DNA of 64,000 bases from contig NZ_WIBF01000004.1 of NCBI RefSeq assembly GCF_009496005.1, positions 186,001 to 250,000 on the forward strand, read 5' to 3'. The translations under genes and the position numbers were made by a program. Under the pieces are notes generated by a model. It had not been told where the DNA came from. It did no database searches and worked only from the letters and a program-made list of their open reading frames with translations. This document shows positions 1-64,000 of this stretch, one piece after another (position 1 is the stretch's first letter; every line of letters begins with the position of its first letter). The DNA is from Tritonibacter litoralis. Its GTDB lineage: Bacteria; Pseudomonadota; Alphaproteobacteria; Rhodobacterales; Rhodobacteraceae.

Positions 1-1146
1 GATCCACAGATGTCGGTGGCCATTCTGGTTGCCGATCATCACAGCGGCGCAGTGCTGGCCTCGGTCGGCGCGCCCGCCTATCGCGCAGATCGCGCGGGGT
101 TTGTGGATATGACGCAGGCCTATCGCTCGCCCGGGTCCACACTGAAACCGCTGGTCTATGGTCTAGCCTTTGACCGGGGGCTGGCCCATCCCGAAACCTT
201 GATCCATGACGGGCCGGTAGAGTTTGACGGCTATGCGCCGCAGAACTTTGACGGGGTGTTTCGCGGTGACCTGCGCCTGCGCGCGGCGTTGCAGCAGTCG
301 CTCAATACGCCGGTTGTGCGGCTGACGCAGGCCTTGGGCCCCGCCCGCCTGATGGATGTGATGCGGCGCGGCGGCGTTGCGGGTCAATTGCCCGCAGGGC
401 GCGCGGGGCTTGCGGTTGCCCTGGGCGGAGTGGGCCTGCGGCTCTCGGATCTGGTGCAGCTTTATGCGGGGATTGCGGCTGGCGGGCAGGGGATGCACCT
501 GCGGTATCTGCAAGACGCGCCAGAAACAGCGGGCGCACGGATGTTGTCGCCGGTGTCGGCCTGGTATCTGGGTGACATCCTGCGGGATCTGCCACCGCCT
601 CCCGGCGCGCAACCGCGTCAGCTGGCCTATAAAACCGGCACGTCTTATGGCCACCGGGATGCTTGGGCCATTGGCTGGGATGGGGACCATGTGATTGGTG
701 TCTGGATGGGCCGCGCGGATGGCACACCAGTGCCCGGCGCCTTTGGCGGCGATCTGGCGGCACCTGTGCTGTTTCAAAGCTTTGGCCGCCTGAAACCGCA
801 ATTCGCCCCGCTGCCTGCGGCCCCTGCAGCGGCGCTGACAGTGACCACCGATGCCTTGCCGCGCCCCCTGCAGCGGTTCGAAGACCGCGCACCCGTGCGC
901 CAAAAGGCGGAGGCCCTGCAGCTGTTGTTCCCACCTGATGGCGCGAATTTGGTAGCCTCGGATGCGCTGACCCTCAAGATCCAAGGCGGCGAGGCCCCGT
1001 TTATGGTGCTGCACAATGGCACGCCCGTGCGCAGCCGCATTCACCGCCGCGCGTTTGAGATCCCGATCACCGGACAGGGGTTTTCGCAATTGGTGGTGGT
1101 GGACCGGCTGGGCAACAGCGACCGCGTCGACATCCGCTTGCACTAA
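1..1146 (+). CDS. pbpC: Penicillin-binding protein 1C, 3' part (5' end outside window)
   Basis: This is the C-terminal transpeptidase half of a class A bifunctional peptidoglycan synthase. The reading frame is already open at base 1, so the true start and the glycosyltransferase domain lie upstream. Counting from the in-frame Met at base 10, the three transpeptidase motifs are in order: SxxK (STLK, residues 43-46, catalytic Ser43), SxN (SLN, 97-99) and KTG (KTGT, 208-211). The last 75 or so residues fit the BiPBP_C domain found in PBP1C. All catalytic motifs are intact. The enzyme should be anchored in the inner membrane and cross-link peptidoglycan in the periplasm. It converges on the DUF4159 operon, with about 30 bp between the two stop codons. 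Confidence 0.93.
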   Translation, partial: DPQMSVAILVADHHSGAVLASVGAPAYRADRAGFVDMTQAYRSPGSTLKPLVYGLAFDRGLAHPETLIHDGPVEFDGYAPQNFDGVFRGDLRLRAALQQSLNTPVVRLTQALGPARLMDVMRRGGVAGQLPAGRAGLAVALGGVGLRLSDLVQLYAGIAAGGQGMHLRYLQDAPETAGARMLSPVSAWYLGDILRDLPPPPGAQPRQLAYKTGTSYGHRDAWAIGWDGDHVIGVWMGRADGTPVPGAFGGDLAAPVLFQSFGRLKPQFAPLPAAPAAALTVTTDALPRPLQRFEDRAPVRQKAEALQLLFPPDGANLVASDALTLKIQGGEAPFMVLHNGTPVRSRIHRRAFEIPITGQGFSQLVVVDRLGNSDRVDIRLH

Positions 1147-1176
1147 AACAACAGGGCGGGGGAGAGGCGGCTGGGA

Positions 1177-3222
1177 TTACCCGCGCCGCCCCTCGCGCAG
1201 CCAGGCCGCCAGAACCAAAATGACGCTCATCAGCAGCAACAGCCAGGACGGCACCAGCGGAGTTTGCCGCACCGCCAGCGTCTCATAGGCGTTGCGCGGT
1301 GTCAGACCAATCCAGCCGCGCCCGGCTGCGGGACGCCCCAGCCGCACATCGCGCAGGCGCGGCAACCCCTCGGCAATGGCCAGATCACCGCCCTGGGCTG
1401 CCTTGATCAACGGAGCAAGCACGGCACCTGTTGCAATCGTCTCTTCAAACTCACGCGGGGCGGCGGGGCCCAGACCAATCACCGCCTCTGCATCGCCTTC
1501 GGCCAGGCGGTACAGCCCGATTTCGGGCCCGGTGAACTGCGCCTCAAACTGTCCGGGAGAGACCTCCTCCATCGGGACTTGGGTCACCACACCGCTGGGG
1601 TCGGTCACCGTGACGTCCCCAACCGAGCCGGTCAGGCTGCGGCGCAGAATGCGCATGGTCTGGCCATTGGCCTCAGCCCACAGCATGTCCTCTTCGAGGT
1701 CGGGTTCCTTCATCATCCAATGGGCCAGCCGTCGCAACAATTCCAACTGCGGCCCGCCCCCCTCATAGCCGCGGCTCCACAGCCAGGCATGGTCCGAGGC
1801 CAACAGCGCCACGCGCCCTTCCTCCACCCGGTTCAGCACCAGCAACGGGCGGTTGTCGACGCCGTTCATCAACACATGACCCTCGGGGGCGTTGAGTTCA
1901 ATCTGACGCAACCAACGCCCCCAGGTTTCGGCGCCGGTCAGATCGGCGGTGACCGGATGGCGCGCCCCCAGATCGGACACGGTGGGGCGATAATGCTCCT
2001 CGATCACCCGCGCGGTTGGCTGGGCCGGCATAATCCGGGACAGAGGCGAACGGTAGATACTGTCGGCACTGGCAAAATCGGGCCCGGCCGCCACCAGCAC
2101 CGCACCACCCTTGCGCACATATTCCGCCACATTGTCCAAATAGACCGAGGGCAAAATCCCGCGCCGCTTGTAGCGGTCAAAGATGATCAGATCGAAATCC
2201 TCGATCTTTTCCAGAAACAGCTCCCGCGTGGGAAAGGCAATCAGCGACAGCTCTTCGACCGGCACGCCGTCCTGCTTCTCAGGCGGGCGCAGGATGGTGA
2301 AATGGACCAGATCCACGGCGCTGTCAGATTTCAACAAGTTGCGCCATGTGCGCCCACCGGGGTGCGGCTCGCCCGAGACCAGAAGCACCCGCAGCCGGTC
2401 CCGCACGCCATTGATTTGCACCAGGGCAGTGTTGTTGCGATCCGTCAACTCACCCTCGGCGGTGGGCACGGTAAACTGGATCACATTGCGCCCGCCATGG
2501 GGCAGGGCGATGGGCAGTTCAAAATCAACGCCAACCGGCAGGGTGAACTGCTGCGCCTCTCCCCCGTCGATGGAAATCTCCAGCCGGGAAACCCCGCCGG
2601 TATCAGGCGCGGCCCCCTGATCTTCGATCCGCAGCGACAGGGTGACAGGTTCGCCGATGATGGCAAAGCTTGGGGCCTGTTGCACCACCAGTCGCCGGTC
2701 CCAGTCGCTGTCCCGACCGGTCCGCAACAGATGCAGGGGGGCAGGCAGGTCTGGCGGCACATCCAGATCATGCACTTGCCCGTCTGAAATGGCGATGATA
2801 CCCGCAACCCGGCCGCTGGGCTCATTGGCCAGCGCTTCGGTTATGGCGGTTACCAGCTCGGTGCCCGCATTGCCCGCGCCATCGGCCAAGACCACTTCCC
2901 GCAGTTCGGTATGGGCCCGGCTGGCGGCGGCCTCGCGAATATGGTCCAGAGCGCGACTGTTTTGGTCTGGCCGGTCCGACAAGCGCTGGCTGGCGCTTTG
3001 ATCGCTCACAACCAAGACGATGTCATCCAATGGCGCCCGCTCTTCGGTCTGCGAAATCGGTCCGGCCAAGGCAACGGTCAGGATCACGGCGGCCAAGGCG
3101 CGCAACAGCCAGCCCGACAACCCTTTCCACGCGGCCAGCCCTGCCGCCAGCAGGCTGAGCACGCCAAGCGCCCAGATCACAGCCCAGGGCACCAATGGAT
3201 CAAACAGGATATTGTGGCTCAT
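1177..3222 (-). CDS. Membrane protein of the MoxR/DUF58/DUF4159 operon
   Basis: A 681-residue protein with two N-terminal membrane segments (about residues 11-31 and 38-55) and one C-terminal segment (about 655-673), so most of it should be periplasmic. A von Willebrand A-like strand (DIVLVVSDQS, near 67) follows the N-terminal anchors, and a region near 370 (GGAVLVAAGPDF) resembles the class I glutamine amidotransferase-like fold common in such proteins. No catalytic triad was identified. It is the last gene of the operon, starting 8 bp after the preceding stop with a good ribosome site (GGGGTCAAG then ATG). Biochemical function is unknown; by context it is a partner of the MoxR chaperone system. 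Confidence 0.8.
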   Translation of the reverse strand: MSHNILFDPLVPWAVIWALGVLSLLAAGLAAWKGLSGWLLRALAAVILTVALAGPISQTEERAPLDDIVLVVSDQSASQRLSDRPDQNSRALDHIREAAASRAHTELREVVLADGAGNAGTELVTAITEALANEPSGRVAGIIAISDGQVHDLDVPPDLPAPLHLLRTGRDSDWDRRLVVQQAPSFAIIGEPVTLSLRIEDQGAAPDTGGVSRLEISIDGGEAQQFTLPVGVDFELPIALPHGGRNVIQFTVPTAEGELTDRNNTALVQINGVRDRLRVLLVSGEPHPGGRTWRNLLKSDSAVDLVHFTILRPPEKQDGVPVEELSLIAFPTRELFLEKIEDFDLIIFDRYKRRGILPSVYLDNVAEYVRKGGAVLVAAGPDFASADSIYRSPLSRIMPAQPTARVIEEHYRPTVSDLGARHPVTADLTGAETWGRWLRQIELNAPEGHVLMNGVDNRPLLVLNRVEEGRVALLASDHAWLWSRGYEGGGPQLELLRRLAHWMMKEPDLEEDMLWAEANGQTMRILRRSLTGSVGDVTVTDPSGVVTQVPMEEVSPGQFEAQFTGPEIGLYRLAEGDAEAVIGLGPAAPREFEETIATGAVLAPLIKAAQGGDLAIAEGLPRLRDVRLGRPAAGRGWIGLTPRNAYETLAVRQTPLVPSWLLLLMSVILVLAAWLREGRRG

Positions 3223-3230
3223 CTTGACCC

Positions 3231-5990
3231 CTACTGCCCCAGGCGATCCAACAGCGCAGGCACATGCACCTGATCGGATTTATAGTTGCCGGTCAGCACA
3301 TGCATGACCAGATTGACCCCAAACCGATAGGCCAGCTCGCGTTGGCGTTCACCTGCAAAGCCGCGTCCAACCGGCAGGCGCGCACGCCCGTTTTCATCCA
3401 CCGCCCAGGCCGCGGCCCAATCATTGCCGCCGATGACCACCGGGCTGACCCCATCGTTTAGATTGCGAAACGGCAGCCCTTCGACCTGTTCGGCATCAGG
3501 CGGCGCCGCTTCGACCCAGACCGGCGCGCCACGTTGACGGCCGGGAAAGTCCTGTAGCAGGTAAAAGGCGCGCGTCAGCACATGGTCCTGCGGCACCGGC
3601 TCCAGCGGCGGAATATCCAGCGGTCGCGCCAGCCGTTGCAGATGCCGCGCTGCATCGCTGGTGGCCCCGACCCGCGCCAGATCCGCATCCCGCGTGTCAA
3701 ACAGGATCATGCCACCGGATTGCAAATAGGTATTCAGCTTTTCATAGGCCTCCGGCGATGGCAGCGGTTGCTGCGGCGAGATCGGCCAATAAAGCAGCGG
3801 ATAAAACGCCAGCTCGTCCGTCTCGATATCAACACCGGCTGGGTTTGCGGGCTCAACCGAGGTGCGGAAATACAGGATATCGCCCAGCCCTCGCAGCCCA
3901 TCCTGCGCCAGCTGGTCCAACTGCGGATCCCCGGTCAACACATGGCCCAGGCTGACCTCGGAGGTCAGCGCCGGCGGATTGTCGGTCTCCTGTGCCTGAC
4001 CCTCGGGCGCGCTCAGCATCAGCGCCACGGCCCAGACCGCCGCCGCACCACCGCCCAGCCGCAACAGGCCCGACACCGCCAGCGTTGCCACCGCATCGAT
4101 CACCAGCGCCACAAGGGCTGCGGCCAGGAACAGGCCGCCAAGGATACGTTCCTGGCTCTGTTCAAATCCGCGCAAGGTCACTGATCCAGGCCAGACCGGC
4201 GCGGTCAGGATATCCTCGGTGCCGACCGCATTGCGGGCCAGGCTGCGGCCATTGCTGGTATAGACGCCGGGGCGCAGCTCTGCCCCCAGCGGTTCCGACA
4301 CCAGATCGGGGCCCGCCACGCCCGGCAGGCTGCTGCCGTCCTGGATCTGTCCAAACCCATCCAACACCTGAACCGGGCTCCAGGTTGTGCCTTCCAGCTC
4401 GGCACCATCGGGGCTTTGAGCGGCGCTTGACACGGCCAGCCGCTCCAGCATTTCCACAAAAAGACCCGACAGGGGCAGGCTGCTCCATTCCGCATTGGCG
4501 GTCACGTGAAACAGCACCACTTGTCCCTGTGCCAATGGTTTGCGGGTCACCAACGGCGTGCCATCGCCCAATTCGGCAATCACCCGTTCCGCCAGATTGG
4601 GATCGGGCTGCGCCACCACTTGGGAGGTGACGGTGACCTCATCCGGGATCACCAGCCCGAAAAAGGGTGAGTTTTCTGCAAAAGGCGCCAGCGTCTTGGG
4701 AGCGCCCCAGCTCATGGCTCCACCCAGGCTGCGCCCGCCCGCTCGCAGGCGCACAGGCATCAGCACATGTTCCTCATTGCGTGCCGTGTCGCTGGCGGCA
4801 AGCCGTGGCCCGGCGAAGCGCACCAGCAGACCGCCGTTTTCCACCCATTCGACCAATGCGGCTTCTTGGCTTTGAGGCAGCTGGGCAACATCCGCCAGCA
4901 CAATCACATCCGGATTGGCCGGCAGCAGATCGGTCAGATTGCCTTCCAGCAGATCCGTCGTCTCCACCAAAGCTTTACGCAAATAATGCAAGGGAGAGAG
5001 CAGCGCCAACCCTTCGTTGCCACTGACCGACCCGATCAAGGCCACCTCGCGCCGCCGCAGACTGTCATCGCTCAGCGCAATCGCGCCAGCGGACCGCCGC
5101 CCTTGCAGGGCAAACCACTGCAAACGGCCCCGCAGTTCCGCAGGCAGCGACAGCCGTGTTTCGCCTTCGGCCTCATCGGCGGCCAGATCAATAGTGGCGG
5201 TGGCCAGCGTGCGCAGGGTGCCGCCCGGATCCTTGCCCTGTGCCAGAACGGTCAGGGATTGTGCAGCACTTGTGTCTGCCCGCACGGCCTGCAGGGAAAT
5301 GGCCCCGTCCACAAATGTGGGCGGGCGCAGGCCGATCACCGGTGCCGGGGGCGCAACAACGGTCACGTGACCGCGCGCCTCAAATGCATCCAACAGGGCG
5401 TCCTGCTGCTCCAAGGCCAGCCCATCGCTGTACCAATGGGTGTCAAACCCGCCGGTGACGCCCTCCAGATGGGCCAGGCTCTGTTCCACCGTGTCGGCGG
5501 TCGCGCGCCAGGCCTCGGGTGCCAGGCCAGGCAGTTGTTGGGCCCAGACATCGGCGGCTTGAAACACCAAAGGAGCGGGATCGGTCAGTCGCAGGATCGC
5601 CACAGGTCGCCCGGCGCGCCCGGCCTCGGTCAGGTCGCTGTCCAGCTGACGTTCCAACGCGCGCCAATGGCTTGCACCCGCCCAGCTGGCATCCAGCACC
5701 ATCACAACAGGCCCGGTGCCATCGGCGCGGGCATTTGGGTTCAGCACGGGCCCGGCCAACCCGATGATCACCGCCGCAACCGCCAGCATCCGCAGCAGCA
5801 ACAGCCACCAGGGGGTGCGGTCGGTCTGGCTATCGTCATCGCGCAGGCCCACCAGCAAGGTCACCGCGGGAAACAGCCGTTTGATTGGCGCCGGCGGCAC
5901 CGCCCGCAGCAACAGCCATAAAGCCGGCAGCACCAAAAGCCCCAGCAACAACCACGGCGCGGTAAAGCCGATGCCCGCTATCACACTCAT
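3231..5990 (-). CDS. BatA N-terminal / DUF4159 domain membrane protein
   Basis: A 919-residue protein with an N-terminal BatA-type hydrophobic region (two membrane segments in the first 85 residues around an RLFP motif), a VWA-like segment (VVMVLDASWAG), a second membrane region near residue 650-700, and a C-terminal DUF4159 domain (LYFRTSVEPANP through GMILFDTRDAD). The start at 5990 is preferred over an upstream Met because its ATG overlaps the stop of the DUF58 gene in an ATGA tetranucleotide, a sign of translational coupling. DUF4159 proteins recur next to moxR and DUF58 genes and are thought to act in cell-envelope biogenesis. No enzyme activity can be assigned. Confidence 0.88.
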   Translation of the reverse strand: MSVIAGIGFTAPWLLLGLLVLPALWLLLRAVPPAPIKRLFPAVTLLVGLRDDDSQTDRTPWWLLLLRMLAVAAVIIGLAGPVLNPNARADGTGPVVMVLDASWAGASHWRALERQLDSDLTEAGRAGRPVAILRLTDPAPLVFQAADVWAQQLPGLAPEAWRATADTVEQSLAHLEGVTGGFDTHWYSDGLALEQQDALLDAFEARGHVTVVAPPAPVIGLRPPTFVDGAISLQAVRADTSAAQSLTVLAQGKDPGGTLRTLATATIDLAADEAEGETRLSLPAELRGRLQWFALQGRRSAGAIALSDDSLRRREVALIGSVSGNEGLALLSPLHYLRKALVETTDLLEGNLTDLLPANPDVIVLADVAQLPQSQEAALVEWVENGGLLVRFAGPRLAASDTARNEEHVLMPVRLRAGGRSLGGAMSWGAPKTLAPFAENSPFFGLVIPDEVTVTSQVVAQPDPNLAERVIAELGDGTPLVTRKPLAQGQVVLFHVTANAEWSSLPLSGLFVEMLERLAVSSAAQSPDGAELEGTTWSPVQVLDGFGQIQDGSSLPGVAGPDLVSEPLGAELRPGVYTSNGRSLARNAVGTEDILTAPVWPGSVTLRGFEQSQERILGGLFLAAALVALVIDAVATLAVSGLLRLGGGAAAVWAVALMLSAPEGQAQETDNPPALTSEVSLGHVLTGDPQLDQLAQDGLRGLGDILYFRTSVEPANPAGVDIETDELAFYPLLYWPISPQQPLPSPEAYEKLNTYLQSGGMILFDTRDADLARVGATSDAARHLQRLARPLDIPPLEPVPQDHVLTRAFYLLQDFPGRQRGAPVWVEAAPPDAEQVEGLPFRNLNDGVSPVVIGGNDWAAAWAVDENGRARLPVGRGFAGERQRELAYRFGVNLVMHVLTGNYKSDQVHVPALLDRLGQ

Positions 5991-6886
5991 ACCGGGCTCC
6001 TTTGCAGGGCGTGATAGATCCACATCAAGCCGGTTTGCGCATTGTCGCCAGTGTGATGGATCCCCATCCGCCAGCCCGCGTCCCGGCACAGGCGGTCCAA
6101 AAGATCACGCCGCTCCGCCAGCCGTTCCAGATAACGATCTTTCAGGGCAGAAGCTTTCAACGTCTCATGCTCCACCGCTCCGGTCACGCTTTGAAACCTT
6201 GTGCGCCCCACAAAAGGAAAGCTCTCCTCAGCCGGATCCAGCACCTGCAGAACCACACCCCGCACGCCCCGATCGGCGGCTTTGGTCAAGGCCAGCTGCA
6301 GCTCTTCAAACGGGCCGAGAAAGTCAGAGATAAACAGCGCCCGCGCATGGGGGATCAGCGCCCGGTGTTCGGGGGGGGCATAATCGGCCTGATCCGTGCG
6401 GCTGAACATCTCTGTCAGGCGCAGGATCTGTTGATTGCCACGTCGGGGTGGCAACAACCCGCCGGTCAGGCCGACGCGTTCGCCTGCACGGATCATCAGG
6501 ATCGCTGCCGCCAGCGCCAGAACCCGCGCGCGGTCGATCTTGTGCGGCAACTGGTCAGAAGACGAAAACCGCATCGACGCCCCCAGATCGCACCACAGAT
6601 GCACGGTCTGGGCGATCTGCCACTCGCGCTCGCGCACAAACTGCTGATCGCCTTTGGCAGAACGCCGATGGTCAATCATCCGACGGCTGTCGCCCTGTTG
6701 CAGCGGGCGGTATTGCCAGAAATCATCACCCATGCCCGCACGCCTGCGCCCGTGATCCCCCAACAGGACCGAGCCCGCCAGATGCTCCGCCTGTACCAAA
6801 AGCGGCGGCAGAGCGCTGGCTTCATCCTCGGCGTGGTGGCGTAATGCGCTGACCGGGGCGCTGTCGGGGGCGGGGGACAAGCTCAC
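5987..6886 (-). CDS. DUF58 domain protein
   Basis: A 299-residue cytosolic protein with the DUF58 core: the signature W-Y-R-P-L-Q-GD-R-IDHRRSAK (about residues 55-78), which family members share, then a VWA-like fold. No membrane segment is evident. The start codon is GTG at 6886, overlapping the MoxR stop (GTGA), and the 3' end overlaps the next gene by 4 bp (ATGA), so the three genes are probably translated from one mRNA. DUF58 proteins are the usual partners of MoxR AAA+ ATPases; the pair is believed to help mature metal-binding or envelope proteins, but the client here is unknown. Confidence 0.9.
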   Translation of the reverse strand: MSLSPAPDSAPVSALRHHAEDEASALPPLLVQAEHLAGSVLLGDHGRRRAGMGDDFWQYRPLQQGDSRRMIDHRRSAKGDQQFVREREWQIAQTVHLWCDLGASMRFSSSDQLPHKIDRARVLALAAAILMIRAGERVGLTGGLLPPRRGNQQILRLTEMFSRTDQADYAPPEHRALIPHARALFISDFLGPFEELQLALTKAADRGVRGVVLQVLDPAEESFPFVGRTRFQSVTGAVEHETLKASALKDRYLERLAERRDLLDRLCRDAGWRMGIHHTGDNAQTGLMWIYHALQRSPV

Positions 6887-7899
6887 GCGGCGGCACCGCT
6901 GCGCTGCAGGCCCTGCACCTCATTGGCGATGGTTTCAATCAGATCCGTCAGACTGTCGCCGCGCGCCCGCGCCGCAAAGGTCAGCTGCATCCGGTGGCTG
7001 AGCACCGGCAAGGCCATGTCGATCACATCCTCTGCATTGGGCGCCAGACGCCCCTGCAACATGGCCCGCGCCCGCACCGCCAGCATCAAGGCCTGCGCCG
7101 CCCGCGGACCCGGCCCCCAGGCCACGGTCTCGCGCACCCGATCGCTGACGTCCGCCTCATTGGGGCGGAAGGCGCGCACCAGATCCAGGATCAGCTCAAC
7201 CACCGATTCTCCAACCGGCATCCGCCGCAGCAGGGTCTGGGCCGCCAGCAATTCATCTCCGGTGAAAACTGTCGTGGCCTCGGCCTCTTCAACGCCGGTG
7301 GTGGCCAACAGAATATCCCGTTCAGTGTCGCGATCCGGATAGGGCACGGTGATCTGGAACAGGAACCGGTCCAGCTGCGCTTCGGGCAGGGGATAGGTGC
7401 CCTCTTGCTCGATCGGGTTCTGGGTGGCCAAGACATGAAACGGCGTGCCCAAGGACCGGGTTTCACCAGCCACGGTGACCTCACGCTCCTGCATCGCCTG
7501 CAACAGCGCCGATTGCGTCCGGGGGCTGGCGCGGTTGATCTCATCGGCCATCAACAGTTCACAGAAAATCGGCCCCTGAATAAAGCGAAACGCCCGGCTG
7601 CCGTCGTCGGTGGTGTCCAGAACCTCGGACCCCAAAATATCGGCGGGCATCAGATCCGGCGTGAACTGGATCCGGTTGCCACGCAGGCCCATGACGGTCG
7701 ACAGGGTTTCCACCAAACGGGTCTTGCCCAGCCCCGGCAGACCGATCAACAGACCGTGACCCCCACACAGCAAAGTGGCCAGCGTCAGGTCCACAACCCG
7801 CTCCTGTCCGATAAACCGCCGCGTGATCGAAGCGCGCGCCTCTTGCAGCTTGGCTTCCAAAGTCTCGATTTCTGTCAATAAATCGTCGGGTTCGGACAT
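6883..7899 (-). CDS. MoxR-family AAA+ ATPase
   Basis: A 338-residue MoxR AAA+ ATPase, a putative chaperone that uses ATP to remodel client proteins. The Walker A motif is GLPGLGKT (residues 53-60) and the Walker B-like segment is LLMADEINRASP, followed by the family-typical LLQAMQE. The start at 7899 is chosen over a far upstream Met because it has a ribosome site (AAAGGGAAAGCC then ATG) and gives the family-typical N-terminus. It is the first gene of a minus-strand operon with DUF58, DUF4159 and a membrane protein. The promoter must lie in the 52 bp shared with the divergent DUF1285 gene. Confidence 0.95.
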   Translation of the reverse strand: MSEPDDLLTEIETLEAKLQEARASITRRFIGQERVVDLTLATLLCGGHGLLIGLPGLGKTRLVETLSTVMGLRGNRIQFTPDLMPADILGSEVLDTTDDGSRAFRFIQGPIFCELLMADEINRASPRTQSALLQAMQEREVTVAGETRSLGTPFHVLATQNPIEQEGTYPLPEAQLDRFLFQITVPYPDRDTERDILLATTGVEEAEATTVFTGDELLAAQTLLRRMPVGESVVELILDLVRAFRPNEADVSDRVRETVAWGPGPRAAQALMLAVRARAMLQGRLAPNAEDVIDMALPVLSHRMQLTFAARARGDSLTDLIETIANEVQGLQRSGAAA

Positions 7900-7951
7900 G
7901 GCTTTCCCTTTGCACCGCCTATACACTGCCAGTCTATCGCGCTTCTGAGAA

Positions 7952-8542
7952 ATGGCAAAAGCAATGAGTGGACAAAAAGCTGTGACGCCCTCGGCAGATG
8001 GGCTCGCCGCCGCCGCACAAGCGGCCTCTGACGGAAAACGCCTGCCCCCTGTGCATCTGTGGAATCCTCCCTTTTGTGGCGATTTAGACATGCGAATTGC
8101 CCGTGACGGGACCTGGTTTTACCTTGGAACGCCCATTGGGCGATTTGAACTGGTGAAACTCTTTTCGTCGATCCTCAAGCGGGAAGAGGGAAAATATTTT
8201 CTGGTCACCCCGGTCGAAAAAGTGGGCATTACCGTGGATGACGCCCCCTTTGTGGCGGTGGATTTCGAAGCGTCTGGCACAGGTGAGTCGCAATCGCTGC
8301 AATTTGTGACCCATGTTGACGATAGTGTTACGGCCGGGCCGGACCATCCGATCCGGGTGGAACGTGACCCCGAAACCGGCGAGCCGTCCCCCTATATTTT
8401 GATCCGCGCCAACCTTGAGGCGTTGATTGACCGCAAGAGCTTCTATCGCCTTGTTGATTTGGGCGCGCACCATGAGGACTGGTTTGGCCTGTGGTCGGGC
8501 GGCGTGTTTTTCCCGGTCATCCCCTCCGACGAATTGCCCTGA
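7952..8542 (+). CDS. DUF1285 domain protein
   Basis: A 196-residue protein of the DUF1285 family, recognised by the central DMRIARDGTWFYLGTPIGR and the later EKVGITVDDAPF and FWSGG-like C-terminal features. Family proteins are small soluble alphaproteobacterial proteins of unknown role, commonly found next to moxR as here. No signal peptide or membrane segment is present. An alternative start four codons later (7964) is possible; 7952 was kept because a GAGAA stretch precedes it. It is divergent from moxR across 52 bp. Confidence 0.88.
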   Translation: MAKAMSGQKAVTPSADGLAAAAQAASDGKRLPPVHLWNPPFCGDLDMRIARDGTWFYLGTPIGRFELVKLFSSILKREEGKYFLVTPVEKVGITVDDAPFVAVDFEASGTGESQSLQFVTHVDDSVTAGPDHPIRVERDPETGEPSPYILIRANLEALIDRKSFYRLVDLGAHHEDWFGLWSGGVFFPVIPSDELP

Positions 8543-8647
8543 CGTCTGGGATCCTGGATTGCTATTTCAGTAAGCTACCGACAAGGTTGCACCGGGGTCT
8601 GCGGAGGAGCAGGCCCCAAAAGGTACAAGGCAACAGGAGGAGCAGCC

Positions 8648-9409
8648 GTGACCCAAAAGCTTGCAATTGTGACCGGAGCCGCGCGCGGCATTGGTCTGGC
8701 CACCACAAAACTATTTCTGGATCAGGGCTGGTTGGTGGCCATGGTGGACCGCGATGCCGCCGAGCTTGAGCTGGTGGCAACAGATCTGGCGGGCGCAACA
8801 GCTTTTGTCTGTGATGTCTCCATCCCGGATCAGGTCACCGCAACACTGGCCGCAATTGAAGCCCAGTTTGGCCGTGCCGATGCTTTGGTCAATAATGCAG
8901 GGGTTGCCGATTTTGGCCCGCTGGAGGAACACGACTTTGCCCGCTGGCGTCGGGTTATGGAGACCAATCTGGACGGTGTGTTCCTGGTCAGCCAGGCGGC
9001 GTTGGCGCTGTTAAAGAAATGCCAGGGTGCCATTGTGAACATCGCCTCGATCTCGGGCCTGCGCGCCAGCACTTTGCGACTGGCCTATGGCACCTCCAAG
9101 GCGGCGGTCATTCATATGACCAAACAGCAGGCGGCAGAACTGGGGGAATATGGTATCCGCGCCAATTGTGTCTGCCCCGGACCTGTGCGCACCAAACTGG
9201 CGATGGCGGTGCATTCACAAGAGATCATCGATGCCTATCACGACGCGATCCCGCTCAATCGCTATGGGTCTGAACAGGAAATCGGCGAGGTGATCTGTTT
9301 TCTCTGTTCCGACAAGGCAAGCTATGTCACCGGGCAGATCATCGCAGCGGATGGCGGTTTTGAAAGCACAGGCGTGGGCCTGCCCGCTTTGCGTGCGACC
9401 AAAGGGTGA
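8648..9409 (+). CDS. Short-chain dehydrogenase/reductase (SDR)
   Basis: A 253-residue classical SDR oxidoreductase using NAD(P)H. The cofactor motif TGAARGIG spans residues 9-16, NNAG 82-85, the catalytic Ser is in NIASISG (131-137), and the catalytic YxxxK is Y147/K151. The C-terminal VTGQIIAADGGF is also typical. Substrate is not evident. Translation starts at GTG 8648 behind a strong AGGAGG-like site (around 8636-8642). It lies 130 bp before hydroxypyruvate isomerase on the same strand, so a role in a hydroxy-acid or sugar-acid pathway is possible, but that is inference. Confidence 0.92.
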   Translation: MTQKLAIVTGAARGIGLATTKLFLDQGWLVAMVDRDAAELELVATDLAGATAFVCDVSIPDQVTATLAAIEAQFGRADALVNNAGVADFGPLEEHDFARWRRVMETNLDGVFLVSQAALALLKKCQGAIVNIASISGLRASTLRLAYGTSKAAVIHMTKQQAAELGEYGIRANCVCPGPVRTKLAMAVHSQEIIDAYHDAIPLNRYGSEQEIGEVICFLCSDKASYVTGQIIAADGGFESTGVGLPALRATKG

Positions 9410-9504
9410 TCCCTCTGCATCGGCGTTCTACCGCCATCGTGAGCTTTTGCGATAAATTGCGGGTTTTCGCGGACTTGGCGCTCGCTTAGGCTGCGCATAG
9501 ATCC

Positions 9505-9517
9505 AAACGCGACGTTT
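9505..9517. promoter_or_regulatory. Inverted repeat upstream of hyi
   Basis: AAACG-CGA-CGTTT is a perfect 5-bp inverted repeat ending 22 bp before the hyi start. A third half-site (AAACG, 9519-9523) follows at once, so three half-sites occur in 19 bp. This spacing and position fit a transcription-factor operator; the regulator is unknown. Confidence 0.35.
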
Positions 9518-9539
9518 TAAACGAGATCCGGGACCGCCG

Positions 9540-10292
9540 ATGCCACGCTTTGCCGCTAACCTTTCGATGCTTTTTACCGAGCTGCCCTATCTGGAGCGGT
9601 TTGCCGCCGCGGCCGAGGCGGGGTTTGAGGCGGTGGAAGTGCTGTTTCCCTATGAGGTCGCAGCCAAAGAGACTCAGCGCGCTCTATTGGCCAACGGGCT
9701 GGAGCTGTTGTTGATCAATGCGCCGCCGCCCAATTACACCGGTGGTCAGCCGGGCTATGCCGCGATGCCCGAAATGGAAGACCGGTTCCGCCGCGATATC
9801 CGCCGGGTGATGCGCTATGCGGATGTGCTGCGCCCTAAGATGATCCATGTGATGGCGGGTTACGCCAAAGGTGCTGCGGCACAGGCGTGTTTTATCCGCA
9901 ACCTCCAATATGCCGCCGATCAGGCACCGCAGCAGATGTTTACAATCGAACCTCTGAACCCAGAGGATCAGCCGGGCTATTTCTTGGACGACTATGCCTT
10001 GGCCAGGGATGTTCTGGAGGCGGTGGCCCGTCCCAATGTCTGTTTGCAATATGATGCCTACCACGCGCAGCTGATCCATGGCGATGCGGCGGCTGTCTGG
10101 GCGGAACATGGCGCGCAGGCGGCGCATATCCAGATCGCAGCAGCGCCAAGCCGGACGGAACCCGGCACCGGTGTTGTTGATTTTGCAGAGCTTTTTGCGG
10201 CGATTGACAGCAGCGGGTATGCGGGTTGGGTCAGCGCTGAATACACGCCGTCCGCAGCCCGGACCGAAGACACGCTGGCCTGGATGCGCTAA
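9540..10292 (+). CDS. hyi: Hydroxypyruvate isomerase family protein
   Basis: A 250-residue TIM-barrel enzyme of the Hyi family, which interconverts hydroxypyruvate and tartronate semialdehyde; close relatives (OtnI) act on 2-oxo-tetronates. The N-terminus ANLSMLFTELPYLERF is characteristic. The presumed metal and catalytic acids sit in FTIEPLNPEDQPG (near 138) and LQYDAYHAQ (near 172). Length is as expected. A glycerate kinase, the usual downstream enzyme of this pathway, is present about 50 kb away (59495-60757) rather than adjacent. A candidate operator lies just upstream. Whether it is Hyi or OtnI in substrate cannot be told from sequence alone. Confidence 0.88.
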   Translation: MPRFAANLSMLFTELPYLERFAAAAEAGFEAVEVLFPYEVAAKETQRALLANGLELLLINAPPPNYTGGQPGYAAMPEMEDRFRRDIRRVMRYADVLRPKMIHVMAGYAKGAAAQACFIRNLQYAADQAPQQMFTIEPLNPEDQPGYFLDDYALARDVLEAVARPNVCLQYDAYHAQLIHGDAAAVWAEHGAQAAHIQIAAAPSRTEPGTGVVDFAELFAAIDSSGYAGWVSAEYTPSAARTEDTLAWMR

Positions 10293-10374
10293 GCCAGATG
10301 TGATTGGCCTTTCCTACACTTTGGAAAGGAATTAGGGATAAGAAGGCACTGCCTGCCCAACGCCTGGAGTTTCC

Positions 10375-10614
10375 ATGTTCCCCGCCCGTTTTGCGCCGAT
10401 CCTGTTTGGATTTCTGCTGTCCGGAATTATGTCCTGCATCGTAACACTGGTTGCGAGTGTGAAGACGGTTGGACTGGGGGCAGACACAATAACCACCTGG
10501 TTGGGGTCTTGGGGATTTGCCTGGCCCGTCGCCTTTACGGTTGTGCTGGTTGTGGCACCCTTTGTGCGCCATGTGGTCAGCAAACTGGTCCGCGAGGCCG
10601 ATACGTCCGCCTAG
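10375..10614 (+). CDS. DUF2798 small membrane protein
   Basis: A 79-residue protein with two predicted membrane helices (about residues 5-28 and 44-66), matching the DUF2798 layout: N-terminal FxPRF-like start, GxxSGxMS in helix 1 and W-AWPVAFT-V-PxVR in helix 2. Function unknown. A copy of the dispersed CTCCCGCCCG repeat begins 36 bp after its stop. Confidence 0.82.
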   Translation: MFPARFAPILFGFLLSGIMSCIVTLVASVKTVGLGADTITTWLGSWGFAWPVAFTVVLVVAPFVRHVVSKLVREADTSA

Positions 10615-10648
10615 GGCTAAACCGGGTTTTATGTTATCTGAAGGGAAG

Positions 10649-10726
10649 TTCTCCCGCCCGTATCGGACCATTCTGACGAATGATCCTCTCCCGTTGGGCA
10701 TGGCGCCGGGCTGACGCCCGGCGCGG
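10649..10726 (+). repeat. Dispersed two-hairpin element, copy A
   Basis: Box 1 CTCCCGCCCG (10651-10660), a weak first hairpin (GGACCATTC...GAATGATCC), box 2 CCGTTGGGC (10691-10699), then a perfect 9-bp stem GCGCCGGGC/GCCCGGCGC with loop TGAC (10703-10724). It lies 36 bp after the DUF2798 stop, same orientation, and forms a head-to-head pair with copy A'. Together the two fill most of the 314-bp gap between DUF2798 and polA. Confidence 0.85.
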
Positions 10727-10806
10727 CGTAAGACGAGAGCGGCCGTGACCGTCAAATCCAAATAAAGATAGGCGATCAGGCAGCTAAAACGTCTGGCGTG
10801 CCACAA

Positions 10807-10887
10807 CCGCGCCGCGCGTCAGCGCGGCGCTACGCCCAACTGCGAGGCGCTCCTCTGCCAAGAGGAGGCGCTGGAGCAGGCGGGAGC
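10807..10887 (-). repeat. Dispersed two-hairpin element, copy A' (inverted)
   Basis: Read on the minus strand: box 1 CTCCCGCC (10879-10886), an imperfect hairpin around GGAGGCGC/GCGCTCC, box 2 GTTGGGC (10834-10840), and a 9-bp stem GCGCCGCGC/GCGCGGCGC with loop TGAC (10809-10830). It starts 42 bp after the polA stop, in polA orientation. Confidence 0.82.
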
Positions 10888-10928
10888 CCCTGTCTGCTTC
10901 TTTACACCAGCGCCTGGGCCAAACGCTC

Positions 10929-13730
10929 TTAATGCGCCTCGGCCCAGTTCTGACCGCGGCCCGCGTCGACCACCAGTTTCACATCCAGATGCACCGCCGG
11001 ATCGGCGGCACCTTCCATGGTGGCTTTGGCCACTGCAATTGTCTCTTCCACCGCCGCCTCCGGCACTTCAAACAGCAGTTCGTCGTGCACCTGCAACAAC
11101 ATCCGCGCGGGCAGATGCGCAATCGCCTCGGGCATCCGGATCATCGCCCGGCGGATCACATCGGCCGCGGTGCCTTGGATCGGCGCATTGATTGCCGCCC
11201 GTTTGGCAAACCCCGCCTTGGGCCCTTTGGCGGCAATCTCGGGCGTGTGGATCTTGCGGCCAAACAGCGTCTGCACATGACCGTGTTCCTTGGCGAACTC
11301 GACCGTTGTATCCATATAGCGGCGAATGCCCGGAAACCGTTCGAAATAGCGGTCAATGAACCCTTGCGCCTCTTTGCGCGGGATCCGCAGGTTGCGCGCC
11401 AGGCCAAAGCCCGAGATCCCGTAGATCACACCAAAGTTGATCGCCTTTGCCTGACGCCGAATGTCCGGCGTCATCTCCTCCAGCGGCACATCAAACACCT
11501 CAGAGGCGGTCATCGCGTGAATGTCCTGGCCTTGGGCAAAGGCTTCTTTCAGCGTCTCGATCCCCGCCACATGGGCGAGAATGCGCAATTCGATCTGGGA
11601 ATAGTCCAGCGACAACAAAACATTGCCGGGCTCTGCCACAAAGGCCTCGCGGATGCGGCGGCCTTCCTCGCTACGCACGGGAATGTTCTGCAGGTTCGGA
11701 TCGCTTGAGGCCATCCGACCCGTATTGGCCCCGGTCTGCAAATAGGACGTATGCACCCGGCCCGTATCCGGATTGATGTGATCCTGCAGCGCGTCGGTAT
11801 AGGTTGATTTCAACTTGGACAGCTGCCGCCAGTCCAGCACCTTGCCCGGCAGATCATGTTCGGTGGCCAGATCCTCCAGAATATCCGCTCCGGTGGAGTA
11901 CTTGCCGGTCTTGCCGCGCTTGCCACCGGGCAGAGACATCTTGTCAAACAGGATCTCCCCCAGCTGCGCCGGTGAGCCCACATTAAACGCCTCCCCGGCC
12001 AGATCGTGGATTTCCGCCTCCAGCCCCGCCATTTTTTGGGCAAAGGAGTTGGACATCCGGCTCAACGTCTCGCGGTCCACTTTGATGCCATGCATCTCCA
12101 TCTCGGCGAGAACCGGCACCAGAGGGCGCTCCAAGGTCTCGTAAACCGTGGTCACCTGGCGTTGGTGCAGCTTGGGCTTGAACTGTTGCCACAAGCGCAG
12201 GGTGATGTCGGCGTCCTCGGCGGCATAGGCCGTGGCATCATCGATAGCCACTTTGTCAAAGGTGATCGCGGATTTGCCAGAACCCAACAGCGGTTTGATC
12301 GGGATCGGCGTATGGTCCAGATAGCGTTCGGACAGCGTGTCCATCCCATTGCCATGCTCACCGCCATGCAGCGCATAGGACATCAGCATCGTGTCATCGA
12401 TGGGGGCCACCGTGACGCCATAACGGGTAAAGATTTTGGCGTCATATTTGATGTTCTGGCCGATTTTCAGGATCGCAGGATCTTCCAGCACTGGCTTTAA
12501 CATGGCCAGCGCGTCGTCGAGTGGCATCTGACCTTCGGCCAACCCGTCGCCGCCAAACAGATCATCTTCCCCCGCCTTGTGGGTCAGCGGGATATAGCAG
12601 GCCGATCCTGCCTCCACACAGAGCGAGATCCCAACCAGATCCACCAGCATTTCATTCAGGCCGGTGGTCTCGGTATCCACGGCAACCCAGCCTCGCTCGC
12701 GGATCTGGTCAATCCATACCTGCAACGCAGCGGCGTCGCGGACGCATTCATATTTGCTGGCATCAAAGGGCACGGCTTCCGGCGCAGCCACTTCGGCCAC
12801 CGCAGCGGGCGCTTCAGCAATTGTCGGGGCCTCCATGCCCAGCTGATCCGCCATCCGTTTGGAGAGGGTGCGAAACTCCATCTCTGCCAAAAAGCCCAAC
12901 AACACCTCAGGCTCTGGCTCTTTGACCTCCAGATCCGCCAGGGTGAAATCCAGCTCCATGTCGCAATCCAGCTGCACCAGCTGTTTGGACAGTTCAATCT
13001 GGTCGCGTTTGTCGATTAGGGTCTGGCGGCGTTTGGGCTGTTTGATCTCTTCAGCGCGGTCCAGCAGGTCTTCGAGCGAGCCGTATTCATTGATCAACAG
13101 CGCCGCCGTTTTGATCCCGATGCCGGGCGCGCCGGGGACGTTATCGACACTGTCGCCTGCCAAGGCCTGCACATCCACCACCCGTTCCGGGCCGACGCCA
13201 AATTTCTCCACCACGCCGTCGCGGTCGATGCGTTTGTTCTTCATCGCATCCAGCATCTCGACGCCATCGCCCACCAGCTGCATCAGATCCTTGTCCGAGC
13301 TAATAATGGTACACCGCCCGCCCGCGGCCCGCGCCTGACAGGCCAGCGTTGCAATAATATCGTCCGCCTCAAAACCTTCGATTTCCTTGCAGGCAATATT
13401 AAACGCTCGCGTCGCATCCCGCGTCAGCGGAAACTGTGGGCGCAGATCCTCGGGCGCCGGCGGGCGGTTGGCCTTATATTGATCATAAAGGTCGTTGCGA
13501 AAGCTCTTGCCCGAGTGATCAAAGATCACAGCTACGTGCGTTGGCGCATCGGGCCCAGTGTTCCCCTCGACATAGCGCTGCAGCATGTTGCAAAATCCTG
13601 AAACCGCGCCAATCGGCAAACCGTCGGATTTCCGCGTCAGCGGCGGCAGCGCATGATAAGCCCGGAAGATAAATGCAGAACCATCGATAAGATGCAGGTG
13701 ACAGCCTTTGCCGAATTCAGTATTGCTCAT
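10929..13730 (-). CDS. polA: DNA polymerase I
   Basis: A 933-residue three-domain DNA polymerase I for replication primer removal and repair. Order: 5'-3' exonuclease (about 10-290), 3'-5' exonuclease (about 350-530) and polymerase (about 560-930). The proofreading motif VDTETTGL keeps the metal-binding DxE, so the 3'-5' exonuclease is probably active, unlike in some bacteria. Polymerase motif A (DYSQIELRILAH) and motif C (VHDELLFE) are intact. The start at 13730 is favoured by a GGAGAAG ribosome site and gives the family-typical N-terminus; the open frame extends 56 codons further without conservation. Its start is only 37 bp from that of a divergent secreted-protein gene. Confidence 0.97.
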   Translation of the reverse strand: MSNTEFGKGCHLHLIDGSAFIFRAYHALPPLTRKSDGLPIGAVSGFCNMLQRYVEGNTGPDAPTHVAVIFDHSGKSFRNDLYDQYKANRPPAPEDLRPQFPLTRDATRAFNIACKEIEGFEADDIIATLACQARAAGGRCTIISSDKDLMQLVGDGVEMLDAMKNKRIDRDGVVEKFGVGPERVVDVQALAGDSVDNVPGAPGIGIKTAALLINEYGSLEDLLDRAEEIKQPKRRQTLIDKRDQIELSKQLVQLDCDMELDFTLADLEVKEPEPEVLLGFLAEMEFRTLSKRMADQLGMEAPTIAEAPAAVAEVAAPEAVPFDASKYECVRDAAALQVWIDQIRERGWVAVDTETTGLNEMLVDLVGISLCVEAGSACYIPLTHKAGEDDLFGGDGLAEGQMPLDDALAMLKPVLEDPAILKIGQNIKYDAKIFTRYGVTVAPIDDTMLMSYALHGGEHGNGMDTLSERYLDHTPIPIKPLLGSGKSAITFDKVAIDDATAYAAEDADITLRLWQQFKPKLHQRQVTTVYETLERPLVPVLAEMEMHGIKVDRETLSRMSNSFAQKMAGLEAEIHDLAGEAFNVGSPAQLGEILFDKMSLPGGKRGKTGKYSTGADILEDLATEHDLPGKVLDWRQLSKLKSTYTDALQDHINPDTGRVHTSYLQTGANTGRMASSDPNLQNIPVRSEEGRRIREAFVAEPGNVLLSLDYSQIELRILAHVAGIETLKEAFAQGQDIHAMTASEVFDVPLEEMTPDIRRQAKAINFGVIYGISGFGLARNLRIPRKEAQGFIDRYFERFPGIRRYMDTTVEFAKEHGHVQTLFGRKIHTPEIAAKGPKAGFAKRAAINAPIQGTAADVIRRAMIRMPEAIAHLPARMLLQVHDELLFEVPEAAVEETIAVAKATMEGAADPAVHLDVKLVVDAGRGQNWAEAH

Positions 13731-13767
13731 CACATTCTTCTCCAAGCTTCGTTCTCCGTTTACTGAC

Positions 13768-14298
13768 ATGTTCCGCTTTGTTCTACCAGCCGCTCTTTTT
13801 GTCTTGGGCACATCTTCGGGCTTTGCGGCCCCTTCTGATGAGGCGACGCAGCAGCGTGACCTCCAGGCCAAGTTTCCGCCCTGTGATCCAACCGCCACAA
13901 CTGGCCAGCATTGTATGCGTGTCCTCGCCTGTATCGGGGATGATGGGCTGTACTTTGACGGTCAGGCACGCGGCGATGCGGTGGGCTTGATCCTGGGACG
14001 GACCAGCGACGGCGTGTCCTGTTCCGGTCATTGGAGCAATGTGCACGGCACCGACAGCCGCGGCGAGGGGCGTGCGCGCCTGAAATGCGGCGACGGTTCG
14101 CGGTTTCACCTGGTCTATGATAGCCGCGATCGGCAGGCAGGCACACACATCGGCGTCGGCAAAGACAGCAATGGCCGCATGATCCGCGCTTGGACCGGCG
14201 ATGATGTGCTGCATTTCCTGAGCGATGAAAATGATCGCCCGTCCTTAAAATGCGGTGACCGGATGGTGCCGCTGCAGGACGAAGCGCGGATCGATTAA
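13768..14298 (+). CDS. Secreted Cys-rich protein of unknown function, paralogue 1
   Basis: A 176-residue protein with an N-terminal signal peptide (MFRFVLPAALFVLGTSSGFA, then processed form). The mature part has Cys at conserved spacing: CDPTATTGQHC, VLAC, SCSGHW, LKCGDG and a C-terminal CGDR. Its sequence parallels the following gene almost throughout, so the two are a tandem duplication. Not recognised as any named family. The start at 13768 is preferred because it gives a clean signal peptide and nearly the same length as the paralogue (177); an earlier Met at 13708 lies inside polA. Likely periplasmic or secreted. Confidence 0.75.
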   Translation: MFRFVLPAALFVLGTSSGFAAPSDEATQQRDLQAKFPPCDPTATTGQHCMRVLACIGDDGLYFDGQARGDAVGLILGRTSDGVSCSGHWSNVHGTDSRGEGRARLKCGDGSRFHLVYDSRDRQAGTHIGVGKDSNGRMIRAWTGDDVLHFLSDENDRPSLKCGDRMVPLQDEARID

Positions 14299-14320
14299 GT
14301 TTTTTTAAAAGAGGTGTTTT

Positions 14321-14854
14321 ATGTCTTTTCTTTTGCGCTCCACCCGGTTTTGTCTTGCCAGCATTGCCTTCATCTTGGGAGGTCTTTCGCTGACAACAGC
14401 GCCTGTGGCAGCGCAAACGGTTTTAGCCAAAACGCAAACCGGCAGCATTTTCCCCAAGAATTGCAAGGCCCAACCGGGGCGGTCGGACTCGTGCACACTG
14501 GTTTTGGCTTGCATGGACGATGGGAATATCTTTGTTGGAACGGCCACCGGTTGGTTGCGTGGAGATCTGTCTGTCAGAAGCGACAGGGGAACCAGCTGCT
14601 CCGGCAGTTGGTTTATTCAAAACACCAACAGCAACCACGGGCAGGCCGGGTTTGAATGTAGCGATGGCCGCGCCGGTCAGGCCCAATTTTCTTACTTTGA
14701 CGCGGCCACCTCATCGGTTTGGGGCGACGGAGAGTTATCGGATGGAACGCCGTTTCGGGCCTGGACCGGACCGCATTTGCGGCGTTTTGTGAAAAACAAC
14801 CGACTGGATGTGACGACTTTCTGCCCGACGCTTTTGTTGGGGGCCATAAATTAA
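14321..14854 (+). CDS. Secreted Cys-rich protein of unknown function, paralogue 2
   Basis: A 177-residue paralogue of the preceding gene, starting 22 bp after its stop behind a GAGG ribosome site. It has a signal peptide (about residues 1-31, ending APVAAQ), then shared features with paralogue 1: two Cys before LVLAC, a G-A-G-...-RSDRGTSCSGSW block, CSDGR, and GxGELSDGTPFRAWTG near the C-terminus (GVGKDSNGRMIRAWTG in paralogue 1). Function unknown. The two genes are probably co-transcribed. Confidence 0.78.
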   Translation: MSFLLRSTRFCLASIAFILGGLSLTTAPVAAQTVLAKTQTGSIFPKNCKAQPGRSDSCTLVLACMDDGNIFVGTATGWLRGDLSVRSDRGTSCSGSWFIQNTNSNHGQAGFECSDGRAGQAQFSYFDAATSSVWGDGELSDGTPFRAWTGPHLRRFVKNNRLDVTTFCPTLLLGAIN

Positions 14855-14911
14855 GCGCCAACTGCTTGTGTCGGCATATGCCGTGCCAACATGAGATTTG
14901 ACAAATGAAAA

Positions 14912-14929
14912 CGCGCCCCTTGGGGCGCG
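14912..14929 (-). terminator. Terminator of the CHCC zinc-finger gene
   Basis: Perfect 8-bp stem CGCGCCCC/GGGGCGCG with a TT loop. On the minus strand it is followed by TTTTC, giving a weak rho-independent terminator 45 bp after the zinc-finger gene stop. It sits between two convergent genes and may serve both. Confidence 0.65.
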
Positions 14930-14974
14930 CCACAAGCCGAGAGTCGGCTGCCATTCGTCGGATAAGGTTTTCGC

Positions 14975-15157
14975 TCAGGCGACCTGATCAACAAAATCCC
15001 GGTGGATGTATTTGCAGTCGCAATAGGGGCAGATCACATAGCCCACGTCTTTGGGGATTTGCAGGTAGACGCGGGGATGGCCCAATGCGCCTTCGCTGCC
15101 GTCACATGCAACACGGTAGCTATCCACGATCTTGGTTTCACGCGCTTCAGTGCTCAT
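14975..15157 (-). CDS. CHCC zinc-finger protein
   Basis: A 60-residue protein of the zf-CHCC family. The zinc ligands are visible as VACDG, GHPRVYL, then CPYCDCKY, the Cys-His-Cys-Cys pattern. The same domain occurs in the NDUFS6-type accessory subunit of respiratory complex I, and free-standing versions are common in Alphaproteobacteria. The start MSTEARETK at 15157 is chosen over a longer open frame. It is divergent from an ABC ATPase across 71 bp. Confidence 0.85.
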   Translation of the reverse strand: MSTEARETKIVDSYRVACDGSEGALGHPRVYLQIPKDVGYVICPYCDCKYIHRDFVDQVA

Positions 15158-15228
15158 CGCTGGCGATCCTCTTGGTTTTCGTATAGGCGCAGTTATGAGC
15201 CAAGCCAAAACCGGGGGCAAGTGTTGGT

Positions 15229-16161
15229 ATGAGCGAAGATGCAATCCGTTTGGAATCGCTGCGGAAAACCTACAAAGGGCGCAAAGGTCAGCCCGAGAAA
15301 CACGCGCTCAAAGGCGTGGATCTCAATATTCCGCGGGGGTCCGTTTTTGGGCTTCTGGGGCCAAATGGTGCGGGAAAGTCTACTTTGATCAATATCTTGG
15401 CCGGTCTGGTCAAGAAAACCAGCGGGCGTGTGTCGATCTGGGGGTTTGATCAGGACGAAAACCCGCGCCAGTCCCGCGCCTCGATTGGAGTGATGCCGCA
15501 GGAATTGAACCTCGATCCGTTCTTTACGCCGCGCGGCGCGCTTGAGGTGCAGGCAGGTCTTTATGGGGTGCCAAAAGCGGACCGGTACAGCGATGAGATT
15601 CTGCGGATGATCGGGTTGGAAGACAAGGCTGAGGCCTATGCCCGCACCCTGTCCGGCGGCATGCGGCGTCGGCTTCTGTTGGGCAAGGCGCTGGTGCACC
15701 GCCCCAATATTCTGGTGCTGGATGAACCAACTGCGGGCGTTGATATCGAATTGCGCCAGATGCTGTGGGACAATATCCGCAAGCTGAATGCGCAGGGGAT
15801 GACCATTATCCTGACCACACATTACCTCGAAGAGGCTGAGGAGATGTGTGACGAGATCGCAATCATCAATCAGGGCAGCGTGGTTGCGCGCGACACCACC
15901 GCCAATATGCTGGGCCGTCTGGACGGGCGCGCCATGGTGGTCCATCCCGCCAGCCCGGTGGAAACCCTGCCACAGGGGCCGGGGATTGAAACCGAACTGC
16001 GCCCGGATGGCTCGGTTGTTCTGCGCTATCGCAGCCAGGTGACCACCGCCGAAGCCGTGCTGGAAACGGTGCGCGCCGCTGGGATTTCAATCCGGGACGT
16101 CAAAACCGAAGAGGCCGACCTCGAAGACGTGTTCCTGTCGCTCACCTCGTCGCTGGGATAG
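15229..16161 (+). CDS. ABC-2 type transporter ATP-binding protein
   Basis: A 310-residue ABC ATPase of the multidrug/polysaccharide ABC-2 exporter type. Walker A is GPNGAGKST (about 44-52), the signature is LSGGMRRRL, Walker B is NILVLDEPTAGVD, and the H-loop is TTHYLEEAEEM. A C-terminal extension of about 80 residues is typical of this class. The permease it should energise is not beside it: the next gene is an FAD oxidoreductase and the previous one a zinc-finger protein. It either works with a distant permease or the permease has been lost. Confidence 0.9.
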   Translation: MSEDAIRLESLRKTYKGRKGQPEKHALKGVDLNIPRGSVFGLLGPNGAGKSTLINILAGLVKKTSGRVSIWGFDQDENPRQSRASIGVMPQELNLDPFFTPRGALEVQAGLYGVPKADRYSDEILRMIGLEDKAEAYARTLSGGMRRRLLLGKALVHRPNILVLDEPTAGVDIELRQMLWDNIRKLNAQGMTIILTTHYLEEAEEMCDEIAIINQGSVVARDTTANMLGRLDGRAMVVHPASPVETLPQGPGIETELRPDGSVVLRYRSQVTTAEAVLETVRAAGISIRDVKTEEADLEDVFLSLTSSLG

Positions 16162-16217
16162 TTGTTGCCGGGGCTGCGTACGCCCAGTTAAGGTTAAATT
16201 ATTAATTAAAACAATGG

Positions 16218-16242
16218 CATAGGTTTCGCTGCGAAACCTATG
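16218..16242. other. Strong 11-bp inverted repeat upstream of the FAD oxidoreductase
   Basis: CATAGGTTTCG-CTG-CGAAACCTATG is a perfect 11-bp stem with a 3-nt loop, 57 bp after the ABC ATPase stop. No T-run follows on the plus strand; on the minus strand an AT-rich run (TTTTAATTAAT) follows. It could be a terminator, a processing site or an operator. The rest of the 247-bp gap shows no gene. Confidence 0.5.
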
Positions 16243-16408
16243 TCTGGTGTGTTGTGCAGGCTCTCCCGCTTGGATTTTGCGCAGGGGCTCCGCGGATGAC
16301 AAAAACGTGCAGCGCAAAAGTGACACATTTGTGAAATGCATGTTTTCGATGCAGTTTTCCTGTGTCTTACTATCGACAGAACCTTCAACTGCACAAATAC
16401 TCAGGGCT

Positions 16409-17677
16409 ATGTCACAATCATCCCTTTGGCACGCCAGCCGCAGCGAAACTTGCGAAACCCAGCCATTGGCCGGTGATCTCAGGGTGGATCTGGTTGTGAT
16501 CGGTGGCGGCTTTACCGGCTGCTCTGCCGCGCTTGAGGCGGCGGGAAAGGGCGCAAGCGTTGCCCTGCTGGAGGCACAGACCATCGGCTTTGGCGGGTCA
16601 GGGCGTAATGTGGGTCTGGTCAATGCAGGCCTGTGGCTGCCGCCGGATCAGGTGATCGATCAGATGGGGCAGGGCGCGGGTGAACGTCTGGTCCGGGTTC
16701 TTGGTGATGCGCCGCAACATGTGTTCGACCTGATCAAACAGCATCAGATCTCCTGCGAAGCAACGCGCAATGGCACCCTGCATCTGGCTCATTCCCCGGC
16801 GGGTCTGCAGGGTCTGGATGCCAGATTTCGTCAAGGCAACCGGTATGGGGCCAGCCTGCAGCTGTTGGATGCAGCAGAAACAGAGCAACGCACCGGATCC
16901 GCGCGCTATCATGGGGCGCTGTTTGATCCACGTGCGGGCACTATCCAGCCGCTGTCCTATTGCCAGGGTCTGGCCCGCGCGGCACAGGCTGCCGGCGCGC
17001 AGATTTTCACCCAAACGCCTGTGAACTGGATTTCCCGGCTGGGCAACGCATGGGAGGTCCGCACCGAAACCGGCGTGGTTACGGCCAAAAGCCTGCTGTT
17101 GGCGACCAATGCCTATTTCCAGGGGATCCGCACCTTGTTTCAACCGACCTTTGTGCCGGTGTCCTATTGCCAGTTTGCCACCGCGCCGCTCAGCGCTGCG
17201 GAACGCGAACAGGTGTTGGCAGGAGGCGAAGGCTGTTGGGACACGGCGCTGGTGATGTCCTCGTTCCGATTGGATCAGGCCGGGCGTTTGATCCTGGGCG
17301 GGATGGGCAACAGCGACGGCCTTGCCAGCCCGGTTCACCGCCAATGGGCGCGGCGCAAATTGGCGCAGGTATTTCCGGATCTCGCAGCGAAACCCTTTGA
17401 GCACAGCTGGAGCGGGCGGATTGCGATGACCGGGGATCACGTGCCTAAAGTGGTGGAGTTCGGCCCGCAAGCCATGGCGGTCTATGGGTATTCGGGGCGT
17501 GGTATTGGCCCGGGCACGGTCTTTGGCACCGCTGCGGCGCAGGCTTTGTTGACAGGGAAACGCACGCATCTTCCAGTGCCTGTGACCCCCGCTCATCGTG
17601 AAAACCTGACCGCGGTGCGGGCCGCTTTCTTTGAGACCGGCGCCGCGGCTGCGCATTTGGTTTCGGCCCGTACCTAA
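16409..17677 (+). CDS. FAD-dependent oxidoreductase (DAO family)
   Basis: A 422-residue flavoenzyme of the D-amino-acid oxidase/glycine oxidase fold, close in organisation to PuuB-type gamma-glutamylputrescine oxidases. The dinucleotide motif GGGFTGCSAALEAA is near residue 32, SGRNVGLVNAG follows, and the C-terminal GYSGRGIGPGTVFG fits the FAD-binding end. The start at 16409 is chosen over an upstream frame that runs through non-conserved sequence; the ribosome site (CAGGG) is weak. The amine or amino-acid substrate cannot be deduced. It stands alone, with no polyamine genes nearby. Confidence 0.87.
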   Translation: MSQSSLWHASRSETCETQPLAGDLRVDLVVIGGGFTGCSAALEAAGKGASVALLEAQTIGFGGSGRNVGLVNAGLWLPPDQVIDQMGQGAGERLVRVLGDAPQHVFDLIKQHQISCEATRNGTLHLAHSPAGLQGLDARFRQGNRYGASLQLLDAAETEQRTGSARYHGALFDPRAGTIQPLSYCQGLARAAQAAGAQIFTQTPVNWISRLGNAWEVRTETGVVTAKSLLLATNAYFQGIRTLFQPTFVPVSYCQFATAPLSAAEREQVLAGGEGCWDTALVMSSFRLDQAGRLILGGMGNSDGLASPVHRQWARRKLAQVFPDLAAKPFEHSWSGRIAMTGDHVPKVVEFGPQAMAVYGYSGRGIGPGTVFGTAAAQALLTGKRTHLPVPVTPAHRENLTAVRAAFFETGAAAAHLVSART

Positions 17678-17765
17678 GGCAAATCACGGTTTTGCAACTT
17701 GCCTCTCTGGTGATTTCTGCGCAGACACATCCCATTGATTAAAGAATTTTTTGGAGGTGACGCTG

Positions 17766-18860
17766 ATGGGGCAAATGCTGCTGTTGAGCGAGGTATCCGG
17801 ACGACTGATGGGGCTGTTCGGACTTGTGTCCCTAGCGTTGGGGATCAAAGCGTATCAAGCGGGGACATCCACCTGGAGCTATGATTCCCTGATTTTTGTA
17901 GGCGGCCTGTGTTTTGCCTTTAGCCTGCTCTACTTGCTGCCCCGTACCCACCGCATGGTGATGCGTGTGACTCATCCATTTGGCCTGCGATTGCTGTTTG
18001 CCAAGTTCAGTGTGTTCTGGATGGCTGCAAACATGTTGTTTGCCGTTGATGCACAGGAGGGCAATGTGATTGCGGCTCATCCGGGCCTCAAAGCGGTGCT
18101 TTTCCTGTTGCTTATTGGGCTGCCTCCGGTGGTTTTTCTGCTGATGTATTTCCCCGTGGGCCTGTCATATCGTGCCCAAAGGCTGCGGCGCGAGGCGCTT
18201 GTGGCACAGCCCACATTGCCCAAAGTGAAACATCGCACCGTCCAATCAGACCAATCAGATCGGCGACGGCCAATGGCCGATGTCGCGCCCTCTGTGGAAC
18301 CCAGCGCCCAACGCGGGTCGGTTTGGGTATGGCTGCCTTTGGCTCTGGTGACGGCGGTTGTGGTCTGGGTCAATGCAGAGATGACGGTGATCCCTTCACC
18401 GGATTACCTGCGGTTTGTTTCCACCTACCTGTGGCTGTTGATGGCTGGGATCTTTGTGTTGCTGTTCCTGCTCCCTTTGCGCAGCATGGCGCGGCACGGT
18501 CGGTCGCTGTTTGCGATGCCAAAGATCCTGGTTGTTGCTGGGATGGTGCCTTTGTTTCTTTTTGTGGCGGGAAACCTGATCTATGTGACGCTTCCCGCAG
18601 CCGAGGTGCTGGCGCGCGGGTCCTTTCCCCATAGTGATTTGGAGTATCACGTGCGTGCCGTTGAGGCCGGTTCCGAGGCGCAGCTTTGTCTGGATCTGGA
18701 ACATCTGAGCCGCGCGCAGCGGCCGGTGCCAATTTGCGTGTCTTCGCAGGCTGATCTTCAGGTCGATGACACCGTTACGATTCGCGGCCCCTTGGGGTTT
18801 TGGGGACAAGAGGTGCGAGAGGTGCGCCCCCTGCTGCGAGACGGCAAGAAGCAAGGTTGA
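17766..18860 (+). CDS. Membrane protein of unknown function
   Basis: A 364-residue protein with about six to seven hydrophobic segments in two groups (residues 1-145 and 190-300), separated by a charged linker (about 150-185, rich in R, Q, S, D). A C-terminal soluble part of about 80 residues has a Cys pair (AQLCLDLEHL and VPICVSS) and a beta-rich end (DDTVTIRGPLGFW). Not recognised as a named family. The start ATG at 17766 follows a strong TTTGGAGGTG ribosome site; an upstream TTG is less likely. A dispersed repeat begins 9 bp after the stop. Confidence 0.72.
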   Translation: MGQMLLLSEVSGRLMGLFGLVSLALGIKAYQAGTSTWSYDSLIFVGGLCFAFSLLYLLPRTHRMVMRVTHPFGLRLLFAKFSVFWMAANMLFAVDAQEGNVIAAHPGLKAVLFLLLIGLPPVVFLLMYFPVGLSYRAQRLRREALVAQPTLPKVKHRTVQSDQSDRRRPMADVAPSVEPSAQRGSVWVWLPLALVTAVVVWVNAEMTVIPSPDYLRFVSTYLWLLMAGIFVLLFLLPLRSMARHGRSLFAMPKILVVAGMVPLFLFVAGNLIYVTLPAAEVLARGSFPHSDLEYHVRAVEAGSEAQLCLDLEHLSRAQRPVPICVSSQADLQVDDTVTIRGPLGFWGQEVREVRPLLRDGKKQG

Positions 18861-18869
18861 GGGCAAGCG

Positions 18870-18942
18870 CTCCCGCCCGGTTTTACCCTTTTGAAAAAAG
18901 GGCATAACCCGTTGGGCCGGGCGCCGCGCTGGTGCGCGGCGG
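18870..18942 (+). repeat. Dispersed two-hairpin element, copy B
   Basis: Box 1 CTCCCGCCCG (18870-18879), hairpin 1 with an AT-rich stem (TTACCCTTTT/AAAAGGG-TAA), box 2 CCGTTGGGC (18909-18917) and an 8-bp GC stem GCGCCGCGC/GCGCGGCG with loop TGGT (18921-18941). It begins 9 bp after the upstream gene and has the same orientation. Confidence 0.87.
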
Positions 18943-18999
18943 GGCCTGTGTGGATCCGGACTCGCAATGAGAACAAAAGGGGAATATTCTGGCGGGGCC

Positions 19000-21933
19000 A
19001 TGTCCCACTTTGCCGAATTCACCTGCCTGTCCAACTTCTCCTTCCTCACCGGGGCCTCCCATCCTGAGGAATATATCGCCCGTGCCGTGATCACCGGTAC
19101 GGCCGCCGTGGCGATTGCCGATGTGAACTCGGTTGCGGGGATTGTGCGGGCCCATGCGGCGGCGGCGGATATCACCCGCCGGGTCAAGGAGCGCCGGGCC
19201 TGGGATCAGACCCATGGCCCCATGGGCCCGCCGAAACCTGACCACCTGCCAGAGGCACATGGCAGTTTCCCGGTCTATGCTTGCCCCCGGCTGATCCCGG
19301 CCGCCCGACTGGAGTTCACCGATGCGCCGCCGGTGATTGCCCTGCCCCAAAGCCGCAAGGGCTGGGGCAACCTTACGCGTCTCTTGTCCAAAGGGCGGCT
19401 GCGGGCGGAGAAAGGCAACTGCCATCTCGAGATTGCGGATCTTTGGGGCCACGCAGACGATCTCCACCTGCTTCTGGTGCCACAAGCGCAGCATCTGCCT
19501 GGCGGCGCGGGCGGGTGGGGGCCGCATATGGACGGGGTGACGCGCCGCTTTGGGGGGCGGATGCATCTGCTGATGGCGCCGCGCTATGATGGGGCGGACC
19601 GGACCTATTTCGCCGCCCTCACCGCCCTGGCCCAAGAGCTGGGTATCCCGACGCTCGCCAGTGCGGCGCCAATGATGCACCATGGGCGCAGACGGCGGCT
19701 GGCGGATGTTTTGTCGGCCATACGCCTGGGCCGCCGGGTCGAAGATCTGGGCCATGCGGCTTTGGCCAATGGGGAACGTCGCATGCGTTCAGAGGCCGAA
19801 ATGCTGCGTCTGTTTCGCGGGTTTGAGGAGGCGGTGCACCGTGCGGGCGCGCTGGCCGAACAGCTGACATTCTCATTGGATGAGCTGCGCTATGACTACC
19901 CGGATGAGGCCGAGGGGGAGACCCCGACCCAACGTCTGCGCCGCCTGGCTGAGGAAGGTCTGCGCTGGCGGTACCCCGGCGGCGCATCGGACAAGGTGCG
20001 GGGCATGCTGGAACATGAACTCGCCCTGATCGCCAAGCTGCAGTATGAGCCCTATTTCCTGACCGTGCGCGACATCGTCCATTTTGCCCGCTCGCGCGAT
20101 ATCCTGTGTCAGGGGCGGGGGTCTGCGGCCAACTCGGTGGTCTGTTTCTGTCTGGGTGTCACCTCGGTCAGCCCCGAGATGGGCACGATGGTGTTTGAAC
20201 GATTTGTCAGCGAAGCCCGCGATGAACCTCCTGATATTGATGTGGATTTTGAACATGAACGCCGCGAGGAGGTGATCCAGTGGATCTATCAGCGCTATGG
20301 TCGGGAACGGGCGGGGCTCTGTGCCACAGTGATCCACTACCGGGGCAAACGTGCCATCCGCGAGGTGGGTCGCGCCATGGGGTTGAGCGAGGATACCATT
20401 GCGGCCATGGCCTCGCAGCTGTGGGGGTTTTACGCCAGCAAATCGGTGGACGCAGACCGCCTGCGCGAGATTGGCCTGGATCCCAATGACCGCCGCTTGC
20501 GGCTGACGCTGGCGCTGGTCGAAGAGATCATCGGCTTTCCCCGGCATCTCTCGCAGCATGTGGGGGGATTTGTCATCACCCAGGGCCGTCTGGATGAGCT
20601 GGTGCCGATTGAAAACGCCACCATGGAGGGGCGCACGGTCATCTGCTGGGACAAGGATGATATTGAGGCGCTGGGCATTCTCAAGGTGGATGTGCTGTCC
20701 CTGGGCATGCTGACCTGTATCCGCAAGGCCTTTGATCTGATGCGACAACATCACCAGCTGGATTACGCGCTGGCCACCCTACCGCCCGAGGATCCGGCAG
20801 TTTATGACATGCTGTGCCGGGCGGACAGTATCGGTGTTTTTCAGGTGGAAAGCCGGGCGCAGATGAATTTCCTGCCGCGGATGAAGCCGCGCCATTTCTA
20901 TGATCTGGTGATCGAGGTGGCGATCATCCGTCCGGGGCCCATTCAGGGTGATATGGTGCATCCCTATATTCGCCGCCGCAACGGTGAGGAGCGCGTTGAT
21001 TTCCCTTCTGACGAACTGGGAGAAGTCTTGGGCAAAACCCTGGGTGTGCCGCTGTTTCAGGAACAAGCCATGCAGATTGCCATGGTGGGCGCGGGGTTTA
21101 CGCCGGAACAGGCGGATCGGCTGCGCCGCTCGCTTGCGACGTTTAAAAAACACGGCAATGTCAGCGAGTTCCGCAGTCTGTTCCTGCGGGGGATGGCCAA
21201 AAACGGGTATGACGCCGCATTCTCGGAACGGTGTTTTTCCCAGATCGAAGGCTTTGGATCTTATGGGTTTCCCGAAAGCCATGCGGCCAGTTTTGCGCTG
21301 TTGGTCTATGCCTCGGCCTGGATCAAATGCCACCATCCGGGGATTTTTGCCTGTGCGCTTTTGAATGCGCAGCCGATGGGGTTTTATGCGCCCGCTCAGA
21401 TCATTCGCGATGCCCGTGAACATGGGGTCGAGGTGCGGCCGGTCTGTGTGAACAGCTCTTATTGGGACAATGTGATGGAGCCCGATGGGCGCGGTGGGCT
21501 GGCGTTGCGGTTGGGGTTTCGCCAGATCAAGGGGATGAGTGATGAGGACGCCAGCTGGCTGACGGCAGCACGCGGCAATGGCTATCACGAGGTGGCGGAT
21601 GTCTGGCGCAAGGCGGGCTTGTTGCCACCGGTCATTGAACGGCTGGCCGAGGCGGATGCCTTTGGCTCTCTTGGGATGAGCCGCCGCGAGGCCTTGTGGG
21701 CGGCCAAGGCCATCACCGCGCGCCGTCCGCTGCCGCTGTTTGAACGCGAAATGGAGGGGGAGGTGATTGCGGAGCCTGCCGCCCTTCTGCCCCAGATGAC
21801 CCTGGGCGAAGAGGTGGTCGAGGATTATGTGGCCATGCGGCTGAGCCTCAAGGCACATCCCGTGGCCTTGTTGCGCCCGCTTCTGAGCCCGCAGAACGCT
21901 GAGGATCTGGGCAAGGCGGGGCCGGGGGATTAA
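19000..21933 (+). CDS. dnaE2: Error-prone DNA polymerase DnaE2 (short C-terminus)
   Basis: A 977-residue C-family polymerase of the DnaE2 type, which performs SOS translesion synthesis with ImuB. The N-terminal PHP region (CLSNFSFLTGASHPEE) and the polymerase core are clear. The catalytic motif PDIDVDFEHERREE is intact, and FQEQAMQIAMVGAGFT and GSYGFPESHAASFA follow. The protein ends soon after LKAHPVALLRPLLSP, where most DnaE2 proteins continue for about 100 residues into an OB-fold region; that part is absent and the downstream DNA does not encode it in any frame. The start at 19000 matches the family N-terminus but has only a weak ribosome site; Met at 18967 is the alternative. imuB lies 23 kb away. 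Confidence 0.92.
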   Translation: MSHFAEFTCLSNFSFLTGASHPEEYIARAVITGTAAVAIADVNSVAGIVRAHAAAADITRRVKERRAWDQTHGPMGPPKPDHLPEAHGSFPVYACPRLIPAARLEFTDAPPVIALPQSRKGWGNLTRLLSKGRLRAEKGNCHLEIADLWGHADDLHLLLVPQAQHLPGGAGGWGPHMDGVTRRFGGRMHLLMAPRYDGADRTYFAALTALAQELGIPTLASAAPMMHHGRRRRLADVLSAIRLGRRVEDLGHAALANGERRMRSEAEMLRLFRGFEEAVHRAGALAEQLTFSLDELRYDYPDEAEGETPTQRLRRLAEEGLRWRYPGGASDKVRGMLEHELALIAKLQYEPYFLTVRDIVHFARSRDILCQGRGSAANSVVCFCLGVTSVSPEMGTMVFERFVSEARDEPPDIDVDFEHERREEVIQWIYQRYGRERAGLCATVIHYRGKRAIREVGRAMGLSEDTIAAMASQLWGFYASKSVDADRLREIGLDPNDRRLRLTLALVEEIIGFPRHLSQHVGGFVITQGRLDELVPIENATMEGRTVICWDKDDIEALGILKVDVLSLGMLTCIRKAFDLMRQHHQLDYALATLPPEDPAVYDMLCRADSIGVFQVESRAQMNFLPRMKPRHFYDLVIEVAIIRPGPIQGDMVHPYIRRRNGEERVDFPSDELGEVLGKTLGVPLFQEQAMQIAMVGAGFTPEQADRLRRSLATFKKHGNVSEFRSLFLRGMAKNGYDAAFSERCFSQIEGFGSYGFPESHAASFALLVYASAWIKCHHPGIFACALLNAQPMGFYAPAQIIRDAREHGVEVRPVCVNSSYWDNVMEPDGRGGLALRLGFRQIKGMSDEDASWLTAARGNGYHEVADVWRKAGLLPPVIERLAEADAFGSLGMSRREALWAAKAITARRPLPLFEREMEGEVIAEPAALLPQMTLGEEVVEDYVAMRLSLKAHPVALLRPLLSPQNAEDLGKAGPGD

Positions 21934-22054
21934 GTATTTGGGAAAAGATGAAACAGGGTCCGGTGGGCGGCGCGAAGGAGGTTCCCCATTTCTGCCGGAG
22001 CCTATAGAAGGCAGGGGACCGAGACCAGAGCCAAGACCTTATCGGAGCAAAGTC
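21934..22054 (+). other. dnaE2-gpmI intergenic region with 3'-module remnant
   Basis: Directly after the dnaE2 stop, GTATTTGGGAAAAGATGAAA (21934-21953) matches the end of the second module seen beside zapE and the MFS gene. No protein is encoded here. An AAGGAGG-like run further on (near 21975) is not followed by a start. Confidence 0.5.
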
Positions 22055-23571
<1,517 letters not shown>

Positions 23572-23575
<4 letters not shown>

Positions 23576-24714
23576 TCCGTCGCGCAGCGTGGTCCATATG
23601 TTTGATCATGGGCGTGGTGGCCGCTTCGGCGGTAGGCGCACAAGAACCGGCTGCGGCGGCGCAGGCTGCGGCCGCGCGGCTTGAGGCGGCCGGGGAACGC
23701 CTGCGCGATGCATCTGGTGCGCGAGACCGCGTCCGGGCTCTGACCGAGACGGTTCAGGCCTATGAGGACGGGTTGGCGGCCATGCGCGATGGGTTGCGCC
23801 GGGTGGCGCGGCGCGAAACGGCCCTGTCGGCGCAATTAAAAGCGCGCGAGGGGGAGGTTGCGGATCTTTTGGGGATTTTGCAGACCATCGAGACCTCGGA
23901 ACCGCCGGTTCTGATGCTGCACCCCGCAGGGCCCTTGGGCGCGGCGCGGTCCGCCATGACGCTGGCAGAAGTCACACCGGGGCTGCAGGCGCGGGTCAAT
24001 GGGTTGAAGCGCGATCTGGATGAGGTCAAGACCCTGCGGTTGTTGCAGCAAAATGCCCTGGGGTCGTTGCAAGAGGGGCTGCAGGGGGTGCAAAACGCAC
24101 GCACCGCCCTGTCGGTGGCCATTGCCGACCGCACGGATCTGCCAAAACGGTTTACCGAAGATCCGGTGCGCACGGCGATCCTGATCTCGTCCACCGAGAC
24201 CCTATCAGGCTTTGCCAGCGGACTGGCGGAAATTGCGGGCGGTGAGATTGCAACGGACAACAGCGATATCAGCGCCCGGCGTGGGGATTTGACTCTGCCG
24301 GTGCAGGGCTTGCTGCTGCGCGGCTATGGCCAGCGTGATGCGGCCGGCGTTGCCCGTCCGGGCATGTTGGTGGCCACCCGTCCACGCGCATTGGTCGAAT
24401 CGCCCACAGCCGCCACCATCCGGTATCGCGGGCCTTTGCTGGATCTTGGCAATGTTGTGATCCTGGAACCGCAGCCCGACACGTTGTTTGTGTTTTCCGG
24501 CCTCGCCGAGGTTTTTGGTGAGACAGGGCAGGTGATTCCAGAGGGCACGCCCGTTGGTTTGATGGGCGGTCAGACGCCGCAAGCGGATGCTATTTTGTCA
24601 CTAAGCGGTGAAGGGGCTGGAACTGACCGTTCAGAAACGCTCTATATAGAAGTGAGAATGGACAATAGTCCGGTGGACCCGGAAACCTGGTTCCAAACCG
24701 GCAAGAATGGATGA
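23572..24714 (+). CDS. EnvC-like murein hydrolase activator (degenerate LytM domain)
   Basis: A 380-residue periplasmic protein with a signal peptide (about 1-23, ending VGAQ), a long coiled coil (about 25-190) and a C-terminal LytM/M23 domain (about 260-370). In the LytM domain the zinc-binding His positions are replaced: where active enzymes have a His-x-His near the end, the sequence reads VVILEPQPDTLFVFSGLAEV. It is therefore probably a non-catalytic activator of amidases, as EnvC is. It overlaps gpmI and ctpA by 4 bp each. Pairing with a C-terminal processing protease suggests a joint role in cell-wall remodelling at division. Confidence 0.87.
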
Positions 24715-26054
24715 CGTTCATGAAGAAAATCGCGATGGCCGCAATTGGCGGCACGCTGGCAGGTATTGTGGCAACCGGATATGTAACGGGGCCGCTGCTG
24801 GCACAGGAGGGCGCGCGTGAGACAAGCGTCTATGAGCAGTTGGATTTGTTTGGGGACATTTTTGAGCGCATTCGCGTGCAATATGTTGAACAGGTCGACG
24901 ACAAGGAACTGATCGAGGCGGCCATTTCCGGCATGCTGTCGTCATTGGATCCGCATTCGTCCTATTTGTCTCCGGATGATGCGGCGGCGATGCGGGTGCA
25001 GACACGCGGTGAATTTGGCGGTCTGGGGATCGAGGTCACGCAGGAAGAGGGCTTTGTCAAAGTTGTCTCGCCCATTGATGGCACGCCTGCGGATGAGGCT
25101 GGGATCGAGGCTGGCGACTTTATCACCCATGTGGACAACGAAAGCGTTCTGGGTCTGTCGCTGGACGAGGCTGTGGATCTGATGCGGGGCCCGGTGGGCT
25201 CTGAGATCGTGATCACAGTTGTGCGCGAGGGTTCGGATGAACCTTTTGATATCTCGATCATTCGCGACACCATCACCTTGACCGCTGTGCGTGCGCGCAC
25301 CGAAGGCAAGACTGCGGTGCTGCGGGTGACGACGTTTAACGATCAGACCTATGACAATCTTGAAGCTGGTCTTGAAGAACAGATCGAAGCGGCCGGCGGC
25401 ATCGAGAACATCGAAGGCATCGTTCTGGATCTGCGCAACAACCCAGGTGGTCTGTTGAACCAGGCGATCAAAGTGTCGGACGCTTTCCTGGACAAGGGTG
25501 AGATCGTCTCGACCCGCGGTCGTAATCCGGAAGACGGCGAGCGGTTTAATGCGGAACCCGGTGATCTGGCCGATGGTCTGCCGATGGTGGTGCTGATCAA
25601 TGGTGGTTCTGCCTCGGCTTCCGAGATTGTGGCGGGTGCGCTGCAGGATCACCACCGGGCGATTGTTGTGGGCACCAAATCCTTTGGCAAAGGCTCGGTT
25701 CAGACCGTGATGCCACTGCGGGGCAATGGCGCGATGCGTCTGACGACTGCACGCTATTACACGCCGTCGGGCCGGTCGATCCAGGCATTGGGCGTGTCGC
25801 CGGATATCGTGGTGGAACAGCCGCGCCGCGATCCCAATGAAGAGGCCGAAGAGGAGACACCAAACCGGTTCCAGCGGTCCGAGGCCGATCTGCGGGGCAG
25901 CCTGAACAATGACAGCCTGACCGAGGATGAGGTCCGCCAGATCGAAGAAGATCGGGCCAAGGCCGAAGCGGCAGCCGAGCTGCGCGAAGAGGATTACCAG
26001 CTGGCCTATGCGATCGACATTCTGAAAGGCCTGTCCAAACTGGCGCCGAATTGA
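24711..26054 (+). CDS. ctpA: C-terminal processing peptidase, S41 family
   Basis: A 447-residue periplasmic serine protease. A signal or anchor segment (about 5-30) is followed by a PDZ domain (about 90-170, GLGIEVTQEEGFVKV) and the S41 catalytic domain. The Ser/Lys dyad region is GSASASE (299-305) and GTKSFGKG (321-328, Lys327). The acidic tail after residue 370 (DPNEEAEEETP) is usual. The start overlaps the previous stop in ATGA; a second Met three codons on is also possible. It should cleave periplasmic proteins or hydrolase regulators from their C-termini. Confidence 0.95.
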   Translation: MTFMKKIAMAAIGGTLAGIVATGYVTGPLLAQEGARETSVYEQLDLFGDIFERIRVQYVEQVDDKELIEAAISGMLSSLDPHSSYLSPDDAAAMRVQTRGEFGGLGIEVTQEEGFVKVVSPIDGTPADEAGIEAGDFITHVDNESVLGLSLDEAVDLMRGPVGSEIVITVVREGSDEPFDISIIRDTITLTAVRARTEGKTAVLRVTTFNDQTYDNLEAGLEEQIEAAGGIENIEGIVLDLRNNPGGLLNQAIKVSDAFLDKGEIVSTRGRNPEDGERFNAEPGDLADGLPMVVLINGGSASASEIVAGALQDHHRAIVVGTKSFGKGSVQTVMPLRGNGAMRLTTARYYTPSGRSIQALGVSPDIVVEQPRRDPNEEAEEETPNRFQRSEADLRGSLNNDSLTEDEVRQIEEDRAKAEAAAELREEDYQLAYAIDILKGLSKLAPN

Positions 26055-26088
26055 TTTTCGCACCTTTCGGACACAATGAGACATGAGG

Positions 26089-26116
26089 AAAGGCCGTCCC
26101 GTGGGGCGGCCTTTTT
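26089..26116 (+). terminator. Rho-independent terminator after ctpA
   Basis: AAAGGCCGTCCC-GTG-GGGCGGCCTTTTT: a GC-rich stem with one mismatch followed by five T residues, 35 bp after the ctpA stop. It closes the gpmI-envC-ctpA operon. Confidence 0.9.
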
Positions 26117-26185
26117 GTGTTTGATTTCCACTTCCGTACCCGATTTGCGGCGTAGCCGCGCGCAGCGATGGGGTAGGGTTGGGCC

Positions 26186-27250
26186 ATGATGTTTGACCTT
26201 CCTGATTCCCAGACGCTGTACCAGGCGCTTTTGAACCGTGATGACTCGTATGAGGGGCGGGCCTGGGTTGGCGTGTCCTCGACGGGGATTTTCTGCCGCC
26301 TGTCCTGCCCGGCGCGAAAGCCCAAATTCGAAAACTGTACCTTTTACCCCGCGATCAGCGATTGTCTGGATGCGGGGTTTCGCGCTTGCAAACGCTGCCG
26401 CCCGCTAGATCAGGCGGCGGGAGATGATCCGGTCGTGACGCCCTTGTTGGCGGCTTTGGACCACGACCCGTCCCGGCGCTGGCGCGAGGCGGATGTGGCG
26501 CAGATGGGGTTTGATCCGTCAAACGTGCGCCGCGTGTTCAAACGCCAGTTCGGGATGACGTTTCTGGAGATGGCCCGCCAGCGGCGGCTGCGCGAAGGGT
26601 TCACCACGCTCAAAGAGGGGGCACCGGTGATTGCGGCGCAAATTGATGCAGGTTTTGACAGCGCCAGCGCGTTTCGGGCGGCCTTTGGGCGGCGTATCGG
26701 CCTTGCACCGGGGCAGTTTCGCGCGGATGCTCTGATGAAAGTGGACTGGATCGACACGCCCTTGGGGCCGATGGTGGCGATTGCCTGCCAGCATCAGCTG
26801 CATCTGCTGGAGTTTTTTGACCGCAAGGCCCTGCCAACCGAGGTGCGCCGCCTGCAAGAGCGCCAACCGGGCGGTCTGGGGTTTGGTCGCACGCCGGTGA
26901 TGGAACAGCTGACAGCCGAGCTTGCGCAGTTCTTTGCCGGGGAACTGTCGCGATTTGAAACGCCCTGCGCCTTTCATGGGACCGCGTTTGAGCAAGAAGT
27001 CTGGCGCGCGCTGCAGGATATCCCGGCGGGGCAGACGCGCAGCTATGGCGATTTGGCGACCGGTCTGGGCCGTCCCAGTGCCACCCGTGCGGTGGCGCGG
27101 GCCAATGGGAAAAACCAGATTGCCATATTGATCCCCTGTCACCGGATCATCGGCGCTGACGGCAACCTCACCGGTTATGGCGGTGGGATCTGGCGCAAGC
27201 GTCGCCTGATCGAGGTGGAAACAACCTATAAAGAGAGAGTATCCGCATGA
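26186..27250 (+). CDS. ada: Ada: methylphosphotriester/O6-methylguanine-DNA methyltransferase and activator
   Basis: A 354-residue three-part alkylation-response protein. The N-terminal Zn domain has Cys37, Cys41, Cys68 and Cys71 (FCRLSCPARKP and CKRC), where Cys37 would accept methyl groups from phosphotriesters. An AraC-type HTH region (about 95-175) follows, then the O6-methylguanine methyltransferase domain with active-site Cys318 in IPCHRIIG. All acceptor residues are present. It should be autoregulated on methylation damage; no A-box was identified. The stop overlaps the next gene's start by 4 bp. Confidence 0.95.
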   Translation: MMFDLPDSQTLYQALLNRDDSYEGRAWVGVSSTGIFCRLSCPARKPKFENCTFYPAISDCLDAGFRACKRCRPLDQAAGDDPVVTPLLAALDHDPSRRWREADVAQMGFDPSNVRRVFKRQFGMTFLEMARQRRLREGFTTLKEGAPVIAAQIDAGFDSASAFRAAFGRRIGLAPGQFRADALMKVDWIDTPLGPMVAIACQHQLHLLEFFDRKALPTEVRRLQERQPGGLGFGRTPVMEQLTAELAQFFAGELSRFETPCAFHGTAFEQEVWRALQDIPAGQTRSYGDLATGLGRPSATRAVARANGKNQIAILIPCHRIIGADGNLTGYGGGIWRKRRLIEVETTYKERVSA

Positions 27251-27990
27251 GTTACGAGACCCGCGCCCAGGCCTTTGCTGCGTTGCATCAGCCGGGCGAT
27301 CCAATTGTTCTGTATAACATCTGGGATGCGGGCAGTGCCCGCGCCATTGCGGGGGCCGGGGCCAAGGCGATTGCCACCGGCAGTCACCCCTTGGCCGGTG
27401 CGCAGGGGTATGAAGATGGCGAACAGATCCCATTGGACCGACTGCTGGAAACCGCCGAACAGATTGTCGGCGCGGTGGATCTGCCGGTGACCGTGGATTT
27501 TGAAGGCGGCTATGCCCGCGCACCCGAAGCGCTGACACAGAATGTCACGCGGTTGGTGGCAACCGGTGCCATTGGGCTGAATTTCGAAGATCAGATCGTC
27601 GGCACCGCCGAATTTTACCCCATCGCCGAACAGGCGACGCGGGTGGCAGCGGTCCGTGCGGCCCACAAGGATCTGTTTATCAACGCGCGCACCGATCTGT
27701 TTCTGAAGGAAAAAGACGCCAGCAAACACGCCGCGCTGATGCCCGAAGTGCTGGAACGCGCCGCAGCCTATGCCGAGGCCGGAGGCAGCAGCATTTTTGT
27801 GCCGGGTCTGCGGGATCTGGATCTGATTGCCCGGATCTGTTCGGACTGCCCGCTGCCGGTCAACGCCTTTATGCGCGGGCTGACCCTAGCTGAGGTTCGC
27901 GAGGCTGGCGTGGCGCGCGCCAGCTATGGGCCGCTGCCGCATGCGCAGTTGATGGCGGTTTTGGCTGAGCAGTTTCAGGCGTTGGAATAA
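27247..27990 (+). CDS. Isocitrate lyase/PEP mutase family protein
   Basis: A 247-residue TIM-barrel protein of the ICL/PEPM superfamily. The family signature is VTVDFEGGYARAP (about 79-91) followed by GAIGLNFEDQIVG, with INARTDLFLKEKD later. Such proteins cleave or rearrange C-C or C-P bonds of 2-oxo- or hydroxy-acids; the free-standing short type is mostly of unknown substrate. It overlaps ada by 4 bp (ATGA), so it is likely co-transcribed with ada, although no functional link is known. Confidence 0.87.
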   Translation: MSYETRAQAFAALHQPGDPIVLYNIWDAGSARAIAGAGAKAIATGSHPLAGAQGYEDGEQIPLDRLLETAEQIVGAVDLPVTVDFEGGYARAPEALTQNVTRLVATGAIGLNFEDQIVGTAEFYPIAEQATRVAAVRAAHKDLFINARTDLFLKEKDASKHAALMPEVLERAAAYAEAGGSSIFVPGLRDLDLIARICSDCPLPVNAFMRGLTLAEVREAGVARASYGPLPHAQLMAVLAEQFQALE

Positions 27991-28010
27991 CGGCCAGGCC
28001 GCGCCAATCG

Positions 28011-28388
28011 TCAGTCCGTTTCGCGGCAGTGGCGGCGGAAGGCGCGTTTTAACATATCCAGCTCTGCGCGCAAAAGCTCAACCTCGGCGCGCAGATCATC
28101 GCTGGCGGGCTCGCCACCGATCAGGCAGAAACGGCCCAGTGTCTCTTCTTCCATTTTGTCATAGACCACAAAGGTCTGCACCCCTTCGCCCACAGCGCGG
28201 GTGGGGACCGGGATGGACAGGTTCCAGGTGTTGGGGCGCTCCCCCTCGGACAGCACCACATCTTCGAGCTCTTCGTCAAACAGGCGCACTTCAACCATGG
28301 GGCGGCCGCCATAGGTGGGTTTGCCTTCGATCCGGCCTTCCCACAGGCCGTTGCGAAATCGGGTTTGGCTGAGCGTCAGATCGGGCAT
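28011..28388 (-). CDS. Small protein of unknown function
   Basis: A 125-residue soluble protein, not recognised. It is rich in beta-forming sequence through residue 90 (LWEGRIEG, MVEVRLFDEELEDVVL, TFVVYDKMEEETLG) and ends in a predicted coiled coil (DDLRAEVELLRAELDMLKRAFRR). The ATG at 28388 directly follows a GTG; an AAGGT element precedes. It lies 21 bp downstream of the next minus-strand gene and is probably co-transcribed with it. Confidence 0.75.
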   Translation of the reverse strand: MPDLTLSQTRFRNGLWEGRIEGKPTYGGRPMVEVRLFDEELEDVVLSEGERPNTWNLSIPVPTRAVGEGVQTFVVYDKMEEETLGRFCLIGGEPASDDLRAEVELLRAELDMLKRAFRRHCRETD

Positions 28389-28409
28389 CACAAATGACCT
28401 TGTTCGAGG

Positions 28410-29171
28410 TTAAAGAGCGGCGCGCGGCAGGCGCAACAGGGTGAGATCACGCAAGACCACTTGGTTCAAATCGGGCGCTTCAAAAATCAGATCAAGCCAG
28501 AGCTTTTCGATGCGTTTTTCATTGAGCCGTGAATAGGCGAGGTCAAATTCCACCATCTGGTCTTTTTGCGACGATGACAACTCGCGCACCAATTGTTCGG
28601 TGTTGGGACCGTGCTGGATGTTCAGCCGGGCAAAAATTTCAATGGGCTCTTCGCTTTCGACCAGGCTGTTTACGCGGATCAGATGGTGTTTGCTGAGGCC
28701 GCGTGCGGCGTCGGCCGGCAGATCCACCACCAGGCTGAGGAAGGAGCCGTCGAATTTAAACACATCCATCCGCAGGCCAAAGGGCGCAAGGTCACTTTCG
28801 CGGCTGTTGCGCAGCTGGCGCAGCGAAATCTCGGATTCGGCGCAGTCATGAAACATCTGCACCTCATGACCCAGCCGTGCCTTGGTCTGGACTGATGACA
28901 GCCCCGGCGTGGCCAGAGGGCCGCGCCAGAGTTCGGGACGCCAGGACCAATCAGTGCCATGGGGTTTGGGAAAGGCCGAAGAGCCGATTTGTGGCAGGGC
29001 CAGACGCCCTTCGGCCACATGGACGATCTGATCCAGATGCTGGCGCAGATGGCGAGCTTGGTTCAATTGCCCGCGTAGGGTCGACAGTGGGGTGTTGGCC
29101 GCATCCCGCGCGGCTTTGCGCCAGAACCGCCACGCGTGGCGCTGCATTACCCGGTCCAACAATTGACCCAT
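28410..29171 (-). CDS. Conserved protein of unknown function (possibly DUF6478)
   Basis: A 253-residue soluble protein. The N-terminal third is helical and basic (FWRKAARDAA, TLRGQLNQARHLRQHLDQ); the rest mixes strands and helices (GLRMDVFKFDGSFLSLVVDLP). A conserved WSWRPELWRGPL block is visible near 75-87. I associate this pattern with a Rhodobacteraceae-specific family labelled DUF6478, from memory and not checked. A GAGGG ribosome site precedes the ATG. No enzymatic motif was seen. Confidence 0.75.
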   Translation of the reverse strand: MGQLLDRVMQRHAWRFWRKAARDAANTPLSTLRGQLNQARHLRQHLDQIVHVAEGRLALPQIGSSAFPKPHGTDWSWRPELWRGPLATPGLSSVQTKARLGHEVQMFHDCAESEISLRQLRNSRESDLAPFGLRMDVFKFDGSFLSLVVDLPADAARGLSKHHLIRVNSLVESEEPIEIFARLNIQHGPNTEQLVRELSSSQKDQMVEFDLAYSRLNEKRIEKLWLDLIFEAPDLNQVVLRDLTLLRLPRAAL

Positions 29172-29242
29172 GTTACCCTCGATCTGCCTTATGCTGACAT
29201 GGCTTCTGCCTGTGCCTTGGGGGGCAATCTATTGAAAACGGA

Positions 29243-30115
29243 TCAATTAAACAAATTGGCAATGCGCCAGCGGCGCGAAGATTTTTCCGGGCGCGGAGCT
29301 TGGGCAACGGTCCGCGGCGCATCTGAGCCCGGGCGCGGCTGTGGGCGCAGGGTTTCGGGCTGCAGCGTGCCTGCCTGTGGAGTATCAGCCTGTGAGGATT
29401 CGGTCTGCGCCAGGGCGGTTGGGCGCGCAACCGGGCGCTGGGGATCCGCCGCAGACACCAGCGGCAGCGCGTCGCGTGACCGGGTATCTGACCGGCGCGC
29501 GACCTCGCGCAGCAGTTTGGCCCCTTCGCTGCCCAAATAGGGGCTGCCTTCCGGCGCAAACAAAGAGACCGCAATCAGCCGGTCGCCGATGGCCATCGCA
29601 CCGCGCCACTGGGTGGTGCTGGTGCCGGGAACGCCTGGCGCTGCGGCCTCCATCCGGATCATCGGCATCAGCGCATCCGGATGGCTGGCCAAGAGACGCA
29701 CGGGATGGGAGGCCGAGACCAGCGCTTCAAGGGAGGGGGTCTGTGCATTCTCCAGCGGGCCCGAAATAGTGGCTGAGATCACCGCAGGTTCACCGCTTTT
29801 GGAGCGGTCAAAGAACAGGCGGTGGCGGGTCAGTGAACGCAGATTCTCGCAGCGCGCCAACAGGGCAAAGCCACCGTCGGGGCCGCGATCCAGTGATTGC
29901 TGGTCAAAACAGAACCCATCGGGGGCCGAGATCACCACGGGATCGTGGCCCATGCGAATCTCGGTCAAACCACGGGGCAGGGTGCGGCCCAGTTCCGCCG
30001 AGCGCGAGGCAAAGGAGAACCCAGCAGAGTCGCTGCAGCCCGCCAGCGTGGCGGTCAATGCAAGGAGGGCCAACAGGCGGCGACCGGAAGAAATTGGCGT
30101 CGACACGACCCGCAT
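29243..30115 (-). CDS. Predicted lipoprotein of unknown function
   Basis: A 290-residue protein whose N-terminus ends in a lipobox (ALTATLAGC, Cys near residue 27), so it should be lipid-anchored in the periplasm. The middle (40-210) is predicted globular; the C-terminal 80 residues are low-complexity, rich in Q, P, T, S and R, ending in a basic stretch (RPEKSSRRWRIANLFN). No named family is recognised. It lies 71 bp upstream of the preceding minus-strand gene. Confidence 0.75.
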   Translation of the reverse strand: MRVVSTPISSGRRLLALLALTATLAGCSDSAGFSFASRSAELGRTLPRGLTEIRMGHDPVVISAPDGFCFDQQSLDRGPDGGFALLARCENLRSLTRHRLFFDRSKSGEPAVISATISGPLENAQTPSLEALVSASHPVRLLASHPDALMPMIRMEAAAPGVPGTSTTQWRGAMAIGDRLIAVSLFAPEGSPYLGSEGAKLLREVARRSDTRSRDALPLVSAADPQRPVARPTALAQTESSQADTPQAGTLQPETLRPQPRPGSDAPRTVAQAPRPEKSSRRWRIANLFN

Positions 30116-30272
30116 CCTTTCATTTCTGCAATAAGAGTCCCAAATGGGATAGACGCAGGGGCATGTGCAATCAAGCGTGGTGTTTACTGTAAATTAATCC
30201 AGACGGCCGGAAAGCAGCGATGCCACAGTTTTGGCCGTTTTCCTGCACCAACTTCGAGCAGCGGCGAGACAT

Positions 30273-31190
30273 ATGCAGCAGACAACACAGGCCATTGTTG
30301 AAACGATCCGCGTGATCTTTGAACCGCGCTATGCGGCGCAACAGGCTCAGGTTGCCGGTCAAAGCCGTGCCGTGTGGCGAATGTTTGCCGGTTTGGCGCT
30401 GGTGCTGTTCATCAGCTATTTGGGATCCGGTCTGGTTTACGGCCTTGCCCGCCGGTTTGGCGCAGACCCTGCGACCCTGCAGCTGGGCACAACACCAATT
30501 GCGATGCTGATCCTGTTGTTCAGCTTTGTCTTTGCCAGCATCGGTGTTGTTCTGGCGATGCCGCTGCTACAGCGCCGCCCGGTTGCGGAACTGTTCGGGC
30601 CGGTGCCGCTGTTTTTCCGGCAGTTTCGCAACACGGTGGCGGCGCTGATTCTGTTGTGGGGCGTGGTGACCGTGTTGCCGCCTTATGATCTGGGTGCGCC
30701 GCTGACGGCCAATTTAACCCTGGGCGCATGGCTGAGATGGCTGCCGTTGGCGGTGTTGGCGGTCCTGGTGCAGGTCGAAGCCGAAGAGCTGTTGTTTCGC
30801 GGCTATCTGCAACAGGCGCTGGCGGCGCGGTTTCGGTCGGGGTGGATCTGGATGGGGGCGCCCTCGGTGATCTTTGCACTGGGCCACTACCTGCCTGCGG
30901 AGGCCGGCGAAAACGCGATCTGGGTGGCGTTATGGGCGGGTCTGTTTGCTGTGTTGATGGCGGATCTGACGGCGCGTGCGGGCAGTCTGGGTCCGGCGGT
31001 TGCGGTGCATTTCGTCAACAACGCTGTGGCTTTGTTGATTGTAGGCGCGCCAGAGGGGCTGAATGGGCTGGCGCTGTTTCTTTCGCCTTATACGTTGAGC
31101 GACACCGCCGAGATCCGCCCCTGGCTGTGGGTGGACTTTGCAATGATGCTGGTTTCCTGGCTTGCAGCACGTCTGGCGATCAGGGCCTGA
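30273..31190 (+). CDS. CPBP-family intramembrane metalloprotease
   Basis: A 305-residue membrane protein with about seven helices and the Abi/CPBP (CAAX protease-like) motifs: EExxxR at E171/E172/R176 (EELLFRGYLQ), the second His in FALGHYLP (H205), and the third motif in HFVNNAV near 253. These residues place the active site in the membrane. The start at 30273 drops 14 residues of a longer open frame; either is possible. The physiological substrate is unknown. It precedes accD by 57 bp. Confidence 0.85.
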   Translation: MQQTTQAIVETIRVIFEPRYAAQQAQVAGQSRAVWRMFAGLALVLFISYLGSGLVYGLARRFGADPATLQLGTTPIAMLILLFSFVFASIGVVLAMPLLQRRPVAELFGPVPLFFRQFRNTVAALILLWGVVTVLPPYDLGAPLTANLTLGAWLRWLPLAVLAVLVQVEAEELLFRGYLQQALAARFRSGWIWMGAPSVIFALGHYLPAEAGENAIWVALWAGLFAVLMADLTARAGSLGPAVAVHFVNNAVALLIVGAPEGLNGLALFLSPYTLSDTAEIRPWLWVDFAMMLVSWLAARLAIRA

Positions 31191-31247
31191 TTGCAATTGC
31201 TGCAAACTCGCCTTATTTGATGGCCAAACCCCATGTGAAGGCATGAT

Positions 31248-32195
31248 ATGAACTGGATCTCTAACTACGTCCGGCCGCGGATCAATTCGATCTTCTCGCG
31301 CCGCGAAGTCCCTGAAAACCTGTGGAAGAAATGCGACAGCTGCGGCACGATGCTGTTTCACCGCGAGCTGAGCGACAATCAAAACGTCTGCCCGCATTGC
31401 AATCACCACATGCATATCACCCCGCGCGCACGGTTTGAGGCGTTGTTTGATGGCGGTATTTTCACTGAGGTCGAGGTGCCCGAACCGGTGGCCGACCCGC
31501 TTAAGTTCCGCGATCAGAAGAAATATCCGGACCGCATGAAAGCGGCGCAGAAAAAGACCGCCGAAGAGGAGGCGATGCTGGTCGCCTGTGGCGAGATCGG
31601 GCGTACGCCTATTGTCGCTGCGGCGCAGGACTTCTCGTTCATGGGTGGATCCATGGGCATGTATGTGGGCAATGCGATTATCGCCGCCGCCGAAGAAGCG
31701 GTGAAATTGGGCCGCCCGCTGGTGCTGTTCTCCGCCGCAGGGGGCGCGCGCATGCAAGAGGGGATCTTGTCCCTGATGCAGATGCCCCGCACCACTGTGG
31801 CAGTGCAGATGCTCAAAGAGGCAGGACTGCCCTATATCGTTGTGCTGACCCACCCAACCACCGGTGGTGTGACGGCGTCCTATGCGATGTTGGGGGATGT
31901 GCATATTTCGGAACCCAATGCGTTGATCTGTTTTGCCGGCCCGCGGGTGATTGAACAGACCATCCGCGAAAAGCTTCCCGAAGGTTTCCAGCGGGCGGAA
32001 TACCTGCTGGATCACGGCATGCTGGACCGGGTGACTTCGCGTACTGAAATGCGTGACGAGCTGATCACCATCATCCGCATGTTGATGAAACAGCCGCCCC
32101 AAGTGGTTGGCGATCTGCCTGCCCCGGATGAGACCGCCATGGCAGAGACGGCGGACACAACGGCCGAGGCTGACGGGACGTCTGAAGACGCCTGA
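31248..32195 (+). CDS. accD: Acetyl-CoA carboxylase carboxyltransferase subunit beta
   Basis: A 315-residue subunit of acetyl-CoA carboxylase, which transfers the carboxyl group from biotin to acetyl-CoA in the first step of fatty-acid synthesis. An N-terminal four-Cys zinc ribbon (C29, C32, C48, C51) precedes the crotonase-fold carboxyltransferase domain ([13 protein letters not shown], then [16 protein letters not shown]). The C-terminal 30 residues are acidic and low-complexity. folC follows after a terminator, as in many Alphaproteobacteria. Confidence 0.97.
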
Positions 32196-32218
32196 GGCAC
32201 CAGACAGACCGTGACAGG

Positions 32219-32244
32219 GCCCGCCGCGTGATGGCGGGCTTTTT
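32219..32244 (+). terminator. Rho-independent terminator between accD and folC
   Basis: GCCCGCC-gcgtgat-GGCGGGC followed by TTTTT. It ends 19 bp before the folC start, so it should separate the two genes partly or fully. The longer folC open frame would begin inside it, which argues for the start at 32264. Confidence 0.85.
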
Positions 32245-32263
32245 CCAATTTGAGGGCACCCGA

Positions 32264-33532
32264 ATGACCAAAACCTCGGATGATATCCTGGCCCAGATGA
32301 TGGCGCTGCACCCCAAGATCATTGATCTGACCTTGGATCGGGTCTGGCGCTTGCTGGCAGCGCTTGACAACCCCCAAGAGAGCCTGCCGCCGGTGATCCA
32401 CATCGCGGGCACCAATGGCAAAGGCTCAACCCAGGCGATGCTGCGGGCTGGTTTGGAAGGCTGGGGGAAATCGGTCCACGCCTATACCTCGCCGCATCTG
32501 GCCCGGTTCCATGAACGTATCCGTCTGGCAGGCACGCTGATTTCCGAGCCGCATCTGATTGAAATCCTAGAGGAATGTTACGCTAAGAACGCAGGCGAAA
32601 ACATTACCTATTTCGAGATCACAACCGTGGCCGGATTGTTGGCCTTTGCCCGGCATGATGCGGATTTCACCCTGCTGGAAGTTGGTCTGGGGGGACGGCT
32701 GGATGCCACCAATGTGGTCACGCCCGAGGTGTCGGTGATCACGCCGGTCTCGATCGATCATGAGCAGTTCCTGGGCAATACGCTGGCCAAGATCGCCGCC
32801 GAGAAAGCGGGCATTATCAAACGCGGCGTGCCCGTGGTGGTTGGCCCGCAACCGGATGAGGCGCTGGAGGTGATCGAATCTGTTGCTGCCCGTCTGGGAG
32901 CGCCGGTGATTGCCTATGGCCAGCACTGGCACGTCTGGGAAGAACACGAGCGCCTGATCTTTCAGGACGAGCGTGGCTTGCTGGATCTGCCAATGCCTGC
33001 ATTGATGGGCAAACATCAGATCCAAAACGCCGGTGCTGCTTTGGCCGTATTGCGCTATCTCGGCGCAACTGAAACCGCCTGCGAGGCAGCGATGCGTGAT
33101 GCGGTTTGGCCCGCCCGCATGCAACGCCTGAAGACAGGTCCATTGGTTGCAGCAGCGGGCAGGGCAGAGGTCTGGCTGGATGGTGGTCATAACCCGGCTG
33201 CGGGGGAGGCGCTGGCCGCAGTTCTGGCCGGTCTGCCCAAACGCCCGACCTATCTGATCTGCGGCATGCTCAATACCAAGGATGTTGCAGGCTATATGCG
33301 CCCACTGGCGGACCAGGCCAAACAGTTGATCGGTGTTCCCATCCCGGATGAGGTCAATACATTGCCGGCCGAAGAAACAGTCGCCGCCGCCACATCCGTG
33401 GGGCTGCCCGCTGTGTCTGCGCTATCGGTAGAGGCGGCATTGGCCAAGGTTTGCACGGCTGAGCCAAACGCCCGCATCCTGATCTGCGGCTCGCTTTACC
33501 TAGCGGGCCATGTCCTGCGCACAAACGGTTGA
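32264..33532 (+). CDS. folC: Bifunctional folylpolyglutamate/dihydrofolate synthase
   Basis: A 422-residue Mur-ligase-fold enzyme that adds glutamate to folates and joins dihydropteroate to glutamate. The P-loop is GTNGKGST (49-56), followed by YTSPHLARFHERI and the LEVGLGGRLDATN motif; a C-terminal Mur-ligase domain ends the protein. The start at 32264 follows a GAGGG site and lies past the accD terminator. Length is as expected. A dispersed repeat starts 21 bp after its stop. Confidence 0.95.
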   Translation: MTKTSDDILAQMMALHPKIIDLTLDRVWRLLAALDNPQESLPPVIHIAGTNGKGSTQAMLRAGLEGWGKSVHAYTSPHLARFHERIRLAGTLISEPHLIEILEECYAKNAGENITYFEITTVAGLLAFARHDADFTLLEVGLGGRLDATNVVTPEVSVITPVSIDHEQFLGNTLAKIAAEKAGIIKRGVPVVVGPQPDEALEVIESVAARLGAPVIAYGQHWHVWEEHERLIFQDERGLLDLPMPALMGKHQIQNAGAALAVLRYLGATETACEAAMRDAVWPARMQRLKTGPLVAAAGRAEVWLDGGHNPAAGEALAAVLAGLPKRPTYLICGMLNTKDVAGYMRPLADQAKQLIGVPIPDEVNTLPAEETVAAATSVGLPAVSALSVEAALAKVCTAEPNARILICGSLYLAGHVLRTNG

Positions 33533-33553
33533 TCCAATCCAGAAAGGCGCGCG

Positions 33554-33710
33554 CTCCCGCCCGTCTTCGATCTAAAGATCTCATCCCGTTGGGCCAAGCG
33601 CCGCTGTCGCGGCGAGGGCACGCCTGACCATAGGGCTTTCATCTTTTTTAAAAATACTTCGGGGTGAATTGGCCGCCAGGCCAAGAGGGGCAGAGCCCCC
33701 GCCTCCCTCA
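33554..33710 (+). repeat. Dispersed element copy C, extended composite
   Basis: Box 1 (33554-33563), hairpin GATCT-AA-AGATC (33569-33580), box 2 CCGTTGGGC (33586-33594), and stem CGCCGC/GCGGCG with loop TGTC. It continues with a second module: CATCTTTTTT-AAAAATACTTC, GGCCGCCAGGCC and GGGGCAGAGCCCC, ending at the zapE stop codon. It is near-identical to copy D in the opposite orientation; the first 61 bases differ at one position. Confidence 0.9.
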
Positions 33711-34775
33711 GGCTTTGCCCCAATCCTTGTCCTGCATTTCCCGCAGCCGACTGGCGGTGCGTTCAAATTCGAACACGCCTTCGCCTTCCAGATACAGAAA
33801 CTCAGGCTCCGCCGCAGCCGAACAGATCAGCCGCACCCGTGCTTCATAAAGCGCATCAATCAGGGTCACAAACCGCTTGGCCTCGTTGAAATTGCTGCGG
33901 CTGAGACTTGGGATATCTTCCAGGATCAGGACCTTCACCTTTTCGGCAATGGCCAAATAGTCACCGGGGCCCAGCATCTTGCCACAGAGGTCAAAGAACC
34001 GGGCGCGGGCCACGCCATTGCGGAAGGCGGGCAATTCCACCACGCGGCCTTTGACTTCCAATTCCAACGGTGCGCCAACGCCGCCGGACAGGTCGGCCCA
34101 GATCGACTGGATCTGCGCGCGCGCCTCGGCGTTGTTTGGTGAGAAATAGACCTGCGAACCGGTCAGCCGGTCCTGGCGGTAATCCGTCGGAGAGGCCATC
34201 TCCCAGACCTGCATCTTCTCTTTGATAAGATCGATAAAAGGCAGGAACAATTGCCGATTAAGCCCGTCCTTGTAGAGGTCATCCGGCACCCGGTTGGATG
34301 TGGTGACCACGGTTACCCCGGCCTCAAACAACGCCTCAAACAGACGCCCCACAATCATCGCGTCGGTAATATCGGTGATCTGCATCTCGTCAAATGCCAG
34401 AAGTCGCACCGATTCTGCCACCTCGCGCACCACAGGCGCCAATGCGTCTGCTGTGTGTTTTTGCCGGGCCACATGCATCTGGGCGTGGATTTCCTGCATA
34501 AAGGCGTGAAAGTGCACGCGGCGGTTTGGAATATCGCCCAGGCTTTCAACAAAGAGATCCATCAACATAGATTTGCCGCGTCCGACGCCGCCCCACAGAT
34601 ACAGCCCCTTGACCGCCTGAGGTTGGGCCTTGCGAAACAGCCCCCGTTTGACCGGGGCCGCCCGCAGGCCGGTTCCGATCCGGTCAAACTCGGGGATCAC
34701 GGCGGTTTGGGCGGGATCCGGGCGGATGTCTCCAGCGTCTGCCTTCGACTGGTAAAGAGCGTGCAATGTGGTCAT
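33708..34775 (-). CDS. zapE: Cell division ATPase ZapE (AFG1-like)
   Basis: A 355-residue AFG1/ZapE-type AAA ATPase, associated with the divisome and with stress on Z-rings in other bacteria. Walker A is GGVGRGKSM (62-70), Walker B is LLAFDEMQITD, and the sensor region TTSNRVPDDLYKDGLNR is intact. Its stop codon coincides with the edge of repeat copy C. It is convergent with folC. In many relatives zapE lies beside mdh; here it sits between two inverted repeat composites together with an MFS gene. Confidence 0.93.
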   Translation of the reverse strand: MTTLHALYQSKADAGDIRPDPAQTAVIPEFDRIGTGLRAAPVKRGLFRKAQPQAVKGLYLWGGVGRGKSMLMDLFVESLGDIPNRRVHFHAFMQEIHAQMHVARQKHTADALAPVVREVAESVRLLAFDEMQITDITDAMIVGRLFEALFEAGVTVVTTSNRVPDDLYKDGLNRQLFLPFIDLIKEKMQVWEMASPTDYRQDRLTGSQVYFSPNNAEARAQIQSIWADLSGGVGAPLELEVKGRVVELPAFRNGVARARFFDLCGKMLGPGDYLAIAEKVKVLILEDIPSLSRSNFNEAKRFVTLIDALYEARVRLICSAAAEPEFLYLEGEGVFEFERTASRLREMQDKDWGKA

Positions 34776-34961
34776 GGGCCGAAGCCATAGCCTTTTGGGG
34801 ACGGGTTGAAAAGAAAGCGATCACGTCGCGATAGGAATATTTCATGCAGATCTTTGTTTCAAAACCTCAAACAGCGCCCAAAGGTTCGTGGCGGGGTTAG
34901 TGGCCACAGTTAATGACCCGGCCTTGGTCTGTTGTATCCAGCCCTTGGGTGCAGGGCGTCA

Positions 34962-34978
34962 GTTCAGAAATTTTGAAC
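34962..34978. promoter_or_regulatory. Palindrome upstream of the MFS gene
   Basis: GTTCAGAAATTTTGAAC: near-perfect inverted repeat with one internal mismatch, 21 bp before the putative -35 box of the MFS gene. It is a reasonable site for a local regulator. The rest of the 279-bp gap between zapE and the MFS gene holds no gene. Confidence 0.4.
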
Positions 34979-34999
34979 GTCGCCTGCATATTTTCTGAT

Positions 35000-35027
35000 T
35001 TGACTGAAACAGAGGGGCGACTAGGCT
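35000..35027 (+). promoter_or_regulatory. Candidate sigma-70 promoter of the MFS gene
   Basis: TTGACT (35000-35005), 16-bp spacer, TAGGCT (35022-35027), ending 27 bp before the MFS start codon. Confidence 0.45.
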
Positions 35028-35054
35028 GCAGCGACCGCCAGAAAGGACGCCCTC

Positions 35055-36317
35055 ATGACCCAGCCAGCAGCCGCAAACCCGGCCCGGCCCCTGCCGCTTT
35101 TTACGCCCGTTTTGATTGTGGGCTGTGTGATCATCATGGTCAGCTTTGCGGTGCGCGCCTCTTTTGGGGTGTTTCAAATTCCCATCGCAGAAGAGTTCGG
35201 CTGGGCGCGCGCCGAGTTTTCGCTGGCCATCGCAATCCAGAATCTGGCTTGGGGTGTCGGTCAGCCGATTTTTGGCGCTTTGGCCGAACGGATCGGGGAT
35301 CGCAAAGCGATCATTCTGGGCGCGATCATCTATGCGGTTGGTCTGGTTCTAAGCGCAGGCGCCACCACACCCGGTGCCATGCAGGCCTATGAGTGGCTGG
35401 TGGGCTTTGGCGTCGCAGGCACAGGTTTTGGAGTGGTTCTGGCCGTGGTGGGCCGGTCAAGTTCAGATGAAAATCGCTCGATGTCCTTGGCCATTGTCAC
35501 GGCTGCGGGCTCTGCCGGGCAGATCATCGGTGCGCCAACAGCGGAATGGCTGTTGTCCTTCCTCAGCTGGCAGGTGGTGTTTGTGATCTTTGCCGCCACG
35601 GTTTTGTCGTTGATCCTGACCCTGCCGCTGATGCGCGCACCTGCTATGGCCAGCAAGGCAGAACTGGAAGAGAGCCTGGGCGGCATCCTGAAGAAGGCAA
35701 TGAAAGACCCGAGCTATACGCTGATCTTTCTGGGCTTTTTCAGCTGTGGTTATCAACTCGCCTTTATTACCGCGCATTTCCCTGCTTTCGTGACGGAAAT
35801 GTGTGGCCCGATCATGCCCGGCAGCCTGCTGCATGGGATCGGGGTGACGACAACATCGGCGCTTGGGGCGGTGTCGATTGCCCTGATCGGAGCTGCAAAT
35901 GTCGGCGGCACGCTGCTTGCGGGCTGGGCTGGAAAGCGGTTTTCCAAGAAATATCTGTTGGCGGGTATCTACCTGGCCCGGACCATTGTCGCGGCGGCTT
36001 TCATCCTGATGCCGATCACGCCGCTGTCGGTGATTGTGTTCTCGATCGTCATGGGGTCTTTGTGGCTGGCCACAGTGCCGCTGACCTCGGGGCTGATCGC
36101 GCATATCTACGGGCTGCGTTATATGGGAACACTTTATGGGATTGTGTTTTTCAGTCACCAGCTGGGTGGTTTCCTGGGCGTTTGGCTGGGTGGGCGGATG
36201 TATGATGTCTACGGGGATTATACTTTTGTTTGGTGGATTGGCGTTGCCGTTGGAGCCTTCAGCGCAATTGTGCATCTGCCGGTGAAAGAACGGCCCCTGA
36301 CAGCGGTTGCGGCGTGA
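35055..36317 (+). CDS. MFS transporter
   Basis: A 420-residue major facilitator with 12 predicted helices. The loop 2-3 region reads GALAERIGDRKAIILG, a degenerate form of the MFS motif A. The overall order resembles oxalate/formate or monocarboxylate-type MFS carriers (VRASFGVFQIPIAEEFGW at the start), so an organic acid is a reasonable guess, but the substrate is not known. A good AAGGA ribosome site precedes the ATG. Its stop codon sits at the edge of repeat copy D, just as the zapE stop sits at the edge of copy C. Confidence 0.9.
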   Translation: MTQPAAANPARPLPLFTPVLIVGCVIIMVSFAVRASFGVFQIPIAEEFGWARAEFSLAIAIQNLAWGVGQPIFGALAERIGDRKAIILGAIIYAVGLVLSAGATTPGAMQAYEWLVGFGVAGTGFGVVLAVVGRSSSDENRSMSLAIVTAAGSAGQIIGAPTAEWLLSFLSWQVVFVIFAATVLSLILTLPLMRAPAMASKAELEESLGGILKKAMKDPSYTLIFLGFFSCGYQLAFITAHFPAFVTEMCGPIMPGSLLHGIGVTTTSALGAVSIALIGAANVGGTLLAGWAGKRFSKKYLLAGIYLARTIVAAAFILMPITPLSVIVFSIVMGSLWLATVPLTSGLIAHIYGLRYMGTLYGIVFFSHQLGGFLGVWLGGRMYDVYGDYTFVWWIGVAVGAFSAIVHLPVKERPLTAVAA

Positions 36318-36466
36318 GGGTGGAGGGGGCTCTGCCCCTCTTGGCCTGCGGCCAATTCACCCCGAAGTATTTTCAAAAAGATGAAATCCATGCCGGGCAC
36401 ACCCGCGCCGCGATAGCGGCGCTTGGCCCAACGGGATGAGATCTTTAGATCGAAGACGGGCGGGAG
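36315..36466 (-). repeat. Dispersed element copy D, extended composite (inverted relative to C)
   Basis: On the minus strand: box 1 (36457-36466), hairpin GATCT-AA-AGATC, box 2 (36426-36434), stem CGCCGC/GCGGCG with loop TATC (36406-36421), then the second module ending in GGGGCAGAGCCCCC at the MFS stop. It contains the final codons and stop of the ornithine-cyclodeaminase-like gene. Confidence 0.9.
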
Positions 36467-37383
36467 CCTTTGGCTGTTTCTTGCCACAGCGACAGGATAT
36501 GGCGGGCGGTCATCAGGTCCAGATGGGCGCCGCCGCCGTTTTTAAACAGGGTGATCTGATCTGTATCGAAGTTTGGGAATTGCTCCAGCCCATAGAAGTC
36601 TGCCTTCACATCCGAGCGTGAGATTACGCCCGCTGCCAATGGCAAGGCAAATTCGCCGATATGATCCAATGTGGTGTCAAAACTGTCGGTATAGATCTTG
36701 GACCGTATGAGAGCAGCGTCATCGGCTTCCCGCATATCGGGGCGGTAGGCCCCGATCATGTTGAGATGTTGCCCCGGGCGCAGCCATTCGCCCTGGATCA
36801 CCGGAGTTTGTGTCATTGTGCAGGTGACAATGATGTCCGCCTGCCGCACCGCTGGTTCAAGATCCGCAGCAACTGCGATATCGGGATAGGTTTTGGCCAG
36901 GGCTTCGGCCTTGGCCTGTGTCCGGTTCCAGATCCGGATTTGCGCGGTGTCATAGCAGCTCGAAAACGCTTCGATCAGCGAGGCCGCCACGGTGCCTGCG
37001 CCGACGATCAGGATCTCTTTGGCCGCTGGATTGGCCAAGCGCAATGCTCCCAGCAGGCTGTCACCGGCCGTTTTCCATTTGGTAACCAGATGAAAATCAA
37101 CCAAGGCTTCGGGCAGGCCGGTTTTATCGGCATAAAGCACAACCGAACCATTGATCGGCGCTTCACCGTGTTCTGGGTTGTTCGGGAAGATATTGGCGGT
37201 TTTTACGGCCATCCCAAGCCCATCGATCCAGGCTGCGCGGCTCAAAAGCGTATCCTCACCCCGATATAGGAATGTATCGCCGATCTCCGCTTTGGGGTGG
37301 TCGTGCCCCTTGGCCAGTGCCTCTGTCAAACCCCGCCAATCCAGCAGCGCTTCCCCTTCTGCAAATGAAATAGATGGCAGCAC
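36445..37383 (-). CDS. Ornithine cyclodeaminase / mu-crystallin family protein
   Basis: A 312-residue Rossmann-fold protein of the OCD/mu-crystallin family, whose members deaminate ornithine or reduce cyclic ketimines such as pyrroline-2-carboxylate. The conserved Lys is in LVTKWKTAGDSLLGA (near 103), and the nucleotide-binding loop is LIVGAGTVAASL (near 130). The start is GTG at 37383, directly after the HAD stop, with GAGGAGG inside the upstream gene. The last eight residues (KGSRPSSI) are encoded by repeat copy D. The exact substrate is unclear; a ketimine reductase is likely. Confidence 0.88.
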   Translation of the reverse strand: MLPSISFAEGEALLDWRGLTEALAKGHDHPKAEIGDTFLYRGEDTLLSRAAWIDGLGMAVKTANIFPNNPEHGEAPINGSVVLYADKTGLPEALVDFHLVTKWKTAGDSLLGALRLANPAAKEILIVGAGTVAASLIEAFSSCYDTAQIRIWNRTQAKAEALAKTYPDIAVAADLEPAVRQADIIVTCTMTQTPVIQGEWLRPGQHLNMIGAYRPDMREADDAALIRSKIYTDSFDTTLDHIGEFALPLAAGVISRSDVKADFYGLEQFPNFDTDQITLFKNGGGAHLDLMTARHILSLWQETAKGSRPSSI

Positions 37384-38016
37384 TTATTGCGCCTCCTCTT
37401 CGGTCAAAAGCTGTTCCGACACCAGTCGGTCCGCCCACCCTTGCGGTGTTGTGAACAAATGGGTGTGCCAGCCGCGCTGAGCCGCGGCTTTGACATTGTC
37501 GGTGCGGTCATCGGCAAAGATCAGTTCCGTACCGGAAAACCCACTGCCCGCCTCCAGATGTGCGTAAATTTCTGCGTCGGGTTTGATGCATTTCAGCTGA
37601 CCCGACACATAGGATTGGTCAAACAGCGACAGGAACTCGTATTCCTCTTTGGCGATTTCAAAGGTCTCGACGCCAAAATTGGTCAGGGACAGGACCGGTA
37701 TCCCTTTGGATTTGAGCGCGCGCAAAAGACGCTCGGAATGCGAAATACGCGGTGAGGCCATTTGCAGCCAATTGTCGTGCCACATCCAGATCTCGGTCTG
37801 CCATTCAGGATGCGCCTGGGCCAGATCCGCGATGGTGTCTCGAAACGGATAACCCCGGTCAATATTCAGGTTTGTCTCATGCATGGGCACCGCGTCAAAG
37901 AAGGCTTTGCGTCGCTCTGCGCCGATCTGGTTGTCAAAAAACGCCTCCGGCGCCCAGTTGATCAACACGTTTCCGAGGTCAAAAACAACGGCTTTGATGT
38001 CGTGCGTGTCGGGCAT
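37384..38016 (-). CDS. HAD-superfamily phosphatase (HAD-IA)
   Basis: A 210-residue haloacid dehalogenase-like hydrolase. Motif I is VVFDLGNVLINW, motif II LSLTNFGVETF, Lys in KCIKPDAEIYAH (motif III), and motif IV LIFADDRTDNV; all catalytic Asp residues are present. Such enzymes hydrolyse small phosphate esters. The start at 38016 has a ribosome site AAAAGGTGA; a GTG three codons upstream is possible. The stop abuts the OCD-like start, so the two are translationally coupled. Confidence 0.9.
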   Translation of the reverse strand: MPDTHDIKAVVFDLGNVLINWAPEAFFDNQIGAERRKAFFDAVPMHETNLNIDRGYPFRDTIADLAQAHPEWQTEIWMWHDNWLQMASPRISHSERLLRALKSKGIPVLSLTNFGVETFEIAKEEYEFLSLFDQSYVSGQLKCIKPDAEIYAHLEAGSGFSGTELIFADDRTDNVKAAAQRGWHTHLFTTPQGWADRLVSEQLLTEEEAQ

Positions 38017-38037
38017 GAATGTCACCTTTTCTATGAT

Positions 38038-39000
38038 CTAAGTATTGCGGGGTCGTGGGCGGCTGGGGGGCGCGTTGCGCAGGGTTTCCCGCCACAGCGA
38101 CAAGAGGCCTGCCGCAATAATCAGCAGACCGCCACCCCAGACAAAGGGGTCCGGCCAGTCCTGAAATACCAGAACGCCCCATAGCGCGGCCAGGGGCAGG
38201 GCGATATATTCAAACGGCGCGATTAACCCCGCTTCGGCGGTTTTATAGGCGTGGCTGATCAAAAATCCGCCCACAGATCCGGCAAGTCCAGCTGCAATCA
38301 GCAGCGGCCATTCACCCCCCTCTGGCCAACGCCAGGCGCGCAATAGAAAACCGGTCACATCCGAAGTGCCTTGCGCCAAATGGCCATCACCAAAGGTGAG
38401 ACCGGCCAGCGTGCTGATCAATAAAAACCCGCACAGCGGATAAAAGGACAGGGCAACCGTGGCGTCGCTTTTGCCAATCCGGCGCGACAACACATGCATG
38501 CCGGCATATCCGCAGGCCCCCAGAAACGGCAGCAGGCTGGCCCATTGAAAGCTTGTGCTGGCCGGGCGCATGATGATCACAACGCCCAGAAAACCCAGAC
38601 CCACGGCGCTCCACCGCCAGGGGCCTACCTTCTCGCCCAAAATCACCACCGACAACAGGGTGACAATCAATGGCGTGGCAAAGCTGATGGCCACCGCATC
38701 GGCCAGCGGCAAAACGGCAAGGCCTGAGAAAAACGTGATATTCGCCCCCAGAACCAAGAGGCTGCGCAGCAGATGGAGGCGCGGGTGCCGGGTCCGCAAT
38801 GTGTGATAGCCGCCGGCCAAGGGCGTCAGCACAGCCAGCAACAGCGTCAGCGCCACCAGCGTGCGGATAAAGACAACCTCATACAGTGGAAAATCAGTCG
38901 ACAGGAACTTGAACAGCATGTCGATGATCGAAAAACAGGCCGCTCCACCAGTGGCGGCCAAAATGCCGATCAGCTTTGCTTGGTTTCCGTTGGTCTGCAT
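38038..39000 (-). CDS. EamA/DMT-family transporter
   Basis: A 320-residue membrane protein with ten predicted helices in two EamA repeats, of the drug/metabolite transporter superfamily. The usual conserved patch LPLADAVAISFATPLIVTLL (helix 4 region) and FEYIALPLAALWG (second repeat) are present. Family members export amino acids or other small metabolites; the substrate is unknown. The start at 39000 follows a GGGAG site; the longer open frame lacks support. Probably transcribed with the HAD and OCD-like genes. Confidence 0.9.
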   Translation of the reverse strand: MQTNGNQAKLIGILAATGGAACFSIIDMLFKFLSTDFPLYEVVFIRTLVALTLLLAVLTPLAGGYHTLRTRHPRLHLLRSLLVLGANITFFSGLAVLPLADAVAISFATPLIVTLLSVVILGEKVGPWRWSAVGLGFLGVVIIMRPASTSFQWASLLPFLGACGYAGMHVLSRRIGKSDATVALSFYPLCGFLLISTLAGLTFGDGHLAQGTSDVTGFLLRAWRWPEGGEWPLLIAAGLAGSVGGFLISHAYKTAEAGLIAPFEYIALPLAALWGVLVFQDWPDPFVWGGGLLIIAAGLLSLWRETLRNAPPSRPRPRNT

Positions 39001-39141
39001 CTTCAAATCTCCCGCTCTGCTTGTGGCGCAGGCCGGGGGCCAAGGCAAATGTATTCGCCCAGAGGTACAATTTTGGGAGGGTGCAGCTTGGCTGTGTCAC
39101 TTTTAAACAGGCTGCGGCAAGGTCAGATTAGGCCACCAACC

Positions 39142-39212
39142 GCAGCGCCGTCAGGCGCTGCCCGGCCCAACGGCCGTCAGGGGATCTGTGATCCCCGTGC
39201 GGCGGGCGGGAG
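39142..39212 (-). repeat. Dispersed two-hairpin element, copy E
   Basis: Minus strand: box 1 CTCCCGCCCG (39203-39212), hairpin GGGGATC-aca-GATCCCC, box 2 CCGTTGGGC (39165-39173), 8-bp stem GCAGCGCC/GGCGCTGC with loop TGAC (39142-39161). It starts 22 bp after the DUF188 stop, same orientation. Confidence 0.88.
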
Positions 39213-39234
39213 AACTTCGCGATGGTAAGGGAGC

Positions 39235-39687
39235 TCAACCGCGCGCCGCGCGCAACTCGCGTTCCAGGGCGTCCAGAAACCGGGAGCGGTCGGCTTTGGT
39301 AAAACCTTTGCCGCCGCCTTGGCTGCCCAATGGGTTGGCGGCGCGCAGATCGGCCATCAGATCGCGCATGGCCAGTTGTTGGCCGATATTGGCCTCGGTA
39401 AACCGCTCACCATTGTGGCGCAGCACCCGTGCGCCCGCTTCAATACATTTGGCTGCCAGCGGAATGTCACCGGTGACCACCACATCGCCTGGCCCACAGC
39501 GTTCGGCGATCCATTTGTCCGCCTCATCCGCGCCCTCGGCGACGATGACATTTTCCACCATTGGGTTCTGCGAGGGGCGCAGCCCGCCGTTTGACACGAC
39601 GAACATGCGCAATTTGTGGCGTGTGGCAACCCGCTCTGCCTCGGCTTTGACCGGGCAGGCATCGGCATCCAGAAAAAGCGCGCTCAC
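39235..39687 (-). CDS. YaiI/YqxD family protein (DUF188)
   Basis: A 150-residue protein of the DUF188/YaiI family, a PIN-like fold of unknown activity. The N-terminal [11 protein letters not shown] and the later [16 protein letters not shown] and [13 protein letters not shown] blocks are characteristic. The start is GTG at 39687, overlapping the sthA stop (GTGA), so it is coupled to sthA. Confidence 0.9.
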
Positions 39688-41174
39688 TCCGCCGCCTTGG
39701 TGGTTTTATCCGCATCTGCCTTGGCTTTGGCAGGCGCGGCTTTTTTGGCCTTTGCGGCCGTTGGCACCTTGTATTCCTCGGGGATTGGCATGCGGTTGAA
39801 CGCATCCAGACCGGCGATTTTATAGGCTTCCGCCAGGGTGGGATAGTTGAACGTATTCTGCACAAAATAATCCACGGTGCCCTGCAGGTTCAAAACCGCC
39901 TGTGCGATATGGATCAGCTCGGTGGCGCCTTCGCCTACGATCTGCACGCCCAGAACCCGGCGGGTTTTCAGCGAGAACAGCATTTTCAGCATACCATGTT
40001 CCAGACCCATGATATGCCCACGCGAGGTCTCGCGGAAGCGGGCGATGCCAACTTCATAGGGCACACCGCGCTCCTGCAGCTCTTCCTCGGACATGCCACA
40101 GGTCGACATTTCCGGCACCGAATAGATGCCATAGGGGTACCAGGGGCTTTCGGGAACGGTTGGGGTTTCCAGCGCGTGGCAGGCGGCAACACGGCCCTGC
40201 TGCAGGGATGTGGAGGCGAGCGACGGGTGGCCGATCACGTCGCCGGTTGCATAGATGTGGCCGACCTTTGTCTGATAGGTTTTGCGCTCAACGGCCAAAC
40301 GGCCGCGGTGGTCGGTTTCAAGCCCGACTGCGCCGAGATTCAAGCGATCCGTATTGCCCATACGTCCGGCGGCAAACAACAGCATCTCTCCGCGGATGTG
40401 GCGGCCGTTTTCCAGTGTCACCTCGATATGGCTGCCTTCGTCCTCGATGCTCTCAATCGCAGAGCCCAGACGCAGATCTACACCGTTTTCACGGATCTGA
40501 TGGGTGAACTCCTGGATCAAGGTGCGGTCGATGAAATCCAGGAATGTGTCACGTGGTTCGATCAAGGTCACCCGCACATCCAGGGCGGCAAACATGGTGG
40601 CATATTCCACGCCAATCACGCCTGCACCCACCACAACCAGCGAGCGCGGGATTTCGGCCATCTCCAGGAACTCATCCCCATCCACCACGGTTTTGCCGTT
40701 AAAAGGCACATATTCCGGGCGATAGGTGCGGGTGCCAGTGGCGATCAGGAATTTTTCACCGGTAACACGAGTGGTGTCGCCGGCTTCAATTTCCACTTCA
40801 ACCTCATTGGGGCCAACAAAATGTGCCATGCCCGCAAGGGTTTCCACGTGGTTTCGGTTGAACTGGTGCTCCAACACGTCGACCTCGTAATCCAGGGTCA
40901 TATGCAGGCGCGCTTTCAGATCATCGGCTTTGATCTGATCTTTGACCCGGTAGGAGCGGCCATAAAAACTGCGCTCGCGCCAGCCGGTCAGGTTCAAAAC
41001 TGTTTCCCGCAGGGTTTTGGAGGGGATGGTGCCGGTGTGAACAGACACACCACCCAGCCGGTCCTTGCGGTCGATGACCAGTACCCGGCGCTTCAGCTTG
41101 GCCGCTTGGATGGCCGCCGTGCGCCCCGAAGGGCCCGAGCCGATGACAATCAGATCATAATCAAATTTGCTCAT
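39684..41174 (-). CDS. sthA: Soluble pyridine nucleotide transhydrogenase
   Basis: A 496-residue FAD enzyme that moves reducing equivalents between NADPH and NADH. The FAD loop [10 protein letters not shown] (near 12), the SthA-type segment [15 protein letters not shown] (no redox-active disulfide, as in true SthA), and the NAD loop [10 protein letters not shown] (near 183) support this over lipoamide dehydrogenase. The C-terminus carries an extra 25-residue Lys/Ala-rich tail ([16 protein letters not shown]), which enteric SthA lacks. DUF188 is translated immediately after it by a GTGA overlap. Confidence 0.93.
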
Positions 41175-41209
41175 AACAGGGCTCCTTGGTGTCTTGGGGG
41201 TGTCTCGGT

Positions 41210-42043
41210 TTAGCTGGCATAAAGCGCGTCAGCATGGAAGGCGACATGCTCTTCGATGAAGCTGGCGACAAAGAAATAGCTGTGGTCATAGCCGGGCTGC
41301 AGGCGCAGGGTGGCCTGCTGGCGGCGTGCGTTTGCGGCTTCGGCCAGAGCTTCGGGCTTCAGCAGGTCAATGAACTGGTCCTGGGTGCCGGTGTCGATCA
41401 GCACAGGGCCATTAAAGCCGGTCTCGCGCATCATCAGCGTGGCGTCATGCTTGGCCCAGAGGCTTTGATCATCGCCCAGATAGGCGCTCAGCTGCTTTTT
41501 GCCCCAGTCGCTGGCGGTGGGGTTTGAGATTGGCGCAAAGGCCGAGACTGATTTGAACCGGCCCGGCATACCCATCGCCAATGTCAGCGCGCCGTGGCCG
41601 CCCATGGAATGGCCGGTGATCGCCTGACGCTCCAGATCAATGGCAAAGTTTTCCCCCAGTAGGGCAGGCAGCTCGTCAGCGATATAGGTCCACATCTGGA
41701 AATGCGGGGCCCAGGGCGCTTGGGTGGCGTCGACATAAAAGCCAGCGCCCTGACCCAGATCATAGGCTGCGTCATCTGCAACATCTTCGCCGCGGGGGGA
41801 GGTGTCGGGGAAGACAATGGCGATCCCCTGTTCGGCGCACCAGGCCTGTGCGCCCGCTTTGGTCATGGCGTTTTCATGGGTGCATGTCAGGCCCGAGAGA
41901 TACCACAGAATGGGAACCGGCCCATCCTGTGCTTCGGCGGGGAGGAACAGACCAAAGGTCATATCGCCGCCGGTGCTGCTGCTTTTGTGACGGTAAACGC
42001 CTTGGGTGCCGCCAAAACATGTGTTCTCAGAAATCGTTTCCAT
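41210..42043 (-). CDS. fghA: S-formylglutathione hydrolase
   Basis: A 277-residue alpha/beta-hydrolase of the esterase D family that hydrolyses S-formylglutathione in formaldehyde detoxification. The nucleophile is Ser146 in GHSMGG, preceded by the family motif LTCTHENAM. The catalytic Asp and His lie in the IDTGTQDQF and GYDHSYFF segments. Length is typical. The glutathione-dependent formaldehyde dehydrogenase normally paired with it is not in this window. Confidence 0.95.
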   Translation of the reverse strand: METISENTCFGGTQGVYRHKSSSTGGDMTFGLFLPAEAQDGPVPILWYLSGLTCTHENAMTKAGAQAWCAEQGIAIVFPDTSPRGEDVADDAAYDLGQGAGFYVDATQAPWAPHFQMWTYIADELPALLGENFAIDLERQAITGHSMGGHGALTLAMGMPGRFKSVSAFAPISNPTASDWGKKQLSAYLGDDQSLWAKHDATLMMRETGFNGPVLIDTGTQDQFIDLLKPEALAEAANARRQQATLRLQPGYDHSYFFVASFIEEHVAFHADALYAS

Positions 42044-42122
42044 GAATCGCCTCCTACCTGTTTTGCCCTACCGCTAAAGCGCCAGTGCCGAGGCGTCCAG
42101 CATCAGGACGCCATGGAAAGGT

Positions 42123-42170
42123 GTTTTCGCGCCAATTGATTGCTTTTATCTGAAACTTTGGCGCTAAAAC
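42123..42170. promoter_or_regulatory. Long inverted repeat at the 3' end of the AEC gene
   Basis: GTTTTCGCGCCAA (42123-42135) and TTGGCGCTAAAAC (42158-42170) are complementary at 12 of 13 positions around a 22-nt loop. The right arm contains the AEC stop codon. It could end AEC transcription or be a paired operator upstream of fghA; the 120-bp gap shows nothing else. Confidence 0.45.
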
Positions 42171-43093
42171 GTGGAAACCCAGGCGATAACGGCGGGCAGT
42201 GTGATGATGGATGCAAGGGTGGAAAGGAAAATCGCCGCCGAGACCCGTTGTGGCGCCACCCCATAGTGTTGCGCCAGCATATAGACATTGCCCGCCACCG
42301 GCAGCGCAGCGGTGGCAATGGCGATCTGCGCCGGGTAGGCGGCAACCGGGATCAGCCACAGCACACAGGCCGCCACGCAGGCCGGGTGGATCACCAGCTT
42401 GCCAAAGCTGAGCCAGGCGGCTACTTCGATCCGTTCGGCGGATTTGATGGCAAGGGACGCGCCAATGGCAAACAAAGCGCCAGGGGTGGCGGCCCCGGCC
42501 AGGATTGCCAGAAATTCATTCATCGGGTCGGGGATTGGCAGTTCCAGCGCGGCCCACAGAAGACCCGCGGTGATCGACAGGATCATTGGATTTGTCAGCA
42601 GGCCTTTGACCACCAGCCACAGCGTGCCCGGACGCAGGCCCTGACCCCGGCCCAGGTTGATCAGGATGACGATGAGAGAGGAAAACACGATCAGGTCGAT
42701 GGCAAGGATCAACATGACGGGCGCAACCGACGCCTCGCCAAATAGGACCGCCATCATCGGAAGTCCGAGAAAACCGGTGTTGCCGATCGCAAAACACTGG
42801 GCTTCCACCGCTGTCACGGGCCCGCTTTGCCGCCGCCAAAGCGCGACCCCCACCGCCATGAGATAAGCGGCAGTTGTGCCGATCAGATAGGCCCACAAGA
42901 GATCGGGGTCAAAGATCTCACCAAAGGTGAGATTGGCCGCAAAGCGGAAGATCATGGCCGACAGGGGGAAGAAAAAGACAAACCGCGTCAGGGCGGCGGT
43001 GGCAGCGGGCTGCAGAAAGCCGCTCCGCCCGGCACCGAAACCGAGGCCGATGATTGCGAAAAAGGGGAGGGTTCTGAAGAAGATGTCCAGCAT
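42164..43093 (-). CDS. AEC-family transporter (auxin efflux carrier type)
   Basis: A 309-residue membrane protein with ten predicted helices of the AEC family, which exports or exchanges organic anions such as malate and malonate. The start LPFFAIIGLGFGAGRSG, the GNTGFLGLPMMAVLFGE block in the middle and the C-terminal GNVYMLAQHYGV are characteristic. Substrate unknown. Its upstream region contains the F/F' repeat pair and faces a divergent TetR gene. Confidence 0.9.
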   Translation of the reverse strand: MLDIFFRTLPFFAIIGLGFGAGRSGFLQPAATAALTRFVFFFPLSAMIFRFAANLTFGEIFDPDLLWAYLIGTTAAYLMAVGVALWRRQSGPVTAVEAQCFAIGNTGFLGLPMMAVLFGEASVAPVMLILAIDLIVFSSLIVILINLGRGQGLRPGTLWLVVKGLLTNPMILSITAGLLWAALELPIPDPMNEFLAILAGAATPGALFAIGASLAIKSAERIEVAAWLSFGKLVIHPACVAACVLWLIPVAAYPAQIAIATAALPVAGNVYMLAQHYGVAPQRVSAAIFLSTLASIITLPAVIAWVSTF

Positions 43094-43190
43094 TGTGACA
43101 AGTGTTAGCGTGGTGGCGAAAAGGGTTCAAAGGCAGAAGTGGAATTGGTTCGAAAATTTTACCAGTGTTGCGCATTTGATGCCGCAAACC

Positions 43191-43265
43191 CTCCCGCCCG
43201 TCGTCGGATCACTAGTGTGATCCGCTTCCGTTGGGCGTGGCCCTGCACCCTGTCGGGTGCAGGGC
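43191..43265 (+). repeat. Dispersed two-hairpin element, copy F
   Basis: Box 1 CTCCCGCCCG (43191-43200), hairpin CGGATCAC-tagt-GTGATCCG, box 2 CCGTTGGGC (43228-43236) and an 11-bp stem GCCCTGCACCC/GGGTGCAGGGC with loop TGTC (43240-43265). It is unusual in lying in a divergent promoter region rather than after a gene. Confidence 0.9.
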
Positions 43266-43302
43266 GGACGTGCCAGCCATCCAGGGCTGATCTGGACGCA
43301 AC

Positions 43303-43378
43303 CGCGCCGCGCGTTGCGCGCGGCGCTTGGCCCAACAGAGGAGGGGCAGTCTGTGACTGTCTCCGGATTTGGCGGGAG
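43303..43378 (-). repeat. Dispersed two-hairpin element, copy F' (inverted)
   Basis: Minus strand: box 1 CTCCCGCC (43371-43378), a poorly paired first arm, box 2 GTTGGGC (43330-43336) and a 10-bp stem GCGCCGCGCG/CGCGCGGCGC around a 3-nt loop (43304-43326). It forms a head-to-head pair with copy F. The pair fills much of the 426-bp AEC-TetR gap; the remaining bases show only a weak GAAC-N6-GTTC repeat at 43451-43464. Confidence 0.8.
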
Positions 43379-43519
43379 CCTCCCGGTGGGGCTTGGTGAC
43401 GGCGCGCCTGGTTTTTGGCGCATGGCACAAGCTGCAGTACAAGAAAAGTTGAACGCGGGTGTTCCTGCCCTGCTCCATGCCCTAAGTTGAGGCAGCGTCT
43501 GACGATGATGGGAGCAGGT

Positions 43520-44176
43520 ATGAGCGCCGAGACGGGGCAGTTGAAACTGGACAAGCCAAGTGCCGCGATTCAGCGGACGGGGCGTAAATTCGACCAGGTG
43601 CTGGAGGGCGCGCGCAAGCTCTTTATGTCCAAAGGGTTTGAACGCACCAGCGTGGATGACATTGCCCGTGAAGCCTCGGTGTCCAAGGCCACATTATACA
43701 GTTACTTCCCCGACAAACGCCTTTTGTTCAGCGAGGTTGTGCGCACCGAATGCCAGCGCCAGTCGGATCTGGCCGGAGATCCTTTGCCACCGGGCTGCGC
43801 GCCTGAAAAGGTCCTGTATTCCATTGCGCGTCAGGTCATGGGCTCCTACACCTCAGAAATCTCGCAACAGATGTTTCGGGTCTGCGTGGCCGAGGCCAAG
43901 CAGTTTCCGGAGCTGGGGGAGTTGTTTTATCAAAGCGGGCCAATGGCCATTCGCAACGAGGTCCGCGCCTATTTGGAAACCGCAACGGATGCGGGCCAGC
44001 TTCGGGTCGAAGATTATGACACCGCCGCCGACCAATTTGTGGAACTGTGCAAAGCGGACCTTCTGCTGCGGGCGGTGTTTCTGAACGAGCGTGATTTCCC
44101 CGAGGCGGATTTCCACCGGGTGGCCGCTGCGGCGGTGGATCTGTTCCTGGCCCGCTTTGGTGTCAGCGACACCTAA
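43520..44176 (+). CDS. TetR/AcrR-family transcriptional regulator
   Basis: A 218-residue repressor with an N-terminal helix-turn-helix (GFERTSVDDIAREASVSKAT, about 38-57, then LYSYFPDKRLLF) and a C-terminal AcrR-type ligand domain. The start at 43520 follows a GGGAGCAGGT ribosome site; upstream Met codons are less well placed. It faces the AEC transporter across 426 bp and may control it or itself; no clear operator was found. Confidence 0.88.
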   Translation: MSAETGQLKLDKPSAAIQRTGRKFDQVLEGARKLFMSKGFERTSVDDIAREASVSKATLYSYFPDKRLLFSEVVRTECQRQSDLAGDPLPPGCAPEKVLYSIARQVMGSYTSEISQQMFRVCVAEAKQFPELGELFYQSGPMAIRNEVRAYLETATDAGQLRVEDYDTAADQFVELCKADLLLRAVFLNERDFPEADFHRVAAAAVDLFLARFGVSDT

Positions 44177-44191
44177 GTTAACGCCGCAGGA

Positions 44192-44698
44192 TCAGTGGGT
44201 TGTAAACTCGTGGCCGGGGTTCTTGTAGGTATCATGGCAGGCATGACAGCTCTGGATCACGGCGGGTAAACTGCGGCGCAAGCCGGTGAGCGAGCGTGTG
44301 TTCAGCTCTTTGACCGCTGTATTTGCCCGTTTGGCGCGTGCTTTGAAGTCATCCCAATTGTGCCAAAGCGCTGCTTTTGCCAGGCTATGCGGGTCCCGGT
44401 GCGGGCGGCGGAACCGTTTTGGGATCTGGCTTGTGGTTTTCTCAAGAGATTTGCGTGCAGCACGTGCCTGGCTGCGGTCAAAGGGGCGCCGGGTGGAGGC
44501 CATCTCTGACAAAAGGGTGAGCGCGGCTTTCTGGGTGGTCATCAGATCCACCCGCGCCTGCACCTTGGGGTTTGTGACCCCGTGATTGGCGCTCAAACTG
44601 CCGCTGAGCGCCATAATCAGAACCGCGGTCGCGGCAAACAGGCTGGGCCAGAGCCGGCGTATTGACCGAATCGCCCAATGAGAACAAATATAGAACAT
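44192..44698 (-). CDS. c-type cytochrome (cytochrome c'/c556-like)
   Basis: A 168-residue periplasmic protein with an N-terminal hydrophobic signal/anchor (about 10-32) and a single haem-binding CHACH near the C-terminus (Cys151, Cys154, His155). A four-helix core with the haem site at the C-terminal end is the class II cytochrome c layout. Redox partner unknown. The ATG at 44698 follows an AGGGGC element; a TTG nine codons upstream is less likely. It converges on the TetR gene with 15 bp between. Confidence 0.8.
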   Translation of the reverse strand: MFYICSHWAIRSIRRLWPSLFAATAVLIMALSGSLSANHGVTNPKVQARVDLMTTQKAALTLLSEMASTRRPFDRSQARAARKSLEKTTSQIPKRFRRPHRDPHSLAKAALWHNWDDFKARAKRANTAVKELNTRSLTGLRRSLPAVIQSCHACHDTYKNPGHEFTTH

Positions 44699-44789
44699 AT
44701 GCAGATCTGCCCCTGCTGTTGCCAACCATCATTCCAAATCACGCCCGGCCGAAACCGGTCGATTGCGTCTCACTTCACGCCCGCTGCCC

Positions 44790-46544
44790 ATGCCACTACG
44801 ACCTGAGCCACCACGACCTGAATCACCAGCCCCAGTGTCACCAACTCCTGCGTCACTACCTGCGCGTGCGCCGCACCGCCGGATCCTGTCGCTGTGGTTT
44901 CCCCGCTTGGGGGCGGACCGCATCCTGCGCCAGGACCGTGGCGGCATCACCGCGCCCTTGGCGGTGACAGAGGAAGTGTCCAACATGCAGGTTATTTCGT
45001 CGTTAAGCGCCGCAGCAGAAAATGCAGGGCTTTTGGTTGGACAAAGCCTGCGTGATGCTCATGCGGTCTGCGCCCATCTGGTGGCCCGCAGCCGCAACCG
45101 CCCGGCCGAACAGGCGTTTCTGGCGGCTTTGCAACGTTGGGCCGCACAATTCAGTCCTTGGGTTGCTGCCGAAGGCGAAGATGCGCTGGTGCTGGATCTG
45201 ACGGGCTGCGCCCATCTTTTTGGCGGGGAGGCGGCGCTGGTGGCGCGGATTGATGCAGAGTGCGCGGCGATGGGGGTCAGTGTGGCCTTGGGGCTGGCGG
45301 ACACGCGGGGGGCCGCCTGGGCGCTGGCGCGGTTCGTGCAGGGAGAGGTGGGCAGTGACCGTTCTGGCGATGCCATTCAGCAAGAGGCGCGCGCCACCCG
45401 GGCCCGTGCTCAGCCCAGCCGCGCTGGCGCGCCACAAAAGGGCAAAGGCCGCCACTGGACACGGGGCGGCACCGCGCCGGATCGGGTGGCCAGCCCGGCG
45501 GGACAGGTGCGGATCGCGCCACCGGGCCAGACCTATGGTGCACTGGCCCCTTTGCCGGTGGCGGCGCTGCGCCTTGATCCGGCGATGGTGGCGCAGCTGA
45601 ACCGGTTGGGGCTGCGCCAGATCGGCGACTTGCTGGGTCAACCACGGGCGGCTTTGGCTCGCCGTTTTGGCCGGGGGCTGGTGCTGCGGCTGGATCAGGC
45701 CATGGGCAGCGCCCCCGAACCCATATCGCCTGCGCGCGCGCCGGATCATTTTGCCGTGCGATTGACCCTGCCCGAGCCCATTGGCCTGATGTCGGATCTC
45801 TTGGCGGCGTTGGATCGCATGTTGCCGCAGCTTTGCGCCCGGCTTGAGGCGCGGGGCAAGGGGGCACGGGTGCTGCGGCTTGAGGCGCAGCGCACCGATC
45901 AGGCGGCTGAGGTTGTGGAGGTGACATTGGCCCGCCCCAGCCGGACACCAGCGCGGATCCGCCCCTTGCTTGCGATGAAGCTAGAGCAGCTGGATGCCGG
46001 TTTTGGTATCGACCAGCTGCGGCTGCAGGTGCTGCAGGCCGAGCCGCTGCATGGTCGTCGCCAGGTTGGTCATCTTGAGGCAGGCGCGCGGGCGCGCGCC
46101 GCCGATCATCAGCTTGCGGATGTTCTGGGCCGCCTGGGCGCGCGGGTCGGGACCGAAGCGCTGACCCGCTATCATCCGGTGGAAACCCATGTGCCCGAGA
46201 AGACGGCACAGCTGCAGGCCGCCGCCTGGTCCGAAGCCGTCGCGCGCTGGCCGCATGTGGCGCGCCCTCGGCCGGTGCTGCTGTGGCCGCCGGAACTGGT
46301 GCAGGCTCAGGATGTGCCGGAGTTAGATGCGTGTTTTCGCTGGCGCGGTCGTGACTGGCACTGTCTGCAGCGCGAGGGACCGGAACGGATTGCGCCGGAA
46401 TGGTGGCTGGATGATCCAAACTGGCGCAGCGGCGTGCGGGATTACTGGCGTGTGGTGACCGAGGACGGGCAGCGCCTGTGGCTCTATTTTGCCCATGGCG
46501 CGGCGCTGTCGCGGGGATGGTTCTGCCAGGGCAGCTTTGGCTGA
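44790..46544 (+). CDS. imuB: ImuB: Y-family polymerase-like mutasome protein
   Basis: A 584-residue catalytically inactive Y-family homologue that recruits DnaE2 to damaged DNA. The core begins at RRILSLWFPRLGADR. The Asp and Glu residues of active Y polymerases are missing: LSLWFPRL replaces the first motif, and LDLTGCAHLFGG lacks the acidic SxDE. The C-terminal half (GLRQIGDLLGQPRAALARRFG onward) is typical. The start is uncertain: TTG 44763, ATG 44790 and GTG 44835 are in frame and none has a clear ribosome site. The first 25 or so residues form a Pro-rich pentad repeat. imuA is not adjacent, and dnaE2 is 23 kb upstream. Confidence 0.88.
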   Translation: MPLRPEPPRPESPAPVSPTPASLPARAPHRRILSLWFPRLGADRILRQDRGGITAPLAVTEEVSNMQVISSLSAAAENAGLLVGQSLRDAHAVCAHLVARSRNRPAEQAFLAALQRWAAQFSPWVAAEGEDALVLDLTGCAHLFGGEAALVARIDAECAAMGVSVALGLADTRGAAWALARFVQGEVGSDRSGDAIQQEARATRARAQPSRAGAPQKGKGRHWTRGGTAPDRVASPAGQVRIAPPGQTYGALAPLPVAALRLDPAMVAQLNRLGLRQIGDLLGQPRAALARRFGRGLVLRLDQAMGSAPEPISPARAPDHFAVRLTLPEPIGLMSDLLAALDRMLPQLCARLEARGKGARVLRLEAQRTDQAAEVVEVTLARPSRTPARIRPLLAMKLEQLDAGFGIDQLRLQVLQAEPLHGRRQVGHLEAGARARAADHQLADVLGRLGARVGTEALTRYHPVETHVPEKTAQLQAAAWSEAVARWPHVARPRPVLLWPPELVQAQDVPELDACFRWRGRDWHCLQREGPERIAPEWWLDDPNWRSGVRDYWRVVTEDGQRLWLYFAHGAALSRGWFCQGSFG

Positions 46545-46671
46545 ACAGGGGGTATTCGTCCGGGATTGGCGGTGCAAAGCCGCGCATAGGCCCCGTCACA
46601 GATCGGCGAGGATTGCGGCGGGGTGCGGAAACACGCTTGATTTGATCGTAAAATCCCCGCAGGCTAAGGGT

Positions 46672-47013
46672 ATGAGCTTTCAGCAACTTGGGCAGACATT
46701 GCGCCCCCACAGCCCGCAGGTGGCATTTGACAAGCGGGAGATGCAGATCATCCTGTCGCTTTATGGCCGGATGGTTGCTGCTGGAGAGTGGCGGGACTAT
46801 GGCATCTCAAACCTGCGTGAACTGGCGGTGTTTTCCGTGTTTCGACGCACGGCTGAGACCCCGCTTTATCGGATCGAGAAACAGCCAAAACTGCGCAATC
46901 GCCAAGGACAGTATTCTGTTGTGGGAATGGACGGCCAGATTCTGAAACGAGGTCACGATCTGCGCACGGTGCTGCGGGTTCTCGAACGTAAGCTGATCCG
47001 CTCGGTGGACTAA
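46672..47013 (+). CDS. DUF2794 protein
   Basis: A 113-residue soluble protein of the DUF2794 family, known mainly from Alphaproteobacteria. Recognised by VAFDKREMQIILSLYGRMVA and the LYRIEKQPKLRNRQGQYSVV block. The start at 46672 is preceded by AAGG. Function unknown. It converges on the NlpC/P60 gene across a 165-bp region with two strong hairpins. Confidence 0.88.
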   Translation: MSFQQLGQTLRPHSPQVAFDKREMQIILSLYGRMVAAGEWRDYGISNLRELAVFSVFRRTAETPLYRIEKQPKLRNRQGQYSVVGMDGQILKRGHDLRTVLRVLERKLIRSVD

Positions 47014-47091
47014 TCACTTGGCGGTGAACAGGGGCTATCGTCGTAAACAACATCCCCACCGCGCGGATCCTATCGTAAAGGGGGAGGGTGC

Positions 47092-47124
47092 CGGGGGCGC
47101 GGGTCCAAAGGACCCGCGCCCCCG
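47092..47124. terminator. 15-bp GC hairpin between convergent genes
   Basis: CGGGGGCGCGGGTCC-AAA-GGACCCGCGCCCCCG, a perfect 15-bp stem with a 3-nt loop, between DUF2794 and the NlpC/P60 gene. No T-run on either side, so if it terminates it is not classical; it may protect mRNA 3' ends. Confidence 0.55.
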
Positions 47125-47133
47125 CCACCCCCG

Positions 47134-47157
47134 GTCGGATCGCATCAGCGATCCGAC
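47134..47157. terminator. Second hairpin between convergent genes
   Basis: GTCGGATCGC-ATCA-GCGATCCGAC, a perfect 10-bp stem, 9 bp beyond the first hairpin and 21 bp from the NlpC/P60 stop. It lacks the boxes of the dispersed element. Confidence 0.5.
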
Positions 47158-47178
47158 ATCCCTCATCTCGACGTCAGC

Positions 47179-48027
47179 TTATCCAGTAGACAGGCGTTTA
47201 TGCGCGGTGACCGGCCCGTCGCCTTGGGCTGCGATGCGCGTGATGGCGGCGTGAATGTTTTCAAAAGCCACCGCCATGTGAAACACATTGGCGTGCAGCA
47301 GTCGATCCGCGTCGGCCATAATGCCCACATGGCCTTTCCAAAACAGCAGATCCCCCCGTTGGTATGACGCACCAGGTTCACAGGGCGCGCCCAGCTCAGC
47401 TTCTTGTTGATCGCTGTCGCCTGGACACTCTATTCCACAGGCCAGACAAGCGGCCTGTATGAGGCCGGAACAATCAATCCCCCAACGGCTGTTGCCCCCC
47501 CACAGATAAGGCGTACCCAGAAACATCTCGGCCACTGCCACGGGGTCAGAGGTCCGGGCGTCCAAGGGGCGTAGATGCGCATGCGGTACATACCCCCAGG
47601 GGGTTTTAGCAAAACGCGCGCCTTGAGCTTCGACGCGGATCTGGCTGCCGAAGCTCAGCGCCATCCGCTCAGGCGATTTGAAATCCGCCTCAGTATAGGC
47701 ATGGCTTGCGGGCGCGCTGACCCAATGGGTGGCCTCAGCCGGTGTCCCTACCACATCGGTGGTGGCAACATAGCCGACATAACCGTCCTGCGCAGCCTGA
47801 ACAAAACACCAGCCCGCGTACTGGTCAAAGATCTGCACCGTCGCGCCCAACAACAGTTGCCGGTCGCGCGGGCCGTCGGGGGCGCGACGCAGGTCTGTCA
47901 CCGGCACCGTGACCTGTCCCAAACGCCCCGCCGTCACAGTGCGACCTTCAGCCTGCGCCGCCAGATGGGCTGCTGCCACCCGGTCATTGATCGGCGTGCG
48001 GCGTCGGTCAAAGGGGGGCGCACTCAC
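47179..48027 (-). CDS. NlpC/P60-family C40 peptidase with SH3-like region
   Basis: A 282-residue cell-wall peptidase, probably cleaving between D-glutamate and diamino acid in peptidoglycan stems. SH3-like segments occupy about 40-155; the NlpC/P60 domain follows with catalytic Cys186 (GIDCSGLIQA), His233 (KGHVGIM) and a third polar residue near His246. No signal peptide is visible, so it may act on recycled muropeptides in the cytoplasm. The start is GTG 48027, overlapping the aminopeptidase stop (GTGA). Coupled to the M17 aminopeptidase, which could process the released peptides. Confidence 0.92.
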   Translation of the reverse strand: MSAPPFDRRRTPINDRVAAAHLAAQAEGRTVTAGRLGQVTVPVTDLRRAPDGPRDRQLLLGATVQIFDQYAGWCFVQAAQDGYVGYVATTDVVGTPAEATHWVSAPASHAYTEADFKSPERMALSFGSQIRVEAQGARFAKTPWGYVPHAHLRPLDARTSDPVAVAEMFLGTPYLWGGNSRWGIDCSGLIQAACLACGIECPGDSDQQEAELGAPCEPGASYQRGDLLFWKGHVGIMADADRLLHANVFHMAVAFENIHAAITRIAAQGDGPVTAHKRLSTG

Positions 48028-49406
48028 AGCGACAACATCCCGGGCAGGCTGGCAAATAGCGCGCGCACGCCCTGGGTGACGCCGCCCTTGGCCAGTCCCG
48101 GTTTGGCGCTGGGACACCAGCCATAGATGTCGAAATGCATGTAACGTGCATTGCCCGCAAAGCGGCGCAGGAACAGGGCTGCGGTAATCGACCCGGCAAA
48201 ACCGCCTGATGGCGCATTGTCCAGATCTGCAATCTGCGGCTCGATCATCGCCTCATAAGGCGTGTGAAACGGCATCTGCCAGACCGGGTCGGCGTGGTGC
48301 TGTGCGGCCTCAGCCAGTGCAGCGGCATCCTGCGCGTGATCGGTGTAAAAGGGCGCAAGATCCGGTCCCACGGCCACCCGCGCCGCGCCGGTCAGCGTCG
48401 CCATAGAGATCATCAGGTCCGGCTCCTCTTCCTGACCCAGCGCAAGCGCATCGGCCAGAACCAGCCGCCCTTCGGCATCGGTATTGTTGATCTCGACCGT
48501 CTGACCATTGCGCGCTGTCAGCACATCGCCGGGACGGAAGGCATTGCCTGCCACCGCATTTTCCACCGCCGGGATCAGCACCCGCAATTGCACCGGCAGG
48601 TTCGACGCCAAGATCAGCTGCGCCAGCCCCAGAACATTGGCGGCCCCGCCCATGTCCTTTTTCATCAGCCCCATGCTGCCGCCGGGTTTGAGGTTCAGAC
48701 CGCCCGTGTCAAAACAGACCCCTTTGCCCACCAGCGTCAGCTTGGGACCGGTGTCGCCCTTGCGCAGCTCGATCAACCGTGGTGCCTGTGCGGCGGCGCG
48801 TCCAACCGCGTGGATCATCGGGAAGTTCTGTGCCAGCAGATCCGCGCCCGAGATGACCGAGATCTGCGCGCCCTGCGCCGTGGCAAGGTCCCGCGCCGCT
48901 GCCTCAAGGGCATCGGGCCCCATATCGGCGGCGGGCGTGTTGATCAGATCGCGGGTCAGGCGCTCGGCGGCAGCCAGCCGTTCCACCAAAGCTGCATCGA
49001 CCCCTTCGGGTGCAACAAGGCGTGCGGCATGGCCCGCGGCGGCTTTGTAGCGATCAAACGCATATCCAGTCAGCAACCAGCCCAGCGTTTCTGTCGCCGC
49101 CACCGCCTCTGGCAGCCCTTCGACAATCTTGTAGGTGCCTGCGGGCAGCTTCAACGCGCCAGCAGCCAAGGGAAACCGTACCCGTGCCCGTTTGGCCGCT
49201 GTGCCATATCCGACCACAGCCAAACCAGGCGTTCCAGTGTCATTGGGGATCATCAACGCATCACCAAGGGCGCCAACAAATCCGTTGGCGTCCACCCAGG
49301 TCTGCACCGCATCAGGCTGCGATGCGTGCCAATTGGAAAAATCGTCCTGATGAACAACACAAAGAGGGATTGCAGATGCGCGTTCCTCAGCAAAAGCGAG
49401 TGTCAT
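48024..49406 (-). CDS. M17 leucyl aminopeptidase family protein
   Basis: A 460-residue two-metal aminopeptidase. The M17 signature NTDAEGRL is intact, and the metal-binding VGKGVCFDTGGLNLKP and MKKDMGGAANVLG blocks are present. The divergent N-terminal domain (about 1-140) is usual. Length is slightly below E. coli PepA. Translated together with the NlpC/P60 peptidase (GTGA overlap), suggesting cooperation in muropeptide or peptide turnover. Confidence 0.93.
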   Translation of the reverse strand: MTLAFAEERASAIPLCVVHQDDFSNWHASQPDAVQTWVDANGFVGALGDALMIPNDTGTPGLAVVGYGTAAKRARVRFPLAAGALKLPAGTYKIVEGLPEAVAATETLGWLLTGYAFDRYKAAAGHAARLVAPEGVDAALVERLAAAERLTRDLINTPAADMGPDALEAAARDLATAQGAQISVISGADLLAQNFPMIHAVGRAAAQAPRLIELRKGDTGPKLTLVGKGVCFDTGGLNLKPGGSMGLMKKDMGGAANVLGLAQLILASNLPVQLRVLIPAVENAVAGNAFRPGDVLTARNGQTVEINNTDAEGRLVLADALALGQEEEPDLMISMATLTGAARVAVGPDLAPFYTDHAQDAAALAEAAQHHADPVWQMPFHTPYEAMIEPQIADLDNAPSGGFAGSITAALFLRRFAGNARYMHFDIYGWCPSAKPGLAKGGVTQGVRALFASLPGMLSL

Positions 49407-49526
49407 AAAGGGCTCCGGTCTGGGTCAATTTAGGTCCCGCCAGAGTAACCCGACCGTTTCATGCTGCAAACCTTTTACTCAGAAAATCAACCAAGTGGCG
49501 AACAAACATGCCAAATCATCAAAGGA

Positions 49527-49907
49527 TTAGACGGATAAATCATGCTGGTCCCAAATCGCGGTCAGCGAGCGTTCGCCAACACGGATCAAACGGAACAGAA
49601 CCGCCGCAATTGCAGGCTGATCCTCGGCGTCGATGGCCAAGGTCACATCGCGTGCGATGTTTGCCATGGCGGTCATGCCGATCTGATCTGCGATCGCAAT
49701 CAAGGAACGCGAACTTTTTCTTAAGTTTGACATATCATTGTGCCGCCACAGGCGTTCACAATGGGTCAACCGCACGGCGAGCTCTTCGATCGCGCGGCAA
49801 ACCACATCTTCGGCTCCGCGTTCACCGAGCTCGTTATAAAGGTCCGACAGTTTGTCAGGATCCAGGCGCACGGTTTCTGTGTGCACAACAGTGAGAATAT
49901 TAGCCAC
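49527..49907 (-). CDS. Small helical protein, possibly Hpt-like
   Basis: A 126-residue all-helical protein of unknown function. The segment CERLWRHNDMSNLRKSSRSL followed by IAIADQIGMTAMANIARDV resembles the four-helix Hpt (histidine phosphotransfer) arrangement, with a His at the expected place, but the match is loose. The start is chosen as GTG 49907 because GGGGTG lies just upstream; several other GTG codons up to 49946 are possible. Divergent from carbonic anhydrase. Confidence 0.6.
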   Translation of the reverse strand: MANILTVVHTETVRLDPDKLSDLYNELGERGAEDVVCRAIEELAVRLTHCERLWRHNDMSNLRKSSRSLIAIADQIGMTAMANIARDVTLAIDAEDQPAIAAVLFRLIRVGERSLTAIWDQHDLSV

Positions 49908-50063
49908 CACTTTCACCCCAAAAATTTTTGTGCCCCCACGGCACACAGGCCAATTTGCGCCCGAACAGTTTTCAAAAGGTTTCTACGGGGGTTCGAAATA
50001 TCTCGAATTTGCTAACAAATCAGGGTATCACGCTCGCTAGGCGTCAACTCAGGGACCGTAAAC

Positions 50064-50714
50064 ATGCAATTTGCCAAACCTCTCCCGAGCTATCTGGTCA
50101 CGCGTTACCATGGTTGGAAAGCGACCACATATGATGAAAACCAAGGCTGGTATCGCCGCCTGGCAACCGAGGGGCAGCGCCCCCGTGCGATGGTGATTTC
50201 CTGCTGTGACAGCCGGGTACATGTCACGTCGATTTTTGGCGCCGATCAGGGTGAGTTCTTTATCCACCGCAATATTGCCAATCTGGTGCCGCCTTTTGCG
50301 CCCGATGGGGACCACCATGGCACCTCGGCTGCGGTGGAATATGCGGTGACCGCGCTGAAGGTGTCGCATTTGATCGTGCTGGGCCATTCCCAATGTGGCG
50401 GAGTACAGGGCTGTATCGACATGTGCAAAGGCAAAGCCCCGCATCTGGAAGAGAAAACCAGCTTTGTTGGCCGCTGGATGGATATCTTGAAACCCAAGTT
50501 CGCTGGGGTTGCGGATATTGATGATGAAGTCGAACAAGCCCGCCAGTTCGAGCGTCAGGCGGTTGTGGCGTCACTGGAGAACCTGATGACCTTCCCCTTT
50601 ATCGACGATGCGGTCAAAGCCGGCCAGCTGAGCCTGCATGGGCTGTGGACGGATATCGGTGAGGGCGGGCTGGAAGCCTATGATCCCAAATCCGGTGGTT
50701 TTGCGCCCGTTTAA
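50064..50714 (+). CDS. Beta-class carbonic anhydrase
   Basis: A 216-residue zinc enzyme that interconverts CO2 and bicarbonate. Zinc ligands are Cys47 (CCDSR, 47-51), His108 and Cys111 (GHSQCGG); Asp49 and Arg51 form the usual dyad. No signal peptide, so cytoplasmic. It could supply bicarbonate to carboxylases such as acetyl-CoA carboxylase. An AGGGA element precedes the ATG. Confidence 0.95.
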   Translation: MQFAKPLPSYLVTRYHGWKATTYDENQGWYRRLATEGQRPRAMVISCCDSRVHVTSIFGADQGEFFIHRNIANLVPPFAPDGDHHGTSAAVEYAVTALKVSHLIVLGHSQCGGVQGCIDMCKGKAPHLEEKTSFVGRWMDILKPKFAGVADIDDEVEQARQFERQAVVASLENLMTFPFIDDAVKAGQLSLHGLWTDIGEGGLEAYDPKSGGFAPV

Positions 50715-50751
50715 CCGGTGTGACCGCAGGGTTAGGGCGGTCTGAATGACC

Positions 50752-51891
50752 TCAACCCAAATGGCGCGCGGCCTCGGCATAGCCACCGGCCGCGCCATCC
50801 ACAAAATGGATGTGATCATCCGTAAAACTTGACGGAACAATGCAGGTCATCACGGCGGATGCCTGTTCATGATAACCAAATCGGATAATACCATCGGCCT
50901 GCGCCTGATTGAGGCGCGTCAACAGCTGGTCGCGAATCTCGGGGCTGCAATCCAGCGTCATCTTGAGCCCATCGTCAAACTTTCGAAAATCCGCATTGCG
51001 GGACAGAATGCGCCGGTAATGCACCGGGTCAAACCCCCCCGGTTTAAGGCCAAGCGCAAAAACACCCCAGACCAGCATATTGACCGCAATCAATTGTGCG
51101 GTGGCCCAAAGGGTCGGCTTGCCCTGGCGTGTCAACCGTGCCTCGTTGCGGAAACCGCGGGCTGGCAGGGCTAGGTCCGGGCCGTCTTCTGGCACCGGGT
51201 GGCCGTGGCGGTCCAATTTGGCTGCCAAAGACAGAACCTCATCGGCAATGGCAGCAAATTCGCGGTGCTGTGTGTGATCCTGCGGCAGCACCAATAGTGA
51301 CAGGATGGTGCCGTTTTTGGATTGAATATTGTTCCAGCGACACGACAGACCGGTCAGATCAGGGGGCACGGCGTTGCTGGCCGGAGGGACTTCGAATCCG
51401 CCAAGCTTCATCTGCTGTTCAGCCCAGGCCAGACCACCGCCGTTGAACATGGCGTAATCGGCTTCGGGGCCCACAGCATAGCGGGCAACGGTGACATCAT
51501 AGCCTTCGTCGCGGATCCATTTCACGGGAATCAGGGCCGCCCGTAATGAAATCGCAAACTCCCGGTCGACCCAGGCCCGCAGGCGCGCCAAAGTCTCCCG
51601 CGCCTGATGCTCAAATTCGCGCGGCACCGCAAAGGAAGCGCCGTCACCTGCAAAAACATAGGGAAACGCACGGTGGGACAGCGCGTTCAGCATGGCCGTG
51701 ATCACCGCGGCGGCAATCATATTCACAGTGCGATATTTCCCCTGTGCAATAAGGCCACGGCTGTCGACAATATCGGTACAACAAATCAGCCAGTTTTCCG
51801 GCAAAGGCTTAAAACAGCTGGGCCGCGCCAGTTGATCAAAGTCATCCACGCGGGACAAATTCTCATAAAAGTGGCTGGTCGTTTGCGCCAT
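50752..51891 (-). CDS. DUF3095 protein, cyclase-like N-terminal region
   Basis: A 379-residue soluble protein of the DUF3095 family. Near the N-terminus, CCTDIVDSRGLI and then FPYVFAGDGASFAVP resemble the two metal-binding Asp motifs of class III nucleotide cyclases (D-I/F and GDG), which suggests a cyclase-like fold. Whether it makes a nucleotide is unknown. It converges on carbonic anhydrase with 37 bp between stops. Confidence 0.85.
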   Translation of the reverse strand: MAQTTSHFYENLSRVDDFDQLARPSCFKPLPENWLICCTDIVDSRGLIAQGKYRTVNMIAAAVITAMLNALSHRAFPYVFAGDGASFAVPREFEHQARETLARLRAWVDREFAISLRAALIPVKWIRDEGYDVTVARYAVGPEADYAMFNGGGLAWAEQQMKLGGFEVPPASNAVPPDLTGLSCRWNNIQSKNGTILSLLVLPQDHTQHREFAAIADEVLSLAAKLDRHGHPVPEDGPDLALPARGFRNEARLTRQGKPTLWATAQLIAVNMLVWGVFALGLKPGGFDPVHYRRILSRNADFRKFDDGLKMTLDCSPEIRDQLLTRLNQAQADGIIRFGYHEQASAVMTCIVPSSFTDDHIHFVDGAAGGYAEAARHLG

Positions 51892-52176
51892 GGAAACTGG
51901 GAACCTATGTCAAACCGATAGAAACAGACTTAGCGTGCCTTTGCTGTATGGCCAATGGGGCAGGGACGCCGATTGTCCCAGAAAGAATCGCCCTTGGTTG
52001 CGGCCCAATCAGCCCTTTGGGGGATATTGCCATAATGTTTGGTACGATTCCCGGAAAACGATACAATATTGTGTTACATTGCCGACTGCGGATGGGCTGC
52101 CGCTCTTTAATTGTCCGGGCATTCCTTTTAAGACAGCAGCGCTGGTCATGGGACCACATACATCTGGAGAAACAAA

Positions 52177-53199
52177 ATGGGTTATCGCGTCGTTGTCGTT
52201 GGCGCCACTGGGAACGTGGGCCGCGAAATGCTGAACATTCTGGCAGAGCGCCAGTTTCCGGTCGAAGAAATTGCAGTTCTGGCGAGCCGCAAATCCTTGG
52301 GCACTGAGGTTACATTTGGCGAAACGACCCTGAAGACCCAGGATCTGGATACTTTTGATTTTGCCGGTTGGGACATGGCGCTGTTCGCCGTGGGCTCTGC
52401 CGCGACCAAGGATTACGCGCCCAAAGCGGCTGCGGCGGGCTGTGTGGTGATCGATAACTCGTCTCTGTACCGTTATGATCCTCAGATCCCGTTGATCGTT
52501 CCGGAAGTGAACCCGCAGGCGGTGCACGACTATAAGAACAAGAACATCATCGCCAACCCGAACTGTTCGACCGCGCAGATGGTTGTGGCGCTAAAGCCGC
52601 TGCATGACCGCGCCAAGATCAAACGCGTCGTGGTTTCGACCTATCAATCTGTGTCGGGGTCGGGCAAGGCCGCCATGGAAGAGCTGTGGGACCAGACCAA
52701 AGCGGTCTATAACCCCACCTCGGATGTGCCGCCGAAGGTCTACCCCAAGGAAATCGCGTTCAACGTGATCCCGCATATCGATGTGTTCCTGGATGATGGC
52801 TCCACCAAGGAAGAGTGGAAGATGGTTGCCGAGACCAAGAAGATCATCGACACCTCGATCAAGGTCACTGCGACCTGTGTGCGGGTGCCGGTCTTTGTGG
52901 GCCATTCCGAGGCGGTGAACATCGAGTTTGAAGATTTCCTGGACGAAGATGAAGCGCGCGACATCCTGCGCGAGGCACCGGGCATCATGGTGATCGACAA
53001 GCGCGAAGACGGTGGCTATGTCACCCCCAAAGAATGCGTTGGCGACTTTGCCACGTTCATCAGTCGCCTGCGTCAGGACCCAACCGTTGAAAACGGCCTG
53101 AACCTGTGGTGCGTCAGCGACAATCTGCGCAAAGGGGCGGCGCTGAATGCGGTACAGATCGCAGAACTGCTGGGCCGCGAGGTCCTGAAGAAGGGCTGA
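52177..53199 (+). CDS. asd: Aspartate-semialdehyde dehydrogenase
   Basis: A 340-residue NADP-dependent enzyme that reduces aspartyl phosphate in lysine, threonine, methionine and diaminopimelate synthesis. The nucleotide loop is VGATGNVGREM (8-18), the catalytic Cys130 lies in NPNCSTAQ, and CVRVPVFVGHSEAVN holds the substrate-binding Arg and His. A strong TCTGGAG ribosome site precedes it. The 285-bp upstream gap contains an AT-rich palindrome (ACAATATTGT, 52063-52072), a likely promoter area, and no gene. Confidence 0.97.
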   Translation: MGYRVVVVGATGNVGREMLNILAERQFPVEEIAVLASRKSLGTEVTFGETTLKTQDLDTFDFAGWDMALFAVGSAATKDYAPKAAAAGCVVIDNSSLYRYDPQIPLIVPEVNPQAVHDYKNKNIIANPNCSTAQMVVALKPLHDRAKIKRVVVSTYQSVSGSGKAAMEELWDQTKAVYNPTSDVPPKVYPKEIAFNVIPHIDVFLDDGSTKEEWKMVAETKKIIDTSIKVTATCVRVPVFVGHSEAVNIEFEDFLDEDEARDILREAPGIMVIDKREDGGYVTPKECVGDFATFISRLRQDPTVENGLNLWCVSDNLRKGAALNAVQIAELLGREVLKKG

Positions 53200-53347
53200 T
53201 CTGGCGAGAAAAGCCAGGAACACACAACCAAAAGGATAGAGGGCGCTTCGGAAGAGGTGCCCTCTCGTCTTTTGCGGGAATGGGCGGGGTCCGGGATATC
53301 TGTCAAATTTGACTCATCTTCAATCTTTGACACATGGGAGATCGGTC

Positions 53348-53704
53348 ATGTTTATCTGTAAATCGTTCACTAACACGCGGAATGAAGAGCAGTTGAATAT
53401 GGCTCAGTCGCCCTGGGCCAGCGCCAGTGTGGGACGGCGGCTGGACAGTGAATTGGCAAGTCAGTTGCGCATTTTACTGCGGCCAGAGTTTGAAGCGGCA
53501 CAAAGTTGGAGCGATTTGTGTCTGGCCCTAAAAGCAAAGGGTTTCAGTCTCCGGGTAGAGCAGGGCCGACTGCGATTGGTGGACAGTTTGAGCCGCGTTG
53601 ATATCTGCTCTACCGGGTATCTGGGCTTTCCGATTGGGCAATTGGAACACGTTTTTGGCGTGAGGTTGCAGGAAGCCAATTGGGAGATCTGTGCGGTGGG
53701 ATGA
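53348..53704 (+). CDS. Small protein of unknown function
   Basis: A 118-residue soluble protein. The conserved-looking core is LRPEFEAAQSWSDLCLALKA, followed by KGFSLRVEQGRLRLVD and GYLGFPIGQLEHVFGVRL. It is not recognised. The start at 53348 follows a GGGAG site; ATG 53399 is an alternative. It stands alone after asd; a dispersed repeat follows its stop by 23 bp. Confidence 0.7.
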   Translation: MFICKSFTNTRNEEQLNMAQSPWASASVGRRLDSELASQLRILLRPEFEAAQSWSDLCLALKAKGFSLRVEQGRLRLVDSLSRVDICSTGYLGFPIGQLEHVFGVRLQEANWEICAVG

Positions 53705-53727
53705 CAGATCTTGGGGTTAAGGACGCG

Positions 53728-53806
53728 CTCCCGCCCGGTTTCATCGGGGCAAAGCCCCCATAAACCCCGTTGGGCAAAGCAGCCCGCCCCAAAAGGGCGG
53801 GCTGCT
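53728..53806 (+). repeat. Dispersed two-hairpin element, copy G
   Basis: Box 1 CTCCCGCCCG (53728-53737), hairpin GGGGC-aaa-GCCCC (53746-53758), box 2 CCGTTGGGC (53767-53775), and a 12-bp stem AGCAGCCCGCCC/GGGCGGGCTGCT (53778-53806). It lies 23 bp after a plus-strand gene and 20 bp before the livM stop, so it sits between convergent ends. Confidence 0.88.
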
Positions 53807-53826
53807 GTTGCGTTTTGTGGTGAAGG

Positions 53827-54894
53827 TCAGGACCGGCGCAACCGTCCCACCACTCCGGAGGGGAAGAAATAGACGCTGAGGACAAAGAGCACGCCAAGCC
53901 ATAACAGCCAGCGATCGGCGCTGAGGAATTGCGGCAGGATCGGTATGTCCTGCATCAAGGTGGCCGCCGCCCCCATCAGGTTCCGCAGGTAGTTTTGGGC
54001 CAGCACAAAGACGGCAGCCCCCACAATCGCACCATAAAGCGTGCCCATGCCACCGATGACCACCATCAAGAGCACGTTGATCATGATCTCCATCGAGAGG
54101 GTGGTTTCCGGCCCCACATAGCGCAGCCAGATGGCATAAAGCGCCCCGGCACAGGCGGCGGTTATGGCCGAGATGCAGGAGGCGGCAACGCGGTATTGGA
54201 TCACCGGATATCCGATGGCCTCGGCACGGAACTCATTTTCCCGGATGGCTTTGAGCACCCGGCCAAAGGGCGAGTTAACCAGTCGCAACAGCCCCAGAAA
54301 CAGCAACACCGCGCTGAAGAATACCAGGTAATAGGCGAGGAGCTTGCCGTTCAGCCGCACGCCAAACAGGCGCCCATCCAGGGTTTCGGTCCCAAATTTG
54401 AACGCAGGCCCCAGAACGCGTGGCAGTTTGAAGGTCAAACCGTCCTCCCCCCCGGTGATCGACGACAGCTGGCTGAACAACACCGCCACAGCCGAAGCCA
54501 CCGCCAGGGTGATCATCGCAAAGAAGATCGCCCGCACGCGCAGGGAAAACAGGCCGATGACAATGGCCACACAGGCTGCCGTCAGCGCGCCGCCTGCCGC
54601 GCCCAGGCCCATGGCCCAGAAACTGCGGTCCAGATGGATCAGGCCAAAGGCGACGCCATAGGCGCCAAAGCCAAAGAACATCGTATGGGCAAAGCTCACG
54701 ATGCCGGTAAAGCCGATCAGGAGATCATAGCTGGCGACCAGCACGATAAAGATGCAGATCCGCGCAGCGGTATCCACCGTGCGCACGCCGGGAAACAAAA
54801 AGGGGGCCAAGGCCAGACAGAGCACAATCCCCAGCAACACAAGGGTTAGAACGCGGGAGCGGGGCAGATCATCAGACAGAAGCGCGCGGATCAT
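53827..54894 (-). CDS. livM: Branched-chain-type ABC transporter permease LivM
   Basis: A 355-residue inner-membrane permease of the HAAT family with about ten helices. The LivM signature FTGIVSFAHTMFFGFGAYG is clear. The start at 54894 overlaps the livH stop in ATGA; the longer upstream frame is out-of-frame livH. It is the last gene of the importer operon, and the stem of repeat copy G may end its transcript. Confidence 0.93.
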   Translation of the reverse strand: MIRALLSDDLPRSRVLTLVLLGIVLCLALAPFLFPGVRTVDTAARICIFIVLVASYDLLIGFTGIVSFAHTMFFGFGAYGVAFGLIHLDRSFWAMGLGAAGGALTAACVAIVIGLFSLRVRAIFFAMITLAVASAVAVLFSQLSSITGGEDGLTFKLPRVLGPAFKFGTETLDGRLFGVRLNGKLLAYYLVFFSAVLLFLGLLRLVNSPFGRVLKAIRENEFRAEAIGYPVIQYRVAASCISAITAACAGALYAIWLRYVGPETTLSMEIMINVLLMVVIGGMGTLYGAIVGAAVFVLAQNYLRNLMGAAATLMQDIPILPQFLSADRWLLWLGVLFVLSVYFFPSGVVGRLRRS

Positions 54895-55922
54895 TTTGCT
54901 TTTACCACCGGGATCATGCCCATCGGGCGCCAAATGAGGATCGCTACCATCAGACCGATATTGGACAACAGCGCGAATTTCGGAGCCAGAAAGCCCACAT
55001 AGTTCTGCATCAGCCCCACCATCAGCGCGCCGAGGAAACAGCCTTCGACCGAGCCAAGACCGCCGATGATCACCACGATAAAGACCAGCACCATTGCCTG
55101 ATTGCCCATATGGGCGGTGATCACCTCTTGGTACATGCCCCAAATGGCTCCGCCAAATCCAGCCAGCGCGCTGCCTGCGATAAAGACGCCGATAAACACC
55201 AGCCGCAGCCGGTAGCCCAGGGCCATCACCATCTCGCGGTCCTCAACTCCGGCGCGCACAATCAGGCCGATCTTGGTCTGGCGCAGGATCCAGCGCATCA
55301 TCGCAAACATGCCCAGCCCCAGGGACACCACCAACAGGCGGAACTTTTCGATTGTGGCACCAAACAAATCGGCCGAACCTTTGAGCATTTCAGGTCGGGT
55401 GAAATAGATCTCTTCTGGGCCCCAGAACACGATGATCAGCTGTTCGGCAATAATCAGCCCGCCCATGGTCACAAGGATCTGGTTCAGGTGGCTGCCATAG
55501 ACCGGGCGCACCACCAGACGTTCAAACCCCCAGCCCGCGATGGAACAGACCGCCATGGCAGCGGCAATCGACAGCAGCACCGCCGCGATGTTGAGCCACA
55601 GCGTCGGGCTTTCGGAGAACACACCAAGCTCCAGCAGCACGGTGACGCCCACAAATGCCCCCAATGAGATAAAGGCGCCATGGCCAAAGTTGATCACATC
55701 CATCAGACCAAAGACCAGCGTCAGGCCGGTGGCCATGATAAAATACATCATGCCCATCGCCAGCCCCGACAATGTCAGCGTCAGCCAGCTGGACGGGATG
55801 CCGATCGCCAGATAGCCGACGCAGATCAACAGCACCACAAGGGCCAGCGGCGTATAAGGCGCAATCTGTTCCGAGGAGGTGGGGCGGACAATCGTAGGGG
55901 TAGGTTCCGGCGCTGCGGTCAT
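54891..55922 (-). CDS. livH: Branched-chain-type ABC transporter permease LivH
   Basis: A 343-residue permease with about eight to ten helices. The LivH block LMDVINFGHGAFISLGAFVG is intact, and the C-terminal GGLGSVEGCFLGALMVG matches the EAA-like loop contacting the ATPases. It follows livF by 36 bp and overlaps livM by 4 bp. Confidence 0.93.
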   Translation of the reverse strand: MTAAPEPTPTIVRPTSSEQIAPYTPLALVVLLICVGYLAIGIPSSWLTLTLSGLAMGMMYFIMATGLTLVFGLMDVINFGHGAFISLGAFVGVTVLLELGVFSESPTLWLNIAAVLLSIAAAMAVCSIAGWGFERLVVRPVYGSHLNQILVTMGGLIIAEQLIIVFWGPEEIYFTRPEMLKGSADLFGATIEKFRLLVVSLGLGMFAMMRWILRQTKIGLIVRAGVEDREMVMALGYRLRLVFIGVFIAGSALAGFGGAIWGMYQEVITAHMGNQAMVLVFIVVIIGGLGSVEGCFLGALMVGLMQNYVGFLAPKFALLSNIGLMVAILIWRPMGMIPVVKAK

Positions 55923-55958
55923 AAAAATGGCCCTTTGGGTCAGGAAGGAGGAGGGACG

Positions 55959-56684
55959 TTACGATCCGGCAAGGCTCAATCCCATCAGTTTCTGCTGCAG
56001 TTCAGCGTTTTCAGACAGGCGGGACATGGCGCCAGACCAGACGATGCGGCCGTCATCCATGACATCGCTGTAATCCCCCAGAGCTTGGGCCACGGCAAAG
56101 TTCTGTTCGACCAACAAGATCGCAGCCCCCTGCCGTTTCAGATCATTCAGCGCCCGCGCCATTGTGGTGACAATCGCCGGAGCCAACCCTTTGGTGGGTT
56201 CGTCAATCAGGTAAAGCTTGCGTTCTTCGATCATGGCACGGGCGATGGACAGCATCTGTTTTTGCCCGCCGGACAAGGTGCCGGCTGCGGAACGCCAGAA
56301 CGTCTTGAGCGCGGGAAAAACGCCAAAGATCCAATCCAGTCGGGCGCTGTCGATCGGCCCCTGAATGGCGGCCAGGCGCATGTTCTCTTCCACCGTGAGA
56401 TCCGAGAAAATGCCCATATGTTCGGGCACATAACCAATGCCTGCGCGGGCAATCTCGGCGGTGGGCATTTTGGTGATATCGACCCCGTCAAAGAAGATCC
56501 GCCCCTCGTGGCATCGCCAATGGCCCATGATTGAACGCAGGGTGGTGGTCTTGCCTGCGCCGTTGCGACCCAACAACATGGTGACGGTATTGGCGGGCAC
56601 GTTCAAATCGACGCCGCGCAGTATGTGATACTGCCCGATGTCCGTTGAGACGCCGACCAGTTCCAGAATGGGTTCAGAGCTCAT
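55959..56684 (-). CDS. livF: ABC transporter ATP-binding protein LivF
   Basis: A 241-residue ABC ATPase. Walker A is GRNGAGKTT, the signature is LSGGQKQMLSIARAM, and Walker B is LYLIDEPTKGLAP. The FAVAQALGDYSDVMDDGRIV stretch near the C-terminus is LivF-like. It overlaps the livG 3' end by 11 bp. Confidence 0.94.
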   Translation of the reverse strand: MSSEPILELVGVSTDIGQYHILRGVDLNVPANTVTMLLGRNGAGKTTTLRSIMGHWRCHEGRIFFDGVDITKMPTAEIARAGIGYVPEHMGIFSDLTVEENMRLAAIQGPIDSARLDWIFGVFPALKTFWRSAAGTLSGGQKQMLSIARAMIEERKLYLIDEPTKGLAPAIVTTMARALNDLKRQGAAILLVEQNFAVAQALGDYSDVMDDGRIVWSGAMSRLSENAELQQKLMGLSLAGS

Positions 56685-57450
56685 TCAATGCCCCTTCCAA
56701 TCCGCGGCCAATATAGGCCTCTTGCACGATATCGGATTCCATCACCTCAGCCGGGGCGCCATCTGCCGCCAGACAGCCGTTGTTCAAGACAATAATGCGA
56801 TCGGCCAGCGCGCGGATGACGTCCATCTTGTGCTCAACGAGCAAAATTGTCCGGTCGCGCCGCTGTTTCAGTGCCGCAATCAGATCCAGCACAACGGGGG
56901 CTTCATCCATGCTCATGCCCGCTGTTGGCTCATCAAACATATAGACCAGCGGATCCAGGGTCATCAGCATCGCGACCTCCAGCTTGCGCTGATCCCCATG
57001 CGACAGTTCCGAGATCTTCTGGAAACGTTGATCTTTCAGCTGAACCTGCTCCAACGCCTGTTCTGCTGCCTCGATCAGTGTGCGATGGCGGCTGGCCATG
57101 GACCAAATGCAGGCTCTGCGTTTTGATTTTGATTGCGCCACCAGCCGCAGGTTTTCCATAACGGACAGGTTGGGAAACAGGTTGGTCAGCTGAAATGCCC
57201 GGCCAATCCCAGCCCGCGCCCGCGCGGCAACCGGCATCCGGCTGATGTCACGACCGCCCAGAAACACTCGCCCTGTGCTGGCATTGACCTGGCCGGAGAT
57301 CAAATCGAAATAGGTCGTCTTGCCCGCGCCGTTTGGACCGATGATGGCGGTCAAGGCTCCGGCGGCAAAGGCGCAGCTGACGCCGTCCACAGCAACATGT
57401 CCGCCAAAGCGGGCCGTCAGATCCTGCGTGCGCAACAAGGTGGATGACAT
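56674..57450 (-). CDS. livG: ABC transporter ATP-binding protein LivG
   Basis: A 258-residue ABC ATPase. Walker A is GPNGAGKTT, the signature is LSHGDQRKLEVAM, and Walker B is YMFDEPTAGMS, followed by LVEHKMDVI. Two nearby ATG codons (57459 and 57450) share a GGAG site; the second has more usual spacing. A hairpin separates it from the substrate-binding protein gene. Confidence 0.93.
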   Translation of the reverse strand: MSSTLLRTQDLTARFGGHVAVDGVSCAFAAGALTAIIGPNGAGKTTYFDLISGQVNASTGRVFLGGRDISRMPVAARARAGIGRAFQLTNLFPNLSVMENLRLVAQSKSKRRACIWSMASRHRTLIEAAEQALEQVQLKDQRFQKISELSHGDQRKLEVAMLMTLDPLVYMFDEPTAGMSMDEAPVVLDLIAALKQRRDRTILLVEHKMDVIRALADRIIVLNNGCLAADGAPAEVMESDIVQEAYIGRGLEGALNEL

Positions 57451-57515
57451 GGGGTTCATATCTCCAAAGCTTAGATCAGGGACACCGGCAAATTGAAAAA
57501 TCGCCCATAAAAAAT

Positions 57516-57548
57516 ACGGGCCCAAAGGTGTGGGATCTTTGGGCCCGT
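57516..57548 (-). terminator. Attenuator between the binding protein and livG
   Basis: A perfect 12-bp stem ACGGGCCCAAAG/CTTTGGGCCCGT with a 9-nt loop. On the minus strand it is followed by TATTTTTTATG, so it is a rho-independent terminator. It should make the binding-protein message more abundant than that of the membrane and ATPase genes. Confidence 0.88.
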
Positions 57549-57561
57549 ACCAATGCGCAAA

Positions 57562-58737
57562 TTATTGGTTGCGCACCGGGACAGGAAGCTCGTCGATGGC
57601 AAGCTCTCGGACCAATGTGGGAACGGCCCATTCAACGTCGTCTTGGACGTCCAGCTTAAAGTGATACATCGACTGCATGGCTTGGTGATCTTGGGCGCGG
57701 AACTTCATTATGCCCTTTGGACTTTGCCACTCCATACCTTTCATTGACTCAATCAGGTCTTCGCTGTCGGTGGAGCCAGCTTTTCTGATTGCTTCAACGG
57801 CAGCAATTCCGGCGGCCATGCCTCCTGCCGTAAAGAAATCCGGAGGGCCGTCAAAACGTTCGAAATGCGTTTCAACCAACCAGTCATTCACCGGATTATC
57901 GGGTAATTCGTAGTAATAGTAGGTGCCGCCTTCCATGCCTTTGAAATCGCGGAACCCTTTCAGCGCGGCGAGGATGTTGCCGACGCCTGCAAATTCAATG
58001 CCAAAGCGTTGAGGGTTCATCGCTTTGATCTTGGCCCAGGGGTTGCCGCTGCCGGCCCACAGGATGAACAGCCGTTTCTCCCCCTCCAGACCTTTCATAG
58101 CGTTGAAAATCCGTTCTGCGGCGGCGGTGAAATCCGCTGTATCCGTGGGAACAAATTCTTCATGGACAATGCTGTGTCCCTGATTGGCCAGGGCTTCCCG
58201 AAACGCGGAAATCCCGTCGCGGCCAAAGGCATAGTCCTGCGCCAGGGTTGCGATATGCACATTCTCCCCGGCCAGGGCGACAGCGCTGGCCACCGCATCC
58301 TGCGAGGAATTGCGGGAGGTGCGAAACACATATCGGTTCCAGTTGGACCCGGTGATGGAATCCGCCACCGCAGGTTCGACAATCAGGATCTTTTCATATT
58401 CCTCGGCCACCGGCAGCATCGCCAGGGCCACACCAGAGCTGACCGGGCCAATGGCAAGGTCAACCTCGTCATCGCCATAGGCCTCTTCCAGCAGGGCGCG
58501 ACCGTTTTCTGGTTTTAACTGCGTGTCTTTCTCAATCACAACAATCGGCTGGCCCAGAACCTCCATGGTGCCGCCGGTTGCATATTCCAGGCCCAGCATC
58601 AGCCCGTCATGCGATTGTTTTGCATAGGCTTCAAACGGACCTGTTTTTCCGTAGATATGCGCAATTTTGATCTCAGCAGAGACCTGTGTTGAGAGCGCAA
58701 ATACGCCAAACACGCCAGCCAGAATAGAATTCTTCAA
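57562..58737 (-). CDS. ABC transporter substrate-binding protein (Leu/Ile/Val-binding fold)
   Basis: A 391-residue periplasmic binding protein of the type I (LivJ) fold. The signal peptide spans about 1-21 (LSTQVSA), and the mature start EIKIAHIYGKTGPFEAY is typical. Substrate cannot be read from sequence: the family takes branched-chain amino acids, amides and aromatic acids. The divergent regulator is of HpaR type, which suggests an aromatic acid such as a hydroxyphenylacetate; this is inference. First gene of the importer operon. Confidence 0.9.
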   Translation of the reverse strand: MKNSILAGVFGVFALSTQVSAEIKIAHIYGKTGPFEAYAKQSHDGLMLGLEYATGGTMEVLGQPIVVIEKDTQLKPENGRALLEEAYGDDEVDLAIGPVSSGVALAMLPVAEEYEKILIVEPAVADSITGSNWNRYVFRTSRNSSQDAVASAVALAGENVHIATLAQDYAFGRDGISAFREALANQGHSIVHEEFVPTDTADFTAAAERIFNAMKGLEGEKRLFILWAGSGNPWAKIKAMNPQRFGIEFAGVGNILAALKGFRDFKGMEGGTYYYYELPDNPVNDWLVETHFERFDGPPDFFTAGGMAAGIAAVEAIRKAGSTDSEDLIESMKGMEWQSPKGIMKFRAQDHQAMQSMYHFKLDVQDDVEWAVPTLVRELAIDELPVPVRNQ

Positions 58738-58759
58738 GTCGTCCTCCCCCTATGACGAT

Positions 58760-58773
58760 CCCTCACCTGAGGG
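58760..58773. promoter_or_regulatory. Inverted repeat upstream of the importer operon
   Basis: CCCTCA-CC-TGAGGG, a 6-bp inverted repeat 23 bp upstream of the binding-protein start. Just beyond it on the minus strand, TATAAC with TTAGCA 16 bp before looks like a promoter. The 299-bp gap to hpaR contains no gene and is otherwise AT-rich, as expected for a shared control region. Confidence 0.4.
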
Positions 58774-59036
58774 TTGAATGTTATAACTATCCTACAATTT
58801 ATGCTAAGGCTGGTGAGAAATAACGGTCAATTCCGCGCAAATACGTAGTCATGCACGGTTTAGTGGGACAGGAGGCATCAACCGCAGCTTGATTGGATGG
58901 CTTTGTGTAAGGTATTGTAAAATTAGAAATAAACGGACCTGCTTCTGATTTTTCACTATGCTTCCGGATGAGCGCTGTCTTTGAACAGGATCCGCAATTG
59001 GTTTGCCTTTGGGCTGCAACAGAGCGATAATTAACC

Positions 59037-59486
59037 ATGCCGCATCGTTTGCCACGTACATCCCGCTCTTTGCCCATCGCTCTTTTACGCGCCCGCGAAC
59101 ATGTCATGGGGCCGGTGCGCCTGTTGCTCAGCGAAAGCGGCGTGACAGAGCAGCAATGGCGGGTGTTGCGGGTGGTCGAAGAGAATGGCGCCATTGATCC
59201 AACACAGATTGCAGAACATTCCTGCCTTCTGCTGCCCAGCCTCACCCGCATTCTGCAAAAGCTTGAAGAAAAAGGCTTTATCGCCCGGGCCCGCGATACC
59301 CAAGATCGCAGACGTCAGTTGATTTCCGTCACGGACGAAGGGCGCGCATTGATCGCCGCAAATATTGATGCAGCTCTCGAACTGACAGAAGACACGCGGT
59401 CCAAGCTGGGGGCAGAACGTTATGACCTGCTGCTGGATCTGCTGAACGAACTGTATTTGGAAAACGAGGATCCGGAGAAAGGCTGA
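59037..59486 (+). CDS. hpaR: MarR-family regulator, HpaR-like
   Basis: A 149-residue winged-helix repressor. The sequence from MPHRLPRTSRSLPIALLRARE through VTEQQWRVLRVVEENG and LTRILQKLEEKGFIARARD matches HpaR, the regulator of homoprotocatechuate/hydroxyphenylacetate breakdown, which binds aromatic acids. The wing RARDTQDRRRQL is intact. No hpa catabolic gene lies in the window; its nearest target is the divergent ABC importer. It converges on glycerate kinase with 8 bp between. Confidence 0.85.
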   Translation: MPHRLPRTSRSLPIALLRAREHVMGPVRLLLSESGVTEQQWRVLRVVEENGAIDPTQIAEHSCLLLPSLTRILQKLEEKGFIARARDTQDRRRQLISVTDEGRALIAANIDAALELTEDTRSKLGAERYDLLLDLLNELYLENEDPEKG

Positions 59487-59494
59487 GCCCTTGC

Positions 59495-60757
59495 TCACTC
59501 TGGCAGGCGCAAGAAGATCTGAATATCCGCCACATTGGTGCCCGTACCGCCGGTGATGACCAAGGATTTTGCCACCGACAGCGCGGTGTAGCTGTCATTG
59601 TTGTCCAGCAACGCTTGTGGGTCATATCCCACTTTGGCGATCGCGGCCCAGGTCTGACCGTTTACAATACCCCCGGCCGCATCGGTTGGACCGTCGCGCC
59701 CATCGGTACCTGCGGACAGAAATAGCCAATTGCCGGACAACAGATCCGCCCCCACTTGGGCCACCCTCAGGGCCAGTTCCTGATTGCGCCCACCCCGGCC
59801 AGAGCCGGTGATCTGAACCGTGGTTTCTCCACCCCACAACAGCGCCACGGGCTGGCGGCTTGGCGCGGATTGGGCGGCCTGGATCACCTGACGCGCCGCA
59901 TCGCGCACATCGCCAACCAACCCGTATGAGACCACCTGCGTTTGCCAGTTGTCCTTTTGGGCGGCCGCGGCCACCGCATCCAGGCTGAGCCGGTTTGACC
60001 CGATCAGCGTATTTTTGGCGCTGGGGCGCCTGCGGCTGCCCGTGGGTTGGGACAGGTGGTCGCGCACGGATTGGGGCACCGCCTCCCACAGATCCGACTG
60101 CTCCAGCATCTCACGCGCGGCGGCCCGGTCGGCAATGGCCGCCACAGTGGGTCCCGACGCAATGGCGCGCAGATCATCGCCGATCACATCCGACAACATA
60201 AACGCATAAACTGGCGCAGGCGCGGCCTGACGCAACAGGCCGCCGCCTTTCAGGTCCGACAATTGCTGACGCACCAGATTCATATGGTTGATGTCCATCC
60301 CTGCTCCCAGCAACAGCTGGTTGACCTGCGCCTTGTCCGCCAGGCTGATGCCCGCGCTGGGCGCCACGGCCAGCGCCGACCCACCGCCCGAGATCAAGGC
60401 GATCACCCGGTCCTGTGCCCCGGCGCGGCCCACAAAATCCAGGATCGCTTGACCGGCGTCGGCGCTGCTTTGATCCGGCACGGGATGGCTGCCGATCAAA
60501 ACGCGCGCGCCTTCAACCTCTTTGGCGTTTTCACTGTTGGTAACGACCAGCGCCTCGTAGTCTTCGGTCACATGGGCCAGCGCTTCACGCATCATGGGAA
60601 CGGCCGCCTTGCCCAAGGCGACCAAAAGATACCGCCCCCCGTCGGGCAACACAGGCAAGGGTTCCAGCATCAGCTGCTGGCGCAGGGCGCGCGCAGGATC
60701 GGCCCGGTCAACACCCGCCTGAAACAGCCGCAATGCGATTTCCTGAACGTCTTTCAT
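59495..60757 (-). CDS. Glycerate kinase, type II (MOFRL domain)
   Basis: A 420-residue glycerate 2-kinase of the GckA/TtuD class; homologues have also been called hydroxypyruvate reductase. The N-terminal domain has LISGGGSALAVAP (near 125), and the C-terminal MOFRL domain has LLWGGETTVQITGSGRGGRN and SAGTDGRDGPTDAAGG. It would phosphorylate glycerate to 2-phosphoglycerate, linking with hydroxypyruvate isomerase at 9540. It starts 9 bp after the sulfatase-like gene and is probably co-transcribed. Confidence 0.93.
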   Translation of the reverse strand: MKDVQEIALRLFQAGVDRADPARALRQQLMLEPLPVLPDGGRYLLVALGKAAVPMMREALAHVTEDYEALVVTNSENAKEVEGARVLIGSHPVPDQSSADAGQAILDFVGRAGAQDRVIALISGGGSALAVAPSAGISLADKAQVNQLLLGAGMDINHMNLVRQQLSDLKGGGLLRQAAPAPVYAFMLSDVIGDDLRAIASGPTVAAIADRAAAREMLEQSDLWEAVPQSVRDHLSQPTGSRRRPSAKNTLIGSNRLSLDAVAAAAQKDNWQTQVVSYGLVGDVRDAARQVIQAAQSAPSRQPVALLWGGETTVQITGSGRGGRNQELALRVAQVGADLLSGNWLFLSAGTDGRDGPTDAAGGIVNGQTWAAIAKVGYDPQALLDNNDSYTALSVAKSLVITGGTGTNVADIQIFLRLPE

Positions 60758-60766
60758 CTGCGCCTC

Positions 60767-62332
60767 TTATGCGTTGTCCACGCCCGTTGCACGGGGCTGC
60801 CCGGCCGCATGCCGCAATGCCCGGCGCGGCCCGTCGTTGGTGATCATGTCATAGGATAACGTGTGATCTTGGTTCTGCAGTCTATGCTGCAGCATCGCCC
60901 GTGTCAGTCGTAAAACTTCGCTTTGGTAATCAGGATCTTGGGCTAGGTTCACCATTTCACCGTCTTGCGCATGATCAAACAGCAACGGCGGCAGGTCCGC
61001 CGCAAACTGCACCAGCGTGAACCGGGCATCGCGCAGGATGGTCAGGCAGGAATTGGCAGGCGTGGTTCCCAGCGCCGCCTGATGGGGCGTCGGTGTGATC
61101 GGATCGGCAAAGTCCAGTTCAGACACGGAAAACGTGCGCCAATCCGCGGGTGCCTCCCCATGGAGCAGAGGCAGCAGGGACCGGCCATCCACGGAATTGG
61201 GCACCTCTTGTCCAACCCAGTCCAGGATGGTGGGCATCAGGTCGATGGATTCGGTGATCGCTGACACGGATGTGCCGACCTGTGCTGCGGCCTCGGGCAT
61301 GCGGATCATCAGCGGCGTGTGATACGCCGCGTCAAAGACGGAATGTTTGCCCCAGGCATGGCGGTCCCCCAGCATTTCGCCGTGATCTGCGCTGATGATC
61401 ACCAGCGTGTCGTCATATTCGCCCGAGGTTTTCAGATAGTCGATCACCCGGCCAATGTGATGGTCCACCTCAGACGCCAGCCCCAAATAGACAGCGCGCA
61501 GGGTCTGAATGTTCTCATCCGTTGGTTCCAGATCGTCAAAACCTTCGACGAAACTGGCGGCTGTGGCACCGGGGGCGGCAAAGAATGGATGCAGCGCGGC
61601 CTCATCCTCAGGCCGTGGCAGGCGTTGGGGCAGAGGCAGCGTGTCAGGGTCATACATCCGGTTATAGGGCGCAGGCGCGACCAGCGGCGGATGCGGGCGA
61701 ATATAGGTCAGATGCGCAAACCAACTTTGACCGTGGTAGCCGGGCATCAGATCCAGAAACCGATCTGTCAAAAAGGCGGTGTCGCTGTCCTTGGCCGCAT
61801 AGATCGCGGGATCGTTGAGCTTTGGGGCTGCGCCGTCTGGGGCAACTGGGCGATACAGGTCCCAATAGCGGTCAAAGTGATAGCCCTCTTTGCGCAGATG
61901 CGCCCGCCAGGGAAAAGATTCCTCAAGCCGCATCTCCAGCATCTCGTGGAAATCCGCCATGTGGTATTCATAGCTTTGCACCCGTGGATCCTTGGGGTGG
62001 TGAACGCGCGGATCGTTAGAGGTGTCGGTATAGCCAAAGAGCATCGGCAAATACCCGGCCTTGCGCATTTCCGAGGCAACCGTGGGCGTGTCGTGGCGCA
62101 GCGGCGTGCCATTGCGCACCGCGCGGTGGTTCATCGCATATTGCCCCGTCAGGATCGAGGCCCGCGACGGCCCGCAGGGGTTCACCACCGTAAAGTTCCG
62201 CGTGAAACTGACCGCCTCTTGTTGAAACGCGCGCAGGTTTGGCAGGTCGACATGTTTGGCCATGGCCCCAAAGACGGCATCGGCCCGCAATTGGTCGATC
62301 AGGACAAGCAGCACATTGCGAGGACGGGACAT
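60767..62332 (-). CDS. Sulfatase / phosphonate monoester hydrolase-like enzyme
   Basis: A 521-residue member of the alkaline phosphatase superfamily. The formylglycine site is CGPSR (Cys53 to Arg57), within NPCGPSRASILTGQY; metal-binding Asp13 is near the N-terminus, and ISADHGEMLGDRH supplies further ligands. The segment ILTGQYAMNHRAVRNGTPL resembles phosphonate monoester/phosphodiester hydrolases more than arylsulfatases, judged from memory of that family. No signal peptide, so it is probably cytoplasmic. Ester substrate unknown. The upstream 115 bp contain an inverted repeat CAGGT-GA-ACCTG at 62382-62393. Confidence 0.88.
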   Translation of the reverse strand: MSRPRNVLLVLIDQLRADAVFGAMAKHVDLPNLRAFQQEAVSFTRNFTVVNPCGPSRASILTGQYAMNHRAVRNGTPLRHDTPTVASEMRKAGYLPMLFGYTDTSNDPRVHHPKDPRVQSYEYHMADFHEMLEMRLEESFPWRAHLRKEGYHFDRYWDLYRPVAPDGAAPKLNDPAIYAAKDSDTAFLTDRFLDLMPGYHGQSWFAHLTYIRPHPPLVAPAPYNRMYDPDTLPLPQRLPRPEDEAALHPFFAAPGATAASFVEGFDDLEPTDENIQTLRAVYLGLASEVDHHIGRVIDYLKTSGEYDDTLVIISADHGEMLGDRHAWGKHSVFDAAYHTPLMIRMPEAAAQVGTSVSAITESIDLMPTILDWVGQEVPNSVDGRSLLPLLHGEAPADWRTFSVSELDFADPITPTPHQAALGTTPANSCLTILRDARFTLVQFAADLPPLLFDHAQDGEMVNLAQDPDYQSEVLRLTRAMLQHRLQNQDHTLSYDMITNDGPRRALRHAAGQPRATGVDNA

Positions 62333-62381
62333 ATCGACTCCGAAGTTGGGGTTTGTCCTCAGCTATGCATGTTTTTGAGAT

Positions 62382-62393
62382 CAGGTGAACCTG
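62382..62393. promoter_or_regulatory. Inverted repeat upstream of the sulfatase-like gene
   Basis: CAGGT-GA-ACCTG, perfect 5-bp arms, 50 bp upstream of the sulfatase-like start and 54 bp after the GlpR-like stop. A possible binding site for that regulator; its arms do not match the E. coli GlpR site as I recall it. Confidence 0.35.
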
Positions 62394-62447
62394 TTGTTTT
62401 CCAAAAGGATAGGGGTTTGGGCTTTGGGCTGAAACCCTGCCGACCCC

Positions 62448-63194
62448 TCAGACAAATCTGATCTCGCCTCCGGTCCAATCCTGCCCCGCGGGCAGGGCGT
62501 TGGTGATCACCAGATCCAGCGCATCAAAGCCGCAGACCCGGTGGCTGGCCTGGCCCTTCCATTTGCTGACATCCGCCAACAACAAGGTCTGGCGAGAGGC
62601 CGCGCGGATCGTATTGCTGACGTCGGCGTCGAATTGTTTGTAATCCAGAACCCCGTGATCGGGATCCAAAGCGCCGCAGCTGATGATGCCAAAATCCGCA
62701 ACAAACCGGCGATAGCCCTCCAATGTGCCAGGCCCCACCAGATCGCGGTCCTCGGACCGCAGCTGGCCGCCAACCACATGGATGTCGGAATGTTCCACCC
62801 CATGCATCAAACTGGCCACTTCCAGATTGTTGGTCACCAGGGTGATGTCCGGGGTCTGGATCAAGGCTTCGGCGGTGTATTGCACGGTGGTGCCGATCCC
62901 CAGCAAAACCGTAGACCCCGGCGGGATCATCGCGGCGGCCGCGGCGGCAATGGCGCGTTTGGGTTCTTCGTTCAGGATGGAGCGTGCGCGAAAGTTCAGG
63001 TTCACCGGGTTGGCAGGTGGCGCCACACCGCCATGCACACGCCGCGCAAGCCCCTGATCACATAGCGCATTGATGTCACGGCGGATGGTCTGCGTTGCAA
63101 CCCCGTATTGCTCGGCCAGATCATTGATCGACTGCTGATCCGAGACGCGCAAGCGTTCAACAATCTCGCGTTGCCTGTCGTTTAACTCACTCAT
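62448..63194 (-). CDS. glpR: DeoR/GlpR-family transcriptional regulator
   Basis: A 248-residue repressor with an N-terminal DeoR helix-turn-helix (NDRQREIVERL, SINDLAEQYGVATQTIRRDI) and a DeoRC sensor domain (GIGTTVQYTAEAL, LVTNNLEVASLM, GALDPDHGVLDYK). Sensor domains of this family bind sugar phosphates; the GlpR group binds glycerol 3-phosphate. No glp catabolic genes are adjacent in the window; a HAD phosphatase lies upstream, and a sulfatase-like enzyme and glycerate kinase downstream, on the same strand. The symbol is tentative. Confidence 0.85.
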   Translation of the reverse strand: MSELNDRQREIVERLRVSDQQSINDLAEQYGVATQTIRRDINALCDQGLARRVHGGVAPPANPVNLNFRARSILNEEPKRAIAAAAAAMIPPGSTVLLGIGTTVQYTAEALIQTPDITLVTNNLEVASLMHGVEHSDIHVVGGQLRSEDRDLVGPGTLEGYRRFVADFGIISCGALDPDHGVLDYKQFDADVSNTIRAASRQTLLLADVSKWKGQASHRVCGFDALDLVITNALPAGQDWTGGEIRFV

Positions 63195-63227
63195 ACCGTG
63201 TTTTCTAAGCCAATGCAGATCGCGGGG

Positions 63228-64000
63228 CTAGATCGAAGGGGTGATCCAATCCGGTACAATACCGCTTTTCTCAATGAAGGGGGTGATATCCAGACCGGCA
63301 AACAGCCCGTGGTCTGTCACCAGAACGCTGGACCAGCCACGCGATTGCGCCCCCAGAATGTCTGTGTGAAGCGTATCGCCAACCATTGCGATACGGTCTT
63401 TTGGGATGCCGTCCAGCCGCCGCTCCACCTCATCATAGACCGAAGGGAAAGGTTTGCCGTGGAAGTCGGCGGCAAATCCCAGCTTGTCCTGCAGCTCTTG
63501 GGCATAGTAGCCGGGCTCCAGCGACAGGCCGGTCTCCCGTGGGGCCACCAGATCCGGATTGGCCACCACAATGGGGCGCGGCTCTTGCACCAGGCTGGCC
63601 GAGAGCATCGCCTGACGATGCGGCGTCCAATCCGCGCTCGACAGCAACAGGAAGCCCGCAACCTTGGCGTAATCAGCGGCATCATCGCCCAGCTGGATGG
63701 CTTTGACCGCCAGTTCCTGTGGGTGAAAGCCCAGCGGTGCCATAACGCCCCAGGTGCGCCCTTTGGGCAGGTGATCTTCGCAGACCTCCCGGCTTGAAAC
63801 GATCTCATCCGCGGTAAAGTCAAATCCCAGCTTCTGGAATTTTTCCAATGTCTGCGGGCGGGTAAAGCTGGCCGCATTGGTCAGCACCTGCACCCGTTTG
63901 CCAGCGGCACGCAGGGCCGCAATGCGCATGCTGGCGCCGGGAATGGGCCGGTCGCCCACGTTCAAAACCCCATAGGCATCAAAGACAAAAGCATCAAACT
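63228..64000 (-). CDS. HAD-superfamily hydrolase, TIGR01459 type (5' end outside window)
   Basis: A partial gene: the frame stays open to the window edge. The first visible residues, FDAFVFDAYGVLNVGDRPIPG, contain HAD motif I (DAYGV), so only a few residues are missing. Later motifs include VLTNAAS (motif II) and KDRIAMVGDTLHTDILGAQ (motif IV). The layout (type II cap, C-terminal GDTLHTDILGA) fits the TIGR01459 subgroup of p-nitrophenyl phosphatase-like HAD enzymes. It ends 33 bp before the GlpR-like regulator, on the same strand, so it may be in the same operon. Confidence 0.88.
   Translation of the reverse strand, partial: FDAFVFDAYGVLNVGDRPIPGASMRIAALRAAGKRVQVLTNAASFTRPQTLEKFQKLGFDFTADEIVSSREVCEDHLPKGRTWGVMAPLGFHPQELAVKAIQLGDDAADYAKVAGFLLLSSADWTPHRQAMLSASLVQEPRPIVVANPDLVAPRETGLSLEPGYYAQELQDKLGFAADFHGKPFPSVYDEVERRLDGIPKDRIAMVGDTLHTDILGAQSRGWSSVLVTDHGLFAGLDITPFIEKSGIVPDWITPSI

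What the first reader, a model, noticed from the sequence alone, without database searches (positions are those of the whole stretch)
10649..53806. Nine-copy intergenic element with two conserved boxes and covarying hairpins
Nine copies (A, A', B, C, D, E, F, F', G) share CTCCCGCC(CG), then a hairpin, then (CC)GTTGGGC, then a GC-rich hairpin. The stems differ in sequence between copies yet remain complementary: for example GATCT/AGATC, GGGGATC/GATCCCC and GGGGC/GCCCC in hairpin 1, and GCGCCGGGC/GCCCGGCGC, GCAGCGCC/GGCGCTGC and GCCCTGCACCC/GGGTGCAGGGC in hairpin 2. Loops of hairpin 2 are TGAC three times, TGTC twice, and TATC and TGGT once each. Compensatory change with a fixed loop implies selection on RNA or single-stranded DNA structure. 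GCCC of box 1 and GGGC of box 2 could also pair, closing hairpin 1. Seven of nine copies start within 45 bp of a stop codon (one overlaps it), in the gene's own orientation, suggesting a 3'-UTR RNA. I do not recognise it as a described family.
Basis: seen in the sequence. Interest (0 to 1): 0.78.

Follow-up and report, generated by a model that had tools for sequence, protein, structure and literature searches.

The report
Hairpin boundary elements of roseobacters
About a hundred copies of an unnamed folded DNA/RNA element sit mostly just past the ends of genes in this bacterium, keeping their shape while their stems are rewritten, apparently as markers that act on traffic coming toward the gene from behind.

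Summary
All nine copies are present. The genome holds 97 matches to the refined core CTCCCGC-N…N'-TTGGGC-NNN-GC against 1 for the reversed pattern, and all 18 sampled genomes of the genus (own included) carry exact copies. Covariation is strong (score 0.50 versus 0.12 shuffled); core positions 8/43 covary too. In one congener, 33 of 38 copies have flanks matching an own copy, with largely rewritten stems. No Rfam family reaches its cut-off in the window.

The interpretation needs changing. Non-Watson-Crick pairs in hairpin 1 read A·C on the gene's strand 75 times and G·U 14 times; U-tract hairpins lean the other way. Loops also suit the opposite strand (114 versus 14). So the selected fold is probably on the strand opposite the abutted gene. 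Some copies lie beyond a U-tract terminator (16 of 144); neither end has a U tract.

Best guess: a transcription-unit boundary acting on polymerase or RNA coming toward the gene's 3' end. Main rival: a bottom-strand ssDNA hairpin. Integron, RAYT and ProQ memberships failed a test each. No expression data.

The parts
10651..10724 (+). Copy A (box1 10651-10658, hairpin 1, box2 10693-10699, hairpin 2), 37 nt after the stop of a DUF2798 ORF; hairpin-2-facing partner of A'
10809..10886 (-). Copy A' (box1 10879-10886, box2 10834-10840), 43 nt after the stop of a DNA polymerase I (polA-like) ORF, 10929-13745 -
18870..18942 (+). Copy B (box1 18870-18877, box2 18911-18917), 10 nt after ORF 17766-18860, before a DNA polymerase III alpha-like ORF on the same strand
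   Evidence: right end from my reading of the hairpin
33554..33614 (+). Copy C (box1 33554-33561, box2 33588-33594), 22 nt after a Mur-ligase-domain (FolC-like) ORF
   Evidence: right end from my reading of the hairpin
36405..36466 (-). Copy D (box1 36459-36466, box2 36426-36432), overlaps the stop of ORF 36445-37383 - (ornithine cyclodeaminase family); hairpin 1 identical to copy C
39142..39212 (-). Copy E (box1 39205-39212, box2 39165-39171), 23 nt after a YaiI/YqxD family ORF
43191..43265 (+). Copy F (box1 43191-43198, box2 43230-43236), between divergent genes; hairpin-2-facing partner of F'
43304..43378 (-). Copy F' (box1 43371-43378, box2 43330-43336), between divergent genes
53728..53805 (+). 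Copy G (box1 53728-53735, box2 53769-53775), 24 nt after a weak ORF 53348-53704 without a Pfam match

Best explanation
A vertically inherited, lineage-specific cis element that marks the outer edge of transcription units, box 1 toward the unit, about 25 nt beyond the stop codon or, in some cases, beyond the gene's own terminator. Shown by computation: copy number, conserved core, covarying helices, place conservation against one congener, concentration in one family, and a strand bias that says the fold of hairpin 1 is selected on the strand opposite the abutted gene. Inferred: that this strand is read as RNA made by polymerase travelling toward the gene's 3' end (read-through from a convergent gene, or pervasive antisense transcription), and that the folded RNA, probably through a protein that recognises the CCC-GC/UU-GGG internal-loop helix and the following hairpin, stops or marks that transcript. 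In effect it would be an antisense-facing boundary or insulator. At convergent genes each gene often has its own copy.
For: Opposite-strand fold: A.C 75 versus G.U 14 on the gene strand over 204 copies; own 37:8, G198 13:3, others 25:3; type II 19:1; per copy 58 versus 9 with 137 ties, p=7e-10; T-tract hairpins as a control lean the other way, G.U 162 versus A.C 112. Loops, opposite-strand G..A versus gene-strand G..A: 49 versus 7 in hairpin 1, 65 versus 7 in hairpin 2. Hairpin 1 is more stable on the opposite strand in 188 versus 57 of 248 exact matches (RNA parameters) and 194 versus 48 (DNA parameters). The bias holds in '++' contexts with no convergent gene (12 versus 1). Position: box 1 lies a median of 23 nt from a same-strand stop in single copies of '+-' and '++' contexts; 47 hairpin-2-facing pairs within 300 bp versus 3 facing the other way. 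A U-tract terminator lies between stop and box 1 in 16 of 144. Inherited in place: 34 of 62 own copies have a best flank match to a G198 copy, 33 distinct partners of 38; 27 match on both flanks, 3 upstream only, 4 downstream only.
Against: No transcript data. No U tract after the element on either strand, so no known way to terminate. Counts of '++' (34) and '--' (35) contexts are equal within one, so orientation alone does not favour one gene. Loops on the folded strand are rarely GNRA (GNRA 20 versus GNYA 72 in the two hairpins), which I think fits DNA better than RNA. Hairpin 2's stem gives A.C 21 versus G.U 12 (p=0.16) and folds better on the gene strand in 171 versus 72 of 248 (RNA) and 128 versus 90 (DNA). 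The two conserved non-pairs of the core read G.U and C.U on the gene strand but A.C and A.G on the other. A plain C-over-G skew of the gene strand could also give A.C over G.U. No partner protein found. 99 kb of the Ruegeria sp. TM1040 megaplasmid, partly syntenic with the window, shows no credible copy, so a near relative does without it there.
Confidence: 0.38

Rival explanations
1. The selected molecule is the opposite strand as single-stranded DNA: a folded hairpin recognised by a DNA-binding protein, working like an integron attC site in its logic (structure plus short boxes, bottom strand) but not a member of that family.
For: Same strand evidence. Folded-strand loops in 211 copies include c(GNYA)g (45 of 45 closed by C-G in hairpin 2), GNA (33 of 37 closed by C-G in hairpin 2), T.T and CNNG, kinds I recall as stable in DNA; GNRA is rare. 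The commonest mismatches on that strand, G.T 75, G.A 36, G.G 25, are those I recall as least destabilising in DNA. In 4 of 29 compared ortholog rows (3 places) the hairpin-2 loop is exactly inverted, as template switching in single-stranded DNA would do.
Against: The mismatch order does not follow DNA stability all the way: A.C 14 on the folded strand outnumbers T.T 8. No integron integrase over cut-off in 18 genomes; no Y1 transposase in the window's genome; I know of no process that needs such sites at gene ends; RNA would favour the same strand.
Confidence: 0.25
2. Sense-strand 3'-UTR RNA of the abutted gene: a U-less terminator, 3'-end stabiliser or processing site.
For: 46 of 62 own copies follow a same-strand gene, median 27.5 nt from its stop; hairpin 2 is nearly perfect, its stem shows no opposite-strand preference; the core G.U reads as a wobble on this strand.
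Against: A.C over G.U and loop bias; copies beyond a U-tract terminator; genes with copies have U-tract terminators about as often as genes without (convergent 14 of 42 versus 14 of 40; co-directional 6 of 13 versus 18 of 64); no U tract.
Confidence: 0.2
3. A REP/BIME-like dispersed repeat kept by mobility.
For: Ten to 141 exact copies in 15 of 198 sampled genomes; G073 holds groups of near-identical hairpins (100 of 141 listed); inverted pairs; extragenic; 3 of those 15 genomes (G007, G015, G089) do have a Y1 transposase match.
Against: No Y1 transposase match in the window's genome, nor in 11 others of the 15; places conserved against a congener; stems differ in sequence and length between nearly all own copies.
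Confidence: 0.07
4. Covariation is mutational: template switching makes imperfect palindromes perfect, without selected function.
For: Exactly inverted hairpin-2 loops in 4 of 29 ortholog rows.
Against: Conserved core around fast stems, strand bias of mismatches and loops, place at gene ends.
Confidence: 0.04

Closest known systems
Integron attC sites (recalled), and the attC-like OTH-22-1 motif (PMC8632094, passages seen)
   Same: Folded hairpin on the bottom strand, after a stop codon in gene orientation; sequence varies, structure kept; box 2 of type I fits GTTRRRY (consensus recalled)
   Different: Box 1 does not fit RYYYAAC and type II box 2 (CTTGGGC) does not fit GTTRRRY; no integron integrase over cut-off; copies scattered singly or in opposed pairs, with places conserved against a congener; extra hairpin 2
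REP/BIME palindromes with RAYT (recalled)
   Same: Extragenic, 3' of genes, often inverted pairs at convergent genes, tens to hundreds of copies
   Different: No Y1 transposase match in the window's genome; stems not shared between nearly all copies; places conserved against a congener
Intrinsic (U-tract) terminators
   Same: GC-rich hairpins after genes
   Different: No U tract on either strand; conserved core; hairpin 1 selected on the other strand; can coexist with a U-tract terminator
SorY (RF02651)
   Same: Weak Rfam match over one copy, 26.5 bits
   Different: Gathering score 111; aligns without box 1; judged chance

Membership tests
Integron attC site | R'' box RYYYAAC complementary to R' box GTTRRRY (recalled consensus) | tested here: not met
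   The core that defines the family here is CTCCCGCN with NTTGGGC; the search was built on it, and box 1 does not fit RYYYAAC
Integron attC site | Cognate integron integrase (TIGR02249) in the genome | tested here: not met
   0 of 18 genomes over the cut-off; 17 of 18 have weaker matches, as do all 14 control genomes, so other tyrosine recombinases by inference
Integron attC site | Bottom strand is the folded strand | tested here: met
   Hairpin 1 and loops; RNA or DNA not distinguished
REP/RAYT | Y1 transposase (PF01797) in the genome | tested here: not met
   0 matches in the window's genome; 18 of 198 family genomes have one, among them 3 of the 15 with ten or more copies
REP/RAYT | Shared palindrome sequence among copies | tested here: not met
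   Stems differ among nearly all of the 62 exact own copies; C and D share hairpin 1
Intrinsic terminator | U tract after the hairpin | tested here: not met
   T fraction at most 0.31 in the 40 positions after hairpin 2 (189 copies) and at most 0.40 after box 1 on the other strand (204 copies)
Rfam families | Score at or above gathering | tested here: not met
   0 matches in the window; five further loci gave only sub-gathering matches at E<=1
ProQ-bound 3' hairpin | ProQ/FinO domain protein (PF04352) in the genome | tested here: not met
   0 of 198 genomes, E. coli control rings
Rho-dependent terminator | Rho-dependent 3' end at the site | not testable with these tools
   Needs RNA data

The most novel reading that the evidence does not exclude
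A new class of genome-wide boundary element: a structured RNA or single-stranded DNA, placed at the outer edge of genes but folded on the strand opposite to them, with its own unknown recognition protein, shielding gene ends from antisense or convergent transcription in roseobacters.
Probability: 0.4. Interest if true: 0.85.

Novelty: new variant of a known kind. Interest (0 to 1): 0.68.

Why it matters
If right, bacteria have a dedicated, sequence-light and structure-based marker at about a hundred places per genome that faces outward from genes. That would be a testable handle on how antisense and convergent transcription are contained, and a search key for an unknown nucleic-acid-binding protein. 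Even if the mechanism is wrong, it is a large structured family without a name in Rfam's gathering matches or in the papers searched, with fast stem turnover at conserved places.

Tried and rejected
SorY sRNA resemblance: 26.5 bits versus gathering 111, box 1 outside the aligned part. Replichore polarity: suggested by the first listing of G073, not seen in its longer listing of 100 of 141 places. RAYT/Y1 transposase, ProQ and integron integrase as partners. Element as a substitute for U-tract terminators: no anticorrelation. Antisense RNA only from a convergent gene: the bias stays without one. TM1040 megaplasmid: no credible copy in 99 kb at up to 3 box mismatches. Model R1 had its structure mis-registered by me and was not used. 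The first alignment used coordinates off by nine bases and was redone.

Literature: seven searches for the family, its boxes or its setting gave listings in which no title or opening of an abstract names it; two searches were on DNA loops and attC. PMC2864571 (passages and one section), PMC8632094 (passages and two sections), PMC4809877 (12 of 29 passages) and PMC6238624 (passages) were seen; two Rhodobacterales motifs of PMC8632094 (HRC-8-4, uORFC-8-2) are described there with other gene neighbours. Only the open library was searched.

Rows dropped: one search kept 187 of 251 exact-box matches (3 had too little downstream sequence, 61 lacked a contiguous hairpin 2 of at least 6 bp). Some dropped ones are true copies (C among them), others chance matches in unrelated phyla. 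Searches kept 211 of 248. Those sets are exact-box matches. One search's 204 came from a relaxed search (at most 3 box mismatches, GC after 3 nt, folding thresholds) of loci fetched mostly around exact matches; 5 hits came from reversed sequence; two cores occur more than once, at most four times. In one search two own copies were counted under 'other'; one search corrects the split. Gene calls are from my own codon-usage script, not an annotation.
Full report
What is there. The window (G000:C34:186001-250000) holds exactly nine copies. The genome of 4.38 Mb holds 62 exact matches to CTCCCGCC N25-55 GTTGGGC against 1 for the reversed pattern. With the two variable core positions left free and NNNGC required it holds 97 against 1. 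By my reading of that listing, 62 are C8-G43, 31 are G8-C43, one A-T, one G·T, one G·A, and one C·T that is probably chance.

Anatomy. From box 1: CTCCCGCN, a variable hairpin, N'TTGGGC, three free bases, then a GC-rich hairpin that begins with GC (62 of 62 exact own copies). CCC faces GGG, G6 faces T45, C7 faces T44, and position 8 pairs with 43. In 204 copies from a relaxed scan of 771,867 bases (5 hits in reversed sequence) pair 8/43 is C-G 154, G-C 41, A-T 3, T-A 1, other 5. Two positions further in, the pair is kept in 114 of 116 copies as G-C, C-G, A-U, U-A or U-G. In 189 copies where hairpin 2 could be anchored, 39 have the three spacer bases complementary to the three bases after hairpin 2, and 33 of those go on with GCCC, so box 2 could pair downstream instead of with box 1. 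At L019 two opposed copies share hairpin 2.

Covariation. On an unfitted MAFFT alignment of 22 copies the score is 0.298 versus 0.118 +/- 0.014, with 79 double-change cells versus 33.6; further pair types are not above shuffles (217 of 500). On 116 distinct copies aligned by the model it is 0.500 versus 0.119 +/- 0.006 and 650 versus 204 cells. The second alignment leans toward the structure, and shuffles do not keep relatedness.

Inheritance. Of 62 own copies, 34 have a best flank match to a copy of congener G198, to 33 distinct of its 38 exact copies; 27 match on both flanks, 3 upstream only and 4 downstream only, one of these on 93 nt. Flank identity is 68-88%. In the 30 pairs with upstream homology, 82 of 180 outer-helix positions are paired in both species and 24 of those 82 changed on both sides. 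Because G198 stretches were fetched around exact matches, losses in G198 cannot be counted.

Distribution. 18 of 18 genomes of the genus, own included, have 5 to 98 exact matches. In the family, 15 of 198 sampled genomes have ten or more and 65 have at least one, with a control that reaches 7 in one genome. A covariance model with strict filters finds 22 of 198. In the class sample of 289 genomes, 4 are of the family; of the other 285, 8 have one match each.

Which strand. Counting non-Watson-Crick pairs flanked by Watson-Crick pairs in hairpin 1 without favouring either type, the gene strand shows A·C 75 and G·U 14. An earlier, overlapping set gives 89 and 15, and the 62 exact own copies alone 26 and 5. 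A·C on one strand is G·T on the other. The bias holds in own (37:8), G198 (13:3) and other genomes (25:3), in both types (56:13 and 19:1) and in four gene contexts. 396 hairpins with a T tract in the same loci, taken as a positive control, give G·U 162 and A·C 112 on their own strand, a modest but opposite lean. Loops: opposite-strand G..A 49 versus 7 and 65 versus 7; 87 perfect U-tract terminators show no such bias (T..C 4, G..A 5). ANA triloops on the gene strand (T.T on the other) are 38 versus 14 in hairpin 1 but 23 versus 23 in hairpin 2. Hairpin 1 is more stable on the opposite strand in most copies; hairpin 2 is not (gene strand better in 171 of 248 with RNA and 128 of 248 with DNA parameters). 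A gene-strand skew for C over G could also produce A·C over G·U; the loops, whose inner bases are often G, argue against it in my view, but it is not excluded.

Where. In 62 own copies the box-1 side gene is same-strand in 46 (median 27.5 nt) and the far gene points back in 45. In 204: +- 113, -- 35, ++ 34, -+ 13, unclear 9; 47 pairs face each other with hairpin 2, 3 the other way. U-tract terminators occur between stop and box 1 in 16 of 144, and after hairpin 2 on the sense strand in 7 of 153. Copies and U-tract terminators are independent at convergent ends (14 of 42 versus 14 of 40) and at co-directional ones (6 of 13 versus 18 of 64, p=0.21). In the -- context box 1 lies about 97-131 nt (medians) from the start of the left gene, which an outward-facing boundary also allows; unannotated small genes there are possible.

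Mechanism. Shown: structure, strand bias, place, inheritance. Inferred: that the opposite strand is read as RNA by polymerase heading toward the unit, and that the fold limits or marks that transcript. Whether it is RNA or single-stranded DNA is open; loop types (GNRA 20, GNYA 72 in both hairpins of 211 copies) lean to DNA in my view, the gene-end placement to transcription. No termination signal of known kind is present.

Known families. Rfam gives nothing at gathering in the window. attC, REP/RAYT, U-tract terminator and ProQ-type membership each fail at least one tested feature. Weinberg et al. 2010 (PMC2864571, one section and passages seen) use loop identity in the same way to weigh RNA against single-stranded DNA.

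Noticed in passing
window 33652 (+) and 36372 (-); L004, L010, L016, L025: A second repeat, TTTCATCTTTTT-AAAATACTTCGGGG followed by GC-rich hairpins, lies after copies C and D and elsewhere; six clear places and two chance-like ones in 299,994 bases.
   Followed up: partly
window 33554-33720 and 36300-36466: Copies C and D are near-identical inverted repeats including downstream sequence, flanking an AFG1-ATPase and an MFS gene; congener G198 has copies in the same arrangement.
   Followed up: partly
G073 (unnamed family member): 141 exact copies with several groups of near-identical hairpins among the 100 listed, suggesting duplication or conversion in that genome.
   Followed up: no
ortholog pairs L019/L273, L026/L259, L032/L271: Hairpin-2 loops are exactly inverted between species (ATCT/AGAT, AAA/TTT) in 4 of 29 compared rows, 3 places.
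   Followed up: partly
L320, L321 (Ruegeria sp. TM1040 megaplasmid, 99 kb): Region partly syntenic with the window (sthA, YaiI, fghA) without a credible copy of the element.
   Followed up: partly
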